Shown: positions 1-64,000 of the stretch, piece after piece
Layout: every line of letters begins with the position of its first letter
Position numbering within the stretch: the stretch's first letter is position 1
Origin: Salipaludibacillus sp. LMS25
Lineage (GTDB): Bacteria > Bacillota > Bacilli > Bacillales > Salisediminibacteriaceae
Assembly: GCF_024362805.1 (NCBI RefSeq)
Contig: NZ_CP093299.1
Location: 558,001 to 622,000 of the forward strand
Direction of reading: 5' to 3'
Length of the DNA stretch: 64,000 nt
Position numbers and translations under genes: made by a program
The notes under the pieces: model-generated
The model's input: only the letters and a program-made list of their open reading frames with translations
Databases searched by the model: none
Told to the model about the DNA's origin: nothing

Positions 1-192
1 TTTTGCACGATTGGATAAGCTGATAAACGTGTCATCTGTACGGGTAAGGCGAACTTCCACACCGTCATACTCTTCTAATTTTTCAGCAAGTCTTTTAGCT
101 ATTTTTAATACTAGTTCTTTCTCTTGTAGTCCATTTCCTACAGCGCCTGGGTCAGAACCACCGTGACCAGGATCAATGAAAATTTTAATCAT
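1..192 (-). CDS. N-acetylmuramoyl-L-alanine amidase (prophage endolysin), N-terminal part
   Basis: The 64 visible residues begin MIKIFIDPGHGGSDPGAVGN, the N-terminal signature of zinc-dependent Amidase_3 enzymes (CwlC/LytC type), which cut the bond between muramic acid and L-alanine in peptidoglycan. His10 in DPGHGG and a Glu near residue 24 are the first two zinc ligands; the rest runs off the left edge. There is no signal peptide, as expected for an endolysin released through a holin. The gene follows the holin, but an IS element now separates its ATG from the ribosome binding site it would have used at the end of the holin gene. Expression in the present state is therefore doubtful. Confidence 0.85.
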   Translation of the reverse strand, partial: MIKIFIDPGHGGSDPGAVGNGLQEKELVLKIAKRLAEKLEEYDGVEVRLTRTDDTFISLSNRAK

Positions 193-197
193 AATTA

Positions 198-1849
198 GGG
201 GTTGCTTAACAACATCCCTTTTAATGAGTTTTCATCTGACAGTCTCGTTTATCTGACGTGAGTGATCCGATCGTTGTCATAAGCAAGAAAAAATGAAGAG
301 CCCTTAAGGCCTTCGACAAGTTAAGATTTAACACTTGCAGGGCGATAATAGATTCACTTGTCTCTTTTAGACGTGCTCGAATAAGCCCTAAACCATAAGT
401 GCGTTTGGCTTCTCCGAATTTGCCCTCAATGGCATTTCGCTCACGTGCATCCTGGTAGGCGACTCGTTTTTGTTCTTTATTTTCTTTTTTCGAGGGTCTT
501 CCTAGCTTTGGACCGCTAAGGCGAATCCCTTCTCGCTTGCAATAAGCACGATTTTCACGTGTCAGATAAATCCGATCTGCTAAAACAGCTTCTGGATAAT
601 ACCCAAAGCGGTTTTTGTACGACGCTATCGCTCTTTTCAAATCTGTCCCTTCGTGGTAGGCATCCCACCTTACGTTATCTAGGAATGCCCAGCCATCCCT
701 CATAACGAGTGACAGTTTCGCACCAAATTCAACGTTTGTGTGTGCTTTTCCTCGAACAATCGGTCGTACATGCGGTTGTGAGATACTCACGATTCTGTCA
801 TCAATTCGATGAGATTTTGACGTGTACATCTGCTTTTGTTGTCGGTAAACGGCTTGAATCACTAAGAGATCACGATACTGACGACGACTTAAAGCTGAAA
901 GCCCAACCTGATCTACCAAGTTTGTCACATGCTTTAGATCACGTTTGACGTAGTTGAGTTGCTTTCTAATTCCCTTTCTCAGCTTACGTTTGGACGGCTT
1001 CTTCTGCTTAGTCAAACTCACATACTCTTTACGGGCTTTTTGACGGTATGTTCTTGGTTTCTTTTGACTACCACCAAGGGAGTCATGAAGGGTATCAATC
1101 ATGCCTTCTAATTTTTCACGGCTCTTGTTCAAAAGAGTCACGTCAGTCGGATAGGTGATATCAGCTGGGGCACATGTCGCATCAATGAGCAGCTTTCCTT
1201 GATGATAACGTGGTTCCTCAGACTTATCCGGCTGATCTGGTTTAGATACGGAGGACTTTGAAGCACCACCTGAGCCATGATGAGAGTCGTCATCATCAGA
1301 ATCAGCCTCTTTAGAAGAGCCACGGGCTTCTTCTACCACCCATTCATTTACTTGGTTCAAGATGTCACGGGTAATACGCTTTCTAAAATGAGTCATCGAG
1401 GAGGCATGAAAGGGTGGGTCTTCTTGATAGTCTGGCAAGCCTAGAAAGTACTGAAGATACGGATTCTCAGTCACCTGCTCCACCGTTTCACGGTCACTCG
1501 TCCCTAACCTTTCTTTAATGATAAGGGCACCAAGAGCCAGCCGAACCGAGTAAGCGTGCGCACCTTGAGTGAGGTCTTTCAAGTGATGTTTATACTGGTC
1601 TTCTACTTTCCACCATGGAATAAGGTTCGCCAGTTTTACCCACCGGTTATGTTTATTTAACTTGCCGCCAAATGGCAGAAAAAAATCGTCAGGTAACAAC
1701 ATGTGATGTTCTGAATGATTGTACATGTTTTCTCGACCTCCACATGCAAGGTTTTTTTATAACAGTCTACGTTTTTCCTTGCACCTTACTTCGACATAAA
1801 TGCCCAGAATCCTTGTGAAATCTTACTTTTAAAGTTATTCAGCAGTGCC
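198..1849 (-). mobile_element. IS5-like insertion sequence with probable 6-bp target duplication
   Basis: A 1652-bp element holds one transposase gene. The ends are imperfect inverted repeats: GGGGTTGCTTAACAAC at the left and GGCACTGCTGAATAAC read inward from the right, 11 of 16 matching. TAATTA flanks it on both sides (192-197 and 1850-1855), a probable target duplication. Removing one copy restores a plausible holin-amidase junction. The boundaries were set by eye from the repeat and duplication. The family assignment (IS5/IS1182-like) rests on the transposase. Confidence 0.75.
221..1726 (-). CDS. IS5/IS1182-type DDE transposase
   Basis: This 501-aa protein has the DUF772-like N-terminal region and a DDE catalytic domain. 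The acidic residues appear in LLIDATCAPADITYPTD (about residue 182), VLADRIYLTREN (about 386) and RNAIEGKFGEAKRTYGL (about 437). A low-complexity Ser/Asp/Lys segment (about residues 135-172) lies just before the first catalytic Asp. The frame is intact and has a good ribosome site (GGAGG) before ATG at 1726, so the element may still be active. Family-level naming between IS5 and IS1182 is uncertain without a search. Confidence 0.9.
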   Translation of the reverse strand: MYNHSEHHMLLPDDFFLPFGGKLNKHNRWVKLANLIPWWKVEDQYKHHLKDLTQGAHAYSVRLALGALIIKERLGTSDRETVEQVTENPYLQYFLGLPDYQEDPPFHASSMTHFRKRITRDILNQVNEWVVEEARGSSKEADSDDDDSHHGSGGASKSSVSKPDQPDKSEEPRYHQGKLLIDATCAPADITYPTDVTLLNKSREKLEGMIDTLHDSLGGSQKKPRTYRQKARKEYVSLTKQKKPSKRKLRKGIRKQLNYVKRDLKHVTNLVDQVGLSALSRRQYRDLLVIQAVYRQQKQMYTSKSHRIDDRIVSISQPHVRPIVRGKAHTNVEFGAKLSLVMRDGWAFLDNVRWDAYHEGTDLKRAIASYKNRFGYYPEAVLADRIYLTRENRAYCKREGIRLSGPKLGRPSKKENKEQKRVAYQDARERNAIEGKFGEAKRTYGLGLIRARLKETSESIIALQVLNLNLSKALRALHFFLLMTTIGSLTSDKRDCQMKTH

Positions 1850-1852
1850 TAA

Positions 1853-2254
1853 TTACTCATCTCCTTTTAGTATGGTTATCGCTTGTTTTAATTGTTTTGG
1901 TATAGGTAGACCCATCCTACCTACGTTTTCTGTAATGCTAATTAGCTCGTTGACGATATAAAAGACGAGAGCCGCCATAAAGATTAAAGCCTCAGACTCG
2001 ACCCCCACCTCTAGTAAAAAGGTATCGACTAAATGAGCTACCGCCACCACCACAAAAATAAAAATCTTACGAGCTATCCCCGTAAGACCTACACGGCTTT
2101 GGATGCCGCCCTCCATACCAGCCGCCACAAGCCCTGATATATAATCAATAACTACTAACGTAAGTAAGATTGACAGCAATATTGTCCACTCTCCATATAA
2201 AAAAGATACAGCAGCTGCAAGGACAGCCGCTGACCATTTAATTAATGTTTCCAT
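1853..2254 (-). CDS. Phage holin (toxin secretion/phage lysis family)
   Basis: A 133-aa membrane protein with about four hydrophobic segments and the motif region VVIDYISGLVAAGMEGGIQS, typical of the Bacillus phage holin_4_1 family. It would form the inner-membrane lesion that lets the endolysin reach the cell wall. It precedes the amidase gene on the minus strand, the usual lysis-cassette order. Its last codons carry AAAAGGAG, which before the IS insertion would have been the ribosome binding site of the amidase. Its stop codon lies in the right-hand TAATTA duplication. Confidence 0.88.
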   Translation of the reverse strand: METLIKWSAAVLAAAVSFLYGEWTILLSILLTLVVIDYISGLVAAGMEGGIQSRVGLTGIARKIFIFVVVAVAHLVDTFLLEVGVESEALIFMAALVFYIVNELISITENVGRMGLPIPKQLKQAITILKGDE

Positions 2255-2440
2255 TTTAAAATTCTCCTTTTAAATGTTTTTAATATGACATAAAAAATAA
2301 CCCTACAACCCTACCTATTCGGCAGTGTCTTTGTTAAGTTTCTTAGTATCCAATTTTTTTAGTAATATGTCTCTTCAGAATGATATTCATAATTTAGCTA
2401 AACTTTGATATAATCTCCCTCATTAGGAGGTTATTTTAAA

Positions 2441-3403
2441 ATGAAAAAATATTTACTACATTTTACATGTATTTTAGGTTTATTGGTATTAGTATTTATA
2501 GCGTATAGATACTTACAAACTGGCGATGTTGTTGCTTGGGCCGAAGAGGCACAGCATGTACAAATACCATCTAGCGCAGACAATACAACACAAGATGCTT
2601 ACTTTATATCTTCCACCCAAGTTAATCCATTAGTCGTCAGTTTACACCAGTGGAGTTATACATTCGAACACCTCGATCCGATATCTGATTACGCATTAGA
2701 GCATGACTGGAATTACATACGTCCTAACTTTCGCGGTACTAACAATCACCCTCAAGCGTGCGGTAGTCCTCTAGTAATCAGCGATATTGATGATGCGATA
2801 CAATACGCAATTGAACATGGTAATGTTGATGCAGAACAAATACACATTATAGGTGCAAGTGGCGGCGGTTATGCCAGTTTGCAACACCTAATGACATCAG
2901 ATTTCACGCCTGCTTCTTACTCAGCTTGGGTTCCGATCACAGATTTAGCCGCTTGGTATGGAGAGAGCAAAATAAGAGAAAACAAATACTTTGAAGATAT
3001 ACTACAATGTACCGACTCCGTAGATTCACTCAACCTAGAAGAAGCTAAGAAACGCTCTCCACTACACCAAGATACTCCTATTGATAAAATCAAAGATACA
3101 AGAATTAACATATTTGCGGGTATTAATGACGGTTACGACGGTTCTGTACCTATTAGTCACTCAATCGACTTTTACAATAAAATTGTTAATGACATGGGTT
3201 TTGATGAAGAGTATCAAGTATCCGGCGAAAAGGCACATGAAATGCTTTATACGCAACAATCAACGGAACCAACAAATAAAACAATAGGTGATCGAGATAT
3301 CTTATACGAAAAACAAACCTATAATATCTCGCTTAAGATTTTTGACGGAGATCACGAAATATTGAAAGAAGAAGCGTTTAATCTGCTTCTTAATATGCAA
3401 TAA
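2441..3403 (+). CDS. Membrane-anchored or secreted alpha/beta hydrolase, prophage cargo
   Basis: A 320-aa protein with an N-terminal hydrophobic segment (about residues 5-22) that could be a signal peptide or anchor. A serine-hydrolase fold of the prolyl oligopeptidase/esterase type follows. The nucleophile elbow is GASGGG (about residue 140), and AGINDGYDGS and DGDHEI supply the likely Asp and His. The substrate cannot be told. It lies within the prophage on the strand opposite to the late genes, has its own ribosome site (AGGAGG) and ends in a bidirectional terminator shared with the tail spike gene. That layout is typical of lysogenic-conversion cargo. Confidence 0.75.
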   Translation: MKKYLLHFTCILGLLVLVFIAYRYLQTGDVVAWAEEAQHVQIPSSADNTTQDAYFISSTQVNPLVVSLHQWSYTFEHLDPISDYALEHDWNYIRPNFRGTNNHPQACGSPLVISDIDDAIQYAIEHGNVDAEQIHIIGASGGGYASLQHLMTSDFTPASYSAWVPITDLAAWYGESKIRENKYFEDILQCTDSVDSLNLEEAKKRSPLHQDTPIDKIKDTRINIFAGINDGYDGSVPISHSIDFYNKIVNDMGFDEEYQVSGEKAHEMLYTQQSTEPTNKTIGDRDILYEKQTYNISLKIFDGDHEILKEEAFNLLLNMQ

Positions 3404-3430
3404 CCGTACTATAGACAGTGCGGTTATTGC
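3397..3430. terminator. Bidirectional hairpin between hydrolase and tail spike
   Basis: A 14-bp inverted repeat (GCAATAACCGTACT and its near-perfect complement, one mismatch) has a 6-nt loop. It overlaps the stop codons of both convergent genes. There is no clear T run, so termination is inferred from position and stem strength. Confidence 0.6.
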
Positions 3431-5097
3431 GCGCTGTATTCTTGAATGTTTCCTTCCGCGTTATCGTAAAATGATAGTCGTTGGCGAATAATTGCATCAT
3501 CTCTTGTTTTTATTGTCTCTGCGTTGCACTTATATAGCCACATTTTAGTATTGTGCCAAGCGACAAAATCACCCGCGTTTTCTTCGTCATGCGGAACGCT
3601 ATTAAACGAAGTACATCCCACATTCCAACTCATCGTATCTTCGATGTCATGCACGTTTCTTCCTTGATTTTCATGATATATTCCGTTGACTCTTATTATT
3701 GATATCCCATCATGCACAGTCGATCCATTGTCGATGTTTGTATCCCTCTCTAAGCCATTAAACCTACCCACACAATCGACTTCTACCGCTATCCCCCCTA
3801 GATAATCATCGTCGTGATAATTAAATCCATCTTGATAATTATATTCTGCCAAACAAGAGTCGCAATAAGAAAACACATTCCCTCTTACATTTAGCCCGTT
3901 GGACGTCTCGCTATAACTAAATTCACAATTTTTAAAACCAATGAAAATCCTCTTACTTGACTCATTTGATGTGACATTTGCACCACCTTCAAAAATCCAA
4001 TTTTCAAAGTAGTAGCTTATGTCTCCACTAATATCTTGGTCGCGGATAAACAAGGGATTGCCTGTTCCTGGTGTAATCATAACCGCCCTATCTGGTTGCC
4101 TCCCATCAAATGTATGAATATAAAGACGGTTTCTGGAGCTATCATAAAAAAAGGTATTTGCAGTTGCAATACAATCTGATATACTATCTGATTTACCTAG
4201 TCTAACTGGCATTTTAGGAGTGTTCATATTTCTGTTATTTGCATCTGCTACATATTGCATATTGGCGATATTGGCAGATGTTGAAAAACAGCCCCCTCCT
4301 TCATTAGTCCACGTTCTGTACGTTGCGTCATATCCATAAAAAAAGATCGACTTTCCCCCGTCGGAAATGATTTTCATATTTGTATTTTTTGGACGTCGAA
4401 ACCCTTCACTGACATGACCGTACACACCAGTTCTGACTTCCAGCACATCACAATCACTTTCGTTATTCGCTCTCCCAAGAGTCTGCCAAGCACTTTCCCA
4501 AGAAGTCCCGTCGTTTGAATCATTACCTCCAACAGGGTCTACATAATAAGTTTTTAGTGACGCCTCAAAAGGAAAAATATCTAATATTTCATGAGACAGC
4601 CCGAACGTCCCATTACCTCTGTCGTATATTTTTAAATCAAAGGGAAAAACAAAACCCTCTGGCGCACTCATTAAAATAGGCGTCCGCATAAGTCTGTTAT
4701 AATTACTCAAATTAATTGTCTCTCCCCCTAGATTCGTTATTTCTTTTTGATTTTGTACCAACTGTTCATTAGTATCATCTTTAAATTGTGTCCATTCTGG
4801 TTGCAAATTCGATATTTTATCATCTAGTCTTTGCTCAAAATTTTGATTTATTGCAGCAGTATCAAAAGATACATCTAAAAGATTTTGAGTGATTTCATAC
4901 GCTTCTTCTGATTTTTCTTTTGCCTGTCTAGATGTAATACTGCTAATTTCGGCAGTACGTGCCATAGCCTCACGAGTGTCTCCACCATACTGTTTTTCAC
5001 GTACCTGTTTGGTGTAGTTCGCAACCTTAGGATTCACCTTACTTTTGTCATAATCAGGTTTTTCTGGGGAAATCGGACTTGGATCTCTATAAGTCAT
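3424..5097 (-). CDS. Phage tail spike / receptor-binding protein with beta-helix domain
   Basis: 557 aa. Residues 1-120 are hydrophilic and partly helical (coiled-coil-like QTRQAKEKSEEAYEI region), as in siphophage fibre attachment domains. From about residue 185 the sequence YYVDPVGGNDSNDGTSWESA starts a right-handed beta-helix of the pectate-lyase type common in tail spikes. The protein would bind or digest a surface polymer, but the substrate is unknown. It lies downstream of the Tal-like tail gene and upstream of the holin, as in siphophage late operons. No frameshift is visible. Confidence 0.75.
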   Translation of the reverse strand: MTYRDPSPISPEKPDYDKSKVNPKVANYTKQVREKQYGGDTREAMARTAEISSITSRQAKEKSEEAYEITQNLLDVSFDTAAINQNFEQRLDDKISNLQPEWTQFKDDTNEQLVQNQKEITNLGGETINLSNYNRLMRTPILMSAPEGFVFPFDLKIYDRGNGTFGLSHEILDIFPFEASLKTYYVDPVGGNDSNDGTSWESAWQTLGRANNESDCDVLEVRTGVYGHVSEGFRRPKNTNMKIISDGGKSIFFYGYDATYRTWTNEGGGCFSTSANIANMQYVADANNRNMNTPKMPVRLGKSDSISDCIATANTFFYDSSRNRLYIHTFDGRQPDRAVMITPGTGNPLFIRDQDISGDISYYFENWIFEGGANVTSNESSKRIFIGFKNCEFSYSETSNGLNVRGNVFSYCDSCLAEYNYQDGFNYHDDDYLGGIAVEVDCVGRFNGLERDTNIDNGSTVHDGISIIRVNGIYHENQGRNVHDIEDTMSWNVGCTSFNSVPHDEENAGDFVAWHNTKMWLYKCNAETIKTRDDAIIRQRLSFYDNAEGNIQEYSAQ

Positions 5098-5115
5098 TTA
5101 ACATCCCTCTTTTCT

Positions 5116-5193
5116 TTACTTCTCAATCGTGTTTTCAATTCTTTCAGCTTCATCAGCTAATTGGCGAGCTCGTGAATTAGTCTTTGTTTTCAT
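5116..5193 (-). CDS. Small phage ORF between tail genes (25 aa)
   Basis: The reading frame MKTKTNSRARQLADEAERIE and five further residues has GGAGG nine bases before its ATG and overlaps the end of the Tal-like gene. It is predicted to be one charged amphipathic helix. Siphophage operons often hold a small XkdX-like gene here, but this one is shorter and not recognisably XkdX. It may be real or a truncated remnant. Confidence 0.45.
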   Translation of the reverse strand: MKTKTNSRARQLADEAERIENTIEK

Positions 5194-6712
5194 TTTTAAG
5201 CGCCTCCACATCTGCATACAGTTGATCTAAATCAATCTGTTGCGTCACTGTGATAAGACCAACTTTTGAGTTAACCTGGTTAAGGTTTACATTGTTTGAA
5301 ACATTAATGTGATTTATTTTCGCTTTATCTCCTGCACTCATTAATCCGTCTTCTTCTGACGTTGCAAGTTCATAGATAGGTATATCATCAACGACATCGG
5401 TTAAATTATTTACAGCACTGTTTAAGCTTTCGATTGCATCTTGCAAAGCTGGTATGTCCTCAACATCAATGTTGTCAACCATATCTTTTACATTTTCAAT
5501 CTGCTGTGTGACATCTGTTTTTAAGTTGCTGATCGTCTGCGCTTGACGATTTACCATCTGCTCAAGGTCAACGACTTTCCTTGCTGATCGGTTAGCATCA
5601 CGTTGATAATCATTCAACGTCTTAAATTTGTCCCCAATTTTCAATGAGGCGTCTTCTGGGCTGTTTATATTAGTCGTTTTTCCGATGATTCTTAGTCTCT
5701 CATCCATCCCCATGATTGGATTATTTACGGGGTGGGAGTTCCCAACGTCAAAATAATCAATGTCTAAACCTATTAAAAACAAGTCTAATGCGCTAATCTC
5801 ATATTGATTGAGCGATACCTTTTGATTTGCTAACCAATTTACTCCCCTAGAGAGTAAATTGCTGACTTCGTTGACGTCGTCCCAGGTGACACTACCGCCT
5901 TTAATACCGAAAACCTCAATAAGTGCCTCATCATCAAGATAAGGCACTCCATCATTAACCGATTCAATTGTTAATCTCGCTTGTGAGGCATCTGTTGCAT
6001 CCTCATCATCACTTTCTATACGAGTGCCTAAAGGGGTTAACCTCGTAATAATCTCAGTCGGATCGACATCTTGACTCATACTTCTAAGGTTTTTCGCAAG
6101 TTTAATTTCAGTTTGCTTATCATCGCCAACTCTTTCTAGCAAATCGAGATAACGCACACCATTTTCTTTTCGTACATGCAGTTCTCCACCTATCCGTTCG
6201 ATCAACTTACCCTCGATTGCTTCAAACGTATCCTCTTCTGCAGACAAATAGATATAAAGATTATCAGTAGAGTTTGTGACATCGACGACTCCAACTTCAA
6301 AGCGTTTGTATTCCTCCACTTGTCCATTATGATAATTTAGAATCTGTGAAAATAATTCGAGGGGCGTGCCACGGAACTCGTCATGATGTTGCTGAGAATC
6401 ATGGAAATACGCAAGTTCTCCCTCACATTTATATGTGTACGTAACCAATCCATCAGTGGTCATTTGATTCCTCAATCCTAATACACGCCCTTCAAATTCA
6501 TAGAGTCCTGTTTTGGTATTTTGTACTTTAACAATCGTTTTCAATGGATTTAGCCGACCATAAGCAGGATTATTTTGAAAAAATGACATATTAAAAGAAT
6601 CGATCATGTTAATTTCTTTTCGAATTGACCCTTGCTCTAATTTAAGATTATTGACGTTTGGATTATGAATTTCCGTTTCCTCACCGCCATTTATGATTGT
6701 AACCTTATACAT
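5177..6712 (-). CDS. Tail-associated protein (prophage endopeptidase tail, Tal-like)
   Basis: 511 aa. The N-terminal two thirds match the Prophage_tail / phage minor structural protein family, seen in the opening MYKVTIINGGEETEI and in the segment LYIYLSAEEDTFEAIEGKL. These proteins form the hub at the tail tip and open the wall during infection. The last 130 residues are heptad-rich and probably coiled coil. The ATG overlaps the stop of the preceding chimeric ORF (TAATG), so they are translationally coupled. No catalytic endopeptidase motif was identified. Confidence 0.8.
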   Translation of the reverse strand: MYKVTIINGGEETEIHNPNVNNLKLEQGSIRKEINMIDSFNMSFFQNNPAYGRLNPLKTIVKVQNTKTGLYEFEGRVLGLRNQMTTDGLVTYTYKCEGELAYFHDSQQHHDEFRGTPLELFSQILNYHNGQVEEYKRFEVGVVDVTNSTDNLYIYLSAEEDTFEAIEGKLIERIGGELHVRKENGVRYLDLLERVGDDKQTEIKLAKNLRSMSQDVDPTEIITRLTPLGTRIESDDEDATDASQARLTIESVNDGVPYLDDEALIEVFGIKGGSVTWDDVNEVSNLLSRGVNWLANQKVSLNQYEISALDLFLIGLDIDYFDVGNSHPVNNPIMGMDERLRIIGKTTNINSPEDASLKIGDKFKTLNDYQRDANRSARKVVDLEQMVNRQAQTISNLKTDVTQQIENVKDMVDNIDVEDIPALQDAIESLNSAVNNLTDVVDDIPIYELATSEEDGLMSAGDKAKINHINVSNNVNLNQVNSKVGLITVTQQIDLDQLYADVEALKNENKD

Positions 6713-7674
6713 TAGATCAGCTCCTTGTAAAATTCAAAGGATATGGAGCCGTTACCATTTATGATTAGATCATTTTCACCGGGGTGTAATACAAAATCCA
6801 TGCTATTACTTTCATTTGGTGGGATGCCTACTTTATGATATTTCATCCCTTCTTCCAGCAGCATTAGACGATGACTTTTACCAAGACCGGCATAAGTTTC
6901 ATTCAAAGAATTTCTTAAATTCTTAGCCCCAGTTTCAGACAATGTACCTGGATGTTCTGCCACACCACCGATGTTCGCACCGTTCTGGAAGAATGTTGAG
7001 CCAAATTCCTCCGTTGCAAGTCCAAGTCCAACAGCTTCTCGCGCATATCCTATCGGAGATAACCCATCTATGCCGTTGAGACTGAGTCCAGGAATGTGCA
7101 AAACTTGTTCTTTGTAAAGTAATTTAGTCTTACCGTTTGTTAATGTCACTCTGTATCGGCGTCTGCCTTGATTATCCTTCACACGTTTAATTCGATTAGG
7201 AGGAATTGGCCATAAATACTTTGCTTTCCCGCCGCCATCATACTCGATTTCTGCATAAGCATTTCCCCACAGCAAAAGGTGAGCTTGCATCGTTTCCCTA
7301 AATGAAAAAGCTGTCATTTCTCCATTAGGTTCATATTGCAACATGTTGTATAGGTGATGGTCACGCGCCTTTTCCTTCCCCTTTTCAAGTCTTTTGTATA
7401 CTGGAAATGGGAGGGTCGCAACCCCTTCTGATATGACTCTAACGCACGCGAATACAGCTGTCAGCTTCAAGGCACTCTCTTCACTGACTCGCACTCCTGT
7501 TTTTGTTTTTATCTGACCACCTAACATTTGTGATAGCCAAGAATCAGATTGTTTTAAATCGGAGGACTGACAAGGAAAGACTTTAATTTTGTAACCAGTA
7601 CAGTAAATATTGATAAAACCTGGGGATACAACAACAAAATGCAAGATGGATTTGGACCTACTAAAAACCCTCAA
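6712..7674 (-). pseudogene. Portal protein fragment fused to the C-terminus of a distal tail protein
   Basis: Residues about 45-288 match HK97-type phage portals (ALKLTAVFACVRVISEGVAT near the start; LEEGMKYHKVGIPP near residue 280). The remaining 31 residues (MDFVLHPGENDLIINGNGSI onward) look like the end of an SPP1-type Dit tail protein. The reading frame crosses the join near 6805. The first 40 residues are an antisense reading of the integrase fragment, so the true portal N-terminus is lost. The gene is a product of two deletions and cannot encode a working portal. Confidence 0.75.
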
Positions 7675-8040
7675 TCTGTTCGGAAAATAAAAATAAATAA
7701 AAAAGTAATGAAAATGTTTGCAGATTGGTTTAATAAGACACCTCAGAATTTCCTCGCACTCGTTTTTTACAGTCCTGCATCTAAATATAAGGTGTTAAGT
7801 AATACAAGCGCTGGGAAGGTCCTTAAAAAGCTCTGTGATGATTTAAATATACAAGTAATATCTCCGCATGGATTAAGGCATACAAAAGCAAGCGTCATGC
7901 TCTACAGAGGAATTTCGATCTATTATGTATCAGAGTACCTTGGACATGCTGATATTGAGACAACCATGAGAGACTATTCCCACATTATAAAAGAGCTCCG
8001 TAAAAAAGATGAAGAGTTAATGTTAAAAGAGCTTGTGTAA
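7561..8040 (+). pseudogene. Tyrosine recombinase (phage integrase) C-terminal fragment
   Basis: An open frame from about 7561 reads LTRKDFNFVTSTVNIDKTWG and continues through an ATG at 7639 to HGLRHTKASVMLYRGISIYY. The HxLRH box, the later GHADIETT segment and the Tyr in MRDYSHI are the catalytic-domain signatures of ICE/phage integrases. The first catalytic Arg and the N-terminal SAM-like domain are missing. The 5' end runs directly into portal sequence read on the other strand. The fragment points toward tRNA-Arg. It is very unlikely to be active. Confidence 0.85.
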
Positions 8041-8174
8041 AATTTGTGTAAAAAAATTTTAAAACATATGATAAGTGCATGCAACTCCACAAAAATAAAA
8101 ACACTCACAAACGTTGATATATCAACATTTATAAGCGATAATGGATTTTTTTAATTCAACTAAATTTAACTAAA

Positions 8175-8251
<77 letters not shown>

Positions 8252-8388
8252 ATTGTTTTATACTCAATTAAGTTAACCTGTTTCTTCTTGTCCTAGTTGT
8301 CTCAATGACGTGTATGTGTCGAAACAGCTTTAGGCGTTTCAGCGAAGTTTTGCTCGTAGCTGAGCTACTGTTGCTGATAAAATTTGAT

Positions 8389-8462
8389 TGGAGCGGGTGA
8401 AGGGAATCGAACCCTCGTCATCAGCTTGGAAGGCTGAGGTTTTACCACTAAACTACACCCGC
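8389..8462 (-). tRNA. tRNA-Gly (anticodon TCC)
   Basis: A 74-nt cloverleaf with GCGGGTG acceptor strand, T-arm GTTCGATTC, anticodon loop CTTCCAA and encoded CCA. Its 5' half is repeated five times in the array immediately upstream of it. Confidence 0.97.
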
Positions 8463-9345
8463 ATATAGTTATGTACAGACTTTTGGTACTTCTCACGACC
8501 TGACATGTCTCTTCCTCTTCTAGCTTTGCTCTGAAGCTTATCCGTCGAGACAACTCATCGCTTTTTCTTGGATGCTTTGTTCGTGGCTGAGGTTTTACCA
8601 CTAAACGTCACCCGCATATAGTTATGTACAGACTTTTGGTACTTCTCACGACCTGACATGTCTCTCCCTCTTCTAGCTTTGCTCTGAAGCTTATCCGTCG
8701 AGACAACTCATCGCTTTTTCTTGGATGCTTTGTTCGTGGCTGAGGTTTTACCACTAAACGTCACCCGCATATAGTTATGTACAGACTTTTGGTGCTTCTT
8801 GCGACCTGACATGTCTCTTCCTCTTCTAGCTTTGCTCTGGAGCTTATCCGTCGAGACAACTCATCGCTTTTTCTTGGATGCTTTGTTCGTGGCTGAGGTT
8901 TTACCACTAAACGTCACCCGCATATAGTTATGTACAGACTTTTGGTACTTCTCACGACCTGACATGTCTCTTCCTCTTCTAGCTTTGCTCTGGAGCTTAT
9001 CCGTCGAGACAACTCATCGCTTTTTCTTGGATGCTTTGTTCGTGGCTGAGGTTTTACCACTAAACGTCACCCGCATATAGTTATGTACAGACTTTTGGTA
9101 CTTCTCACGACCTGACATGTCTCTTCCTCTTCTAGCTTTGCTCTGGAGCTTATCCGTCGAGACAACTCATCGCTTTTTCTTGGATGCTTTGTTCGTGGCT
9201 GAGGTTTTACCACTAAACGTCACCCGCATATAGTTATGTACAGACTTTTGGTACTTCTCACGACCTGACATGTCTCTTCCTCTTCTAGCTTTGCTCTGGA
9301 GCTTATCCGTCGAGACAACTCATCGCTTTTTCTTGGATGCTTTGA
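8461..9345. repeat. Tandem array of 153-bp units carrying tRNA-Gly 5' halves
   Basis: The start GCATATAGTTATG recurs at 8461, 8614, 8767, 8920, 9073 and 9226, a constant 153-bp period. Units differ at only a few positions; the third has several changes. The last unit ends near 9345. Five units contain a copy of the tRNA-Gly acceptor 5' strand, D-arm and half anticodon stem (minus strand), with the acceptor altered from TGTAGT to TGACGT. The region lacks the anticodon and 3' half, so these copies cannot make a tRNA. No coding potential is credible here. Confidence 0.95.
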
Positions 9346-9395
9346 TTCGTGCTGGGGTTATGCATAAAGCTCCATGTCATTTTTCTTTGTTATAA

Positions 9396-9455
9396 CGGAG
9401 ATTGTATATAAAATATATGTTTAACAGCGACAATATTTAATATATACAATCTCCG
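9396..9455. other. 15-bp perfect inverted repeat with 30-nt loop
   Basis: CGGAGATTGTATATA at 9396-9410 is exactly complementary to 9441-9455. It sits just 3' of ysnB and could terminate that transcript, but no T run follows on either strand. It could also be the ends of a small eroded insertion. Confidence 0.5.
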
Positions 9456-9463
9456 GCTTAATG

Positions 9464-9979
9464 TCAACCGTTTTTAGAAAAACTTTTGCTTAAGTCGTCT
9501 AATCTTTGTCCTTTGATTGAGTAGAAATTCACATTTACAGCGGTGTCAGAAGTGTCTACTATAACGTAACTTCCAACATTGTATTGCCTTGGAAGTCTCA
9601 TACTGCCAGGATTAATAATAATTTTCCCTTTTTCCTCAGTTGCAACAGGGATATGGGTATGACCGTAGCAAAGAATATCTGCGGATGCTTCCTCACCTTT
9701 ATAAATCAGATTCATTTCGGTCATTTTCACATTTAGCAAGTGACCGTGTCCGACGAAGAAAGTTGTCCCGTTTACCGTTTCAACTATTTCTTCTGGGAAG
9801 TCCGAACCGTGGTCACAATTTCCTCTCACAGTAAAGACGTTTTCAAGAGCTGGTGATGTGGCACTTAACTCTGAATCACCACAATGAAAAATAGCATCCA
9901 CTTCCGCACGGTGTCTATCTACTACTACTTTTAAGTCGTTTTCCCATCCATGACTATCACTCATAATTAAAGCTCTCAT
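9464..9979 (-). CDS. ysnB: Metallophosphoesterase of the YfcE/MJ0936 family
   Basis: 171 aa, full length for this family of calcineurin-like phosphodiesterases. Metal-binding motifs are in order: SDSHG (residues 7-11), HCGDSE, RGNCDHG, and GHGHLL with GHTHIP. The cellular substrate is not established for the family. It is the last gene of the gerM-rph-rdgB-ysnB cluster, as in B. subtilis, and starts 20 bp after rdgB with the ribosome site GAGAGGTG. The hairpin at 9396-9455 follows it. Confidence 0.9.
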   Translation of the reverse strand: MRALIMSDSHGWENDLKVVVDRHRAEVDAIFHCGDSELSATSPALENVFTVRGNCDHGSDFPEEIVETVNGTTFFVGHGHLLNVKMTEMNLIYKGEEASADILCYGHTHIPVATEEKGKIIINPGSMRLPRQYNVGSYVIVDTSDTAVNVNFYSIKGQRLDDLSKSFSKNG

Positions 9980-9999
9980 CAGCTATCACCTCTCCACGA

Positions 10000-10605
10000 T
10001 TATTCCTGTAGTGTCCATTTATCCCACATCTCATTTAATGTCATAAGAGCATTTGCTCGGTGACTTAATGTGTTTTTCTCTTGCTTCGTTAATTGCGCCA
10101 TTGTTTTCCTTAGTTCTGGCAAGTAGAATAGAGGGTCGTACCCAAATCCATGAGTGCCTACCGGTGCAAGAGAGATGATTCCCTTACAAATACCTCGTAC
10201 CGTTTTCACATCACCGGATGGAAAATAAATAGCTAAGGCACATACAAATTGAGCGGTACGTGCTTCTTCATTCGTATTAGCCAGTTCTTTTAACAGCTTC
10301 TCATTGTTTGCTTGATCGTCTTTATCAGGCCCAGCATAGCGAGCTGAGTAAATACCTGGTGCTCCCTCAAGAACATCTACCGCCAAACCAGAATCATCGG
10401 CTAAAACTGGTTTATGAATAAGTTCACCGATTGTTCTTGCCTTTTTAATCGCATTTTCTTCAAATGTTTCTCCGTCTTCCACAACATCAATCTCTTCGTC
10501 TAAGTCTAGCAGTGATTTAACTGTTAACCCTTTTGCGGCAAAAAATGCTTCAAATTCAGCTACTTTTCCTTTGTTTTTCGTAGCAATAAAGATCTCTTTA
10601 AACAT
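10000..10605 (-). CDS. rdgB: XTP/dITP diphosphatase (RdgB/HAM1)
   Basis: This enzyme hydrolyses non-canonical purine triphosphates (dITP, XTP) and keeps them out of DNA. The protein starts [20 protein letters not shown] and has the signature [20 protein letters not shown]; length is normal (201 aa). An upstream GTG at 10623 would add six residues. It overlaps the likely GAGGAG ribosome site, so the ATG at 10605, ten bases after that site, is preferred. That ATG lies inside the last codons of rph, indicating translational coupling. It is the orthologue of B. subtilis ysnA. Confidence 0.93.
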
Positions 10606-11386
10606 CTGTTTCCCGCTCCTCACCTATATTATCCTCTGACTTATCAAGCACGGTCATTTTCTCGGCAAATTCTCCTAATGCTTGTCTCTGCAATGTAAAC
10701 AAGTCATTTATTCCTTTTTCCGCTAAATCGAGCATGTCATTTAACTGACTGCGAGAAAAAGTCGCTTCTTCCCCTGTGCCTTGTACTTCTACTAATTGAC
10801 CGTCACCAGTCATAATCACATTCATATCCACATCGGCTTGGGAATCTTCCACGTAATCTAAATCAAGAACAACGTCGTTTCCTGAGGTCACACCGACAGA
10901 GATGGCTGCCAAATAATTTTTTAACGGGTTTTCTTTTAGTTTAGATGTTTTTATAAGTTGCTCAAAAGCAAGCCCAACTGCCACGAAAGCGCCTGTTATA
11001 GAGGCTGTTCGCGTTCCCCCATCAGCCTGTATAACATCACAATCAACCCAAACCGTCCGTTCACCTAAACGATCTAAATCAACGACAGAGCGGAGAGCTC
11101 TTCCAATAAGCCTTTGGATCTCCATCGTACGCCCCGTGATCTTCCCTTTCGATGATTCCCTTATGTTCCGCTGTTCGGTAGCCCGTGGTAACATCGCATA
11201 TTCAGCGGTGATCCAGCCTTTTCCTTGCCCTCTCATAAAAGGTGGTACACGCTCTTCAACACTGGCTGAACAAATGACCTTCGTATCTCCAAACGTGATG
11301 AGTACCGACCCTTCCGGATGTTTTATGTAGTGCGGAACAATCTCTACCTTTCTCAATTCATTAGCTGTCCGTCCATCATGACGCAT
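10598..11386 (-). CDS. rph: Ribonuclease PH
   Basis: A phosphorolytic 3'-5' exoribonuclease that trims tRNA 3' ends. The 262-aa protein shows the family start [16 protein letters not shown] and the motifs [19 protein letters not shown] and [19 protein letters not shown]; the fold is complete. The last 15 or so residues are a charged tail typical of Bacillus RNase PH. It begins after AAGGGGAGTG and overlaps rdgB at its 3' end. A terminator separates it from gerM. Confidence 0.95.
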
Positions 11387-11461
11387 GTTGTCACTCCCCT
11401 TACATGGTAATCTTCATAGTATGTAGATTGGAACTTATCACAATTAATGCTTCTCTATCAG

Positions 11462-11500
11462 CGAAAAAAAGAAGAAGCAGCTGCTTTACAGCTACCTCTT
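11462..11500 (-). terminator. Terminator after gerM
   Basis: On the minus strand a hairpin of about 10 bp (GAGGTAGCTG with CAGCTGCTTC, G-T pairs included) is followed by TTCTTTTTTT. It lies between gerM and rph. Confidence 0.75.
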
Positions 11501-11546
11501 TAATGATAAGCGTTTCGTCCGTTAATTTCAATTATCGACCGGAACG

Positions 11547-12701
11547 TTAAAATTGCCCAATATTAACGTGATCTGGTCTCACCACAGATTCTGACAAAGC
11601 TTCCCCATTACTCACCATTATTTCTTCTTTTGAATCAACCATAAATGACACACTATTTACGTCTTCCTGTTCTGTTAGTGATAATACAATCATATTTAGC
11701 ACATTTTCAGACATGGCCGTCCCATCATGTTGACTTAATAACGCGTCGTTAAAATTAAGGACAACGGTGCCATCATGATAGTCCGGTTCTTCAATAAGTT
11801 CAACTTCTTGTCTGAAATCAGTTAAGAGCTCGGACATATAATGGGGCCCTTCCAATAATTCATTGATGACCGCCTGATATGTGTCTTCCTCTTGACTAAT
11901 ACGACGCGTCACTGGGACATAGTATGTTTGATCTTCTGTCTGATTCAAAAAGTAAACGACCACTGGTTCTGTGGAAACGAGATCGGTTTGGTCAGTCATT
12001 TCTAGGTTTATCCCATGAGCTCTCGTATAGCCATCACCAATGGGTGTATCATTGTGAGGCATAGCAGTGAGATCTTCACCATTTATTTGAATGTTTACTT
12101 TATCCACATCATCGAGCTGTGTCAATGTCCATGTTAATGACTGTAGAACTTGCATCTCTTGAGCAGGGTGATACTCTCCGAAATAATCATTAAAGTTAAT
12201 CGTCGCCACACCATTTTCATTTAAGTCAGCATCTAATATTTCTGTACCCGCTGGCAAAGATGCTTGAAAACCACTTGGCAGATTTTCAGTAATCGGTCCT
12301 TCTTGCACTAAATGTTCAGCCAATGCCATCAGTTCATCTTCTTCTATTAGGACTTCTACTGACTGCGGCGCTACCATCCCATTACTATCTAATAGGTATA
12401 ATTCACGGATATCTCCTTGAACTGTTACGTCACCACCTTTTTCCTCAGGAGAGGCCGCCTCTTCCAGCTCATTTTCTTCCATGTTCTCATCTGTTATGGC
12501 ACTGATCTCACCGTCACCAGTTATATCGTCTTCAATTACCTCAACTTCTAATTCGTTTTCGTCCTCGATATAATCAATTTGAGGCGGATCTAACTCCTCT
12601 AGTACATCATTTGTCACTTGTGACCCACATGCCGTTAAAAGTAAAACAGCTGCTCCTGCAATCATGGCTGATGATCTTCTTATTCCCGAGCCGCGCAACA
12701 T
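11547..12701 (-). CDS. gerM: Germination/sporulation lipoprotein GerM
   Basis: A 384-aa lipoprotein with signal peptide and lipobox LLTACGS (Cys25), an acidic linker (about residues 35-90) and two GerMN domains (about 105-230 and 245-375). In B. subtilis GerM is made in the mother cell and stabilises the SpoIIIA-SpoIIQ channel complex across the engulfed spore. The ATG at 12701 follows AAGGAGGG. It is flanked by terminators on both sides, so it is probably its own transcription unit, as expected for a sporulation gene inside a housekeeping cluster. Confidence 0.92.
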   Translation of the reverse strand: MLRGSGIRRSSAMIAGAAVLLLTACGSQVTNDVLEELDPPQIDYIEDENELEVEVIEDDITGDGEISAITDENMEENELEEAASPEEKGGDVTVQGDIRELYLLDSNGMVAPQSVEVLIEEDELMALAEHLVQEGPITENLPSGFQASLPAGTEILDADLNENGVATINFNDYFGEYHPAQEMQVLQSLTWTLTQLDDVDKVNIQINGEDLTAMPHNDTPIGDGYTRAHGINLEMTDQTDLVSTEPVVVYFLNQTEDQTYYVPVTRRISQEEDTYQAVINELLEGPHYMSELLTDFRQEVELIEEPDYHDGTVVLNFNDALLSQHDGTAMSENVLNMIVLSLTEQEDVNSVSFMVDSKEEIMVSNGEALSESVVRPDHVNIGQF

Positions 12702-12774
12702 CGCATTCCCTCCTTGACAGTTTGTACTATCATGTATACGAGCTTTTTCAAGCTTTTAGACCAATAGAATATAT

Positions 12775-12808
12775 AAAAGCACAACGCATTTTAATGCGTT
12801 GTGCTTTT
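12775..12808. terminator. Strong bidirectional terminator between racE and gerM
   Basis: Perfect 16-bp arms (AAAAGCACAACGCATT and its complement) with a 2-nt loop. The arms end in A and T runs that give a T tract on either strand. Confidence 0.85.
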
Positions 12809-12813
12809 ATCGC

Positions 12814-13656
12814 TTACGAGCTAAATCCAGCTGTTTTTTTATGATAAAAACGAATCGGTAATCTTAAATCCGTTTCTCTAATATCTAATGAGTAAGATTT
12901 TAACCACTCTTCAGCCACTTTTTTAAAATTAGCTTTTAATCCTGTTGTATAGAAAATATGATGTGGGGCTATATCTCCGGTATAAAGTAACCCTTTATGG
13001 TACAAAAGCGAACTAACTTCCAATGCCATTTCATCACCTGAGCATATGACCTTCACATTTTCCCCTACTACTTCTTCAATTAAAGGAGCTAGTAAAGGGT
13101 AGTGTGTACATCCTAAAATTAGACTATCGATATCGTATTCTAGAATAGGTGCTAGTGCTTTAGATATTATTTCTTTAGCCATATAGCCGGTAAACTCACC
13201 AGTTTCAACTAGGGGAACAAGCGTAGGACAAGCTAAACTGACAACTTTAACTTTACCATTAATTGCTGTCAATTCACGATGATAGGCCCCGCTAGAAATT
13301 GTTCCTTCTGTTCCTATCACGCCCACATGATGGTTGGTTGTCACTTTAAGCGCCGCAGTAGCACCAGGATGAATAACGCCCAACACTGGAATAGACAGCC
13401 TCTCCTTCGCTTCCTCTAATATAACCGCTGCCGCTGTATTACATGCTATAACAAGAAGTTTAATATCATGAGAGGTTAGGTAGTCAATCATCTCCCACGT
13501 ATACGCTCGCACTTCCTCTTCTGTTCTCGGGCCATATGGACAGCGGGCTGTATCTCCGATGTAGATTATTTCCTCTTTAGGCAATTGTCTCATCATTTCA
13601 GAGACAACAGTTAGTCCTCCAACCCCCGAATCAATTACACCAATTGGTTTTTTCAT
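12814..13656 (-). CDS. racE: Glutamate racemase
   Basis: Makes D-glutamate for peptidoglycan. The 280-aa protein has the start IGVIDSGVGGLTV and both catalytic cysteines, Cys72 in ACNTAAA and Cys183 in LGCTHYPLL. The length is normal, with a C-terminal extension of about 10 residues. It begins 26 bp after ysmB, as in B. subtilis, so the two are likely cotranscribed, and ends at the strong terminator before gerM. Confidence 0.95.
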   Translation of the reverse strand: MKKPIGVIDSGVGGLTVVSEMMRQLPKEEIIYIGDTARCPYGPRTEEEVRAYTWEMIDYLTSHDIKLLVIACNTAAAVILEEAKERLSIPVLGVIHPGATAALKVTTNHHVGVIGTEGTISSGAYHRELTAINGKVKVVSLACPTLVPLVETGEFTGYMAKEIISKALAPILEYDIDSLILGCTHYPLLAPLIEEVVGENVKVICSGDEMALEVSSLLYHKGLLYTGDIAPHHIFYTTGLKANFKKVAEEWLKSYSLDIRETDLRLPIRFYHKKTAGFSS

Positions 13657-13681
13657 GCTTCAACGTCCCTTTATTTGTATA

Positions 13682-14161
13682 TTAAAATGACTTCCATGTT
13701 TTCGCATCTTTTTTCATTTCATCATAAAGAAAACTCAAACTTTTTTCTAGAAAGTCTACATCTTCCTTAGAAAAATCTTCCAAAACATCTTGTAAATAAA
13801 TTTGTCGTTGTTTAATCACCTCACGAATAATAATCGCACCTTTAGAGAGAAGGTGAATACGGACAACACGACGATCATTCGTATCTTTTACCCGCTCTAC
13901 TAGTTCATTTTTTTCCATGCGATCCACTAAATCCGTCGTTGTGCTACAAGCCAAATACATTTTTGATGATAATTCTCCTATAGTCATATCACCATATTCA
14001 TGCAGCCACTGCAATGCCACAAATTGTGGAGGTGTAATCGGGAACTCATTAAGAATTTCGCGCCCCTTCTGTTTAACAATATCAGCAATTAACCTGAGAG
14101 ATTTTTCAATCTGCTCAACTTGGAGCTGTTCCCGTGTTTTTTCCTTTTGTTGTTCAGGCAT
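13682..14161 (-). CDS. ysmB: MarR-family transcriptional regulator YsmB
   Basis: 159 aa from the ATG at 14161, which follows a perfect GGAGG; a longer frame from 14185 has no such site. It has the winged helix-turn-helix of MarR proteins (MTIGELSSKMYLACSTTTDL as recognition region) and the wing ERVKDTNDRRVVRIHL. It contains no redox Cys typical of OhrR. Its ligand and targets are unknown. In B. subtilis it also precedes racE; here the gene upstream is ptsI instead of gerE. Confidence 0.88.
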   Translation of the reverse strand: MPEQQKEKTREQLQVEQIEKSLRLIADIVKQKGREILNEFPITPPQFVALQWLHEYGDMTIGELSSKMYLACSTTTDLVDRMEKNELVERVKDTNDRRVVRIHLLSKGAIIIREVIKQRQIYLQDVLEDFSKEDVDFLEKSLSFLYDEMKKDAKTWKSF

Positions 14162-14251
14162 ATTATACCTCCTTTCGGAATACAAAACATCATGAACACT
14201 TATATTTTCCTTGTTTTTATACTGAATTTCAAGTATAAGCAGTCGCCTATG

Positions 14252-14296
14252 GTAAAAAACGCTGGTTTACAGCAAGATCTCTGCTGTAAACCAGCG
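14252..14296 (-). terminator. Terminator of the ptsHI operon
   Basis: Perfect 15-bp stem CGCTGGTTTACAGCA with its complement, 7-nt loop, followed on the minus strand by TTTTTT. It lies 98 bp downstream of ptsI and before ysmB. Confidence 0.93.
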
Positions 14297-14393
14297 TCAT
14301 GAATGATGATGCTTTCGTGTCTTTGAACGGTTATTAATTGTTAACCAAATTTAATAAGTACCATCAGAAACTTATTTTCTAACTAATATTCAA

Positions 14394-16109
14394 TTACAGG
14401 AAAGTTTTCTCTACTAATTGTTTAACTTCATCAGCTGTATTAAGGGTGAGAGCTTGTTCAGCAATGGTCTGGGCTTGAGCTTTCGTTATCTGACTAATCT
14501 GACTTCTAGCTGGCAGTACTGAAGTAGCACTCATACTAAATTCATCTAAACCTAATCCAAGTAATAATGGAATAGCTAATTCATCACCAGCCATCTCCCC
14601 GCACATGCCAGTCCATTTACCTTCTGCATGAGACGCATCAATGACCATTTTCACAAGTCGTAAAATAGCTGGGTTGTATGGTTGATATAAGTAAGACACT
14701 TTCTCATTCATACGGTCAGCTGCAAACGTATATTGAATTAAGTCATTTGTGCCAATACTAAAGAAATCCACTTCTTTAGCGAATTGCGGTGCCATGACAG
14801 CAGTAGAAGGAATCTCAACCATAATACCTACTTCAATGTCATCACTTACTTCGACGCCATTACTTAGAAGCTTACTTTTTTCTTCTTCTAATAATGCCTT
14901 TGCTTCTCTAAATTCATCTAGAGTAGCGATCATCGGGAACATTATTTTCAGGTTTCCAAACGTGCTGGCTCGTAATAATGCACGTAATTGTGTACGGAAC
15001 ATGTCATCTTTTTCAAGACAAAGTCTTACAGCCCGGAATCCTAAAAATGGATTCATTTCTTTTGGAAGATCAAGATATGGAAGCTCTTTATCCCCACCGA
15101 TATCAAGTGTTCGAATAACAACTGGCTTTCCATCCATCGTTTCCACGACTTTTTTATAAGACTCAAATTGCTCATCTTCCGTCGGTAACTCATCCCGACC
15201 CATGTAAAGGAATTCTGTACGGTAAAGACCAACACCTTCAGCGCCGTTATTCATAACACCTTCTAAATCATTCGGTGTACCAATGTTAGCGACTAATTCA
15301 ACGTGTGCGCCATCTTTTGATTTTGAAGGCTCATTAACAAGCTTAGCCCACTCTTTCTTCTGCTCTTCGTAATCTGCTAGCTTTTGACGATACTCAGCTA
15401 ATTCATCATCAGAAGGGTTGATAATAACGTTACCTTCAAGCCCATCCACAATCACATTCACGCCCGCATCAGCTTGATCCGTTACTTCCTTCGACCCCAC
15501 AACTGCTGGAATCTCCATCGAACGGGCCATGATAGCTGAATGAGACGTGCGTCCACCGATATCTGTCGCAAATCCTTTGACATACTTTTTATTCAATTGA
15601 GCAGTGTCTGACGGTGTCAAATCATCAGCAATAATAACCACTTCTTCATTAATTTCTGCAAGTGAGACAATCGGTTTGCCTAAAAGGTGTGACAGCACTC
15701 TTTTAGAGACGTCGCGAATATCTGCAGCACGTTCTTTCATGTACTCATTATCCATTGCTTCAAACATGGCTACAAATTGATTAGCAATTTCGTTTAATGC
15801 AAACGACGCATTAACCTTTTCATTCGTTATCATCTGACGGATGGGATCTACAAGCTCAGGATCACTTAACACGAGGAGATGTGCAGAAAAAATTTCCGCA
15901 TGCTCATCGCCAAGATCTTGTCTCGTTTTTTCTTTTATTTTTTCCAGTTCATCTTTTGAGGTTTGTAGTGCTGCATCCAGTGCCTGGATTTCTTCATCAG
16001 TATTGTCAATCGTTTTCTTCTCTACCGTTAAATCCGGTGTTTCAAGACGAAACGCTTTTGAGATGGCAATCCCGGCTGAAGCAGCAATGCCGGTAAGTTG
16101 TGTAGACAT
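14394..16109 (-). CDS. ptsI: PTS enzyme I (phosphoenolpyruvate-protein phosphotransferase)
   Basis: 571 aa. Takes phosphate from PEP and passes it to HPr, feeding all PTS sugar uptake. The phosphorylated His190 is in [13 protein letters not shown], and the PEP-binding domain shows [10 protein letters not shown] and the catalytic Cys region GMCGEMAGD. The ATG overlaps the ptsH stop by one base (TAATG). Placement between gerE and ysmB differs from B. subtilis, where ptsHI follow ptsG elsewhere. Confidence 0.97.
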
Positions 16110-16372
16110 TACTCAGCAAGTCCTTGTTTCATGATCTCATCAAGACCTTTAATAGCGTCGTCTGCATCTGGTCCTTCAGCTTTGATTGTTACCTCTGCCC
16201 CTTGTCCAACACCTAGAGACATAACACCCATAATGGACTTTAAGTTAACGGATTTTCCGTTATAATCAAGTGTGATTTCAGACTCATATTGACCCGCTTT
16301 ATTAACAAGTTGTGTTGCTGGTCGTGCGTGAATTCCTGTTTCTGCTGTAACTTTGAATTTCTTTTCTGCCAT
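16109..16372 (-). CDS. ptsH: Phosphocarrier protein HPr
   Basis: 87 aa starting [20 protein letters not shown]. His15 is the PEP-dependent phosphorylation site and Ser46 ([10 protein letters not shown]) the HPr kinase site that drives CcpA catabolite repression. The start at 16372 follows AAGGAG by eight bases; three extra residues from 16381 are unlikely. It forms an operon with ptsI. The leader upstream carries a GlcT-type RAT/terminator switch. Confidence 0.97.
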
Positions 16373-16518
16373 GATAAACACTCCTTAGTTTTATGTTTTT
16401 TAAATGTGACTATTCAGATGATGATCTGTCTTACGATGAATGTCAAACATCGTTTATTGTTACTCATGATACCCATTTATAAAGCGACAAATTCAGACAT
16501 TTGTCCTAAATACATACT

Positions 16519-16644
16519 AAAAAAGGCATGAGTAATGGACTGTGATGACCGAGGACCTAGGTCCAATGGAACAATGCCTTATCGTGCACTATTCCCTTAT
16601 CATTCACACCTCTTTACTCATGCCTGATCATGTCAGTAACACGT
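16519..16644 (-). promoter_or_regulatory. RAT antiterminator site and terminator in the ptsHI leader
   Basis: On the minus strand a 31-nt element at 16644-16614 (beginning ACGTGTTACTGA and ending GATCAGGCATGAGTAA) resembles the ribonucleic antiterminator recognised by GlcT on B. subtilis ptsG mRNA, as I recall it. Its 3' half, AGGCATGAGTA, pairs perfectly with TACTCATGCCT about 80 nt later, which is followed by TTTTTT: a terminator overlapping the RAT. Bound GlcT would hold the RAT and free ptsHI transcription. The loop between also holds the palindrome GGACCTAGGTCC. Confidence 0.82.
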
Positions 16645-16658
16645 AAACGAGTCATATT

Positions 16659-17504
16659 TTATTTATTATGTTCAATCAGTGTTCGAATATAGAGCATGAG
16701 ATGTAACACTTCCGAATCACTAAAAGAAACTGTCGTTGACTTCTCAATCATCCGAACTAAGTTCCGGGATACATTATAGCATACCGGATCATTTTCCTTC
16801 AACTTTAAAATAAAATTTTGTTCCAAAGCTTGTGTATCCACTGTCATAGGGTCTCGTATCATATTTTTCAAGTGATGCACGAGCTTTCTAAAACTGACAG
16901 TATCTTTATTATAAATGATATCGGTTTTTTCCTCAATATATTTAATACATCTAGTGATTAAATCAGATTCTTTATTAATGACGGAGCCACTATCCCGAAT
17001 GGCACTTTGAATATGGAGCGTAATAAAACCAATCTCTGCTTCAGGAAGTTTATAGCTTGTTTTTTTATCTATAAAATCTACAATTTTTTGTGCAATCAAG
17101 TAAGTGTCATGGTAGAGCCATTTCGTTTCTGTTAAGAAAGGATTCTTAATGTCTGTCTGATCTCGTGTCCTCTGCAAAGCTAAGGCTAAATGTTGTGTTA
17201 GCGCGGAATGAATTTGTTCCCCTAACCGAAAGCCAATCGCTTCATGGATTTTTTCGATCGCTTCATGAATAATTAGCAACGTTTCTTCTGATTCTTTCGT
17301 TGCCAGACGCAAATATTTTTCTTGTTCGACTTCATCCACGAGAGAATAGACTTTATCATACGTCTTCTCTTCAAAGATGTCGCCTCTTTTCTTGCCAAAA
17401 CCGATGCCTTTTCCAATAAAGATAACTTCTTTGTTATCTCCTGATTCGGCAACCACGACATTATTATTTAATGTTTTATGGACGTAAAATGGTCCCTTCA
17501 CCAT
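16659..17504 (-). CDS. glcT: Transcription antiterminator GlcT (BglG/SacY family)
   Basis: 281 aa: an RNA-binding CAT domain (residues 1-60, with LNNNVVVA and GKGIGFGKK) followed by two PRD domains whose conserved histidines are the PTS phosphorylation sites (EAIEKIHEAIG and GFITLHIQSA in PRD1, LVHHLKN and LHLMLYIRTLIEHN in PRD2). In B. subtilis GlcT lets ptsG-ptsHI be read when glucose is present. Here it is followed directly by the RAT leader and ptsHI, with no ptsG, so the target is inferred to be ptsHI itself. Confidence 0.88.
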   Translation of the reverse strand: MVKGPFYVHKTLNNNVVVAESGDNKEVIFIGKGIGFGKKRGDIFEEKTYDKVYSLVDEVEQEKYLRLATKESEETLLIIHEAIEKIHEAIGFRLGEQIHSALTQHLALALQRTRDQTDIKNPFLTETKWLYHDTYLIAQKIVDFIDKKTSYKLPEAEIGFITLHIQSAIRDSGSVINKESDLITRCIKYIEEKTDIIYNKDTVSFRKLVHHLKNMIRDPMTVDTQALEQNFILKLKENDPVCYNVSRNLVRMIEKSTTVSFSDSEVLHLMLYIRTLIEHNK

Positions 17505-17995
17505 TGATTCGACACCTTCTTTGGGTTTTAGACAATTTATATCCCCATCATATCATATAATTTTTATAATTTAATTAAAAAATTAATTGTATGTCTTGTT
17601 CGCGAATTATCCGAAAGAAATCTTCCTATCGGTTTAAAGCATTTAAATTACAGAGCGAACTCGTTTCAGCAAACTGAAACATCGAGAAATCAGAGGGCGC
17701 CGTCGCTTGATTAAAAGTTTCCACATATGTTACGCATTGAGGTGCAGGGTTATAACTCTTTAAAACATTTAAGGGTAAAATGATATTTTAGTAATAATGA
17801 GACAGGTACTGATAAAAATATTTCCATTAATACAGAAAAATAATTGTATAACATTGGATACCTACACTAGGAGTCAATGCAGTTAAAGAACCAATTAATT
17901 TAGACAATACAAACATTCCAGAAAATAGAATGTGCAAAATTCGGAATTAATTACAGAAAGAGAGAGCTTAATACTTTGAATACATGTTAAAAGCA
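17505..17995. other. Intergenic stretch, no gene recognised
   Basis: AT-rich sequence upstream of glcT. It has one small hairpin (GTTTCAGCAAACTGAAAC, 17666-17683). No credible ORF, tRNA or known regulatory element was seen. Confidence 0.5.
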
Positions 17996-18147
17996 TAAAA
18001 CGCCCTTCAATCAGTGGAAGTTTTCGTTCTTTCTTTGATTGGTAGTTGAGTGAATCAAGACATTAGCGTCCGTTATCTTACGCCTATATAGATTTATCTT
18101 TCCTCCTATTTTGAGGCGGCAGTTTTTCAGACGGTTACCTGTGATAA
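17996..18147 (+). repeat. Family B intergenic repeat, copy B1
   Basis: Starts TAAAACGCCCTTCAATCAGT and ends TCTGTGATAA-like (CCTGTGATAA). It has the head hairpin and the second hairpin CGCCT...AGGCG. Its 3' end directly abuts the remnant lipoprotein paralogue at 18149. Confidence 0.85.
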
Positions 18148-18148
18148 C

Positions 18149-18274
18149 GGATCTGATGCTCGAAAAGAGGTTATCCTTGATAATTTCGATGACTTCGCCT
18201 AGGACTTGAGTGAATTTATGAATGACGCTTATAGGCTAACTGAACGCTGGATGCCAGTAAGCAAAACGAACTAA
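18149..18274 (+). pseudogene. C-terminal remnant of a third lipoprotein paralogue
   Basis: The frame from 18149 reads GSDARKEVILDNFDDFA, then an in-frame TAG at 18200-18202, then DLSEFMNDAYRL and on to a stop at 18274. It matches the C-terminus of the two lipoproteins downstream (TPDNFDDFAKELNDFVNERL). Everything before this segment is gone and the family B repeat sits at the break. Confidence 0.75.
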
Positions 18275-18452
18275 AGTCATGTAAAAGTTTAGCCACGTAG
18301 ACCTTTTAGAAAATACATCGTTTAGAATAAAAGTGGGTTACACATTTGAAGACCTGCGACTGTTCCTTAATAGATAACAATGAGAGTTGTAGTCACAGAT
18401 ATGTGAGTTAATTGGAATTTTTGTCTATATAATGATACGAACCTAAAGACTC

Positions 18453-18782
18453 TTGTTTACACTACATGGCAAAGCTACAATTATCGAAGGTAGTTTTAGC
18501 CATGAACGCGACTATTGGTTTGATAAAAATGGGGAGCGAAAACGTGAGCCAAACAGGGAATGCTTTGCTGAATATTATGGACGAATCCTGGTTCCAGAAG
18601 GGAAAAGTAAACAGGCAGGTCTAGATAGCATCGATGAATTTTTACCTAATTCCAGAAAACATATGGATAAAATTTTTGATGGAATGATAGGGGGGACAAT
18701 CATTGAAAAAGATACTCTTCTTTTTACTAGCATTTGCAGTATGTATCTTTATCGTTGGATGTCAAGAAATAGAAAATTCTAA
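18453..18782 (+). pseudogene. Possible C-terminal fragment of a polymorphic toxin
   Basis: A frame of up to 109 aa, opened only by a TTG with no ribosome site and a stop codon nine bases upstream, so it is probably a remnant. The segment ECFAEYYGRILVPEGK followed by LDSIDEFLPNSRKHMDKIFD resembles the end of secreted Bacillus toxins with metallopeptidase-like C-termini, where EAFAE...FPKS tails are common. The last 25 residues overlap the first lipoprotein gene. The similarity is from memory and weak; function is not established. Confidence 0.4.
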
Positions 18783-19305
18783 AGAAAGAATAGAACCTGA
18801 AGAAGCGAATGAATCCAAAGAAACGGAGGAGTTCGAAGTGGCAAAAGAAAAATTATTTGATATTTTTTATATATTTGAAGCCCCTAAAGCAACGGAGGGA
18901 CATGATTTATCAGAAGTGATCAAAGTAGTGTTTAATTCAAACATAAATGATAGTGATACGCCAATAGCTATTAACATTCAAGAAAATGAAATTTATATTA
19001 ATCCCCGAATATCTTCTCGCGGTGTCCGTGTCAGAAATGGAGCAAAGAGAATAAATGACATCGAAAAGGTAATTGAAATATTTGAAAAATATAATATACA
19101 AGAATGGAAGGAAAATTATAGTGTTGAAGATCCCTCTGACTATGAAGATGGAGCAAGTTGGTCGCTCTTATTACAATATCAAGATGGATCAATAAGAAAG
19201 TATAGGGGGGCAGGTTCAGAATCTAAAGGAATCACACCTGATAATTTCGATGACTTCGCCAAAGAGTTGAATGACTTTGTGAATGAGCGGCTAGACGATA
19301 ACTGA
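18703..19305 (+). CDS. Lipoprotein of unknown function, paralogue 1
   Basis: 200 aa from a TTG at 18703, eight bases after AGGGGGG. It has a signal peptide with lipobox IVGCQE (Cys20), an acidic linker, and a single domain ending TPDNFDDFAKELNDFVNERL. It is not a family I recognise. The next gene is a paralogue with the same domain and an almost identical 3' end that extends past the stop codon (TGATTGGCGCA). It overlaps the end of the possible toxin fragment, so it might be its lipoprotein immunity partner. That role is inference only. Confidence 0.75.
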   Translation: MKKILFFLLAFAVCIFIVGCQEIENSKERIEPEEANESKETEEFEVAKEKLFDIFYIFEAPKATEGHDLSEVIKVVFNSNINDSDTPIAINIQENEIYINPRISSRGVRVRNGAKRINDIEKVIEIFEKYNIQEWKENYSVEDPSDYEDGASWSLLLQYQDGSIRKYRGAGSESKGITPDNFDDFAKELNDFVNERLDDN

Positions 19306-19484
19306 TTGGCGCAAGATATGCATTAATTTATATAAGAGTTAGACGGAGCAGTTGCAAGCATATGACAGAGCCAAATAGCCATCATTACGATATTTTATAG
19401 ATGTTAACTTTAAAAAACGTGCCTGCGCCCACTAATCTATGGATGAATCCTCCCCTTCTACTTATGAAATATGAGGTGTACTAT

Positions 19485-20063
19485 GTGAATAAAAAAGTAT
19501 CCTATTTTTTACTAATTGTTTCATGTCTTGTTATCCCTGGATGCGAGGAAACAAACGAACCTAAAATATTTGAAAAGTTTGATGAGGGCAAGTTGAGCCA
19601 AGTAGATATTTTCGATTTTGAAAATTTGGGTAAAGCACCTGAAGCAACAGAAAAGCAACCAATTAACAAAGTAATTAAAGTGTTTTTTGATGAATGGTCT
19701 TTCGATGCCCCCTATGAACCGATAGCCATTAATATTAAAAGCAATGAGATTTATGTCAATCCTTCTCTCAGTCTTCATAGTTTTAGTTCTTATGAAGAAA
19801 CTATTCATATAAGTGAAGCTGAAACTGTATTAGACATTTTAGAAAAATATAATGTTCAAGAGTGGGAACGTAATTATACTTTTGAAGATCCCGATACGTA
19901 TGAAGATGGATACAGCTGGTCATTGTTGTTACAGTTCGAAGACGGGACGGTAGAAAAACACTCAGGTACAGGGACAGACTCTGATGACATTACTCCTGAT
20001 AATTTCGATGACTTTGCCAAAGAGTTGAATGACTTTGTGAATGAACGGCTAGACGATAACTGA
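19485..20063 (+). CDS. Lipoprotein of unknown function, paralogue 2
   Basis: 192 aa from the GTG at 19485, preceded by GAGGTG; the longer frame from 19401 puts 28 non-hydrophobic residues before the signal peptide and is rejected. It has lipobox VIPGCEE and the same domain as the preceding gene, with shared motifs EPIAINIKSNEIYVNP, YEDGYSWSLLLQ and an identical C-terminal 24-residue stretch. The near-identity of the 3' ends suggests a recent tandem duplication or gene conversion. Function is unknown. Confidence 0.78.
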   Translation: MNKKVSYFLLIVSCLVIPGCEETNEPKIFEKFDEGKLSQVDIFDFENLGKAPEATEKQPINKVIKVFFDEWSFDAPYEPIAINIKSNEIYVNPSLSLHSFSSYEETIHISEAETVLDILEKYNVQEWERNYTFEDPDTYEDGYSWSLLLQFEDGTVEKHSGTGTDSDDITPDNFDDFAKELNDFVNERLDDN

Positions 20064-20194
20064 TTGGCGCAGGATATGCATTAATTTAAAGTATACAAGA
20101 TAGATGAGTATTCCATAAGCCTCATTAGATCGTCAGACGTCGCATATCCCTCAGGACACACCGTCTTTCACTGGCCTTTTGAAAAACATGATAA

Positions 20195-20220
20195 CCGGCT
20201 CCCCTTAAAGAAGAAGCCGG
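20195..20220 (-). terminator. Possible terminator after gerE
   Basis: CCGGCT pairs with AGCCGG across a 14-nt loop. A loose T-rich stretch follows on the minus strand. Confidence 0.4.
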
Positions 20221-20226
20221 CTCACG

Positions 20227-20451
20227 TTAGATTTTCAATTCGCCCAATCTCACTAACTCAATGACGGCTTGGGATCGCCCCTTTACCCCTAGCTTTTGCA
20301 TTGTGTTGGAAATATGATTGCGAACTGTCTTTTCACTTATAAACAGTTGGGAAGCGATTTCTTTTGTAGTCTGGTCTTGCACAAGTAATTCAAAAACTTC
20401 CCTTTCACGCTTAGTCAACAGTGGTTTCGGCCTAAAATCATGCTCCTTCAT
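20227..20451 (-). CDS. gerE: Sporulation transcription factor GerE
   Basis: 74 aa, the same size as B. subtilis GerE: essentially one LuxR-type helix-turn-helix domain (LLTKREREVFELLVQDQTTK, then SEKTVRNHISNTMQKLGVKG). It is the last mother-cell regulator, acting with SigK RNA polymerase on spore coat genes. It lies next to ysmA as in B. subtilis. The ATG at 20451 follows AAAGGGTG. Confidence 0.95.
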   Translation of the reverse strand: MKEHDFRPKPLLTKREREVFELLVQDQTTKEIASQLFISEKTVRNHISNTMQKLGVKGRSQAVIELVRLGELKI

Positions 20452-20571
20452 ACATTCACCCTTTCTTGCATGGGCTGGTCTAAAATCGTTTTAAGGCGAA
20501 TATTTAGTCATGAGTATGATATGTGAAGGTACTTCCCACCGTGACAAGAAAAGGCGCAAGTAACAGATTGT

Positions 20572-21033
20572 CTACTCTGTTTTCGCTTGACTTTTTTTAA
20601 AACGTTTAATAGTCCCATCATTCCACGCTTCAGGTACACCTGTTCGCTTAGATATTTGAACGATCCGCCCTCTCCCCGTCATGCAGACGTGATTCTGTTC
20701 ATTCAAAATCATATAATGAAGCTCCACAGATGATCTTCCAATAGACATGACTTTGACGCCAATTTGTAACGTTTCATCAAAAAAAACTTGTTTAAAATAA
20801 TCACATTGTAAATCTGCTGTTACCGGAATCACGTCATCTGTTTTCATCCACAGTTCCATTAAACCGATTACTTTTAAAAATTGAATCCTTGCGTGTTCGA
20901 AATAAACAAAAGCTTGCGTATTGTTTAAATGTCCGAAAGCATCTGTCTCAGAAAAACGCACATCTACTGGAAAGAAACAATTAAATTCTTTACACCATCC
21001 TTCGTAATCAGTTATATAAGCTGGTTTTTTCAT
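20572..21033 (-). CDS. ysmA: Acyl-CoA thioesterase, 4HBT hotdog family (YsmA)
   Basis: 153 aa from MKKPAYITDYEGW. The hotdog thioesterase motif VRFSETDAFGHLNNTQAFVYFEHAR contains the catalytic Asp of the 4-hydroxybenzoyl-CoA thioesterase family. It would hydrolyse acyl-CoA, but the chain length is unknown. A longer frame from 21051 includes the GAGGAG ribosome site and is rejected. A FadR-type operator lies 26 bp upstream, linking it to fatty-acid degradation. It lies between sdhB and gerE as in B. subtilis. Confidence 0.85.
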   Translation of the reverse strand: MKKPAYITDYEGWCKEFNCFFPVDVRFSETDAFGHLNNTQAFVYFEHARIQFLKVIGLMELWMKTDDVIPVTADLQCDYFKQVFFDETLQIGVKVMSIGRSSVELHYMILNEQNHVCMTGRGRIVQISKRTGVPEAWNDGTIKRFKKSQAKTE

Positions 21034-21058
21034 AGCACAATCACTCCTCATTTCAAAA

Positions 21059-21076
21059 TGAATGAACGGTCATTCA
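21059..21076. promoter_or_regulatory. FadR-type operator upstream of ysmA
   Basis: TGAATGAACGGTCATTCA is an 18-bp palindrome with TGAATGA half-sites. It matches the B. subtilis FadR box and the site upstream of fadR in this window (16 of 18 identical). Confidence 0.8.
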
Positions 21077-21137
21077 TAATTATCTCTCGACACATAGTTA
21101 AGTAACTTGTTTATAGGTCAACCTCCAATCTATGAAA

Positions 21138-21163
21138 AGAAAGGGATGGCAACATCCCTTTCT
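21138..21163 (-). terminator. Terminator downstream of sdhB
   Basis: AGAAAGGGATG pairs perfectly with CATCCCTTTCT across a 4-nt loop, followed by a short T-rich tail on the minus strand. Confidence 0.65.
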
Positions 21164-21172
21164 CTGTCACTT

Positions 21173-21330
21173 TTATCACAGATAACCGTCCGTAAAACTC
21201 CAGGCTCAAAATAGAAGAGGAAAGCTAAATCTATTTAGACGGGAGATACCGAACGCTAATGTCCTGGTTCACTCAACTAACAATCAGTGGGAGAAGAGCG
21301 AAGACGCCCACTGATTGAAGAGTCGTTTTA
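21173..21330 (-). repeat. Family B intergenic repeat, copy B2
   Basis: Reversed copy. Read on the minus strand it begins TAAAACGACTCTTCAATCAG and ends TCTGTGATAA. Its first three bases are the stop codon of sdhB. Confidence 0.9.
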
Positions 21331-22092
21331 GGCAGTATGGTCTGTCCCAAAGAAATTCTTGAATGATTGCAAGGTCGTTTCACGATTTAAAGCGGCGATC
21401 GATGTGGTCAATGGAATACCTTTAGGGCAAGCTTCCACACAGTTTTGTGAATTTCCACAATTAGTTAAGCCACCCTCACCTTCCATTAATGTTTCAAGAC
21501 GCTCTGCTTTTTGCATAGCTCCTGTAGGATGTGTATTGAAGAGCCGAACTTGTGATAATGCTGCTGGACCAATAAATTCCGACTTACTGTTCACGTTAGG
21601 ACAGGCTTGTAAACAGACACCGCATGTCATACATTTAGACAACTCATAAGCCCACTGTCTTTTCGCTTCAGGCATTCTTGGCCCCGGGCCTAAATCATAA
21701 GTTCCGTCAATTGGTATCCACGCTTTCACTCGCTTTAATGAATCAAACATTCTGCTTCTATCCACTGTTAAATCCCGTACTACTGGAAATGTATGCATCG
21801 GTTCTAATTTAATCGGCTGCTCTAATTGATCTATGAGCGCTGTACAGGATTGCCGCGGCTTGCCATTGATAATCATTGAACAGGCCCCGCAAACTTCTTC
21901 AAGACAGCTGGCATCCCATGCAACAGCAGTCGTTTCTTCCCCATTGGCATTCACAGGATTTCGCCTAATTTCCATTAATGCTGAGATAACATTCATATTT
22001 GAACGGTAAGGAATTTTAAACTTTTCTTCGTAGGATCCGCTGTTCTGGTCCTTCTGACGCTTAATGACGAGTTCTATTGTTTTTTCACTCAT
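21328..22092 (-). CDS. sdhB: Succinate dehydrogenase iron-sulfur subunit
   Basis: 254 aa. Carries electrons from FAD to the quinone site of complex II. Cys63, Cys68, Cys71 and Cys83 bind the [2Fe-2S] cluster; CMTCGVCLQACP and CGNSQNCVEACPKG bind the [4Fe-4S] and [3Fe-4S] clusters. It overlaps the end of sdhA by four bases (ATGA type). Its TAA stop is the first codon-sized piece of repeat B2. Third gene of the sdhCAB operon. Confidence 0.97.
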   Translation of the reverse strand: MSEKTIELVIKRQKDQNSGSYEEKFKIPYRSNMNVISALMEIRRNPVNANGEETTAVAWDASCLEEVCGACSMIINGKPRQSCTALIDQLEQPIKLEPMHTFPVVRDLTVDRSRMFDSLKRVKAWIPIDGTYDLGPGPRMPEAKRQWAYELSKCMTCGVCLQACPNVNSKSEFIGPAALSQVRLFNTHPTGAMQKAERLETLMEGEGGLTNCGNSQNCVEACPKGIPLTTSIAALNRETTLQSFKNFFGTDHTA

Positions 22093-23861
22093 GCTTTTTC
22101 ACCCGCCTTCTTCTTAGAAGTATAGTCACGCTTACGAGGCTTGATTAGAGAGACATCTACTTCTTCATATTCAAACTCTGGAGAACTAGTATCTGGATTA
22201 TATTTAGCCTTCGTCGTTTTCAACCACTCTTCATCATTTCGCTCGGGAAATTCTGGCTTGTAGTGTGCCCCACGGCTTTCATTTCGATTGTATGCACCGA
22301 TGGTAATCACTCGTGCTAAATTCATCATCGACTTTAATTGTCTAACGAATGCTGCACTCTGGTTCGTCCATTTTGCTGTATCATCAATGCTAATATTATG
22401 ATAGCGTTCAAGAAGTTCTACAATTTTATCATCAGTCGCTTTAAGCTTCTCATTTTCCCTTACGACCGTCACATTATCAGTCATCAAGTTCCCTAGTTCC
22501 TGATGCAATTTAAACGCATTTTCATGGCCTTTCATGTTCAAAATATCATCGAATTGCTGTTGATCTTTAGCTACTTGATCAGCAAACACACTTTCCTCTG
22601 TATCTTCTGCTGTTTTTTCTAACCCTTGGATATATTCTGCAGCTTTAGGCCCTGCCACCATGCCACCATAAATGGAGGATAGAAGAGAGTTAGCACCAAG
22701 GCGGTTTGCACCATGAATTGAATAATCCACTTCACCAGCGGCAAATAAGCCGGGAATATTGGTCATTTGATCATAATCAACCCAAAGACCACCCATGGAA
22801 TAATGAACAGCCGGGAAAATTTTCATCGGCACCTTCCGTGGATCATCTCCCATAAACTTTTCATAGATCTCCATGATGCCGCCCAATTTAATGTCTAGCT
22901 CTTTTGGGTCTTTATGGGACAGGTCAAGATAAACCATGTTTTCTCCGTTAATTCCCCGCTTAAGTTCGACACAAACATGGAAAATTTCCCTCGTAGCAAT
23001 ATCTCTTGGCACTAAATTACCGTAAGCTGGATATTTTTCTTCGAGGAAATACCACGGTTTCCCATCTTCATCATAGGTCCAAACACGGCCGCCTTCACCA
23101 CGTGCTGATTCACTCATTAACCTAAGCTTATCATCGCCTGGAATGGCTGTCGGATGGATTTGGATAAATTCCCCGTTAGCATAATAAGCACCTTGTTCAT
23201 AAACAGCTGCCGCAGCATAACCAGTATTTATCATGGAATTTGTGGACTTTCCAAAAATAATTCCTGGGCCGCCAGTAGCCAAAATAACAGCATCGCCCCT
23301 AAATGATGCAATTTCTGACGAGTTGAGGTTTTGAGCTGTCATTCCTCGGCATACCCCATCTTCATCGATAACAGCGTGTAAAAACTCCCAACCTTCATAC
23401 TTGGTGACAAGACCACTTACTTCATGTCTCCTGACTTGTTCATCTAGCGCATACAACAGTTGTTGACCTGTCGTAGCCCCAGCAAAAGCTGTTCTATGAT
23501 GTTGAGTACCGCCAAAACGTCTGAGAGCCAATAACCCTTCCGCAGTCCTATTAAACATAACACCCATACGATCTAATAAATGAATAATACCTGGTGCTGC
23601 ATCACACATGGCTTTAACTGGAGGTTGATTTGCTAGAAAATCCCCTCCATAAACTGAATCATCAAAGTGTTCCCAAGTAGAATCCCCTTCACCCATCGTA
23701 TTTAAAGCCCCGTTTATACCACCTTGAGCACAGACGGAATGGGACCGTTTTACAGGTACGACTGAGAATAATTCAACTTTCATTCCTGCTTCTGCTGCTT
23801 TAATCGTTGCCATCAAGCCGGCTAGCCCGCCTCCAACAACGATAATTTTCCCATTACTCAT
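22089..23861 (-). CDS. sdhA: Succinate dehydrogenase flavoprotein subunit
   Basis: 590 aa from MSNGKIIVVGGGLAGLM; a frame starting three residues earlier is less likely. The FAD-binding GGGLAG is at the N-terminus, His41 in RSHSVCAQGG is the residue that binds FAD covalently, and the capping domain follows. It oxidises succinate to fumarate in the TCA cycle and respiratory chain. It lies 21 bp after sdhC, with a GAGGGAG ribosome site. Confidence 0.97.
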   Translation of the reverse strand: MSNGKIIVVGGGLAGLMATIKAAEAGMKVELFSVVPVKRSHSVCAQGGINGALNTMGEGDSTWEHFDDSVYGGDFLANQPPVKAMCDAAPGIIHLLDRMGVMFNRTAEGLLALRRFGGTQHHRTAFAGATTGQQLLYALDEQVRRHEVSGLVTKYEGWEFLHAVIDEDGVCRGMTAQNLNSSEIASFRGDAVILATGGPGIIFGKSTNSMINTGYAAAAVYEQGAYYANGEFIQIHPTAIPGDDKLRLMSESARGEGGRVWTYDEDGKPWYFLEEKYPAYGNLVPRDIATREIFHVCVELKRGINGENMVYLDLSHKDPKELDIKLGGIMEIYEKFMGDDPRKVPMKIFPAVHYSMGGLWVDYDQMTNIPGLFAAGEVDYSIHGANRLGANSLLSSIYGGMVAGPKAAEYIQGLEKTAEDTEESVFADQVAKDQQQFDDILNMKGHENAFKLHQELGNLMTDNVTVVRENEKLKATDDKIVELLERYHNISIDDTAKWTNQSAAFVRQLKSMMNLARVITIGAYNRNESRGAHYKPEFPERNDEEWLKTTKAKYNPDTSSPEFEYEEVDVSLIKPRKRDYTSKKKAGEKA

Positions 23862-23882
23862 CACTAACACTCCCTCTTTTTA

Positions 23883-24494
23883 CTATCCTACGAATGCAAG
23901 AATGGACCGTACACCTACAAAGGTTAACGCCACAAAAATAGCCATTGTCACATATGTTGAAACTCTTTGGGATTTTGGTGTAATTGTAAGGCCCCACGTA
24001 ATAGCAAACGACCATAACCCATTAGCAAAATGAAATGTCGTAGCCGTTATTCCAATAATATACAGTATTAGTGCTAGCGGGTTTTCTACAATTTCAGCCA
24101 TCATATTAAAATTTACTTCTGCCCCCATGGCAGCCGCAACTCGGGTCTCCCATACATGCCAAGTCACAAAAATTAACACGATAATCCCAGATGTTCGCTG
24201 AAATCTGAACATCCAGTTTCTAAAATAGCTGTATGTAGAGGTGTTATGCTTAGCTTGAAAAGCAATATACAAACCATAAATAGCGTGAAAGATTAATGGA
24301 AGAAAAATCACCGTCACTTCCATAAAGTAGCGAAACGGGAGGTTCTCCATAAAATGTGTTGCCTGATTATACGCTTCAGGGCCTCTTACAGCAAAATAGT
24401 TCACACTTAAATGAACAATTAAAAAAGCCCCTACTGGGATAACACCTAATAATGAATGAAGCTTTCTGTAGAAAAATTCTCGGTTTGAAGCCAT
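23883..24494 (-). CDS. sdhC: Succinate dehydrogenase cytochrome b558 subunit
   Basis: 203 aa with five predicted membrane helices, the single large anchor type of Bacillus (SdhC, two haem b). Histidines in RKLHSLLG, IFHAIYGLY, TWHVWET and TTFHFANGLW are placed to ligate haem. It anchors SdhAB and passes electrons to menaquinone. First gene of sdhCAB. Confidence 0.95.
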   Translation of the reverse strand: MASNREFFYRKLHSLLGVIPVGAFLIVHLSVNYFAVRGPEAYNQATHFMENLPFRYFMEVTVIFLPLIFHAIYGLYIAFQAKHNTSTYSYFRNWMFRFQRTSGIIVLIFVTWHVWETRVAAAMGAEVNFNMMAEIVENPLALILYIIGITATTFHFANGLWSFAITWGLTITPKSQRVSTYVTMAIFVALTFVGVRSILAFVG

Positions 24495-24833
24495 TCTACT
24501 CTCCCCCTAAAATAATAGATTTCTGGAGATTAACACAGGTATAACTAGAACACCCTCCTCTTTATTAAATTTATTTAGTTAAAAACTTTGTCAATAGTCG
24601 AAAAGGCCATAAGTTTGAATAATATATGACAATTCCATTTTACTCTTCACACCCTTCTTCGTCAAGAAAGCGGATTCACTCATTACTTTTATAATAAAGT
24701 GTTTACGATGTTCATGTATTCATAACTATCTATTTATTTTACATAGATGTTTCGTCAGGATAATTCATCATTAGGTGTACTTCCTTCATTACGTTACCTA
24801 CACTTTTAGCTGCCACTCTTTTTTTCTAAATTA

Positions 24834-25181
24834 GGGCTTACTGAATAGCCTGCAAACCTTGATATGACAACAATGACAGGCGATTTTTTCTAAACTAGGT
24901 GCAAAGAAATCCTACTAGATAGTCAAAAACCTTTGCACGTCATAATTGTTGAAAGGTTTTAACTAAAGAGGTCCCGCTAGAATAGCGGAGACCTCTGCGC
25001 GCAAAAGGAAGTAAGATGAGCCCCCACAAGGCGAAGTTTGAGGAGGCTCGGCAGCTTCTCCGCGGACTAGTAAGACACGGCAAAGCCATGGCGTGACGAT
25101 GTCGCAGTGATACTCTTGGGTAAAAGCGAAGCTATGCAAACGGCACCTCTGGCTTCGAAGGTGGGGTTATTCAGCAGATCC
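24834..25181 (+). mobile_element. Family C MITE-like element, complete copy C1
   Basis: A 348-bp non-coding element. The left end GGGCTTACTGAATAGCC and the inward right end GGATCTGCTGAATAACC match at 12 of 17 positions. TAAATTA occurs directly at both sides (24827-24833, 25182-25188), a probable 7-bp target duplication. The ends share CTGCTGAATAAC with the right end of the IS at 198-1849. The interior is GC-richer than its surroundings and recurs at 32135-32368 and, inverted, near 44154-44290. Confidence 0.75.
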
Positions 25182-25231
25182 TAAATTAAAGCTTTGTTTA
25201 TGATTAGTCTTCGTGATAGTACTAACAAAAT

Positions 25232-26419
25232 TCAATCAATAATCATAGAGCCATATTCTGCAATAGTTATTGTCACATTTAACGTGATGGGAACGTCACG
25301 GAAGGTTTGATCCCAATCGTCTTTTATTTTTTCCCATACTCTAGGATGATTAATTCTTAAATGTTCTCCAAATCCCGCAACGTCCACTTCGTATTCCTTT
25401 TGCATTTTTTCAAGTACCCCTGTTATTAATTGTGCCACTTTTTCTTCTATTTCTTTTTGAATTCTTTTTATCGATTCGTTATCAATCGGTTCCTCTGAAT
25501 TGATCCAACTTTCAGATAGCCTTCCTTCTGATTCAATATTCACATCAAAAGATATTTTGTTGCCGTCAACTGTTGAGGTAATAGTGTTTCCCACTGAATC
25601 TACCTCAAATATAACGATCTGATCTGTCTCTTCATCAAATGTTTTAACCACGCCACCTTCAATATCTCCAGTTAGCCACGTGTAGCCTTCTAACTCCTCT
25701 TCATTAAAAAAGCCTTGGCATTTATTTGTTTTGCCATTAATGACAGCTGCACCTGATAATTTAGCTTCACCATTCGCCGAATCGACATTCTGGAGAAGAA
25801 AACTTGAACCTGAATGCATTTTACCTAATAACTTTGCTAATGGGACTGGTGACAAAAGCTTTGTCGTTCTATATCTATTTTCTGTCATTTCAACCAAACG
25901 AAATGCAGGAATTTCTTCGTTTTGCTTTGTTTCCATTGTCTCATAAGCCTTTCCAGAGCTGACGAAAACAAGGCTGCTTAACCTTACTTCATTATCACGA
26001 AAATGAAAATCGAGTATTTGATCCAAACTAAGCATGCTTAAAAGCTCTTCACTAATAACGACTACCTTTAAATGAGGCATAAAAACAGGATGCTCATTTT
26101 CTATCGCAAATTGACGAACAATCTGATGGATAGAATCTCCGGTTTGAGTCATATTCATGTAAGGTTTCTGTTCTCTTACTGCGCTATTGTCCTGACTAGC
26201 AGGTCTTGGATTAATAAATTGATAGGTAACTGATACAAGATCTTGTTTTGGAAATCCTGCTCTTTCACTATTTTTGAATTGGGACTCCTCGCCAATATCG
26301 AAAGCCACTCCTACTCCAAAACCCCGCTCATCAATTTCGATACTGCTCCAGCACCCTGAGACAAAAAGTAATGACAAAAAAACGATAAACCCTCCCATAT
26401 TTTTATGTTTTTGCATCAT
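25232..26419 (-). CDS. Spore germination receptor subunit C (GerAC family lipoprotein)
   Basis: 395 aa with signal peptide and lipobox FVSGCWS, then the Ger(x)C fold. The lipoprotein subunit sits on the outer face of the spore inner membrane and is needed for receptor function. Family motif near the N-terminus: SIEIDERGFGVGVAFDIG. It overlaps gerAB by 17 bases. The germinant of this receptor cannot be told from sequence, so no gerA, gerB or gerK name is given. Confidence 0.93.
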   Translation of the reverse strand: MMQKHKNMGGFIVFLSLLFVSGCWSSIEIDERGFGVGVAFDIGEESQFKNSERAGFPKQDLVSVTYQFINPRPASQDNSAVREQKPYMNMTQTGDSIHQIVRQFAIENEHPVFMPHLKVVVISEELLSMLSLDQILDFHFRDNEVRLSSLVFVSSGKAYETMETKQNEEIPAFRLVEMTENRYRTTKLLSPVPLAKLLGKMHSGSSFLLQNVDSANGEAKLSGAAVINGKTNKCQGFFNEEELEGYTWLTGDIEGGVVKTFDEETDQIVIFEVDSVGNTITSTVDGNKISFDVNIESEGRLSESWINSEEPIDNESIKRIQKEIEEKVAQLITGVLEKMQKEYEVDVAGFGEHLRINHPRVWEKIKDDWDQTFRDVPITLNVTITIAEYGSMIID

Positions 26420-27506
26420 ACTTTATCCCCTTTAATTTGGTTATAATGAGAAGCAGTAATGGCGCTATACCAAATAAAAATATCGCTGTATCACCGATCC
26501 AATCCCCTAATGTAAATACATCATTGAGATCTTTAGGAATCATAGCAACGATATAAACAATTGGAAGTAAAACATATATAAAAGGCTGTATGTTTTTTTT
26601 GACGAGTTGAGCAAACCCGAGAGCAGCTCCGAAGTATGTAATAATAAAAGTAGCAAATATTTGCATCACCCAGACCGCAAGTAACAGTGAATCAAACCTT
26701 TCAAAAACTAAGCCGCGCAATTCATAACTTGTAATGAGATCGATCGTTGGCCATGTCCTTGTTACCACACCATCAATTGAAAATACACCGATAACCATGA
26801 TAACAGTGAGCAAGTAAAACACTAAAGGAATAATCGTTGCCATGACGGCAACTTTTACAGATTTACCTGGGTGTTTCATAAACGCTATGAGAAAAAGCAG
26901 GGCTTCAAAACCCGTATAGCTGAGAGCGGTTGTTTTTAGCCCTTTTAAGGGAGGGATGACTCCTAACCCTAATACTGGACGCAAGTTATTTATTTCAAAA
27001 AGTTCGAAGCTCATGAAAAGAACTAGCAAAAAAATAATAACAGTAATCGGGAAAATAATTTCACATAGCCGCGCGAGCGAATTTACACCTCCTGAAAGTA
27101 AATAGATACCTATCCACATCATTGGCATAATCATAGCCCATTGTGGGGTATTTTCCAGCAAATAAAATCCGGTCACTTCAGCAAGTACCCGAATTTCAAG
27201 TGCGGAAAGCGTTAAAAAATAAATTATGATTAGTATACTAAGTGCTCTACCAATTAGTTTCCCAACAATCTCTTCACAGTATTGATAAAAGGTTTTTTCC
27301 AGAAAATGTTGACTTAATTTCACAATAATTATCGATGATGTCAACGCGATAAGAGCACCTAAAATGACGGTTATCCAAACATCGGGTGAATCTATTTCCT
27401 CTACTGTTACTCTTGGTAGGGTAAGGATTCCTATTGCAATGTTATAACTCGTAATAAACACAACGGTTTCTGACGTAGAGATTCTATCTTTTGGATTAGA
27501 GATCAT
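26403..27506 (-). CDS. Spore germination receptor subunit B (GerAB family, APC-type transporter fold)
   Basis: 367 aa from MISNPKDRISTSETVVFITS at 27506, behind AGGAGG; the frame open from 27626 reads through the end of gerAA and is rejected. It has ten predicted membrane helices of the amino acid/polyamine transporter fold. Subunit B is thought to bind the germinant, with INNLRPVLGLG and PLKGLKTTALSYTGFEALL as recognisable family segments. Second of three receptor genes. Confidence 0.93.
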   Translation of the reverse strand: MISNPKDRISTSETVVFITSYNIAIGILTLPRVTVEEIDSPDVWITVILGALIALTSSIIIVKLSQHFLEKTFYQYCEEIVGKLIGRALSILIIIYFLTLSALEIRVLAEVTGFYLLENTPQWAMIMPMMWIGIYLLSGGVNSLARLCEIIFPITVIIFLLVLFMSFELFEINNLRPVLGLGVIPPLKGLKTTALSYTGFEALLFLIAFMKHPGKSVKVAVMATIIPLVFYLLTVIMVIGVFSIDGVVTRTWPTIDLITSYELRGLVFERFDSLLLAVWVMQIFATFIITYFGAALGFAQLVKKNIQPFIYVLLPIVYIVAMIPKDLNDVFTLGDWIGDTAIFLFGIAPLLLLIITKLKGIKYDAKT

Positions 27507-27535
27507 GAGTTTTATTCTCCCTCCTTTAGCCGGAA

Positions 27536-29113
27536 TTAACTTTTGCGTACTGAGTCTTTCGTATGCATCATTTTCGGTCGACGTTTCATCATAATAAGTG
27601 GCATACGAACAATAAAATCTTTCCAATCACTCAATCGATATGGCACAGCTGGACTAACATAGGGCACGCCAAAACTTTTTAACTTTACCATATGAGAGCC
27701 AATTAAGAGGAAGAATAAAATGACCCCATACAATCCAAACGCAGCGGCAGAAAACATGGCAGAAAAACGAAGTATACGGAGTGTAACCCCTGCACTATAC
27801 TGTGGGATTGCAAAGGAGGAAATGGCGGTTACCGCCACGACAATTACCATGATAGGACTTACTATTCCTGCTTGTACAGCAGCCTCCCCAATAATAAGTC
27901 CGCCGACAATTCCTATAGCCGGTCCAACAGGTTTAGGTAAGCGCAACCCTGCTTCCCGTAAAACTTCTATAGCGATTTCCATCAACAGTGCTTCTATTAG
28001 AGAGGGAAATGGAACGCCTTCACGTGTTGCAATAATGGAAATCATTAGTTTAGTAGGAATCAGTCCAGGATGAAATGAGATAAAGGAAATATACAAAGCA
28101 GGTCCTATGAGCGAAAAAAAAGCTGCCCCACACCTTAATAAACGAATAAGTGTGCCGGGAATCCAACGTTCATAATAATCTTCAGGTGACTGTAACAACA
28201 TGCTAAATGTAACCGGAGCAATCAAGGCAAACGGGCTGCCATCTAACAGAATGGCCACTCGCCCTTCCAGCAATGCACCGATAACTCGGTCAGGACGTTC
28301 AGTACTCTGTATTTGTGAAAAAGGACTGAGAACATTGTCTTCAATCAACTGTTCAATATAACCTGATTCAAGGACATCATCAATGGCAATTTTGTTTATT
28401 CTTCTCTTTACCTCCTCTACTAATTCCGTATTAGCAATGTCTTTTAAATAGGCTACGACCAGTTCTCTTTCCGTGCTTTTTCCAACGAGAAATTTTTCAA
28501 ATGTTAAGTTTTCATTTTTACCGCTACTTCTTAAAAGAGCCGTATTCTCTCTTAATACTTCAGTAAAACCAACTCTAGGCCCCCTAACTAATGGTTCAGA
28601 AATCGGCTCTTCAATATTGCGTGATTTAACTATTTGTGTACCAAGGTTTAACACTTCCGCCGATCCCTCAATCAGCAATGCTGTTGAACCTTTTAATACG
28701 TCTAATACTATTTCTTTTACCATTCGAGTTTGTTTTATTCGGCTAATTGATAGAACACGATTTTTAATTAAATCTATTAATGGCGACACATGCTCAACAG
28801 ATTCTGCTAAGCCATTTCCTTTGGAGAAACCATTCATAAGCGAATTTATAATGTACTTATCGATGAGATTTCTGTCTGACACCCCGTCTACAAAAACAAT
28901 CGCAGCTCGAACTCCTGTTTCGCCTAGATACAACTCACGAAAATGGACATCCGAATTATGACCAATGATGTGCCTGATTTTTTCTAAATCTTTAGTAAGA
29001 TCACCTGTAAAATAATCAGGTGATTCTTGGGAATACTTAGGCTCCTGTTTCGTATCATTCGAGGCAGTCCCTTTTTTTACTTTATTTTTTAAAAGCGACC
29101 ATTTAATCCTCAT
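27536..29113 (-). CDS. Spore germination receptor subunit A (GerAA family)
   Basis: 525 aa: a soluble N-terminal domain (residues 1-285) and a membrane domain with about five helices (290-490). Signature segments are [20 protein letters not shown] and [20 protein letters not shown]. In B. subtilis GerAA oligomerises into a germinant-gated ion channel. The ATG overlaps the stop of the small ORF upstream (ATGA), so they are translationally coupled. The operon lies between sdhC and ktr genes, an insertion relative to B. subtilis. Confidence 0.94.
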
Positions 29114-29235
29114 GATTCGTCCTCAAGAGCAAGTACTTGACTGAATAATTTCCTCATAACAAAAGGGACAAAAAAGAGGATAAAAGCTTGCATATAAACT
29201 GGCCAATCTGGAAGATAAGAAACAACTTGCTGCAC
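29110..29235 (-). CDS. 41-aa membrane protein heading the germination receptor operon
   Basis: The GTG at 29235 follows GGAGGT by seven bases. The frame reads [20 protein letters not shown] and goes on through FFVPFVM to end in LEDES, giving one membrane helix. Its TGA overlaps the gerAA ATG. Small D subunits occur in some Bacillus germinant receptors, but those I know have about 70-80 residues and two helices. This could be a shorter analogue. It is not a recognised family. Confidence 0.65.
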
Positions 29236-29283
29236 GTTTGAACCTCCTTATAGACAAGAGAATAATGTAGTAGCGAACACTCA

Positions 29284-29392
29284 TAAAATGACCCTTAATT
29301 CAGGACATTAGCATCCGTTATCTCCCCTCTATATAGATTTATCTCCTCTCTATTTAGAAGTCGGAGTTTTTCTGACGATTGTCTGTGATAAA
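29284..29392 (+). repeat. Family B intergenic repeat, partial copy B3
   Basis: Keeps the start TAAAATGACCCTTAAT and the second half through TCTGTGATAA. The head hairpin is deleted. Confidence 0.75.
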
Positions 29393-29532
29393 CTTTGCAA
29401 ATTATAGATTCGTCAGCATCTTTTAAGTAAATCAGTATGCCAAGTTAATTGTTTGTTTCGGAATGTTACGTTATTTTTTTCCAGAATCGATATTTTTATT
29501 CGATGATTTGCACCTCTTTTTTATCCTTCAAT

Positions 29533-29565
29533 TAAAAAAAGCCTTCCTATTTCTAAGGAAGACTT
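29533..29565 (-). terminator. Terminator after the ktr gene
   Basis: AGTCTTCCT pairs with AGGAAGGCT (one G-T) on the minus strand, followed by TTTTTT. Confidence 0.85.
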
Positions 29566-29636
29566 ATTTCAGGCACTTCTTCATCTTATATGATTATAAT
29601 TTACTCCAATTTAATGTTCACTATTTTCACAGGTTA

Positions 29637-30986
29637 TTATCCAATAATAATTCTTTCTGTAGGATATTTATAATGAACTTTTTTCTCTTTCGCTCTAATG
29701 GAGAATAAAAACGCCACAAGTCCTACTCGGCCAATTAACATAAGAATCATTAACGTAATTTGACTCGGAAGTGTTAAATGCGGGGTTATTCCCATTGATA
29801 ATCCGCACGTTCCAAACGCTGAGCTCGCTTCAAAAATAATCGCCATCAGTTCAATTTCACTACTGTGTTCAAACCCTGCGATAAGTATAATGGACATAAA
29901 GAGCCCTACAACGAACACAGATAGGACAATAAAAGCTTTTTGCCGATCCTCTTGGTGAATTTCGCGGCCAAATACTTTTACGTCACTACGGCCTAAAGCA
30001 AAGCTTTTTATCGTTAAAAACATCACCGCTAACGTGGTTGTCCTTATTCCACCACCAACACTTGAAGGGCTAGCACCAATGATCATCAGTGCAGAAATAA
30101 GCAAAAGGCTTGCTAATGTTAAATGGGAAATATCCATCGTCGCTAGACCGCCACTTCTAGCCGTAGCTGAATTAAAGATAGAGAAAAAAAGTTGTTGGTG
30201 CCACGATAAGCCCTCATAAAACGCATTTCGCTCAATAACCCAAAGCCCTACTACCCCGACCACAAATACAATAAAGTAAGTTGTTGTCGTAATTTTCGTA
30301 AATAAACTGAACCGAAAATTAGGATTAGCAGATGAAAAATAGGCTTTTAATTCCATTAGTACTGGAAAACCAATAGCCCCAGCAAAAATAAGTAAAATAT
30401 TGACTAACTGAACAAAATAGTCGTTCGCAAACGGAATTAAAGATTGCCCAGTTACATCAAACCCTGCATTTGTAAAGGCAGATAAAGCGCCAAAAGCCCC
30501 TTGATAATACGCTTCAGCTGGTGTATCAAAATAGTTTAAATAATATGTACCGAGTATGAGGGCACCAATAATCTCTATCAACAAAGCCACTAACAAAATC
30601 CCTCTCATTAGCTTAACAAGACCAGAAAACGAGATCTGATTTTGGTCAACCATGATGAGCATTCTTTGGGACAAGGGAATTTTCTTACCTAACACCATCC
30701 AAACAAATGTCCCTAACGTCATAACACCTATACCACCTAATTGAATGGCGGAGGCGAGGAAAAAAACACCGAGAGGACTATACGTTTCTGGAACATTCAC
30801 CACTGTTAACCCCGTTACGCTGACAGCACTAACAGCTGTAAACAAAGCTTCTGAATAAGAAACTGACACCCCAGGTTGTGAAGAAACAGGTAGAAAAAGC
30901 AATATACTAAAAAGAAACATAGTAACTATGTAAGAACCCACTATAATTCTAAAAGGGCTTAACATTTTCGACAATCTCATTTTCAT
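29637..30986 (-). CDS. Potassium uptake channel subunit, TrkH/KtrB family
   Basis: 449 aa membrane protein with the fourfold M-P-M repeat of K+ transporters. The four filter glycines are in SVTGLTV (about residue 58), TNAGFDV (about 172), ARSGGLA (about 275) and GTCGLSM (about 394). It would pair with a KtrA/KtrC regulatory subunit, which is not encoded here. It could be KtrB or KtrD; sequence alone does not say. Its position between a germination operon and yslB is not that of B. subtilis. Confidence 0.92.
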   Translation of the reverse strand: MKMRLSKMLSPFRIIVGSYIVTMFLFSILLFLPVSSQPGVSVSYSEALFTAVSAVSVTGLTVVNVPETYSPLGVFFLASAIQLGGIGVMTLGTFVWMVLGKKIPLSQRMLIMVDQNQISFSGLVKLMRGILLVALLIEIIGALILGTYYLNYFDTPAEAYYQGAFGALSAFTNAGFDVTGQSLIPFANDYFVQLVNILLIFAGAIGFPVLMELKAYFSSANPNFRFSLFTKITTTTYFIVFVVGVVGLWVIERNAFYEGLSWHQQLFFSIFNSATARSGGLATMDISHLTLASLLLISALMIIGASPSSVGGGIRTTTLAVMFLTIKSFALGRSDVKVFGREIHQEDRQKAFIVLSVFVVGLFMSIILIAGFEHSSEIELMAIIFEASSAFGTCGLSMGITPHLTLPSQITLMILMLIGRVGLVAFLFSIRAKEKKVHYKYPTERIIIG

Positions 30987-31420
30987 CTTTACTTACCTCC
31001 AACAGATATCGGGGTTAAGTATATCATGGTCTCTTAGGTGTTACCATACTCGTTAAAAAATTTTCATGAACAAGTATTAGCACGTTAATGGGTTCTCCTC
31101 ACCCTTTACCAGACACTGGCACTCATATTGGGTCATACTTTCCCTTCTGCTACATCACACTAAAGAACCAAGGTATTTCAAAAGCCCCCCTTGTTAGTAC
31201 GCTTTATTAGCCTAAGTATTCTTTAACTAAAATGCACCTGACTAAAAAGACAAGTTCCTATATGTCTTTTCCAGAATTCTTTAATAAAACAGCCAATAAG
31301 TTGCCCCTTTATGATAAGATTAAATAAAAAGTTACCTTTTACTGTATAACCACTTTTAATGAATTGTTATCAGCATCAGAGTAGGCTGATGTGATCACCA
31401 TAAGACGAAGGATGAGAATA
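30987..31420. other. Divergent intergenic region between ktr and yslB
   Basis: 434 bp that must hold the promoters of both divergent genes. No repeat, RNA element or ORF was recognised. Confidence 0.5.
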
Positions 31421-31867
31421 ATGACAGACAAACAGAGTGTTCTAGACGTTGAGGAAAGGCAGTTAGTCCCAGCATATGGGTATGACTTGCTGAGACAAGA
31501 TGTTTTACCTGAACTATTGGGAGAAGATGAAGCAGTGATATTATACTGGGCTGGTAAAGCGTTAGCTCGAAAAAAAATGAAAGATGTTGAAAGTGTCGGC
31601 ATTGAAAATTTTTTCAACCATGCTAATTGGGGTAAAATAAAGCAGATAAAAGAAAAAGGTGAAGAAAAAGTCTATGAATTAACGGCCACACATCAAAATA
31701 AAGACAGGCCTTTTTCCTTAGAAGCTGGTTTTTTAGCTCAAATAACTGAAAACGAAAAAGCTCTTATTTCTGAAGCATCTTTTTCCATAAAAAAGAAGAA
31801 GCCACTGACTGTATCAATTACTGTTAGGTGGGACAGAAAAGACCCAACTCGTGAGATTGAGCTTTAA
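31421..31867 (+). CDS. yslB: YslB family protein (DUF2507)
   Basis: 148 aa from MTDKQSVLDVEERQLVPAYG, with GAAGGATG before the ATG; a GTG ten codons upstream is less likely. Family-typical segments are YGYDLLRQDVLPELLGEDEA and LYWAGKALARK. The fold is that of H-NOX/V4R-like small-ligand domains, but the function is unknown. It lies next to lysC as in B. subtilis, here divergent from it. Confidence 0.9.
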   Translation: MTDKQSVLDVEERQLVPAYGYDLLRQDVLPELLGEDEAVILYWAGKALARKKMKDVESVGIENFFNHANWGKIKQIKEKGEEKVYELTATHQNKDRPFSLEAGFLAQITENEKALISEASFSIKKKKPLTVSITVRWDRKDPTREIEL

Positions 31868-31897
31868 AACAACAGCTAAATTGAATGAATCTAATGA

Positions 31898-31916
31898 TAA
31901 AACGCCCCTTCAATCA
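31898..31916 (+). repeat. Family B head fragment cut by an IS3-type end
   Basis: TAAAACGCCCCTTCAATCA is the start of a family B repeat. The next base begins the inverted terminal sequence of an IS3-like element. Confidence 0.65.
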
Positions 31917-32128
31917 TGAACTGCACCCCAATTGTTGGACACTATCTACAATTGGAGGTGCAGTTTTTCTTTGGCTAAATATACCCTTGAGGAAAAATTA
32001 CAGCAGTTACACGCTATTTGGAGGGTGTAGAAAGTTTTGTTTCTATCGGGTGGTCGATTGGGACATGTAAAAGTGTGATTATGAACTGGGTTAAGTAATT
32101 TGACTATCATGGCATTGAGGGACTTGCT
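31917..32128 (+). mobile_element. IS3-family (IS150-type) element, left-end remnant
   Basis: Begins TGAACTGCACCCCAATTGTT with the short palindrome around GGAGGTGCAG seen at the ends of IS150-group elements. Then follows the start of an OrfA-like helix-turn-helix (TTG start, AKYTLEEKLQQLHAIWR). A +1 shift and stops follow, but the other frame continues with SIGTCKSVIMNWVK and YHGIEGL. Everything downstream of this is lost. Confidence 0.75.
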
Positions 32129-32134
32129 AAGACA

Positions 32135-32368
32135 TCCTACTCTATATAGTCAAAAATCTTTACACGGCATAATTGTAGAAGAGGTTTAAGAGATCCCGCT
32201 GGACTAGCGAAGACTCTTGCGGAAAAGGAAGTAAGCCGAGCTCCACAGTCCATGCTTGAGGAGACTCGGCAGCTTCTTAGCAGATTAGTAAGACACGACA
32301 AGGTTATGGCCATATCATTGGGTAAAAAGCGGTATCTCTGGTTAAGACGGTGGGGTGGTCAACAGACC
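32135..32368 (+). mobile_element. Family C MITE-like element, truncated copy C2
   Basis: Matches the right two thirds of C1 (from TAGTCAAAAATCTTTACACG to a degenerate right end GTCAACAGACCTAAA). The left end is missing and replaced by the IS3 remnant. Confidence 0.75.
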
Positions 32369-32377
32369 TAAATATAG

Positions 32378-32890
32378 TTAAGCTTTTACAGCTTCAATTT
32401 TTTCTTTCTCTTTAGCATCTAAATCAAAGTAGGCATGAAGTGCTTCTACAGCTTTCACCATGGTTTCTTCAGGTACAACTGCAGATACAGCTATTTCTGA
32501 GGTACTGACCATTTTAATGGCTACTTCTTGCTCTGCCAGCACTTTGAACATATTGGCCGCTACGCCTGGATTAGACACCATGCCGGAACCTACGATTGAC
32601 ACTTTTGCCAGTGAGCTTTCATGACGGACGGTGCTATAACATAGTTCAGCTTTATTAGCATGAATGATATCAAGGGCTTTCCCTAGGTTAGCTGTATCAA
32701 TGGAAAAGGACACATTTAAACCGTGGTCGGCTGTCATTTGTTGAATAATGATATCCACATTAATGCCCTTTTCAGCTAATAATGTGAAGAGAATTGACAT
32801 CGTATCATACCGGTTAGGTAAACGTTCAATCGTAATTTTAGTCACATTTTCTTCAAATGCTAATCCACGAACAACTAAATTTTGTTCCAT
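32378..32890 (-). CDS. lysC: Aspartokinase beta subunit from internal start
   Basis: In-frame ATG at 32890 is preceded by GGAGGAGG at about nine bases, a far better site than expected by chance inside a gene. The product (170 aa, MEQNLVVRGLAFEENVTKIT onward) is the two ACT domains. In B. subtilis aspartokinase II is an alpha2-beta2 enzyme whose beta subunit is made in this way. Confidence 0.75.
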   Translation of the reverse strand: MEQNLVVRGLAFEENVTKITIERLPNRYDTMSILFTLLAEKGINVDIIIQQMTADHGLNVSFSIDTANLGKALDIIHANKAELCYSTVRHESSLAKVSIVGSGMVSNPGVAANMFKVLAEQEVAIKMVSTSEIAVSAVVPEETMVKAVEALHAYFDLDAKEKEKIEAVKA

Positions 32891-33625
32891 AGTCGCTTCC
32901 TCCTCCACTAGTGTCCCTTCCACGTCCTCCATACTAGATCTGACGATAAGTGACACATTGTAGTTCTTTGCAAATTCAACCGCTCGAGGGTGTAAAACAC
33001 CAGCGCCTAAGTTAGCCAATTCAAGCATTTCATCATAGGCAATGCTGTCTAATTTCCGAGCTTTTTTCACATAACGCGGATCAGCTGTAAATACACCAGT
33101 AACATCTGTATATATTGAGCACGTTTCTGCTTCTAGAGCAGCAGCAAGTGCGACTGCCGTTGTGTCAGAACCGCCTCTTCCTAAGGTCGTAATATTGCCT
33201 GAAGCACTAACTCCCTGAAAGCCTGCTACAAGAACGGCTTTCCCTTCATTTAAATGGTTTTGAACGTTCTCCGTTTTTATATCTGTAATTCGTGCATCCT
33301 GATGCACATCCTCTGTTTCAATTCCCGCTTGCCAGCCAGTTAAAGATACAGCATCAACACCGAGTTCCTTTAATGCCATCACAACTAAAGACATCGTCAC
33401 TTGTTCTCCTGTTGTTAGAAGCATATCCATTTCTCTTGGATCAGGTGAATCGGTAATATCGTTGGCCAGTTGGACTAGCTTGTCAGTTGATTTTCCCATT
33501 GCTGACACAACTGTAACGACTTTTTGTCCATCGTCCATTTTTCGTTTAATCTTTTCTGCAACGCGTTTAATTTTTGTTACATCTCCCACAGATGTCCCGC
33601 CAAACTTTTGAACAACCGTTGTCAA
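32378..33625 (-). CDS. lysC: Aspartokinase (lysine-sensitive type, alpha subunit)
   Basis: 415 aa. Phosphorylates aspartate, first step of the lysine, threonine and methionine pathway. The kinase domain starts VQKFGGTSVGD and has TTGEQVTMSL and GRGGSDTTAVALAAAL; two ACT domains (about residues 260-400) bind the feedback inhibitor. It is preceded by a lysine riboswitch, supporting control by lysine. An internal start gives the beta subunit, as in B. subtilis aspartokinase II. Confidence 0.95.
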   Translation of the reverse strand: MTTVVQKFGGTSVGDVTKIKRVAEKIKRKMDDGQKVVTVVSAMGKSTDKLVQLANDITDSPDPREMDMLLTTGEQVTMSLVVMALKELGVDAVSLTGWQAGIETEDVHQDARITDIKTENVQNHLNEGKAVLVAGFQGVSASGNITTLGRGGSDTTAVALAAALEAETCSIYTDVTGVFTADPRYVKKARKLDSIAYDEMLELANLGAGVLHPRAVEFAKNYNVSLIVRSSMEDVEGTLVEEEATMEQNLVVRGLAFEENVTKITIERLPNRYDTMSILFTLLAEKGINVDIIIQQMTADHGLNVSFSIDTANLGKALDIIHANKAELCYSTVRHESSLAKVSIVGSGMVSNPGVAANMFKVLAEQEVAIKMVSTSEIAVSAVVPEETMVKAVEALHAYFDLDAKEKEKIEAVKA

Positions 33626-33761
33626 TATGAACGCCTCCTCGACCTATTGCAAACATTTTTTGTTCAAGTTTAGATGATCTTTCTCTCTTAGAAATATCAC
33701 CCTTAAAAAACAAAGAAAGTTCCGATTTTTTTAAATACAGCGACATCTTTTTTCAGTCTCA

Positions 33762-33995
33762 AATAAAAACGACAGAGAGGTGTCTCGCTGTCGTGATCGA
33801 CTGACTATACAGAATTAAAATTCTCTGGTAGATAGTCTTCCACACAGTTTTCTACATTGACATAGGCACCGGATACGTGGCATGCCCGTTGAAAGAGATT
33901 ATGAGGGCCGAGTGTCATGAGTCTCACGTGATGGTACAGCCTCTCATAATGGGTCTATTTCTTCTAATAGTTATCGCTACTTCTACCACATCTTC
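33762..33995 (-). promoter_or_regulatory. lysC: Lysine riboswitch (L-box) with terminator, lysC leader
   Basis: The aptamer runs from about 33995 (GATGTGGTAGAAGTAGCG) to 33823 (GGAAGACTATCTACCAGAG), with GGTAGA pairing TCTACC as P1 and the conserved ACGGGCATGCCACG segment between. The terminator follows: ACGACAG...CTGTCGT then TTTTT (33795-33762). The order aptamer-terminator-lysC is that of transcription-attenuating L-boxes. Confidence 0.82.
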
Positions 33996-34091
33996 TCGGA
34001 TAAAGTGTGGGTTCTTTTTTCAAATATCATGTTGCAAAACTCATTTAATAGGTTAACAAACGTTGTTCACTATAGCAACATGGATCTATCC

Positions 34092-35873
34092 TCATTTATT
34101 CCCTTCTTCATCCATGACTCTTCTTAACGTTTGAGCAACAGACTGAGGTACTCCTACACTCTGAATTTCTTCAACAGACGCCTCTTTTAAACGCTTCAAC
34201 GAGCCAAATTCCTTTAGTAGCATACGTTTTCGTTTCTCTCCAATGCCATCAACTTTATCCAATACCGATGTAAACATCGATTTTTTTCGGACATTCCGGT
34301 GAAAGCTAATGGCAAATCTGTGGACTTCATCTTGTATACGTTGTAATAAATAAAATTCATCACTTGATTTGCTTAAGGAGATAATTTCTGGGGGATCACC
34401 TGTCATAAGCTGAGACGTTTTATGCTTCTCATCTTTTACAAGGCCACAAACAGGAATACTAAGCCCAAGCTCGTCCTCCAGTACTCCCATAGCAGCTGAA
34501 ATCTGACCTTTTCCTCCATCAATGACAATAAGATCAGGTAATGGCTGTTCTTCTTTTAGTAACCTTAAGTAGCGCCTTCTAACGACCTCCCTCATAGATT
34601 CATAATCATCTGGCCCTTGTACTGTTTTCACTTTATATTTGCGATAATTTTGTTTATCTGGCTTACCATCTATAAAAGACACCATCGCTGAGACAGGATC
34701 AACACCTTGGATATTAGAGTTATCAAAAGCTTCAATGCGGTAAGGTGTATCGATGTTCATGGCCTGCCCTAATCGCTCAATAGCGACGATTGTTTTTTGT
34801 TCATTTCGTTCAATAAGGTCAAATTTTTCTTGTAAGGCCAGTCGGGCATTTTTCGTCGCTAGTTCAACAAGTTCTTTTTTCTGTCCGCGCTTCGGCTGCA
34901 CCGCCCGTACGTTCAAAAATTTCGATATCATGTCAAGGTCAACAGAGGAAGGCAAAAAAATCTCCGATGGCTTTTTATGCTGCTCCTCTAGATAAAATTG
35001 ACCGAGAAACGTATAAAAGTCATCTACTGGATCTTGATAAGTAGGAAACATGGATACATCCCGTTCAATCAATTTCCCTTGTCTGACAAAAAACACTTGA
35101 ACACACATCCATCCCTTATCAACATAATAAGAGAAAACATCTCGATTCACTTGATCCGTTAGCGTCATTTTCTGCTTTTCCATGACAGCTTCAATATGCT
35201 TAACTTGATCTCTAAATTCTTTAGCTCGTTCAAAGTTTAACTCCTCGGAAGCTTCCATCATTTTATTCGTTAAGCTTTCTTTCACGTCTTTATGCCCACC
35301 GTTTAAAAATTTAGCAATGTCATCGACCATTTTATCGTTTGTTTCTTTCGTCACTGTAAATTCACATGGGGCAAGACATTGGTCAATATGGTAATACAAG
35401 CATACTCTATCTGGAAGCGTTCTACATTTTCTAAGCGGATAAAGGCGATCCAGCAATTTCTTCGTTTCATTTGCTGCTTGAGCATTTGGGTAAGGACCGA
35501 AATATTTCCCTCCGTCTTTTTTTACTTTTCTGGTCGTAATAAGACGCGGATGTTCCTCTTTAGTAATCTTTAAAAAGGGGTACGTTTTATCATCTTTTAA
35601 AAGGACATTGTACCGCGGTTCATATTTTTTTATAAGGTTTTGCTCTAGTAAAAGGGCTTCCAAGTCCGACGAGGTGACAATATATTCAAAATCCACAATT
35701 TCGCTTACAAGCCGCTGTGTTTTTTTATCATGTGATCCGGTAAAATATGAGCGAACTCGATTACGCAAAATTTTTGCTTTGCCTACGTAAATGATCGTAT
35801 TATGCTTATTTTTCATCAAATAACAACCCGGCTGCGTAGGAACAAGCTGAATTTTCTCCTTTAATTGGGTCAT
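34092..35873 (-). CDS. uvrC: UvrABC excinuclease subunit C
   Basis: 593 aa from [20 protein letters not shown]. Domains in order: GIY-YIG nuclease ([16 protein letters not shown]), Cys-containing region, UVR motif ([17 protein letters not shown]) that binds UvrB, RNase H-like 5' nuclease ([20 protein letters not shown]) and helix-hairpin-helix ([18 protein letters not shown]). It makes both incisions around DNA damage. Between trxA and lysC as in B. subtilis. Confidence 0.96.
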
Positions 35874-35967
35874 AACAATCATCCTTTAACGTCAATTAAC
35901 CTTACTATAGCATGGGCATTTCTTACGTTTCCACTCTTAAGTTAAAGTTTATCCTTTAATCATACAT

Positions 35968-36117
35968 AAAGCTAAGCTTCAATCAGTGGGAATTTTCCTT
36001 CATCCCCCACTGATTGTTCGTTTAACTTATCGGACCTTTAGGGGCAGTTTATCCCCCACCTAAACTTTCTTAAGTTTTCAGGTGGGGGTTTTACTGCCCC
36101 TTAAGAGTGGGATAAAT
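35968..36117 (+). repeat. Family A intergenic repeat, copy A1
   Basis: AAAGCTAAGCTTCAATCAGT start, head hairpin with CCCACTGATTG. The second hairpin nests GGGGCAGT/ACTGCCCC outside CCCCCACCT/AGGTGGGGG. It ends AGAGTGGGATAAA. Confidence 0.93.
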
Positions 36118-36175
36118 GAAAACTGAAACTTAGCAAAGTAAAAGACCGGCTACCTATGAGGCGCCAGTCTTTAAT

Positions 36176-36333
36176 AAAGCTAAGCTTCAATCAGTGGGAG
36201 TTTTCCTTCATCCCCCACTGATTGTTCGTTTAACTTATGGGACCTTTAGGGGCAGTTTATCCCCCACCTAAACTTTTCGGCCTTCTTAAGTTTTGAGGTG
36301 GGAGTTTTACTGCCCCTTAAGAGTGGGATAAAT
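36176..36333 (+). repeat. Family A intergenic repeat, copy A2
   Basis: A second complete copy in the same orientation, 58 bp after A1. It ends six bases before the trxA stop codon. Confidence 0.93.
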
Positions 36334-36339
36334 GGTAAC

Positions 36340-36654
36340 TTAAAGGTGTTTATTTAGCGTATCAGCAAGTGCTTCTTTAGGCTGGAATCCAACCACTTGA
36401 TCAACCACTTCTCCGTCTTTAAATACGAGGAGTGTTGGAATACTCATCACACCAAATTTACTAGCTGTTTCTTGATTCTCATCCACATCAAGTTTCACAA
36501 TTTTCACTTTATCTCCCATGTCTCCGTCTAATTCTTCTAACACAGGCGCAATCATTTTACACGGGCCACACCATGGCGCCCAAAAATCAACAAGTACAAC
36601 ACCTTCACTTGTTTCATTAGAAAAGTTTGCGTCAGTCACATTTACAATTGCCAT
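36340..36654 (-). CDS. trxA: Thioredoxin
   Basis: 104 aa, classical thioredoxin: active site WCGPC (residues 28-32) and cis-proline loop MSIPTL. It reduces protein disulfides in the cytosol and supplies ribonucleotide reductase. The ATG follows GAGGAATG. It lies between etfA and uvrC as in B. subtilis. A family A repeat begins just past its stop. Confidence 0.97.
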
Positions 36655-36985
36655 TTGTCATTCCTCCTCATTAAATACACAACATCTATTCCACAAAGTA
36701 GTCTCACAAGGCATGATTACGCTTATTTCTTTTATTTAAAGAAACCCCTTAGCGAACCCCTTGTTAGGTTAACCAATCCTTGCTAACCATATCATAAAGG
36801 ATTTTATAGAATGACGCAAAAAGAATGCTTACTAAGCACATTTGTATGAAGCCTCAAAAGTGACCGGGAAAGCCATGACGACTTTTTTGCCTCTTTTTTG
36901 GGCAAATCTTTTGTGACCTTTTTGACTAATGTGTCTAACACGATGTAACTATTACAATAGGTTCCTTAAACACGTGTCTAAATAC
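36655..36985. other. Intergenic region upstream of trxA
   Basis: Must hold the trxA promoter. Contains T-rich stretches but no ORF, repeat copy or RNA element that I recognise. Confidence 0.45.
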
Positions 36986-37024
36986 ACAAGGCTTTAAGAA
37001 GTAGTACACTTCTTAAAGCCTTTA
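36986..37024 (-). terminator. Terminator after etfA
   Basis: AAGGCTTTAAGAAG pairs perfectly with CTTCTTAAAGCCTT across a 7-nt loop just past the etfA stop. The T tract is weak. Confidence 0.75.
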
Positions 37025-37032
37025 AAATAGGA

Positions 37033-38007
37033 TCATACGAGTATCTTTTTAAACTCAGCAGTCAGTTTAGGGACAACGTCAAATAAGTCACCTACAATAC
37101 CGTAATCAGCGATTTGAAAAATCTCAGCTTCAGGGTCTTTATTAATAGCCACTATTATTTTTGAATTAGACATACCAGCTACATGTTGAATGGCACCGCT
37201 TAAACCTACTGCAATATATAAATCAGGTGTGACAACTTTACCTGTTTGCCCGATTTGGAGAGCATAATCACAATACTCTGCATCACAAGCACCACGTGAT
37301 GCACCAACTGCTCCTCCCAACACTTCCGCTAATTCATCAAGTAGTTTAAAATTTTCTTTCGTCTTCATACCTCTTCCGCCAGATACAATGACAGAAGCTT
37401 CTGATAGGTCCACGCCTGACGATGTGTTTTTTACCACGTCTTTAATTAAAGTATGCAAGTCAGCGATTTCTACCTCAACTTTTTTAATTTCTCCAGTCCG
37501 CTCCGTGTTCGGCTCTAAAGCTGGAATATTATTAGGACGTATTGTAATAAATGTCAGTCCTTCTTTAACAATAACTTTCTCAAAGGCTTTACCGGAATAA
37601 ATAGGACGGGTAAATAAACACTCATCTCCTGTCCTCTCTATGTCTGTCACATCAGAAATGAGTCCTATTTTATGCCTGCTCGCTAGTTTCGGAGCCAAGT
37701 CTCTCCCGATAGATGTGTGTCCTAACACGATGGCACTAGGATTTTCTTTAGTTATAACGGCCATTAAAGCTTGGGCATATCCTTCAGGTGTATAGTGGGC
37801 TAATCGGTCATGCGTCACACTCACAATCCGATCTACTCCATAGTGATATAACCGATCTCCTTGATCCGTTTCCTCTTTACCAATCATGACACCGACAATC
37901 TCACTATCTTCTTCTATCCTCTTTGCAGCAGCTATAGCTTCAAACACAACTTGTCTGAAATCCCCATCTCGTTGTTCTCCGAATACTAACACTTTATTTG
38001 GCATCAA
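37033..38007 (-). CDS. etfA: Electron transfer flavoprotein alpha subunit
   Basis: 324 aa. With EtfB it carries electrons from acyl-CoA dehydrogenases to the respiratory chain. The FAD domain is clear: VSGGRGMKTKENF, GGAVGASRGACDA, QIGQTGKVVTPDLYIAVGLS and SGAIQHVAGM. It lies 157 bp downstream of etfB, more than the usual short gap. Confidence 0.95.
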   Translation of the reverse strand: MMPNKVLVFGEQRDGDFRQVVFEAIAAAKRIEEDSEIVGVMIGKEETDQGDRLYHYGVDRIVSVTHDRLAHYTPEGYAQALMAVITKENPSAIVLGHTSIGRDLAPKLASRHKIGLISDVTDIERTGDECLFTRPIYSGKAFEKVIVKEGLTFITIRPNNIPALEPNTERTGEIKKVEVEIADLHTLIKDVVKNTSSGVDLSEASVIVSGGRGMKTKENFKLLDELAEVLGGAVGASRGACDAEYCDYALQIGQTGKVVTPDLYIAVGLSGAIQHVAGMSNSKIIVAINKDPEAEIFQIADYGIVGDLFDVVPKLTAEFKKILV

Positions 38008-38164
38008 TCCATCTCCTCCTATGAAAAAATCACCCTGGCTAGACTTGTACGCTGGATTTACGAATCATAATGAGTCTAGACTGAGCTTCACCTACCTTCT
38101 TACCTAATTTAACTAGACGGTTGAAATATCTCTTCTTTCTTTATGACAATGCCGTTTAACACGA

Positions 38165-38935
38165 TTAAATCACTTTAGCTTCCGTTTTAAGTAAAGACAC
38201 TAATTCAGCAACTTGTTCATCGCTATCACCCTCAAGTTTTTTGCCAGCTTGCTTTTCCGGTGGCAAGTAACGATCCACTGTCACGGTTTTTCCTTCTACC
38301 TCTTCTTCCTCTAACTCAAGATCATCTAAATCCAATGTTTCTAATGGTTTTTTCTTCGCTTTCATAATACCTGGGAGTGAAGGGTACCTCGGTTCGTTTA
38401 ATCCTTGCTGAGCGGTGACTAATAAAGGCAATGTAACATCAAGGTACTCTTGGTCACCTTCAACATCCTTTTCAACCTGTGCCTTGGCGCCTTCAATTGT
38501 TAACTTAGTGACGGATGTGACATGGTTAATACCTAAATTTTCTGCTAATCGTGGCCCAACTTGGCCGGAGCCCCCGTCCACGGCAACGTTACCTCCGAGA
38601 ATAAGGTGTGGCTCTTGGTCTTTTAAATAAGCTGATAAAAGAATTTCTATGGAATAAGGATCACAATTTTCTACCTCTTCTTCTTCAATCAATACTGCCT
38701 TATCTGCGCCCATAGCAAGTGCTGTACGAAGCTGTTTCTCTGCTTCTTCATCACCTACTGTCACCACTGTGATCTCTCCTCCGTGTTCATCACGTTGCTG
38801 GATCGCCTCTTCAATAGCATATTCGTCATATGGATTGATAATAAATTCAGCCCCGTCTTCTATCACCTCACCGTTTTCAATAGTAATCTTTTCTTCTGTA
38901 TCAAATGTGCGTTTCATAATGACAAAAATGTTCAT
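38165..38935 (-). CDS. etfB: Electron transfer flavoprotein beta subunit
   Basis: 256 aa, AMP-binding partner of EtfA: MNIFVIMKRTFDTEEKI start, ALAMGADKAVLIEEE and the recognition segment GGNVAVDGGSGQVGPRLAE. It has the family signature region VTLPLLVTAQQGLNEPRYPS. In B. subtilis fadB lies between fadR and etfB, but here only a family A repeat and a hairpin lie there. A possible cre site is 42 bp upstream. Confidence 0.95.
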   Translation of the reverse strand: MNIFVIMKRTFDTEEKITIENGEVIEDGAEFIINPYDEYAIEEAIQQRDEHGGEITVVTVGDEEAEKQLRTALAMGADKAVLIEEEEVENCDPYSIEILLSAYLKDQEPHLILGGNVAVDGGSGQVGPRLAENLGINHVTSVTKLTIEGAKAQVEKDVEGDQEYLDVTLPLLVTAQQGLNEPRYPSLPGIMKAKKKPLETLDLDDLELEEEEVEGKTVTVDRYLPPEKQAGKKLEGDSDEQVAELVSLLKTEAKVI

Positions 38936-38976
38936 ACTATGACCTCCTTAAAAAATAGGGTGAACAAACTCAATTC

Positions 38977-38990
38977 ATAAAGCGTTTTCA
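38977..38990 (-). promoter_or_regulatory. Possible CcpA site (cre) upstream of etfB
   Basis: TGAAAACGCTTTAT on the minus strand fits the cre consensus except at the last two positions. Confidence 0.45.
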
Positions 38991-39004
38991 AAGTTGTTTA
39001 AATG

Positions 39005-39026
39005 AAAAGGAGATACCTCTCCTTTT
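39005..39026 (-). terminator. Hairpin between fadR and etfB
   Basis: AAAAGGAGA and TCTCCTTTT are perfect 9-bp arms with a 4-nt loop, T-rich on the 3' side. It suggests that etfBA are not read from the fadR transcript. Confidence 0.6.
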
Positions 39027-39136
39027 ATCACACCCGTTTTACAAGTGTGGCATGAATTGATCACTTATTTAAATCATGCGCCTGTTTAGTCCTGACGAGC
39101 TGGTGGGTGAGCATGATGAAAGCCATCCATTAGAAT

Positions 39137-39247
39137 AAAGCTAAGCTTCAATCAGTGGGAGTTTTCCTTTATCCCCCACCTAAACTTTTCGATCTTCTTA
39201 AGTTTTGATGTGGGGGTTTTACTGCCCCTTAAGAGTGGATTAAAATA
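39137..39247 (+). repeat. Family A intergenic repeat, internally deleted copy A3
   Basis: Begins AAAGCTAAGCTTCAATCAGT but jumps from TCATCCCCCAC-type sequence straight to CCACCTAAACTTTTCGATC. It lost the right arm of hairpin 1 and the left outer arm of hairpin 2. It ends ACTGCCCCTTAAGAGTGG. Confidence 0.88.
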
Positions 39248-39270
39248 TAAAGGCTTCCGATCTTTGTGGC

Positions 39271-39861
39271 CTAAGGATTTTCTGTAATGCCGTTCAACAG
39301 CATATGATGAATCGGTTCTGCAAGGGTAATAAGCTCATATTTACACTCTTTCATAATCCAATTCGTTACAACTTCATCCATTGCTCCGAATATTAACTGG
39401 CGAGTCAAACGTAAATCGAGATTTTTTCCAAATACGCCTTTTTCCATCCCCTCTTCAATGACAGAGTCAATCAGTGTCAAATACCCTTTTAACACTTCAT
39501 TCACTTTATAGCGAATGGCAATGTTAGACTGTCTTAACTCAAGTTGTGTAACTATAGCGAGATCATGATCCATCTCTAGCTGCATAAAATGCATCTCAAT
39601 TAAGATCAATAACTTCTTTTCAACAGACGTCTCCGTTCTCATTTTCTCCTTGATTCGATCAACGAAATGCCCCATTTTTTCTTCAAATAAAGAGATAAGA
39701 ATATCCTCTTTATTTTTAAAATACAGATAGATCGTGCCGTCTGCTACGCCTGCTTCTTTTGCTATTTTTGATACTTGTGATTGGTGGTAACCGTTTTTTG
39801 CAATCACTTTCACTGCAGCGTCGATTATTTGTTCATATTTTTGTCCACGTTTTTTTCCCAT
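39271..39861 (-). CDS. fadR: TetR-family fatty acid degradation repressor
   Basis: 196 aa with the TetR helix-turn-helix ISKIAKEAGVADGTIYLYFK (about residues 24-44) and an acyl-CoA-binding C-terminal half. B. subtilis FadR (YsiA) represses fatty-acid beta-oxidation genes and is released by long-chain acyl-CoA. A perfect operator lies 31 bp upstream of its start, indicating autoregulation. Neighbours are two lcfA genes and etfBA. Confidence 0.92.
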   Translation of the reverse strand: MGKKRGQKYEQIIDAAVKVIAKNGYHQSQVSKIAKEAGVADGTIYLYFKNKEDILISLFEEKMGHFVDRIKEKMRTETSVEKKLLILIEMHFMQLEMDHDLAIVTQLELRQSNIAIRYKVNEVLKGYLTLIDSVIEEGMEKGVFGKNLDLRLTRQLIFGAMDEVVTNWIMKECKYELITLAEPIHHMLLNGITENP

Positions 39862-39891
39862 CTTATCACGTCCTCATTTACTGTAACAAAA

Positions 39892-39909
39892 TGAATGATT
39901 GTTCATTCA
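39892..39909. promoter_or_regulatory. FadR operator upstream of fadR
   Basis: TGAATGATTGTTCATTCA is an 18-bp palindromic FadR box. A second copy of this motif precedes ysmA at 21059. Confidence 0.88.
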
Positions 39910-39969
39910 TAAACTATTCTAGATGATTTATTACGACCTGTCAATCAGCTTTTCTGTTTTATTTCATAG

Positions 39970-40029
39970 AATGATCCTTCAACAGTGGCAGTTTTCGTTC
40001 TTTTCCTACTGATTGGTTATCTGTGATAA
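39970..40029 (+). repeat. Family B intergenic repeat, deleted copy B5
   Basis: Head hairpin (CAGTGGCAGTTTTCG ... CCTACTGATTGG) joined directly to the 3' terminus TTATCTGTGATAA. The whole second hairpin is lost. Confidence 0.8.
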
Positions 40030-40235
40030 AAGAAGACGAACCTCCCATTCCGTAAAGGAGTTAGCACCCTACCAATTATAAGTATCTGCTACTCTCTTTC
40101 ATGTTAGTCTTAAATGGCGCAAGAATCAACTCTCTTTTGCAACGATGGCATTTTGTTACTTAAAGGACAATAGTAATTATAGCTTCCACAAGAAGATAAC
40201 TAAAAAAGCGTCAGACAGGTTTATAGACTCGTACA

Positions 40236-40389
40236 TAAAGCTAAGCTTCAATCAGTAGGCATTTTCGTTCTTTTCCCACTGATTGAAGAGCGAGTGAATC
40301 AGGACATGAGTGTCTGTTATCTCGCCCCTAAATAGAGTTATCTCTCCTCTCTATTTTCAGAGGGTTTTTCGGACGATTATCTGTGATAA
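40236..40389 (+). repeat. Hybrid repeat: family A start, family B body (B4)
   Basis: Starts TAAAGCTAAGCTTCAATCAG like family A, then continues as a complete family B element to TCTGTGATAA. It shows that the two families share an exchangeable head. Confidence 0.88.
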
Positions 40390-40431
40390 AGAAAGGAGAA
40401 CTTGACATCACTCATCAAGTCCTCACGCTCA

Positions 40432-42129
40432 TTAACTCGTTTGTTCCTCTTGCCGCTCTTTTTCCTCTTCCATTAAAGCTCGTCGTAATATTTTTCCTAC
40501 TAATGTTTTTGGCAAATCATCACGAAATTCTACTAACCTAGGCACTTTGTACGTCGCAAGGTGTTTCTTACAAAATGCGATTAATTCATGCTCTGTTAAA
40601 TCTTCACCTTCTTTTTTTACAATGAACACTTTGACTGTTTCTCCACGATAAGGGTCAGGAACGCCTAAAGCAACGGCTTCTTGAATAGCAGGATGTTCGT
40701 AAAGGACTTCTTCTATTTCTCGTGGGTATATGTTAAACCCTCCCGCTATAATCATATCTTTTTTCCGATCGACAATATAAAAGAAGCCTTCTTCGTCCAT
40801 ATACCCCATATCCCCAGTAAGGAGCCAGTCGTTTTGAAAAGCCGCTTCCGTTTCCTCTGGACGGTTCCAATAGCCTTTCATCACTTGTGGTCCGCGAATG
40901 ACGAGCTCACCTACTTCTCCAGGTGGAGCTATTTCACTCGTTTCTGAAAATATGACTGCTACATCCGTATCCGGCCATGGAAGACCAATACTTCCAGGTG
41001 GCCGTTTCTCCCACAAAAGGTTAAAATGGGTCACTGGAGACGCCTCTGTAAGTCCGAATCCTTCTGATAGAGTCCCACCAATTAGCTGTTCAAATTGGTG
41101 TTGAACATCTAACGGTAACGGTGCTGAGCCACTTGTACATACTTTAACGGATGATAAATGATACCTTTTAACATCTGGATGATGGATCAAACCGATATAC
41201 ATTGTCGGGGCTCCAGGGAAAATCGTGACTTTTTGTGATTGGATCGCTTGCAACGTTTGTGTCGCATCAAATTTCGGAAGAATAACCATCTTTGCCCGTG
41301 CCATCACCGAATAGTTCATACCCACTGTCATACCATAGACGTGGAAAAAAGGAAGGGCACAGAGAACAACCTCATTGCGATGATCAAGTTTATACATCCA
41401 TTTAATACATTGCGTCGTATTGGCAACGAGATTATAATGTGTCAGCATCACACCTTTTGCCACACCTGTCGTCCCACCTGTGTATTGTAAAAGGGCTAAA
41501 TCGTCTTTTGGCTCAATATTAACTGAAATCAAGTTGTTAGTTGCTTTTTTCAACAGGCTTTTAAATGAATGAGTATAGGCGTTGTAAGCGATGTTTGGCT
41601 TACGTTTAGCCACCTTCATTCTTTTAAAAGGGTATAGCATGTTTTTAGGAAAAGGTAAATAATCATTCATTTTTGTGACAATAATGTGCTCAATAGCTGT
41701 AAACGGCTTTACATTTATGACGCGCTCATAGACAAGATCAAGACAAACAATCACTTTAGCACCCGAATCACTAAGTTGATGTTCTAGTTCCCGTTCAACA
41801 TATACTGGATTTGTTTGTACAACGACCCCACCAGCTAGTAATGTCCCATAATAACTAATAACTGACTGCGGTGTATTAGCAAGCATTATCGCCACTCGAT
41901 CACCTTTGGTAACACCAAATGAATGTAAGACATTGGCAAATCTAAGGGCAGCGTCATACACCTGTTTAAAGGTCATTTCTTTCCCCATAAAATGAAGTAA
42001 TGTTTTATTCGGCTCCTCCTCTGCCCCTTCTTTTAAATAATCTTGAAGCGGCTTTTCATCGTAATGAATATGTTTCGGAATAACATTCGGATACTGAGCT
42101 AACCACGGTTTCTCGCTAACAGTTCCCAT
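40432..42129 (-). CDS. lcfA: Long-chain fatty acid-CoA ligase, second copy
   Basis: 565 aa from MGTVSEKPWLAQYPNVIPKH at 42129, behind AGGAGG; ten extra residues from 42159 are rejected. It activates fatty acids to acyl-CoA via an acyl-adenylate. AMP-binding motifs: LQYTGGTTGVAKGVMLTHYN, GFGLTEASP, TGDMGYMDEEGFFYIVDRKK and the C-terminal Lys in KTLVGKILRR. It is a clear paralogue of the gene 84 bp upstream. In B. subtilis a single lcfA precedes fadR. Confidence 0.93.
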   Translation of the reverse strand: MGTVSEKPWLAQYPNVIPKHIHYDEKPLQDYLKEGAEEEPNKTLLHFMGKEMTFKQVYDAALRFANVLHSFGVTKGDRVAIMLANTPQSVISYYGTLLAGGVVVQTNPVYVERELEHQLSDSGAKVIVCLDLVYERVINVKPFTAIEHIIVTKMNDYLPFPKNMLYPFKRMKVAKRKPNIAYNAYTHSFKSLLKKATNNLISVNIEPKDDLALLQYTGGTTGVAKGVMLTHYNLVANTTQCIKWMYKLDHRNEVVLCALPFFHVYGMTVGMNYSVMARAKMVILPKFDATQTLQAIQSQKVTIFPGAPTMYIGLIHHPDVKRYHLSSVKVCTSGSAPLPLDVQHQFEQLIGGTLSEGFGLTEASPVTHFNLLWEKRPPGSIGLPWPDTDVAVIFSETSEIAPPGEVGELVIRGPQVMKGYWNRPEETEAAFQNDWLLTGDMGYMDEEGFFYIVDRKKDMIIAGGFNIYPREIEEVLYEHPAIQEAVALGVPDPYRGETVKVFIVKKEGEDLTEHELIAFCKKHLATYKVPRLVEFRDDLPKTLVGKILRRALMEEEKERQEEQTS

Positions 42130-42212
42130 TTGAAACCTCCTACATAACCCCTTTTTCAAATGGAGACATGCCTTCTCTCGTCAGAAGACTCTTACTCTAC
42201 CTCTAACAATCG

Positions 42213-43910
42213 CTAGTTAGAGAGGTTTTCAGCTTTCTTTTTTTCCTCTTCTACAAGGACACGACGCAATATTTTCCCGACCATTGTTTTCGGCAGTTCT
42301 TCTCGAAATTCGTAGTATTGAGGAACTTTATAAGAAGCTAAATGCTGTCTAGTAAAGTGATTAAGCTCCTCTTCTGTTACTTCCCTGCCTTCCTTTGTTA
42401 CAACAAATGCTTTTACCGTCTCCCCACGGTAAGGATCAGGGATACCTATTGCACAAACTTCTTGTATACTGTCATGCTCATAAAGAACTTCTTCGATTTC
42501 ACGTGGATAAATGTTAAAACCACCTGCAATGATGAGGTCTTTTTTGCGATCCACGATATAGAAAAAGCCCTCCTCATCCATATAGCCCATGTCTCCAGTT
42601 AAAAACCACTCTCCACGAAATACGGCTTGCGTCTCTTCTGGACGCTTCCAATAACCTTTCATAACCTGAGGCCCCTTAATGATAATCTCTCCAACTTCCT
42701 TCGGTTTGGCTACTTCCCCTGTTTCTGCAGATAGCACTGCCACATCTGTATCCGGCCATGGCAATCCGATAGACCCCTGCTTTCGTTCCCCCCAAAGCAA
42801 GTTAGACACAGCACACGGCGATGTTTCCGTTAACCCATAACCTTCCACCAACCGGCCGTTTGTCACTTCTTCAAACCTCGTCTGCACTTCTAACGGTAAC
42901 GGCGCTGAGCCACTTATACAGGCTTTAATTGAAGACAGGTTGAATGTTTTAATATTAGGATGATTTAACAGCCCAATATACATCGTTGGGGCACCAGGAT
43001 AGAGGGTCACCTTGTGCTTTTCAATCGCTTTTAAAATCCCCTTAGCATCAAATTTTGGAATGATGATCATTTTAAAAGCCATTCTAATACTTAAATTCAT
43101 GACAGTTGTCATGCCATACACATGGAAAAAAGGTAAAGCTGCAAGAACGACTTCTTCCCCGGGAACTAATTTATACATCCACTCTTCACATTGCTGAGTG
43201 TTCACGGTCAAGTTGTAATGTGTAAGCATAACCCCTTTCGCAGGCCCTGTGGTCCCCCCAGTGTATTGTAAGAGAGCTAAGTCCTCCATAGGGTCAATAT
43301 CAAGAGGGATTTCCCGTGTATTACCTCGTTTTAGTAAATCAGTAAATGAATGTAGGTGGTTGTTATACACAATATCCACTTTTAGTCCTGTTTTTCTTTT
43401 TTGCATAAAAGGGTAAATTAAATTTTTTGGAAAAGGGAGGAAATCTTTTAGTGATGTAACAATAACATGTTGCAAATTTGTTTTTTCTTGGACTTTGGCG
43501 ATACGAGGATATACAAGATCGAGACAGATTATTACTTTTGCCCCTGCATCATTCATCTGATGTTCAATCTCTCGTTCGACATACAACGGATTCGTTTCTA
43601 CGACAATAGCTCCTGCCAACAATACCCCATAGTATGAAATCACTGCCTGTGGGCTGTTCGCTAACATAATAGCGACGCGATCTCCTTGTCTCACCCCGAG
43701 TGATCTTAATTGATTAGCTAGTTTTAATGCATCGTCATACACTTCTTTGTACGTCATCTCTTTACCCATAAAATGCAAAGCAGCCTTATCAGGAAAGTTC
43801 TCCGCAGCCCGTTTTAAATAGCTTTGTAATGTGCTTACTTCATAATTTATGGACGGGGGAATGTTTCCCAGATAATGTGCCAACCACGGCTTTTCAATTA
43901 CTGTTTCCAT
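42213..43910 (-). CDS. lcfA: Long-chain fatty acid-CoA ligase, first copy
   Basis: 565 aa, full length, with motifs LQYTGGTTGPAKGVMLTHYN, GYGLTETSP and TGDMGYMDEEGFFYIVDRKK, and the catalytic Lys in KTMVGKILRR. It and its paralogue make acyl-CoA for beta-oxidation, whose products inactivate FadR. A good cre site lies about 136 bp upstream, fitting CcpA control of this operon in B. subtilis. No FadR box was found in its own upstream region. Confidence 0.94.
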   Translation of the reverse strand: METVIEKPWLAHYLGNIPPSINYEVSTLQSYLKRAAENFPDKAALHFMGKEMTYKEVYDDALKLANQLRSLGVRQGDRVAIMLANSPQAVISYYGVLLAGAIVVETNPLYVEREIEHQMNDAGAKVIICLDLVYPRIAKVQEKTNLQHVIVTSLKDFLPFPKNLIYPFMQKRKTGLKVDIVYNNHLHSFTDLLKRGNTREIPLDIDPMEDLALLQYTGGTTGPAKGVMLTHYNLTVNTQQCEEWMYKLVPGEEVVLAALPFFHVYGMTTVMNLSIRMAFKMIIIPKFDAKGILKAIEKHKVTLYPGAPTMYIGLLNHPNIKTFNLSSIKACISGSAPLPLEVQTRFEEVTNGRLVEGYGLTETSPCAVSNLLWGERKQGSIGLPWPDTDVAVLSAETGEVAKPKEVGEIIIKGPQVMKGYWKRPEETQAVFRGEWFLTGDMGYMDEEGFFYIVDRKKDLIIAGGFNIYPREIEEVLYEHDSIQEVCAIGIPDPYRGETVKAFVVTKEGREVTEEELNHFTRQHLASYKVPQYYEFREELPKTMVGKILRRVLVEEEKKKAENLSN

Positions 43911-44045
43911 CGCACAACCTCCCTTGGTCTTTATCCTCTCCTTCAGTCAATGATTGTCGATGAAAAAAGCACAAACGGCCCCAACAATTTGTCCGTCGTC
44001 GCTGTTCTCACCTAAAGGCATTCTTCTCTCTTACATCCATTGTAA

Positions 44046-44059
44046 TGAAAACGCATTCA
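44046..44059. promoter_or_regulatory. CcpA site (cre) upstream of lcfA
   Basis: TGAAAACGCATTCA fits the cre consensus (TGAAANCG and a nearly palindromic right half). Carbon repression of lcfA in B. subtilis supports the call. Confidence 0.65.
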
Positions 44060-44153
44060 AATTAAAACACATTTGTTAAAACTTTATGAACTTTTTACCG
44101 GCAATATGACGTTTAACTTAGTTAGATTATGACGTCAAACCCGTTGTTGGCGA

Positions 44154-44290
44154 ACGCTTTTACCCTAGGGTATCACTGCGACATTACCTTGCCGTTCTTA
44201 GTAGTTCATCGGGCACGGTCTCAGCCTCTTCAACGGCAAGACCAGCATCTCCGGGTCTTCAACTCGCTTTTTCGGGAGTCGCCGCTATTC
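44154..44290 (-). mobile_element. Family C MITE-like fragment, inverted copy C3
   Basis: CGCTTTTACCC, then TATCACTGCGACAT and CTTGCCG... are the reverse complement of the middle of C1. Terminal repeats are not recognisable, so it is a remnant. Confidence 0.7.
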
Positions 44291-44660
44291 ATTCCTTCGA
44301 GTGAATAGAAAATTCTAAATCAATAAGTTTTCAAACCTTGTTATAATTCGAATAGAAACCATTATTTGGTTCAATCTCTTATTAGTCAAGTGTTTCACTA
44401 GTTGCTGAGTCCTACTGCCTGATACTCGTTTGCCAGCTAACAGCTCCATTTACTCTGGATCACTTTTGACAGAAAGGACTTTTGTTTAGCATGCTCATCC
44501 AGTGATACCTAGTCTCCTATGAATCCATGTTCCGCTTACAGTGGATTTTCAGCTCACTTCCTTTAAGGTGCACGTCAACATAAGGACTCTTACTGTTGCA
44601 CATATTTACTGCTACGTTCAAACGTGGAACTGCCGTTAGAGTTCACCCGTTCTGAGCGAA
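44291..44660. other. Unexplained intergenic sequence upstream of the 27-aa ORF terminator
   Basis: About 370 bp with stop codons in all frames I examined and no match to families A, B or C. It could be an eroded insertion. Confidence 0.4.
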
Positions 44661-44691
44661 CAAAAAGAAGCGGCTCTTTATGAAACCGCTC
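44661..44691 (-). terminator. Terminator of the yshE transcript
   Basis: AGCGG/CCGCT stem (extended by weaker pairs), followed by TTCTTTTTG on the minus strand. Confidence 0.65.
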
Positions 44692-44697
44692 CTGTTC

Positions 44698-44781
44698 TTA
44701 TGAGAAAAAGATCAAGAATATTATCCCAGCAATCATAAACCCCGCACATAGTCCTACGAGGATTTTCCAAAGCGTTTCCAT
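44698..44781 (-). CDS. 27-aa single-span membrane protein
   Basis: The frame METLWKILVGLCAGFMIAGI plus seven residues is almost entirely one membrane helix. AAAGGGG lies seven bases before the ATG, the start is 24 bp after yshE, and a terminator follows the stop. Position and composition favour a real small membrane protein cotranscribed with yshE. No family is recognised. Confidence 0.55.
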   Translation of the reverse strand: METLWKILVGLCAGFMIAGIIFLIFFS

Positions 44782-44805
44782 AAATTTACCCCTTTTTCGT
44801 CATGC

Positions 44806-45213
44806 TTACTTAATAGTCGCTCCAATGATATAAGATAACGATACTGATAAGACAAATGATATGAGACCAACTGCTTTATTATTATTTTTTAATTCATCGT
44901 CAACCTTAAATCCAGGTGTGAGAAATTCAAAAATAAAATAAACGAATAATAGAAGAATAAATCCAAATGTTCCCCATCCGAGCATTTCCAAAACAGTATC
45001 ATTTGCTATGATGGAGTGTTGAAAAACGTTTGCAACACCGAAAGCTTTTCCTGCGGTAGCCAGGGCCACCGCAAGATTTCCTTGTTTGACTTCAATCCAC
45101 GTGCTGTAGGCCGTTACCCATTCAAAAATTGAGAGGGCAATAATAATACTTAGAACGACGATGCTATACACACCTGCAGTATAAACGTATTCATGTGTAA
45201 AGAAGAGTTCCAT
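44806..45213 (-). CDS. yshE: DUF350 membrane protein YshE
   Basis: 135 aa with four hydrophobic helices, the two-fold DUF350 pattern (AVALATAGKAFGVANVFQHS near the middle). Function unknown. It begins 16 bp after mutS2, as in B. subtilis, so it is probably cotranscribed with mutS2 and the small ORF downstream. Confidence 0.9.
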   Translation of the reverse strand: MELFFTHEYVYTAGVYSIVVLSIIIALSIFEWVTAYSTWIEVKQGNLAVALATAGKAFGVANVFQHSIIANDTVLEMLGWGTFGFILLLFVYFIFEFLTPGFKVDDELKNNNKAVGLISFVLSVSLSYIIGATIK

Positions 45214-45229
45214 CCCTTAATCCTCCAAT

Positions 45230-47590
45230 TTATTTAAGTGATACGACGGTTACGCCAGATCCGCCTTCCCCCTGTGTCCCTAACCGCGTTTCTTGTACGT
45301 TCCGGTGGTTTTTCAGTAGCTCTTGAACACCTTTCCTTAATGCCCCAGTTCCTTTACCATGAATAATGGACACTTGATGGTAACCTGCCAAGACAGCATC
45401 GTCAAGATACTTCTCTACCTCAAGCATGGCATTTTCATAGCGTTCTCCCCGTAAGTCTAATTCCGTTTTCACATGTGCTTCTCTACCTCGAATCGTTGCT
45501 AGTGGTTTCGTTTCCACAGCCTTCGGACGGTTAATGTAAAGAAGGTCTTCTTTTCTTACTTTCATTTTCATCATACCAAGTTGAACGTAATATTCCTTAT
45601 CATTTACTTTATCCACGATATGACCTTTTTGATCGAAGCTTACCACTTTCACTTCATCGCCTGGAATTAACTTATCTACATCAGGCTTATGTTTTACAGG
45701 AACAGGCTTCTTCTTCGTGGTTAAAGTTGGCTCCGCCAGCTCCAATCGTTTTTTAGCATCTATTAACTCGTGATCTTTGACAGCTGGGTTATTTTTCTGA
45801 ATGTCCCTTAACTCTTCGATAATCTGTTCCGCTTCTTCTTTTGCCTTTTTGATTGATTCAGCTGCTTTTTCCTCTGCAGATTGAAGCACTTTTTCCTTTT
45901 CTTCCTCTAATTTTTCCATCTCCTGAGCAAGCGCATGATGAATTTGCTCTGCTTCTTTTCGCAGACGTTCTGCCTCCTCCATCTCTCTCTCTGCTTGTTT
46001 ACGGCTATCCCCAAGTGAAGAAATCATGTTTTCCATTTTATTAGAATCTGCTGTAATATGGCCTTTAGCTTCTTCAATAATGTGAGCACTCAAACCTAGG
46101 CGTCTACTAATGGCAAAGGCATTACTCCTGCCAGGAACTCCGATGAGAAGGCGATACGTTGGTCTTAATGTATCCACATCAAACTCGACACTGGCATTCT
46201 TAACGCCTTCTCGATTATAAGCGTATCCTTTTAATTCACTATAATGGGTAGTGGCAATCACTTTGGCCCCTACGTTGTAAACCCGATCTAATATTGAAAT
46301 AGCGAGCGCAGCTCCTTCTGTGGGGTCTGTCCCAGCACCTAGCTCATCGAAAAGAACGAGTGATTGGAAATCCACTTCTTCCATAATGTTAACGATGTTA
46401 GTCATATGGGAGGAAAACGTACTTAAGCTCTGTTCAATCGACTGTTCGTCCCCAATATCCGCAAAGATCTTCTGAAAAATAGCGGCTTCTGATCCTTCTT
46501 CACAGGGAATATGAAGGCCTGACTGCACCATTAACGTAAGAAGACCAACTGTTTTAAGTGTAACGGTTTTCCCCCCTGTATTAGGACCGGTAATGACGAG
46601 TGAGGAAAATTCTCCTCCAAGTTCAATATCAATCGGGACGATTTCATCTGCGGGAATAAGCGGATGCCGAGCTTTGTCCATTTTTATAAAACCATCCGTA
46701 TTTAATTTTGGCTCAATCGCCTTAATTGAATGGCTGTATAACGCTTTGGCAAAAATAAAGTCCACTTCTGTCATGACACTAACATTCGTTGTTAAGGCGT
46801 CAACTTCCATACTGACTTGCCCCGATAAGACGTGCAGAATCCGCTGTATTTCTTGGTTTTCCTTCATTCTACTTTCTCGTAACTGGTTGTTCATCTGCAC
46901 CACAGACTCCGGCTCCACAAACAGGGTAGCGCCTGAAGCTGACTGATCGTGTACCATACCACCGAAATGACTTCTATATTCAGCTTTTACTGGTATAACA
47001 TAACGGTCATTTCTTATCGTAATAATAGCGTCAGAAAGCATTTTTCGTCCACTAGTAGATCGTGTGATGCTTTCTAATTTAGATCTTATACCTGATTCAT
47101 AAGAGCGAATCTGTTGCCGTATTGTTCTTAAGGCAGGGCTAGCTGAATCGAGTACACCGCCATTTTCATCAATTGCCTGATTTATTTCTCTCTCAAGGTC
47201 TGTTAATGGCACAATATCCTTCACAAGCTCAGGCAAAACAGTCATTTCGATGTCTTCTTCAACGAGCGTTTCCACAAAATTTTTAAAGCGCCGACTACTG
47301 TAGATCGTCGATGATATATCTAGCAGTTCATGTTCACTTAGCAATCCACCGATCTTCGCCCTTTTCAACGATTCACGGATATCTCTCAGCCCGCCTAAAG
47401 GGACTTGTCCTTTTAATCGAATCACTTTTGCGCCTTCTTGGGTACGCGTTTGTGCCTCTTTGATTGATTCAAACTCAAATGAAGGAAGCAATTCTTTCAC
47501 ACGTTGCTTACCTAAAGAAGAGCTTGCAAACTCGATGAGCTGTTTTTTCATTTTATCGTATTCTAAAATGCGACTAACCTTGTTGATCAC
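45230..47590 (-). CDS. mutS2: Endonuclease MutS2
   Basis: 786 aa from a GTG at 47590, eight bases after GGAGG; a GTG at 47605 overlaps that site and is rejected. It has MutS core and clamp regions, Walker [18 protein letters not shown], Walker [19 protein letters not shown], a long coiled coil (about residues 515-600) and a C-terminal Smr nuclease domain ([27 protein letters not shown]). It suppresses recombination, and in B. subtilis it also acts on collided ribosomes. It directly follows polX. Confidence 0.95.
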
Positions 47591-47605
47591 AAGGGTCACC
47601 TCCAC

Positions 47606-49336
47606 TTATTCCTGTCTTTTTTCTCTTATGAAATTACTAAACGTTTCAACACTCCACGTATTAACCACTGTTTCGTCTGTTAGCCATCCACGCCGAGCTG
47701 TTTTCACCCCGATTGGCATATGATCAAGCATATCAAATCTGTGTGCATCTGTATTAATACAAATTTTCACGCCCGTTTCCTGTGCTTTTTTTAACATATC
47801 GGCTGATAAATCAAGTCTATTTGGGTTCGCATTTAACTCAAGAATCGTTTGTGTTTCAGCCGCCAGTTCGAATAAGCGCTTCATATTGACAGGGTAGCCG
47901 TCTCTTCGTCCAATTAATCTTCCTGTAGGATGAGCAATCAGACTAACATAGGGATTACGGCAGGCTGCTTCTAACCGTGTCATAATCGTTTCTTCGTCCT
48001 GGCTAAATGCCGAATGGATAGAGGCGATAACAAAATCGATTTCTTTCAGTACATTATCACTATAATCTAATGTGCCATCAGGTAAAATATCCATTTCAAT
48101 TCCGGTGAAAACAGTGAATGAGTCCTGTTTATCATTAATGGCACGTATCTCGTCATGTTGGCGCTTTAGCCTTTCGACTGTGAGACCATTCGCTACTTTT
48201 AGATACTGAGAATGGTCTGTGATCGCCATGTACTCATATCCCTTTTTCTGGCACGCTGCTACCATGTCTTCAATGGATTGAGCGCCATCACTCCACGTCG
48301 TATGCATGTGAAGATCCCCTTTGATGGCATCTTCTTTTATCAACTTATCAGCTTGTATGGTTTTTTCTAATTCTCCCATTCCCTCGCGAATTTCAGGAGG
48401 AATAAAAGGTAAATTAAAATGGTCAAAAAACGCGGTTTCAGTAGTGAAATGGTGCACCTTGTCAGTTCCCTCTTCCTCTACACCATACTCACTTATTTTT
48501 TCACCTCGTTCTTTGGCTCGTTGACGCATTAATACGTTATGATCCTTTGAACCAGTAAAATGATGGAGTGTTGTAGCAAACGATTCATCTTTAACCATTC
48601 TAAAATCAACTGGGACAATGACTTCCCCATAAGTAAGTTCCACACTGACTTTCGTTTCGCCATGACCGATTATGTCAGTCACATGAGGCATGGCAACTAA
48701 CTCTTCACCTACATTGAACGGATCATCTGTGGAAATAATAAAGTCAAGATCCTTGACTGTTTCTCTTCCCCTTCTAAAGCTTCCAGCTAGTTCAAAACGC
48801 TCCACTGCTTCAATACTAGCAAGACGCTTTTTTAAGTCCTCCGCTGCAGGAAGTACTTGTGCAATTGTAAGACGTTCTGGACGTTTACCTAAGTCAGCAA
48901 GTGCTACAAGTATTTTTTCTTCGGATTTAGCACCAAATCCAGCTAAATCTCTCACTTGCTTCTCTTCACACACTTTCTTTAAAGATTCAGCGTCTATAAC
49001 ACCCAGTTGTTGATAAAGCTTGCCTATTTTTTTACCACCAAGACCTTGGAGTTTCAATAATGGCAGCAAGCCATCTGGAAGTTCCTCTGCTAATTCAGTT
49101 AATAGCGTTGTTTCACCTGTTTCTTTTAACTCTTTAATGATAGCAGCCGTCCCTTTACCGATTCCACTTAATGTTGATGGATCTTCAATCTCATCCAGTG
49201 TGCGTTCATCACGCTCTAACGCTTGGGCTGCCTTTCTATATGCAGACACTCGAAAGGCATTCTCCCCTTTTATCTCTAAGTAAACAGCAATTTGCTCTAA
49301 TGCATTTAGCACGTCTTTTTTATTCATCACAGTCAT
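47606..49336 (-). CDS. polX: DNA polymerase X with PHP domain
   Basis: 576 aa. Pol beta-like N-terminal part (8-kDa domain with HhH LSGIGKGTAAIIKEL; catalytic ELAGSFRRGRETVKDLDFII) and a C-terminal PHP phosphoesterase (DLHMHTTWSDGA, ITDHSQYLKV, CINTDAHRFDML) that gives 3'-5' exonuclease and AP-endonuclease activity. It fills gaps in base excision repair. The ATG at 49336 follows GAGGTG. Confidence 0.95.
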   Translation of the reverse strand: MTVMNKKDVLNALEQIAVYLEIKGENAFRVSAYRKAAQALERDERTLDEIEDPSTLSGIGKGTAAIIKELKETGETTLLTELAEELPDGLLPLLKLQGLGGKKIGKLYQQLGVIDAESLKKVCEEKQVRDLAGFGAKSEEKILVALADLGKRPERLTIAQVLPAAEDLKKRLASIEAVERFELAGSFRRGRETVKDLDFIISTDDPFNVGEELVAMPHVTDIIGHGETKVSVELTYGEVIVPVDFRMVKDESFATTLHHFTGSKDHNVLMRQRAKERGEKISEYGVEEEGTDKVHHFTTETAFFDHFNLPFIPPEIREGMGELEKTIQADKLIKEDAIKGDLHMHTTWSDGAQSIEDMVAACQKKGYEYMAITDHSQYLKVANGLTVERLKRQHDEIRAINDKQDSFTVFTGIEMDILPDGTLDYSDNVLKEIDFVIASIHSAFSQDEETIMTRLEAACRNPYVSLIAHPTGRLIGRRDGYPVNMKRLFELAAETQTILELNANPNRLDLSADMLKKAQETGVKICINTDAHRFDMLDHMPIGVKTARRGWLTDETVVNTWSVETFSNFIREKRQE

Positions 49337-49454
49337 TATCTTTCACCTCATAACATAATCACAGTTCAGTTTACTTCTTCATCATAGCCAATCTGAGCAG
49401 CTATCCGCAAGTAGAACAGTTTCTTATAGCACTCTCATATTTTAAAAACAATAA

Positions 49455-49479
49455 AGCTTTCCATCGATGACGGAAAGCT
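49455..49479 (-). terminator. Terminator at the end of cvpA
   Basis: AGCTTTCC/GGAAAGCT stem with a 9-nt loop overlaps the cvpA stop codon. TTATTGTTTTTAAAA follows on the minus strand. Confidence 0.65.
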
Positions 49480-50017
49480 AATCGTTACCTTGTATCCACA
49501 ATTCTTTTAGTTGATTAGAGATGATCGGTGTGTAGTCTAAGATCATTTGAGCAAACGATGAATTTTGCAACATCGTCTGAACCATTTCGACTTGTATAAG
49601 GGCTGCTAAATGAAGGAGAATAACTATTATAATTAAGCCTTCTAAAAAGCCGAGCAAGCCGCCTAGCCAACCGTTTAACATATTCAGAATTGGGAGGTGG
49701 GCAATAAAATCAAACAGGGATGCGACAATCTGCATTATTATTTTTGTTATGATAAACAAGATAACAAATGCAATACCATTGTAATAGACCATTTCAACAT
49801 TGAAGGCTTCAACAAGAAGCGTTAACCCCGAATTATCTGATAATTGAGGGAAAGGAATCCACAGCCTAATATAATTGGCTACTTTTTCGTAATATAAATA
49901 AGCCACGACAAAAGAGATAATTAATCCGCCAATATGTAAAATTTGCAGAATTAGTCCACGACGGAATCCGATAAAAAAACTAATAATTAAAGCAAGAAAC
50001 AGTATGACACTAAGCAT
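49478..50017 (-). CDS. yshB: CvpA family membrane protein YshB
   Basis: 179 aa with four membrane helices and the CvpA family start LIISFFIGFRRGLILQILHI and segment NMLNGWLGGLLGFLEGLII. Family members are linked to colicin V production in E. coli and to cell-envelope homeostasis; the role in Bacillus is not known. It starts six bases after zapA. Confidence 0.9.
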   Translation of the reverse strand: MLSVILFLALIISFFIGFRRGLILQILHIGGLIISFVVAYLYYEKVANYIRLWIPFPQLSDNSGLTLLVEAFNVEMVYYNGIAFVILFIITKIIMQIVASLFDFIAHLPILNMLNGWLGGLLGFLEGLIIIVILLHLAALIQVEMVQTMLQNSSFAQMILDYTPIISNQLKELWIQGND

Positions 50018-50022
50018 CGTCT

Positions 50023-50277
50023 TTAGTCCTCGTCTTTCTTTTCATCTTCCAATTTTTTTAATATGGATAAATAATCGTTACCGATGTTGACCGCTGTTAA
50101 AACAGCTAATTTAGTAGAATCTAAATATGGATTGTGATGTTTAAGCTCTTTCATCTTTTTATCAATGAGGGTTGCGACTTCTTGTATGTGTTCAGAGCTT
50201 TCGTCACCGACGATGGTGTAAGGCTGATTATAAATTGTCACATTGGTTCGATTTTTCTCCCGCTCTTCTCCCACCAA
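50023..50277 (-). CDS. zapA: Cell division protein ZapA
   Basis: 84 aa. ZapA promotes FtsZ bundling at the division site. Family features: VTIYNQPYTIVGDESSEHIQ and the coiled-coil C-terminus. There is no ATG near the start; TTG at 50277 or GTG at 50274 must be used. The exact start is uncertain. It forms an operon with yshB. Confidence 0.88.
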   Translation of the reverse strand: MVGEEREKNRTNVTIYNQPYTIVGDESSEHIQEVATLIDKKMKELKHHNPYLDSTKLAVLTAVNIGNDYLSILKKLEDEKKDED

Positions 50278-50625
50278 CTAAGCCCCCGTTCGTCATAGAA
50301 ATCCTAACATATATCATAACACGTCAGTCAAAGGTTGAAAATATAAATTAAATCTGATTAAGTAATGAAATAAGGTGATAAATTGTCTATACTTAAGGAA
50401 ACTTCCTAACTTACTCCCATTGTGCCGGCTCTGTTATCAAGTTAATATTAATGTTTATTTCCAAAATATTTCGGACTTACTTACTAAAACCCTGTTTTTG
50501 TCTATGAGCTAAACCGTGATGAAGGCCACGATTCACGGAGGGTGTGTCACTATTAAGCACCTTTTACAACAGCCATATCATCGCAATATACATGTTCACT
50601 TTAGTTAATGAAAGGCGGACTTTTC
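50278..50625. other. Divergent intergenic region zapA/rnhC
   Basis: 348 bp that should carry promoters for both genes. No repeat copy, RNA element or ORF recognised. Confidence 0.45.
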
Positions 50626-51579
50626 ATGAGTTATGACGTTATTATTGTCTCAAGAAAAAAATTGGATGACATGAAAGCTCACTATCGGTCATCTTTGAAT
50701 GCAACAGCCCCTCAAGGTGCTATTTTTACTGCTAAAACTACAGGGTGTCATGTGACAGCCTATAAATCTGGAAAAGTCTTATTTCAAGGTAAAGAAGCGA
50801 CTAAAGAAGCCGCCCAATGGCAAAATGAGTCACTTGGAACACCCCAATCGGTAACAACGTCTACTAGTCAAAAAAGCCATGTGGATAACCATTCCTATTA
50901 TCCTCCTAACAACCTAGAAGAACTCACGATTCTTGGTAGTGACGAGACAGGCACTGGTGATTATTTTGGACCTATGACCGTTGTTTGTGCCCATTTAACA
51001 GCTGAACAAATGAAGACGATTGACAGTTGGGGAGTTCGCGACTCAAAGACAATCAAAGATGCTTACATTCGAGATTTAGCTCCAAGACTCTTGGACGAAT
51101 GCACGTACAGTTTACTTATTTTAAAAAATGATAAATATAATGACATGCAGGCAAAAGGAATGAATCAAGGTCAAATGAAGGCTCTTTTACATCATCAAGC
51201 CATCACAAATGTGATGACCACTTGTAAAGAAAAGAACCTCGATTTTGACGGTGTGCTTGTAGATCAATTCGTCACACCTAGTGGCTATTTCAAATACCTC
51301 TCATCTGACGACAAAACATGGGAGTCCAGGAAACCGATTTACTTTGCAACAAAAGCTGAAAGTAAGCATCCTGCAGTAGCTACTGCTTCCATTCTCGCTC
51401 GTTATGCCTTCTTAAAAGAAATGGACACATTATCTAAAACGTTAGGTGTGACGATTCCAAAAGGGGCTGGTCCTCATGTGGACATAGCCGCTAAAGAGAT
51501 TCTCCATCAGCACGGTAAAGAGACTCTTTACTCTATAACCAAATGGCATTTTTCAAACACGAAACGGGCGTTATCTTAA
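50626..51579 (+). CDS. rnhC: Ribonuclease HIII
   Basis: 317 aa from MSYDVIIVSRKKLDDM at 50626 (AAAGGCGGA before it); six more residues from 50608 are unlikely. It has an N-terminal TBP-like substrate-binding domain (1-85) and a catalytic domain with LGSDETGTGDYFGP (Asp and Glu), VLVDQF (Asp) and SKHPAVATASILARY. It removes RNA from RNA-DNA hybrids. It is one of the few plus-strand genes here and converges on pheT, as in B. subtilis. Confidence 0.95.
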   Translation: MSYDVIIVSRKKLDDMKAHYRSSLNATAPQGAIFTAKTTGCHVTAYKSGKVLFQGKEATKEAAQWQNESLGTPQSVTTSTSQKSHVDNHSYYPPNNLEELTILGSDETGTGDYFGPMTVVCAHLTAEQMKTIDSWGVRDSKTIKDAYIRDLAPRLLDECTYSLLILKNDKYNDMQAKGMNQGQMKALLHHQAITNVMTTCKEKNLDFDGVLVDQFVTPSGYFKYLSSDDKTWESRKPIYFATKAESKHPAVATASILARYAFLKEMDTLSKTLGVTIPKGAGPHVDIAAKEILHQHGKETLYSITKWHFSNTKRALS

Positions 51580-51635
51580 TTAAACGTGTTCGTCTTTTGC
51601 AAAGACGGACAAATAGCGCGATACTTCACTCTATC

Positions 51636-51680
51636 GAACGACACTTCAGTGGGCGTTTTACGAACGATTATCTGTGATAA
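51636..51680 (+). repeat. Family B remnant B6
   Basis: CTTCAGTGGGCGTTTTACGA joined to ACGATTATCTGTGATAA. Only the head start and 3' terminus survive, just downstream of rnhC. Confidence 0.65.
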
Positions 51681-51732
51681 CGTGATTTTTGACCATATAG
51701 AGATACGTATTGTGAGGATGTGAGATATAAGA

Positions 51733-51788
51733 GAAAGACCTCAGACTACCGTCACTCTTATGAGTGGGTTCATCTGAGGCCTTTTTGT
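51733..51788. terminator. Shared terminator of rnhC and pheT
   Basis: GACCTCAGA pairs with TCTGAGGCC around a loop that itself folds (CACTCTTATGAGTG). TTTTTG follows on the plus strand and a T-rich tail on the minus. Confidence 0.8.
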
Positions 51789-51799
51789 TTAATCCACAA

Positions 51800-54220
51800 C
51801 TAAGAACGGAGTGTGGCCCCCAATTTTTCTTCTAACGCTTGCAGTACTTTAGTATGAACAGATGTTACTTCGTCATCTGTTAATGTTCTCTCAGGATCTT
51901 CATACTTAAGGGCGAAAGCCAATGACTTCTTCCCTTCTTCAAGGTGTTCTCCTTGATAGACATCAAACACCTCTGCACGACGCAGCAAGCGACCGCCAAA
52001 TGCCACAATGACGCTTTTCAGTTCTTCAGCCTGAACAGCATCATCCACCACTAACGCAATGTCTCTCTGAATAGCTGGATATCGCGGAATCGCTTCGTAA
52101 CGAACCCTATTCGTCGGGAAGCTTAACACGTGTTGAAGGTTCAGTTCAAACACATAAGTGGCTGGTAAAGACCACTCTTTCGCTACAGATGGATGCAACT
52201 GACCTAGACATCCTACCTCTTCATCATTGATAAAAAGTGTCGCTGTTCGGCCAGGATGGAAACCTACTTTCTCAGTTTGCACGAAGCGCACTTCTCCCGA
52301 CACGTGTAGCTCCTCTAATAACCCTTCGACAATTCCTTTAACCACATAGAAATCCACCGGTTTTTTCTCGCCTTGCCAGCTATGTTCATGCCACAAACCC
52401 ATAAAAGCTCCAGATAAAAATGCCTTCTCTTCTGGTTGAGTCGTGATGGTTGTTTCATTCGTGTGAAAAACAGACCCTATTTCGTATAAATGGACATCAT
52501 AGACATTACGATTCTTATTATGGCTTAGCGCATCTAAAAGATGGGGAAGAAGCGTCGTCCTGAGTGTACTTCTTTCTTCGCTCATTGGAAGAGCCACATT
52601 CACACGTGGGCCTTCAGACTTTTTAAAATACGCTTCTTTTTTTGCTGTTGTTAAGGAATAACTTACCGCTTCATGAATGCCTGCGCCTTCAAGGAAACGA
52701 CGAGCCCTTCTCTTCTGACGTTGCTCCGTTGTCAGTCCACCTGGTGTAGCAGAGGTATTTGGCAACGTCACTGGAATATTATCATAGCCGTAAAGACGGG
52801 CCACTTCTTCAATAATATCCGGTTTAATCGTGATATCTTGTCGTCTTGTAGGCACGTTAATGGTAAATGTCCCATCATTATAGTCATGGTCAAATTTCAG
52901 TTGTGACAAAATATTTGTGACTTCAGCTTCTGTAAGAGATGTCCCTAGAACATCATTGATTTTAGAGAGCATGATGTCAACACGTCTTTCTTCTCGTGAT
53001 AATTCATCAAACTCAACAGTCTCAGCTAAAACCTCTCCTCCAGCCAACTGTTGAATGAGAGAAGCCGCTCTTTTTCCTGCTTCTGCAACGCGGTTCGGAT
53101 CCACCCCTTTTTCAAAACGGATACTTGAGTCACTGCGTAATCCAAGTTCTTTTGAGGCTTTTCTAACCGTACTAGGACTAAAATAAGCCGATTCTAGTAG
53201 GACATTAGCAGTCGTATTATTCACTTCAGATGTGGCACCACCCATCACTCCTGCGATAGCCACTGGAGACTCACCATTTGTAATAACAAGGTGTTCACCT
53301 GTTAAAGTTCGTTCAGTTTCATCAAGGGTGACAATGTGCTCACCTTCAGTTGCTCGTCGAACGACTACTTTCTCAGAACCGAAACGATCTAAATCAAACG
53401 CATGGAGCGGTTGACCATACTCTAATAGGACATAGTTCGTCACGTCTACAACGTTATTTAGGGGACGCACGCCTGCATTCATTAAAACGGTTTGCAACCA
53501 GAGAGGGGATTCACTAATCTTTACCCCTTTGATCACGGTTGCCCCATAGTAGGGGTTGTCATCGTTTGCCTCTACATTAACAGCAATGCTGTCAGATGCT
53601 TTTTCTTTAGCTAGTACAAGGGCAGGTTCAGGGATTTTCACGTCTCGATCAAGGATTGCAGCTACCTCATAAGCAACACCGAGCATACTCAAACAATCAG
53701 AACGATTTGGTGTAAGATCAAGTTCAAGCAGAGTATCATCAAGACCAAGTGGTGCAAGAGCATCTTCGCCTGGAACCATTTCCTGTGGAAAGTTAAAAAT
53801 GCCTTCGCTATATTTTTTAGGGACAACTTTCCCTTGGAAACCTAGTTCTTGTAAGGAGCAAATCATGCCTTCCGATACTTGACCACGTAATTTAGCCCGT
53901 TTAATTTTCATACCACCAGGTAGGCGAGCTCCCACTCGTGCTACTGCTACAAATTGCCCTTCACCGACATTTTTAGCCCCACAGACAATTTGAACGGGCT
54001 CTTCTTCCCCGACATCCACTTGACATAGATTGAGTTTATCTGCTTCTGGGTGCTTTACACACGTAAGTACTTTCCCAACAACAAGATTGGTAATCTCCTC
54101 ATTTAATGATTGAACAGCATCTACTTCAACACCGCTTCTCGTTAATTTTTCCGCAATGTCTGCTGGTGACAAATCATCGATTTCAACGTAGTCTTTTAGC
54201 CATTTATATGATACTAACAC
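51800..54220 (-). CDS. pheT: Phenylalanyl-tRNA synthetase beta subunit
   Basis: 806 aa, full length: tRNA-binding EMAP-like domain (about residues 40-150), B3/4 editing domain (LRSDSSIRFEKGVDPNRV), B5 domain, core and C-terminal anticodon-binding FDX-ACB domain (YEAIPRYPAIQRDIALVVDD). With PheS it charges tRNA-Phe and edits Tyr-tRNA-Phe. It begins 31 bp after pheS. Confidence 0.97.
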   Translation of the reverse strand: MLVSYKWLKDYVEIDDLSPADIAEKLTRSGVEVDAVQSLNEEITNLVVGKVLTCVKHPEADKLNLCQVDVGEEEPVQIVCGAKNVGEGQFVAVARVGARLPGGMKIKRAKLRGQVSEGMICSLQELGFQGKVVPKKYSEGIFNFPQEMVPGEDALAPLGLDDTLLELDLTPNRSDCLSMLGVAYEVAAILDRDVKIPEPALVLAKEKASDSIAVNVEANDDNPYYGATVIKGVKISESPLWLQTVLMNAGVRPLNNVVDVTNYVLLEYGQPLHAFDLDRFGSEKVVVRRATEGEHIVTLDETERTLTGEHLVITNGESPVAIAGVMGGATSEVNNTTANVLLESAYFSPSTVRKASKELGLRSDSSIRFEKGVDPNRVAEAGKRAASLIQQLAGGEVLAETVEFDELSREERRVDIMLSKINDVLGTSLTEAEVTNILSQLKFDHDYNDGTFTINVPTRRQDITIKPDIIEEVARLYGYDNIPVTLPNTSATPGGLTTEQRQKRRARRFLEGAGIHEAVSYSLTTAKKEAYFKKSEGPRVNVALPMSEERSTLRTTLLPHLLDALSHNKNRNVYDVHLYEIGSVFHTNETTITTQPEEKAFLSGAFMGLWHEHSWQGEKKPVDFYVVKGIVEGLLEELHVSGEVRFVQTEKVGFHPGRTATLFINDEEVGCLGQLHPSVAKEWSLPATYVFELNLQHVLSFPTNRVRYEAIPRYPAIQRDIALVVDDAVQAEELKSVIVAFGGRLLRRAEVFDVYQGEHLEEGKKSLAFALKYEDPERTLTDDEVTSVHTKVLQALEEKLGATLRS

Positions 54221-54251
54221 AGCATTTCCTCCTTTAAATTACGTCTCCTAG

Positions 54252-55286
54252 TTACACTCGTGTGAACTGGGATAAAAAACGGGTATCGTTCGTATAAAAA
54301 TGGCGTATATCATCAACACCATATTTCAACATTGCAAAGCGCTCTACGCCCATTCCAAACGCAAAGCCAGAATACTTTTCAGGATCAAAGCCACCCATTC
54401 GTAAAACATTAGGATGGACCATTCCTGAGCCAAGTACTTCAATCCAGCCAGTATGCTTACATGTCCGACAGCCCTTTCCGCCACACATGGCACATGAAAT
54501 ATCTAATTCCGCTGACGGTTCAGTAAAGGGAAAGAAGCTAGGTCGTAAACGAATTTCTCGATCTTCACCGAAATATTCTCTCACGAATGTAGCAAAAATA
54601 CCTTTTAAGTCGCTCATCCGAATACCTTCATCCACGACGAGTCCTTCTATTTGCATAAACTGATGAGAATGTGTCGCATCATCTTCATCACGTCGATAAA
54701 CTTTTCCAGGACAAATTATTTTAACTGGTCCTTTCCCTTCATGCTTTTCCATCGTTCTTGTTTGAACAGGTGATGTTTGCGTGCGGAGCAACAAATCGCT
54801 CGTAATAAAGAAGGTGTCCTGCATATCACGGGCAGGGTGATGCTTCGGTAAATTTAATGATTCAAAATTGTAATAATCCGTTTCTACTTCTGGTCCCTCG
54901 GCAACACTAAAGCCCATTCCCATAAACACATCTTCAATGGTCTCGATAACAGATGTTAACGGGTGGCGCCCCCCTTTTACTACTGGACGACTAGGCAATG
55001 TCACATCAATGCTTTCTTTTTTCAATTTTTCTAATAAGGCAGCCTCTTCAAATCCTTTTTCTTTTTCTTCAATATAACTTTGAACCGATTGTCTTACTTC
55101 ATTTGCTTTTTGCCCTACTTTCGGTCGTTCTTCAGCCGAAAGCTTCCCCATTCCTTTCATAACCTCAGTAATGGGGCCTTTTTTTCCTAAATAAGCAATT
55201 CTTACTTCTTTTAAGTCATTTAAATTCGAAGCATCAGCCACTTTTTTCATCGCTTCATCATGAAGCTCTTGTAAACGGTCTAACAT
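54252..55286 (-). CDS. pheS: Phenylalanyl-tRNA synthetase alpha subunit
   Basis: 344 aa: N-terminal coiled coil, then the class II catalytic core (motif 2 [20 protein letters not shown]; motif 3 [17 protein letters not shown]). It forms the alpha2-beta2 enzyme with PheT. It is preceded by a T-box leader with a Phe (TTC) specifier, so transcription is expected to rise when tRNA-Phe is uncharged. Confidence 0.97.
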
Positions 55287-55465
55287 CCCTTTTCCTCCTT
55301 ATGTTTTTAAATGAACTGCTTTTGTCACATCACCAATCATCGAGATGTTATCTCCAGATGTCAGTCAGTGAGTGACTTTAAACGTGAACAGTGTGAACCC
55401 ATTTAGCTCTTGCTTTACAGTTTGCATCATGTCGGGTTGCAGAGCGCCAGTTATTTTGAAGACAC

Positions 55466-55735
55466 AAAAGAGTCTCCGCCCCTAAAAAGGGACGAAGACT
55501 CGCGGTACCACCCTTGTTAATGCTTGATTACATAGTGTTTCAAGCATTCACTCATGAACAACTTAACGGCTTGCTGGCCGGATCACCTTTTTCAGACGAC
55601 ATACGCCTGTAGTCAGGTGTCAGCTCCGGAGTGAATTCCGCCGTGTCCGCATAGAGTTGCTCTCAGTCCATGGCACCTCTTCCCTGATTTTTGTCCAAAA
55701 TCGGCATACTAATCTCCATCACAGCTTTTCTTATG
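55466..55735 (-). promoter_or_regulatory. T-box leader of pheST (Phe specifier)
   Basis: Minus strand. Stem I lies between about 55735 and 55610, with the specifier TTC (complement of 55633-55635) in GGCGGAATTCACTCC. The T-box AAGGGTGGTACCGCG is at 55516-55502. The terminator GAGTCTTCGTCCC/GGGGCGGAGACTC at 55501-55470 is followed by TTTT. The TTC codon and the downstream gene agree. Confidence 0.93.
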
Positions 55736-55854
55736 AGATATATCTGTGACTATTATATAAGGTTTTAACAGGGAACGCAAATAGTCTTTAAAAAGGTAAA
55801 ACCATACTAAAAACGATTTTTCATAACATTATCGACCTATCATTTGCCACAATA

Positions 55855-55873
55855 TAAAGCTAAGCTTCAATCA
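55855..55873 (+). repeat. Family A head stub at the end of ysgA
   Basis: TAAAGCTAAGCTTCAATCA is the first 19 bp of a family A repeat; the rest is absent. The ysgA stop codon lies inside it. Confidence 0.7.
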
Positions 55874-56622
55874 CCTCTCAGGTGATACAGCAAGATACCA
55901 GTAGCAATTGCAACATTTAAAGACTCTGCTTCTCCAAAAATCGGGATGTATAAATTTTGATTTGTTCTTTCAAGTAGTTTCTTGTTGACACCGCTACCTT
56001 CATTCCCTACAATAAGCGCAAAGTTCTCTTGCGGAGCAATCGCCGAGTACGTGCTCCCTTGCAAACTCGTACCAAAAACAGGTATATCATTATCTTGACA
56101 TATGTCAATCGCTTCTTCGAGATCCATTTTTTGTACAACTAAATGGAATAATGAGCCTTGTGTTGAACGAATAACTTTCCCATTATAAGGGTCGGCTGTG
56201 CCATGTCCAAGAACGATGCCTGATATGCCCGCAGCATCAGCAGTACGAATCATCGCTCCTAAATTCCCTGGATCTTGGACAGCATCCACAAATAAATATT
56301 TCCCTTCCTCTAGCAAAAGATTTTCATTGCTTGGCTGTTGACAAACCGCTGCAAACCCTTGAGGTGTTTCTGTTTCAGAGATTTCTCTCATGACTCTTTC
56401 TGTCACAGTGAGCGTGGGTAATTCTTTCACATTCCACTGGACAGGCACGTGTTTGTGTTCTTCTATAATTAAATGTTCTATGACCAAATCAGATTTTAAG
56501 GCTTCCTCAATGAGATGGATACCCTCAATGATAAAAAGACCTGTATTATCACGTTCTTTTTTTGTGTGAAGTTTTTTCCATGATTTTATTTTTGGATTTT
56601 GCACAGATTCAATGATTTCCAT
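55867..56622 (-). CDS. ysgA: TrmH/SpoU family RNA methyltransferase YsgA
   Basis: 251 aa: N-terminal substrate-binding domain, then the SPOUT knot. SAM-binding motifs are VDAVQDPGNLGAMIRTADAA, ALIVGNEGSGVNKKLLER and the IPIFGEAESLNVAIATGILL knot. Likely a ribose 2'-O-methyltransferase of rRNA or tRNA; the target is not known from sequence. Its TGA stop is contributed by the family A head stub. Confidence 0.92.
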   Translation of the reverse strand: MEIIESVQNPKIKSWKKLHTKKERDNTGLFIIEGIHLIEEALKSDLVIEHLIIEEHKHVPVQWNVKELPTLTVTERVMREISETETPQGFAAVCQQPSNENLLLEEGKYLFVDAVQDPGNLGAMIRTADAAGISGIVLGHGTADPYNGKVIRSTQGSLFHLVVQKMDLEEAIDICQDNDIPVFGTSLQGSTYSAIAPQENFALIVGNEGSGVNKKLLERTNQNLYIPIFGEAESLNVAIATGILLYHLRGD

Positions 56623-56667
56623 AAGTTACCCCTTTCTATATATGCCCTTCTCCATTATCAACGCATA

Positions 56668-56822
56668 AAGCTAAGCTTCAATCAGTGGGAGTTTTCCTTC
56701 ATCCCCCACTGATTGTTCGTTTAACTTATCGGACCTTTAGGGGCAGTTTATCCCCCACCTAAACTTTTCGATCTTCTTAAATTTTGAGGTGGGGGTTTAC
56801 TGCCCCTTAAGAGTGGGATAAA
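56668..56822 (+). repeat. Family A intergenic repeat, copy A4
   Basis: Complete copy with both hairpins, in the divergent region between ysgA and sspI. It is over 90% identical to A1 and A2 by eye. Confidence 0.93.
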
Positions 56823-57034
56823 CATATGATAATGGCTCATTATATAAGGCTACAAACATTCCATCTAAAACGGGTTTACACACATAGCTCGTTTTTAGAT
56901 GATACTCATCTAAGCAACCGATCAGATATTCTTAAGTTACATATTGTTCAAAGGTTCCAACCATACTATAACAGAATTAACAAAACAAAACGATTCAATT
57001 CCTAAATAGAAACTAAATGGGAAGGAGGGTCATT

Positions 57035-57253
57035 ATGGTCAATTTTAATCTACGCGGTGCTATTTTACAAAATGTATCAGGTAGCAGCCAAGAGGACGTG
57101 GAGGCTACAATCGTTGAAGCGATCCAAAGTGGTGAAGAAAAAATGCTGCCAGGCTTAGGTGTTCTTATGGAGATATTCTGGCAATCCGCTAGTGATGAAG
57201 AGAAGAACTCTTTGACAGATCGTATTGCTTCAGGCTTAAAACAAGACTTATAA
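57035..57253 (+). CDS. sspI: Small acid-soluble spore protein SspI
   Basis: 72 aa from ATG 57035 after AAGGAGGG. Sequence MVNFNLRGAILQNVSGSSQE and the segment SGEEKMLPGLGVLMEIFWQS define the SspI family of minor spore-core proteins made late in the forespore. The length agrees with B. subtilis SspI. The TAA stop is the first three bases of repeat A5. It is on the opposite strand to ysgA, as in B. subtilis. Confidence 0.93.
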   Translation: MVNFNLRGAILQNVSGSSQEDVEATIVEAIQSGEEKMLPGLGVLMEIFWQSASDEEKNSLTDRIASGLKQDL

Positions 57254-57408
57254 AGCTAAGCTTCAATCAGTGGGAGTTTTCCTTCATGCCCCACTGATGG
57301 TTCGTTTAACTTATGGGACCTTTAGGGGCAGTTTATCCCCCACCTAAACTTTTCGACTTTCTTAAGTTTGAGGTGAGGGTTTTACTGCCCCTTAAGAGTG
57401 GGATAAAT
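57251..57408 (+). repeat. Family A intergenic repeat, copy A5
   Basis: Complete copy beginning with the sspI stop codon (TAAAGCTAAGCTTC). It ends GAGTGGGATAAA and runs straight into family B copy B7. Confidence 0.92.
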
Positions 57409-57533
57409 CGCCCCTTTAATTAGTGGGTATTTTCGTTCATCTCCCACTGATTGCTAGTTATCTCCCGCCTATATAGATTTATCTTCCTCTCTATATTTAA
57501 GGCGGGAGTTTTTCGGACGGTTATCTGTGATAA
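57409..57533 (+). repeat. Family B intergenic repeat, copy B7
   Basis: Follows A5 without a gap. Its second hairpin has a perfect CTCCCGCCT/AGGCGGGAG stem, the best preserved of the B copies. It ends TCTGTGATAA. Confidence 0.9.
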
Positions 57534-57573
57534 AGGTTTAAAGCTTAATTATTAATTAAGCTTTAGACCTTTT
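57532..57573. terminator. Long AT-rich hairpin downstream of sspI
   Basis: AAAGGTTTAAAGCTTAATT pairs with its near-complement (one mismatch) 3 nt later. It may end the sspI or the yitT-like transcript. Confidence 0.55.
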
Positions 57574-57685
57574 AAGCACGTAGATATGAATTAACTATCA
57601 TTATAGGGAATGATACTGTAGTGATCCTCCAGTCTTGGAAAGTGGTGGATGAGTGTCAAAAATATCATTTGTAAAATGGGAAGAT

Positions 57686-58504
57686 TTAATCCCGTCTAAA
57701 ATTCCCCATGACCTCCATGCTTTCACTCACACTTACAAATGCCTGTGGATCTATCTCTTTCAAAATGGGCCTGATGATCGCCAACTCATAACGGGTAATG
57801 ACTGTATACAACACTTTCTTATCTTCACCTGAATAGGCTCCTCTCCCATCAATCACCGTTATTCCTCTAACAAGATTAGCTAGGAGCTCTTTCTTCAATT
57901 CGTCCCCTTTACTCGTCACGACCATTAAGCTAAGCTTCACATGACGAGTATGAACACGATCAATTACGATGCCAGTGATGTAGATTGACAGCATCGTGTA
58001 TAAAGCTAAATCCCACGCAAAGAAAAAAGCAGAAATAAACACAACAACACTGTTAAGTGCAAAAATTAAGCCTCCTAAAGGCACATCCCACCTTTTTATT
58101 AATACAAGACTGACAATATCGAATCCTCCTGTGGAACTATAAAAACGGATAATAACACCAATTGCAGCCCCGGCAATGACCCCGCCAAAGACCGACGATA
58201 ATAACGCATCCTCCGTCACTTGAATAATCGGGATATATAGCATCGAAATCGAAATGATGAGAACGGAAAAAATACTATTCCCTATAAATTCTCTTCCTAA
58301 CTTCATCCAACCCAAGACGAAGATCGGCGCATTGAGTAGAACGATCCAATACCCTGTATTCACAGGTGTCATAAGACCAAAAACCATTGCAAGACCTGTT
58401 ACGCCACCTGTTAATACTTCATGTGGTAGTAAAAATAAGTTAAATGCAACGCCAATAACAATTGACGCAATAAAAATGACAAGTAGGCGAATTCCCCGTT
58501 GCAT
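57686..58504 (-). CDS. YitT family membrane protein (DUF161 plus DUF2179)
   Basis: 272 aa: five or six membrane helices (family segments NLFLLPHEVLTGGVTGLAMV and SSTGGFDIVSLVLIKRWDVP) and a C-terminal cytosolic DUF2179 domain (ITVIDGRGAYSGEDKKVLYT). Function in the family is not settled. Several paralogues are usual in Bacillus, so no specific symbol is given. It is flanked by repeats on one side and ysdC on the other. Confidence 0.88.
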   Translation of the reverse strand: MQRGIRLLVIFIASIVIGVAFNLFLLPHEVLTGGVTGLAMVFGLMTPVNTGYWIVLLNAPIFVLGWMKLGREFIGNSIFSVLIISISMLYIPIIQVTEDALLSSVFGGVIAGAAIGVIIRFYSSTGGFDIVSLVLIKRWDVPLGGLIFALNSVVVFISAFFFAWDLALYTMLSIYITGIVIDRVHTRHVKLSLMVVTSKGDELKKELLANLVRGITVIDGRGAYSGEDKKVLYTVITRYELAIIRPILKEIDPQAFVSVSESMEVMGNFRRD

Positions 58505-58657
58505 GACATCACTCCATATTCCTTAAATTACTTTTGGAATTATACTGATTCATACCACCCCTCGTCAATAGTTACACGTCTTTTTTATTATTAAAGAAGT
58601 TTTTTTCTATGTTACCTTCCTCTCTATCATAATTGTCATTCACTAAACCATTATTAC

Positions 58658-58691
58658 AAAAAGCAAAAAACCGACTGCAATTTGCAGTCGG
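58658..58691 (-). terminator. Terminator of ysdC
   Basis: CCGACTGCAA/TTGCAGTCGG 10-bp stem with 1-nt loop; TTTTTTGCTTTTTG follows on the minus strand. Confidence 0.93.
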
Positions 58692-58701
58692 CAATCATTT
58701 T

Positions 58702-59781
58702 TTAATCAAACGTAATGGCATCAACCGTTTTTCTATCTAATTTCTTAATGACTTCCACAATGAGCTTAACAGCATTTTCGAAATCATCACGATGTAAAAT
58801 AGCCGCATGAGTATGAATATAACGGGTCGCAATTGTAATAGATAAAGCTGGTACTCCGTTTGCAGTCAAATGAATCGAACCAGAATCTGTACCACCTGCT
58901 GGGACAGCGTCAAACTGATAAGGGATATTCTTCTCATCAGCTGTATCAGTCACAAAATCACGCAAGCCCGTATGAGCCACCATGGAGGCATCATACATTA
59001 CAATTTGTGGACCTTCGCCCATCTTAGCTAAGGCATCCTTCTCGGTTACACCTGGTGTGTCTCCTGCAATACCTACATCAACTGCAAATCCAATATCAGG
59101 TTGTATATGGTAAGCAGACGTTTTTGCTCCTCTTAAACCTACTTCCTCTTGTACGGTCCCCACACCATAGACTGTATTCGGGTGTTCTGTTTCACTAAGG
59201 TGCCGAAGCACTTCAATGGCAATGGCGCAACCAATACGATTATCCCACGCTTTTGCCATTAGCATTTTTTCATTCTTCATAATAGTAAAATCACATACCG
59301 GTACGACCGTGTCTCCAGGCCGAACTCCAAAGCTTTTTGCTTCGTCTTTACTTGTGGCACCGATATCGATAAACATCTCTTTTTTGTCCATAGACTTCTT
59401 ACGTACTTCAGGCGATAAAATATGTGGAGGCTTGGAACCGATCACCCCAGGAATATTGCCACTCTTTGTCATAACTGTCACACGCTGTGCCAGCATGACT
59501 TGCTCCCACCATCCGCCGAGACATTGAAATTTTAGAAAGCCTTTATCATCTATATGCGTGATCATAAACCCTACTTCATCTAAGTGCCCAGCTACCATAA
59601 TTTTAGGTCCGTCTTCTACTGAACCTGTTTTTTTGGCAATAAGACTACCAAGATGATCCGTCTCAACTGAATCTGCATAAGAAGATATGTACTTTTTCAT
59701 CACGTCTCGTGGTTCACGTTCATTTCCTGGTGTTCCATTTGCATCTGTTAAATCTTTTAGCATTACAAGCATATCATCCAC
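58702..59781 (-). CDS. ysdC: M42 family aminopeptidase/endoglucanase-like YsdC
   Basis: 359 aa from a GTG nine bases after GGAGG. Metal and catalytic residues appear in order: [30 protein letters not shown] (catalytic Glu and ligand), [11 protein letters not shown] and the late HTHAA. Members are dodecameric cobalt- or zinc-dependent aminopeptidases, sometimes annotated as cellulase M. It lies between the dUTPase and the YitT-like gene. Confidence 0.92.
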
Positions 59782-59873
59782 TTAGCTACGCCTCCTATGT
59801 TTTACAATGTTTGATTTATTATATCGAGTTTCACCTGATTTCATTATTTTATGCAAAAGTGGCACAATAGGCA

Positions 59874-60374
59874 TTAGTACCCTTGATCTTGCCTCTGCTT
59901 ATTCACATCGTTTTTTTTCATATAAGCTTGTTCCACATCCTCACCTGAAAAGCCTAGATGTGCACCTATCGTTAAGTAGCTCGTAAATAATGCTTCAAAC
60001 GCATTTTTTGAGCCTTCTTTTCTCAAGTTAAGAAGTTTGTCTGTCACGTTAAAAAAGTCTGTTACCAAAACCTCTTTAGACACACTCACACTTTCTGGAT
60101 ATTGGCAATGACACGTTTTATCGTACCCGTATTCAAGGCCAATAGATAAAATAAAATGAATGCCGTCTACGTACTCTTCTAATATGACATCTCGTTCTGA
60201 GGGCCCTTTTGTGCTCCAAAATTTAAAACAGCGCGTTTCATTTGCTAGTTCAGCAAGCTCTACTTGCAATGCAAGCAATTTACGTTCTAGTAACGCCTCA
60301 TCATGTAACCCTTGTTTCGTTTCTATGTATGTGTCTAACGTTTTTTGCATCTCAAACAGCTTAGAAAAATTCAT
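59874..60374 (-). CDS. Dimeric all-alpha dUTP diphosphatase
   Basis: 166 aa of the all-alpha NTP pyrophosphatase superfamily. The metal-binding helices ALQVELAELANETR and EEYVDGIHFILSIGLE give the ExxE...ExxD pattern of dimeric dUTPases. It lowers dUTP, keeping uracil out of DNA, and yields dUMP for thymidylate. Unrelated in fold to trimeric dUTPases. Confidence 0.88.
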   Translation of the reverse strand: MNFSKLFEMQKTLDTYIETKQGLHDEALLERKLLALQVELAELANETRCFKFWSTKGPSERDVILEEYVDGIHFILSIGLEYGYDKTCHCQYPESVSVSKEVLVTDFFNVTDKLLNLRKEGSKNAFEALFTSYLTIGAHLGFSGEDVEQAYMKKNDVNKQRQDQGY

Positions 60375-60530
60375 CTGGCACTCCTTATCCTTGATTTACG
60401 CTTGATTAAAATTTTATACTTTAATTACACGAATCAATTTCATTATACAAACGATACCTGTTAAAAACGACTCATCCATTGACCTTCACAGACGCTTTCC
60501 CAAGGGCTCGTCATCAGTTAAATGATGCGA

Positions 60531-60684
60531 TAAAACAACTCTTCACAGTGGGAGTTCACGTTATTATCCCACTAATTGGTTGGTGAGTGAATCAGGACTT
60601 TAGCGTTCCTTATCTCCCACCTATATAGTTTTCTCTTGCTCTCTATTTTCAAGCCGGAGTTTTACAGAAGGTTCTCTGTGATAC
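60531..60684 (+). repeat. Family B intergenic repeat, copy B8
   Basis: Starts TAAAACAACTCTTCACAGTG and ends CTCTGTGATA. Both hairpins are recognisable but eroded. It lies in the divergent region dUTPase/ysdB. Confidence 0.85.
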
Positions 60685-60766
60685 AATAGTTTACATTGTT
60701 TGCTTATTCATGTTGAAAATTCAATTGTGACATTCAGCCATACCTTAAATAACTACTTAATTATTT

Positions 60767-60792
60767 TGAAACCTTGTTTCTTTTCAATCGTA
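60767..60792 (+). promoter_or_regulatory. SigW-type ECF promoter of ysdB
   Basis: TGAAAC (60767-60772) and CGTA (60789-60792) are separated by exactly 16 bp, the B. subtilis SigW consensus. It lies 176 bp before the ysdB start. ysdB is a SigW regulon member in B. subtilis. Confidence 0.85.
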
Positions 60793-60967
60793 GCACATAT
60801 AAGAATGATTCACATCTTTTCATTACTCAAAATATAAAACGATTTTAATACCATAAAGGTCATTTAAAAGTATAACAAAAGGAAAGTCATTCGTTAATAT
60901 ATTAACAGGCTATTTTCATCGTTTGGCGTTTATCATTTACTTACGTGTAGTAGGAAGGAGAGATATC

Positions 60968-61372
60968 ATGTTAACTGTCATCCTGTTCCGAATATTCCTC
61001 CTGTTAGCCGTTGGAATTATTATTTTTAGCTTGATTAAATATACACTGGACCCTCGACGCAAATTAGAAAAAGCTTATCGCGATGGGCATTTTTATTTAC
61101 TTGATGATCCAGATAATGTAAGAAAAAATGTGTTATTTACGTTTCGCAACGCTTTATTCGAAGGAGAGAAATTCCTCGGTACGACTGAGGATTCTTTTGA
61201 AGTGACATCCATTATTATTAACTCTGAAGATATCGACCATTTGCATGGGTTGAGCCGACGGGATTTTCATTTTATTGAGAAAGAATTGATGCTTCGCTAT
61301 CCGAAAGCTGATATTGAATGGCGATCGCCTATAAGCCACTTAATAAAACGCCTTGAAAAACAAAGAAAGTAA
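60968..61372 (+). CDS. ysdB: SigW-regulated protein YsdB
   Basis: 134 aa from ATG 60968 after GGAAGGAG; the longer frame from 60923 is rejected. One N-terminal membrane helix, then the cytosolic segment YTLDPRRKLEKAYRDGHFYL. The family is found in Bacillus next to ysdA and its function is unknown. The promoter suggests a role in cell-envelope stress. Confidence 0.88.
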   Translation: MLTVILFRIFLLLAVGIIIFSLIKYTLDPRRKLEKAYRDGHFYLLDDPDNVRKNVLFTFRNALFEGEKFLGTTEDSFEVTSIIINSEDIDHLHGLSRRDFHFIEKELMLRYPKADIEWRSPISHLIKRLEKQRK

Positions 61373-61545
61373 TAGTTTCTTGCTAACACCCTTTCTAGCC
61401 AACAACACTAAAAAAGTGATGTCAGCAAAAAACAGAAACACTCCGTTTAAAGACTCCTTCTGTTTAAGCTGATGAACTTCTAAAAAAGATTGTTGATGGT
61501 CGCTGGACGTGCGAGAGCGCTCTCATCTCCTTGAGGTTGTTTTGA

Positions 61546-61698
61546 TAAAACACTCCTTCATCAAATCAGTGGGCGTTTTCGTTCTTCTCCCACTGATTGG
61601 TAGGTGAGTGAATTAGGACATTAGCCTCCGTTACCTTGCGCCTATATAGAGTTATCTCTTTTTCAGGCCGGAGTTTTTTGAACCGTTATCTGTGATTA
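61546..61698 (+). repeat. Family B intergenic repeat, copy B9
   Basis: TAAAACACTCCTTCATCAAA start, both hairpins, and the 3' end TTATCTGTGAT. It lies in the convergent gap between ysdB and the VTT-domain gene. Confidence 0.87.
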
Positions 61699-61843
61699 CG
61701 TTCTCGTTACGGGCTTAACCTTCTGTTAACGTTCCCTTCCAAGAAGACCCCTATTAAAAAGTGGCTAGTTTTGGTTATAGCACTGACGTAAACTTCCTCT
61801 TTGAACTATGCTCATCCTTTCATTCCAAAACCCGAAGGCATTT

Positions 61844-62425
61844 TCAACGTTCATACACTTTACTCGGAAAGAATCTCTCCCATTTATAGACTGCTGTTCC
61901 CCTCTTACCTAAATAAGAGAAAATCATTGCAAGAAGGCCGAAAAAAATAAGTGATAAATACCACGGAAGTTCTGTGATGCCCTGACCAAATGCTGTGTAA
62001 AGCATCGAAGGAAAAATGACACCACCAATAGAATATATCATATACTCACGATAAGTTTTTGTCATATCAATTAAATATAAAGAGAGTAAATGAAAATGGA
62101 CGAAAGGCATCATCCTAAGAATCATCACTTGCCCTATTGTAAGTAACCGATCTTTAAAAACTTTCTGTTTTAGCTTAATAATACGTTTGTGGAAAAATGG
62201 AAATAAATTTATGAGTTTATAAAATCCAAGACTCATGAGCGATAAGCCTATTATAGAATACAATGTCCCATAAAAAAAACCAAATAAATAGCCACCTATA
62301 ATACATACTACAATAACCGGGATAAATAATAATGGTCTTATTAAATGAAGAATAATAAAGAGGGCAGGCCCCAGCCATCCAGCTTCATCTATTAGTTGAG
62401 GAATTGCTTCGTTGAATGCCTCCAT
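61844..62425 (-). CDS. VTT/DedA-type (TVP38/TMEM64) membrane protein
   Basis: 193 aa with five or six hydrophobic segments. The VTT core is seen in CIIGGYLFGFFYGTLYSIIG and in MMPFVHFHLLSLYLID. The superfamily includes lipid scramblases and flippases; the exact role of this member is not known. It lies between ysdB and ysdA, where B. subtilis has no such gene as far as I recall. Confidence 0.82.
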   Translation of the reverse strand: MEAFNEAIPQLIDEAGWLGPALFIILHLIRPLLFIPVIVVCIIGGYLFGFFYGTLYSIIGLSLMSLGFYKLINLFPFFHKRIIKLKQKVFKDRLLTIGQVMILRMMPFVHFHLLSLYLIDMTKTYREYMIYSIGGVIFPSMLYTAFGQGITELPWYLSLIFFGLLAMIFSYLGKRGTAVYKWERFFPSKVYER

Positions 62426-62499
62426 GATGGTCTCTCCCCTTTCAATCTAGTCTATGACAAATAACAATGTACATGCTATTAAATGACCAAATTCTATTC

Positions 62500-62772
62500 T
62501 CACATAGAAAAATAAACAAGTAAAGCTACTTGGATAACGGCAATCAATGGAAAACCAATATAAAAACGGCTTTTTTTTGTTTTATGTCTAATAACTTGCG
62601 ATGCCCCCCACATACCTACAGCTCCTCCAAGTACAGCTATAAAGAAAAGCGTGCCTTCCGATATGCGCCACTCTCTTCTCTGAGCCCGCCGTTTATCTAC
62701 ATTCATTAAGATTATTCCTATTAAATTGATGACTAATAGCCACCCTAATACACTTAATTCAAGTATTTGCAT
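62500..62772 (-). CDS. ysdA: DUF1294 membrane protein YsdA
   Basis: 90 aa with three membrane helices. Family hallmarks are DKRRAQRREWRISEGTLFF and GGAVGMWGASQVIRHKTKKS. The function is unknown. It follows rplT, as in B. subtilis. Confidence 0.9.
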   Translation of the reverse strand: MQILELSVLGWLLVINLIGIILMNVDKRRAQRREWRISEGTLFFIAVLGGAVGMWGASQVIRHKTKKSRFYIGFPLIAVIQVALLVYFSM

Positions 62773-62903
62773 TCATTTTTCCTTTCTTACTCCCATGCTC
62801 ACTTTATGTCATTTTTGATTTATCCTCTTGGGCCACCTGCTTCATTGTCATTATAAAATGTGAAAACGACTCGGTGGTTATTAAGTCAACCAATTGCATC
62901 ATA

Positions 62904-63049
62904 TAAAGCTAAGCTTCAATCAGTGGGAGTTTTCCTGCATCCCCCACTGATTGTTCGTTTAACTTATCGGACCTTTAAGGGCAGTTTAACTTTTCGACCT
63001 TCTTAAGTTTTGAGGTGGGGGTTTTACTGCCCCTGAAGAGTGGGATAAA
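62904..63049 (+). repeat. Family A intergenic repeat, copy A6
   Basis: Lacks the segment TATCCCCCACCTAAAC but keeps the outer GGGCAGT/ACTGCCC arms. It ends GAGTGGGATAAA, shared with the start of B10. Confidence 0.9.
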
Positions 63050-63168
63050 ACGCCTCTTCAATCAGTGGGAGTTGAGTGAATAAGGACATTAGCCTCCGTT
63101 ATCTCCCCCCTATATGTCTCTTCACTCTTGTTTCAGGCTGGAGGTTTTCGGACGGTATCTATGATAAA
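63046..63168 (+). repeat. Family B intergenic repeat, copy B10
   Basis: TAAAACGCCTCTTCAATCAG, directly after A6. The right arm of the head hairpin is deleted. It ends TCTATGATAA. Confidence 0.85.
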
Positions 63169-63284
63169 CCACACGTGTAAAAAATGACTCACATATGTTT
63201 TTCGCTACAGATGGACGCTTTCCCGTGGGCTCGACTTCAGCTACCAGTACTAAAACCTTCGCGTCATAAGCTTTTCATTCATTA

Positions 63285-63331
63285 GTAAAAAAGAGCGGCA
63301 TATCAAGCTGAACTACAACCTGATATGCCGC
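63285..63331 (-). terminator. Terminator of the infC-rpmI-rplT operon
   Basis: GCGGCATATCA/TGATATGCCGC 11-bp perfect stem, then TCTTTTTTAC on the minus strand, 16 bp past rplT. Confidence 0.93.
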
Positions 63332-63346
63332 CCCACAACTTTTGTA

Positions 63347-63703
63347 TTATTTTAACCCAGCTTTCGCCTTTTCTGCAAGTTCAGTAAATGCTTTTTCATC
63401 ATTAATTGCTAAATCAGCTAACATTTTACGATTCATGTCAATGCCGGATTGTTTTAATCCATGCATGAAACGGTTATAAGATAAACCGTTAATACGGGCC
63501 GCTGCATTAATTCGAGCAATCCAAAGCTTACGGAAGTCACGTTTTTTCTGGCGACGGTCACGGTAAGCATATAGGAAAGATTTCATTACCTGCCCTTGTG
63601 CTGTTTTAAATAATCTATGCTTTGAACCTACATATCCTTTTGCAAGTTTTAAAACCTTCTTACGACGCCGTCGGGCAACATACCCGCCTTTAACTCTAGC
63701 CAT
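63347..63703 (-). CDS. rplT: Ribosomal protein L20
   Basis: 118 aa, normal length. The highly basic N-terminal extension ([20 protein letters not shown]) threads into 23S rRNA and the globular domain follows ([20 protein letters not shown]). In B. subtilis L20 represses its own operon through a leader upstream of infC, outside this window. Spacing to rpmI is 38 bp; a GGAGGG site precedes the ATG. Confidence 0.98.
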
Positions 63704-63741
63704 CGTAATCCCTCCTTATAAGTCATTCTCAGTAGTTTTTA

Positions 63742-63933
63742 TTATTTTACCAATGTATCAATTCGTCGTTGGTCACCTTTACTTACAAGCCCAGCTTTAC
63801 GTAGTTTACGTTTTTGCTTCTGAGATTTGTTAGCAGCTAAGTGACTAGTGAAAGCGTGTCCGCGCTTAAGCTTCCCGCTCCCAGTTCTTTTAAAGCGTTT
63901 AGATGCACCGCTATGTGTTTTCATTTTAGGCAT
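63742..63933 (-). CDS. rpmI: Ribosomal protein L35
   Basis: 63 aa, start [20 protein letters not shown], the classic L35 sequence. A strong AGGAGG precedes the ATG at 63933. infC would be expected immediately upstream; the last 67 bases of the window did not give a recognisable infC end. Confidence 0.97.
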
Positions 63934-64000
63934 TCTTATTTCCTCCTGTCCAATAAATCATTGTTGTCTTGGTGAATGTCGGCCTAGGAATTCGTGGAAG

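What the first reader, a model, noticed from the sequence alone, without database searches (positions are those of the whole stretch)
35968..63168. Double-hairpin intergenic repeats A and B: a dense, modular, undescribed family
About 17 copies or pieces lie in this window (A1-A6 plus a stub; B1-B10 plus a stub). Both families open with TAAA(G/A)C…CTTCAATCAGTGGGAG and share the head hairpin, then carry different second hairpins: A nests GGGGCAGT/ACTGCCCC with CCCCCACCT/AGGTGGGGG; B has a CTCCCGCCT/AGGCGGGAG-type stem and ends TCTGTGATAA. None is inside a complete gene, no TIR or duplication is evident, and no transposase is linked. They could be mobile hairpins, RNA regulatory domains or terminator/attenuator cassettes.
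Basis: partly seen in the sequence, partly recalled or inferred. Interest (0 to 1): 0.8.

Follow-up and report, generated by a model that had tools for sequence, protein, structure and literature searches.

The report
Fork-inserting hairpin mini-transposons of Bacillales
The repeats are two branches of a large family of tiny gene-less mobile DNA elements in Bacillus-like bacteria that appear to jump as folded single strands into TTTAT sites at replication forks; the enzyme that moves them was not found.

Summary
The repeats are real: 16 copies in the window, 6 A and 10 B. A and B are two subfamilies of one element of about 159 bp, with ATAAA (TTTAT on the other strand) at both ends, a short hairpin near one end and a long nested hairpin near the other. 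G000 has 697 head-motif hits, reversed control 1. The end motif occurs in 132 of 397 genomes of the order. In G000, 124 of 144 sampled copies share one orientation relative to replication, also between convergent or divergent genes (50:7). Seven other genomes lean the same way, six significantly. Pairing covaries between genera, but within G000 stems decay as fast as loops: sources are selected, resident copies are not. This fits non-autonomous single-strand elements that work like IS200/IS605 ends on the lagging-strand template. Placement is not terminator-like. No transposase with these ends was found; 5 of 26 carriers tested have no Y1 match. No Rfam family matched A or B.

The parts
35966..36116 (+). 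A copy 1, full length
36174..36332 (+). A copy 2, full length; near-exact empty site in G005
36188..36224 (+). Head hairpin of A copy 2 (right-end hairpin on the proposed transposing strand)
   Evidence: helix 5
36249..36316 (+). Long nested tail hairpin of A copy 2 (left-end hairpin on the proposed transposing strand): GGGGCAGT/ACTGCCCC enclosing CCCCCACCT/AGGTGGGAG
   Evidence: helices 2-4
36174..36178 (+). ATAAA at the head end (TTTAT at the 3' end of the proposed transposing strand)
36328..36332 (+). ATAAA at the tail end (TTTAT target on the other strand)
39135..39244 (+). A copy 3, internally deleted
56665..56822 (+). A copy 4, full length
57250..57407 (+). A copy 5, joined head to tail with a B copy, sharing ATAAA
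62903..63049 (+). A copy 6, joined head to tail with a B copy, sharing ATAAA
17995..18147 (+). B copy outside the given coordinates
21172..21330 (-). B copy outside the given coordinates; the only copy in the window in the opposite orientation
29299..29392 (+). B copy, shortened, outside the given coordinates
39967..40018 (+). B fragment
40235..40390 (+). B copy with an A-type first dozen bases (hybrid head); G001 and G005 have elements in the same gap
51645..51680 (+). B stub
57403..57534 (+). B copy in tandem with A copy 5
60530..60683 (+). B copy; G001 has a B copy in the same gap, G005 none
61545..61696 (+). B copy
63045..63168 (+). B copy in tandem with A copy 6

Best explanation
A and B are two subfamilies of an order-wide superfamily of gene-less mobile elements that work like the ends of IS200/IS605 transposons. 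Inferred steps: when this strand is single-stranded on the lagging-strand template both hairpins fold, a single-strand transposase acting in trans cuts after each TTTAT, and the piece joins 3' of a TTTAT in another lagging-strand template. The structure of active sources is kept by selection for movement; inserted copies then decay neutrally. Shown here: anatomy, fixed ends, intergenic and mostly species-specific sites, replication polarity, between-lineage covariation with within-genome decay. Not shown: the enzyme, the intermediate, current activity.
For: Polarity: 124 of 144 sampled G000 copies have the proposed strand on the G-rich strand, i.e. the lagging-strand template (p 1.6e-19); 50 of 57 in convergent or divergent gaps, where transcription is neutral, and 9 of 12 between lagging-strand genes. 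In seven other genomes, listed copies in spans of clear GC skew lean the same way, 201 of 263: G001 25/33, G271 38/44, G019 25/42, G026 29/40, G331 16/19, G005 20/21, G112 48/64 (which adds ten listed rows left out, where it was 40/54); six have p<0.01, G019 p=0.28. Structure: 17 of 36 pairs have two-sided changes in 12 genomes of 7 genera, 92% of cells paired against 80.7% shuffled, 0 of 500 shuffles reach it; within G000 stems change about as often as loops. Insertion: A nested in B at ATAAA, with the joined flanks matching the B profile across the junction at 75.5 bits; G005 lacks A 36174-36332 with a near-exact flank match; 14 of 15 window copies with anchors have no element in the matching G005 gap, and 9 of 16 none in the G001 gap. 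Before the left hairpin TAA in 9 of 12 and before the right hairpin CTAA in 7 of 12 aligned sequences. Full-length A copies are young (mean 96.3% to consensus, 45 of 59 A copies), full-length B older (88.7%, 33 of 85).
Against: No transposase with these ends: 107 Y1 or TnpB loci of relatives were read (100 loci against 218 Y1 matches listed, 7 of 7 TnpB); none lies inside an element, and the four that hold an element hold a short, decayed or outward-running one. The G000 Y1 genes are IS200 copies with unrelated ends. Y1_Tnp gave no match in 5 of 26 carriers (G001, G005, G331, G350, G088) against 3 of 31 non-carriers in the same two searches. G019 shows no significant polarity; two-arc fits that do not use skew lay within the range of shuffles for G026, G019 and G112. 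Seven of 16 window copies (four gaps) lie in gaps where G001 also has an element, and 40235 has one in G005 too, so some insertions may be old and shared. Precise empty-site evidence is one nested case and one near-exact site. A true 5-bp duplication cannot be told from a fixed TTTAT at both ends. Hairpin-less 52-55 bp forms recur in several genomes; I read them as deletions, which is an inference.
Confidence: 0.72

Rival explanations
1. Conventional MITEs: terminal inverted repeats, 5-bp ATAAA duplications, moved as double-stranded DNA by a DDE transposase.
For: ATAAA at both ends looks like a duplication; copies are short, intergenic and non-coding.
Against: By eye the first 12 bases of the A consensus and the reverse complement of its last 12 agree at 5 of 12 positions (consensus), so no terminal inverted repeat; a double-strand mechanism predicts no replication polarity, yet 124/144 and 201/263 are polarised.
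Confidence: 0.1
2. Functional RNA elements (terminators, attenuators, mRNA-stability hairpins) kept for their effect on neighbouring genes.
For: Stable folding as DNA (z -6.6; weaker for the B copy tested, z -2.9), strong between-genus covariation, intergenic location. About half of bcr repeat copies are transcribed in B. cereus (PMC3446304, passages).
Against: Similar density in convergent, divergent and tandem gaps; stems of copies decay like loops, with 1 and 4 compensatory cells in A and B; most window copies are absent from the matching gaps of G005 and many from those of G001.
Confidence: 0.08
3. Polar chromosome-architecture signals (like gyrase-binding REPs or FtsK-orienting sites; recalled examples) selected for their orientation.
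For: Orientation follows replication rather than transcription.
Against: Copies decay neutrally, the head motif is absent from 5 of 7 other genomes of the genus, and three stretches nearest the origin hold 0, 1 and 0 copies. A secondary role for some copies is not excluded.
Confidence: 0.05
4. Site-specific recombination at TTTAT by an unknown recombinase, as proposed for B. cereus bcr repeats.
For: [quoted passage not shown] no Y1 match in 5 of 26 carriers.
Against: Replication polarity and paired hairpins are expected of single-strand transposition rather than of double-strand recombination; a recombinase acting on folded single strands, as in integrons, is not excluded.
Confidence: 0.15

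Closest known systems
Non-autonomous IS200/IS605-type elements (PATE/MITE)
   Same: Hairpin near each end, no terminal inverted repeat, short fixed target on one strand, lagging-strand-template orientation, gene-less
   Different: Left hairpin is long and nested (68 nt in A copy 2 against the 20-25 nt given in a passage of PMC6006769); no autonomous partner found
Bacillus cereus repeats bcr1-bcr3
   Same: Same broad group of bacteria, overlapping size (bcr: 100-400 bp), MITE-like, intergenic, TTTAT motif (PMC6542083 and PMC3446304, passages)
   Different: Sequence not compared: no consensus held. A consensus of our family found no B. cereus plasmid among 72,556 PLSDB records
REP/REPIN sequences with RAYT (TnpAREP)
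   Same: High-copy extragenic palindromes thought to be moved by Y1 enzymes in trans (PMC8266576, passages)
Bacillaceae-1 RNA (RF01690)
   Same: High-copy structured repeat of the same order; sits inside some of our elements as a cassette
   Different: Different sequence and structure; mostly outside our element in the RF01690 places printed

Membership tests
IS200/IS605-type non-autonomous element | Subterminal imperfect hairpin at each end | tested here: met
IS200/IS605-type non-autonomous element | Fixed short target 5' of the left end, no terminal inverted repeat | tested here: met
   TTTATC invariant or at least 90% in 12 aligned sequences; bases outside ATAAA not conserved in 74 copies; inverted repeat checked by eye on the consensus
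IS200/IS605-type non-autonomous element | Top strand on the lagging-strand template | tested here: met
   124/144 in G000; 6 of 7 other genomes significant, G019 not
IS200/IS605-type non-autonomous element | Guide bases 5' of each hairpin foot that match the cleavage site | tested here: inconclusive
   TAA in 9 of 12 (left), CTAA in 7 of 12 (right); the A-type right end reads CGAA
IS200/IS605-type non-autonomous element | Y1 transposase (TnpA) on an element with the same ends | tested here: not met
   0 of 107 Y1/TnpB loci of relatives lie inside an element (100 loci against 218 Y1 matches); IS200 ends in G000 differ; 11 head-tail pairs in 80 named loci, gaps 58-209 nt; viral contigs
REP/REPIN with RAYT | GTAG tetranucleotide 5' of the palindrome | tested here: not met
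   consensus, alignment; feature from PMC8266576 passages. B has CTAC 5' of the hairpin on the top strand
REP/REPIN with RAYT | RAYT gene in the genome | tested here: not met
   G000 only IS200-type matches; G001 and G005 no Y1 match. G019 and G026 do have RAYT-length Y1 genes
TIR/TSD MITE | Terminal inverted repeats | tested here: not met
   5 of 12 positions by eye, consensus
TIR/TSD MITE | Target-site duplication | tested here: inconclusive
   the same pentanucleotide on both sides in 74 of 143 copies
Described Rfam RNA family | Match over gathering score | tested here: not met
   window against 4227 families; 12 loci at E<=5: over the gathering score only RF01690, as an internal cassette
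bcr1-bcr3 | Sequence match to the bcr consensus | not testable with these tools
   No consensus held; PMC524882 not held
Intrinsic terminators | Enrichment at gene 3' ends | tested here: not met

The most novel reading that the evidence does not exclude
An order-wide superfamily of single-strand mobile elements, with a large nested hairpin at one end, is moved by an enzyme that is not a Pfam Y1 transposase (an unrecognised HUH enzyme or a recombinase of folded single strands), has been amplified to several hundred copies in one genome, and takes up other structured repeats such as Bacillaceae-1 as cassettes.
Probability: 0.3. Interest if true: 0.82.

Novelty: new variant of a known kind. Interest (0 to 1): 0.6.

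Why it matters
It turns a class of intergenic hairpins in a large bacterial order into a readable record of strand-specific, replication-coupled DNA movement, with hundreds of copies in one genome. It gives concrete ends, target and strand for finding the enzyme, shows how a covarying, RNA-like structure can be selected as DNA, and warns that structured-RNA screens in this order can pick up pieces of mobile repeats, as RF01690 may be.

Tried and rejected
Autonomous partner: PF01797 in G000, 17 relatives and 40 genomes; PF01385 in G000, no match; PF07282 in 7 relatives, 7 matches in 3. Element ends were sought in 67 of those loci by pattern, none found. On checking I added 40 loci of carrier Y1 genes and used the family profile as well: L200 holds a decayed full copy, L474 a shortened one, L480 a short form, and L460 a copy that runs away from the gene and off the locus. 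So 4 of 107 loci hold an element, and none encloses the gene. 118 of the 218 listed Y1 matches have no locus of their own fetched. The six G000 Y1 loci were read separately: 4 of 6 have element copies within the 3 kb locus, which are elements in their own right, not ends around the gene. In 80 named loci 11 head-tail pairs had gaps of 58-209 nt, too short for a gene. Viral contigs: 4 exact matches, three near-identical stretches without an element and one 55-bp form. Phages: no match. Plasmids: 4 records, two of them covering under half of the query.

Literature: one search searched five literal strings of the motif and listed one unrelated mouse paper. Searches looked for neighbouring subjects; I saw their listings only, and passages of five papers (PMC6542083, PMC3446304, PMC8266576, PMC6006769, PMC2864571).

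RF01690 as parent of A and B was rejected: it mostly lies outside the element. A strand test by G-T against A-C mismatches within G000 was uninformative (A 9 against 35; B 56 against 57). Two-arc orientation fits were strong for G271 (53/60, best of 1000 shuffles 49) and weak for G026, G019 and G112; they were replaced by spans of sampled skew. There, listings were partial: G001 45 of 108 hits, G112 90 of 118, G271 60 of 60, G019 51 of 51, G026 46 of 47 (a palindrome partner left out), G331 31 of 37 (six on other contigs left out), G005 21 of 198; 81 of these 344 lie in spans of unlike or near-zero skew and were dropped. The G005 list includes four copies of one tandem array. The 12 sequences of the covariation test were chosen by me from the loci read for having both ends, and the structure was derived from the same alignment.
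Full report
OBSERVATION. The window is G000:C1:558001-622000 of a 4,525,667-base single-contig genome. Profiles built from seed copies find 16 elements in the window, 6 A and 10 B; 13 lie in the stated interval. The head motif gives 347 forward and 350 reverse hits at up to two mismatches, against 1 and 0 for the reversed control. Rfam has no match for A or B in the window (two tRNAs, a T-box and a group II intron piece only).

ANATOMY. Hybrids with an A head and a B tail occur. Both ends are exactly ATAAA in 74 of 143 copies whose ends were checked, the rest being decayed or cut at one or both ends; bases outside ATAAA are not conserved in those 74. Short 52-55 bp forms recur in several genomes and look like deletions between GTGGGAGTTTT repeats; they lack the hairpins, so I read them as dead products, an inference.

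A SUPERFAMILY. ATAAA-N6-CTTCAATCAGTGGG at up to two mismatches occurs in 132 of 397 genomes of the order and 71 of 135 genera, with at most one reversed-control hit per strand in a genome. Single hits include chance matches: several of the 30 loci read show no element. By hand count 47 of the 397, G000 included, have five or more hits. G026 is probably Evansella clarkii, by equal contig length. In the window's genus the head motif is in G000, G001 and G005 and not in five other species.

MOBILITY. G001 and G005 are syntenic with the window. Of 15 window copies with anchors in G005, 14 have no element in the matching G005 gap; of 16 with anchors in G001, 9 have none. The other seven lie in four gaps where G001 also has an element: in two of another type (A against B at 35966/36174; B against A at 40235), in two B in both (57403, 60530). 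At 40235 G005 has one too, and the right flank is the same in all three, so that insertion may be old and shared. For the A copy at 36174-36332 the G005 flanks meet with only small differences. In L043 (G000:C1:226001-246000) an A copy at 4060 interrupts a B copy at ATAAA; with one ATAAA removed the joined flanks match the B profile across the junction (75.5 bits). Ten neighbouring pairs in the sample share an ATAAA, two of them the two sides of that nested case, and G005 holds a head-to-tail array of five B copies. Full-length A copies are young (mean 96.3% to consensus, 45 of 59), full-length B older (88.7%, 33 of 85).

REPLICATION POLARITY. This is not a by-product of gene direction: in convergent and divergent gaps it is 50 to 7, and between lagging-strand genes 9 to 3. 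In seven other genomes with GC skew sampled by 10-kb stretches, listed copies in spans of clear skew give 25/33 (G001), 38/44 (G271), 48/64 (G112), 25/42 (G019), 29/40 (G026), 16/19 (G331) and 20/21 (G005) in the same sense; only G019 is not significant (p=0.28). These are 201 of 263, from partial listings for some genomes. IS200/IS605 transposases insert into the lagging-strand template (PMC6006769, passages), and the strand with TTTAT 5' of the element is the one found there.

STRUCTURE. Twelve sequences from 12 genomes of 7 genera give 36 pairs, 17 with two-sided changes; 92.0% of cells pair against 80.7% in shuffles and 28.7-45.6% in slid controls. All 17 lie in the tail helices; the head hairpin has none, six of its ten pairs being invariant. 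Within G000 stems are no more conserved than loops: substitutions per site 0.035 and 0.037 in A, 0.125 and 0.103 in B, with 1 and 4 compensatory cells. So the structure appears to be selected in source elements, not in resident copies. This is what a mobile element would leave and speaks against a local RNA role. Density per kb of native gap is 1.28 convergent, 1.02 divergent, 1.24 tandem, so there is no clear gene-end preference.

ENZYME. G000 has four identical IS200 genes and two remnants, with ends unlike A or B by eye. Of 26 other carriers searched, G001, G005, G331, G350 and G088 gave no Y1_Tnp match, and G055 only a weak fragment; 3 of 31 non-carriers gave none either. Among the few copies aligned from G350 and G331 the best pairs are 93.5% and 92.3% identical, so loss of an enzyme after amplification is possible. 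None of 107 Y1 or TnpB loci of relatives lies inside an element. Hence I say it works like an IS200/IS605 end pair but do not file it as a member.

CASSETTES. In several relatives a module matching Rfam RF01690, Bacillaceae-1, lies between the two hairpins (three matches at 77-80 bits in L138 and L153); in others what reads as its reverse complement lies at the same place (by eye). PMC2864571 (passages) marks it as certainly an RNA. That it is also a mobile repeat is my inference.

VERDICT. The missing enzyme is the open question.

Noticed in passing
L138:1541-1607, L138:1729-1795, L153:1546-1612; L174; reversed (by eye) in L269, L262, L337, L396: Rfam Bacillaceae-1 RNA (RF01690) sits as an optional cassette between the two hairpins, in either orientation, and is itself a high-copy repeat in 78 of 150 genomes (9 matches in G000).
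   Followed up: partly
G005:C1, from about 304450 to 305230 (L390, L402): Head-to-tail array of five B elements with a period of about 155 bp, sharing ATAAA.
   Followed up: partly
   Followed up: no
G000 stretches at 1.81, 1.92 and 2.03 Mb (L050, L117, L051): Elements are scarce close to the replication origin (0, 1 and 0 copies per 20 kb), though the next stretch at 2.15 Mb has five.
   Followed up: no
window 44419-44584: Match to group II intron D1D4-3 (RF02001), 37 bits against a cut-off of 32.
   Followed up: no
L009-L014: Four identical IS200 genes with unrelated ends; a degraded copy (L013) lies between two A elements.
   Followed up: partly
L297, L329, L320: A second type of cassette, beginning about CCCGTTCTAGTGTCGC, that contains an inverted piece of the element's own linker and end.
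   Followed up: no
CP079755.1 221561-221623 (hit H4): A plasmid recorded as Klebsiella grimontii matches 43% of the family consensus at 77.9% identity, far from the usual hosts.
   Followed up: no
   Followed up: no
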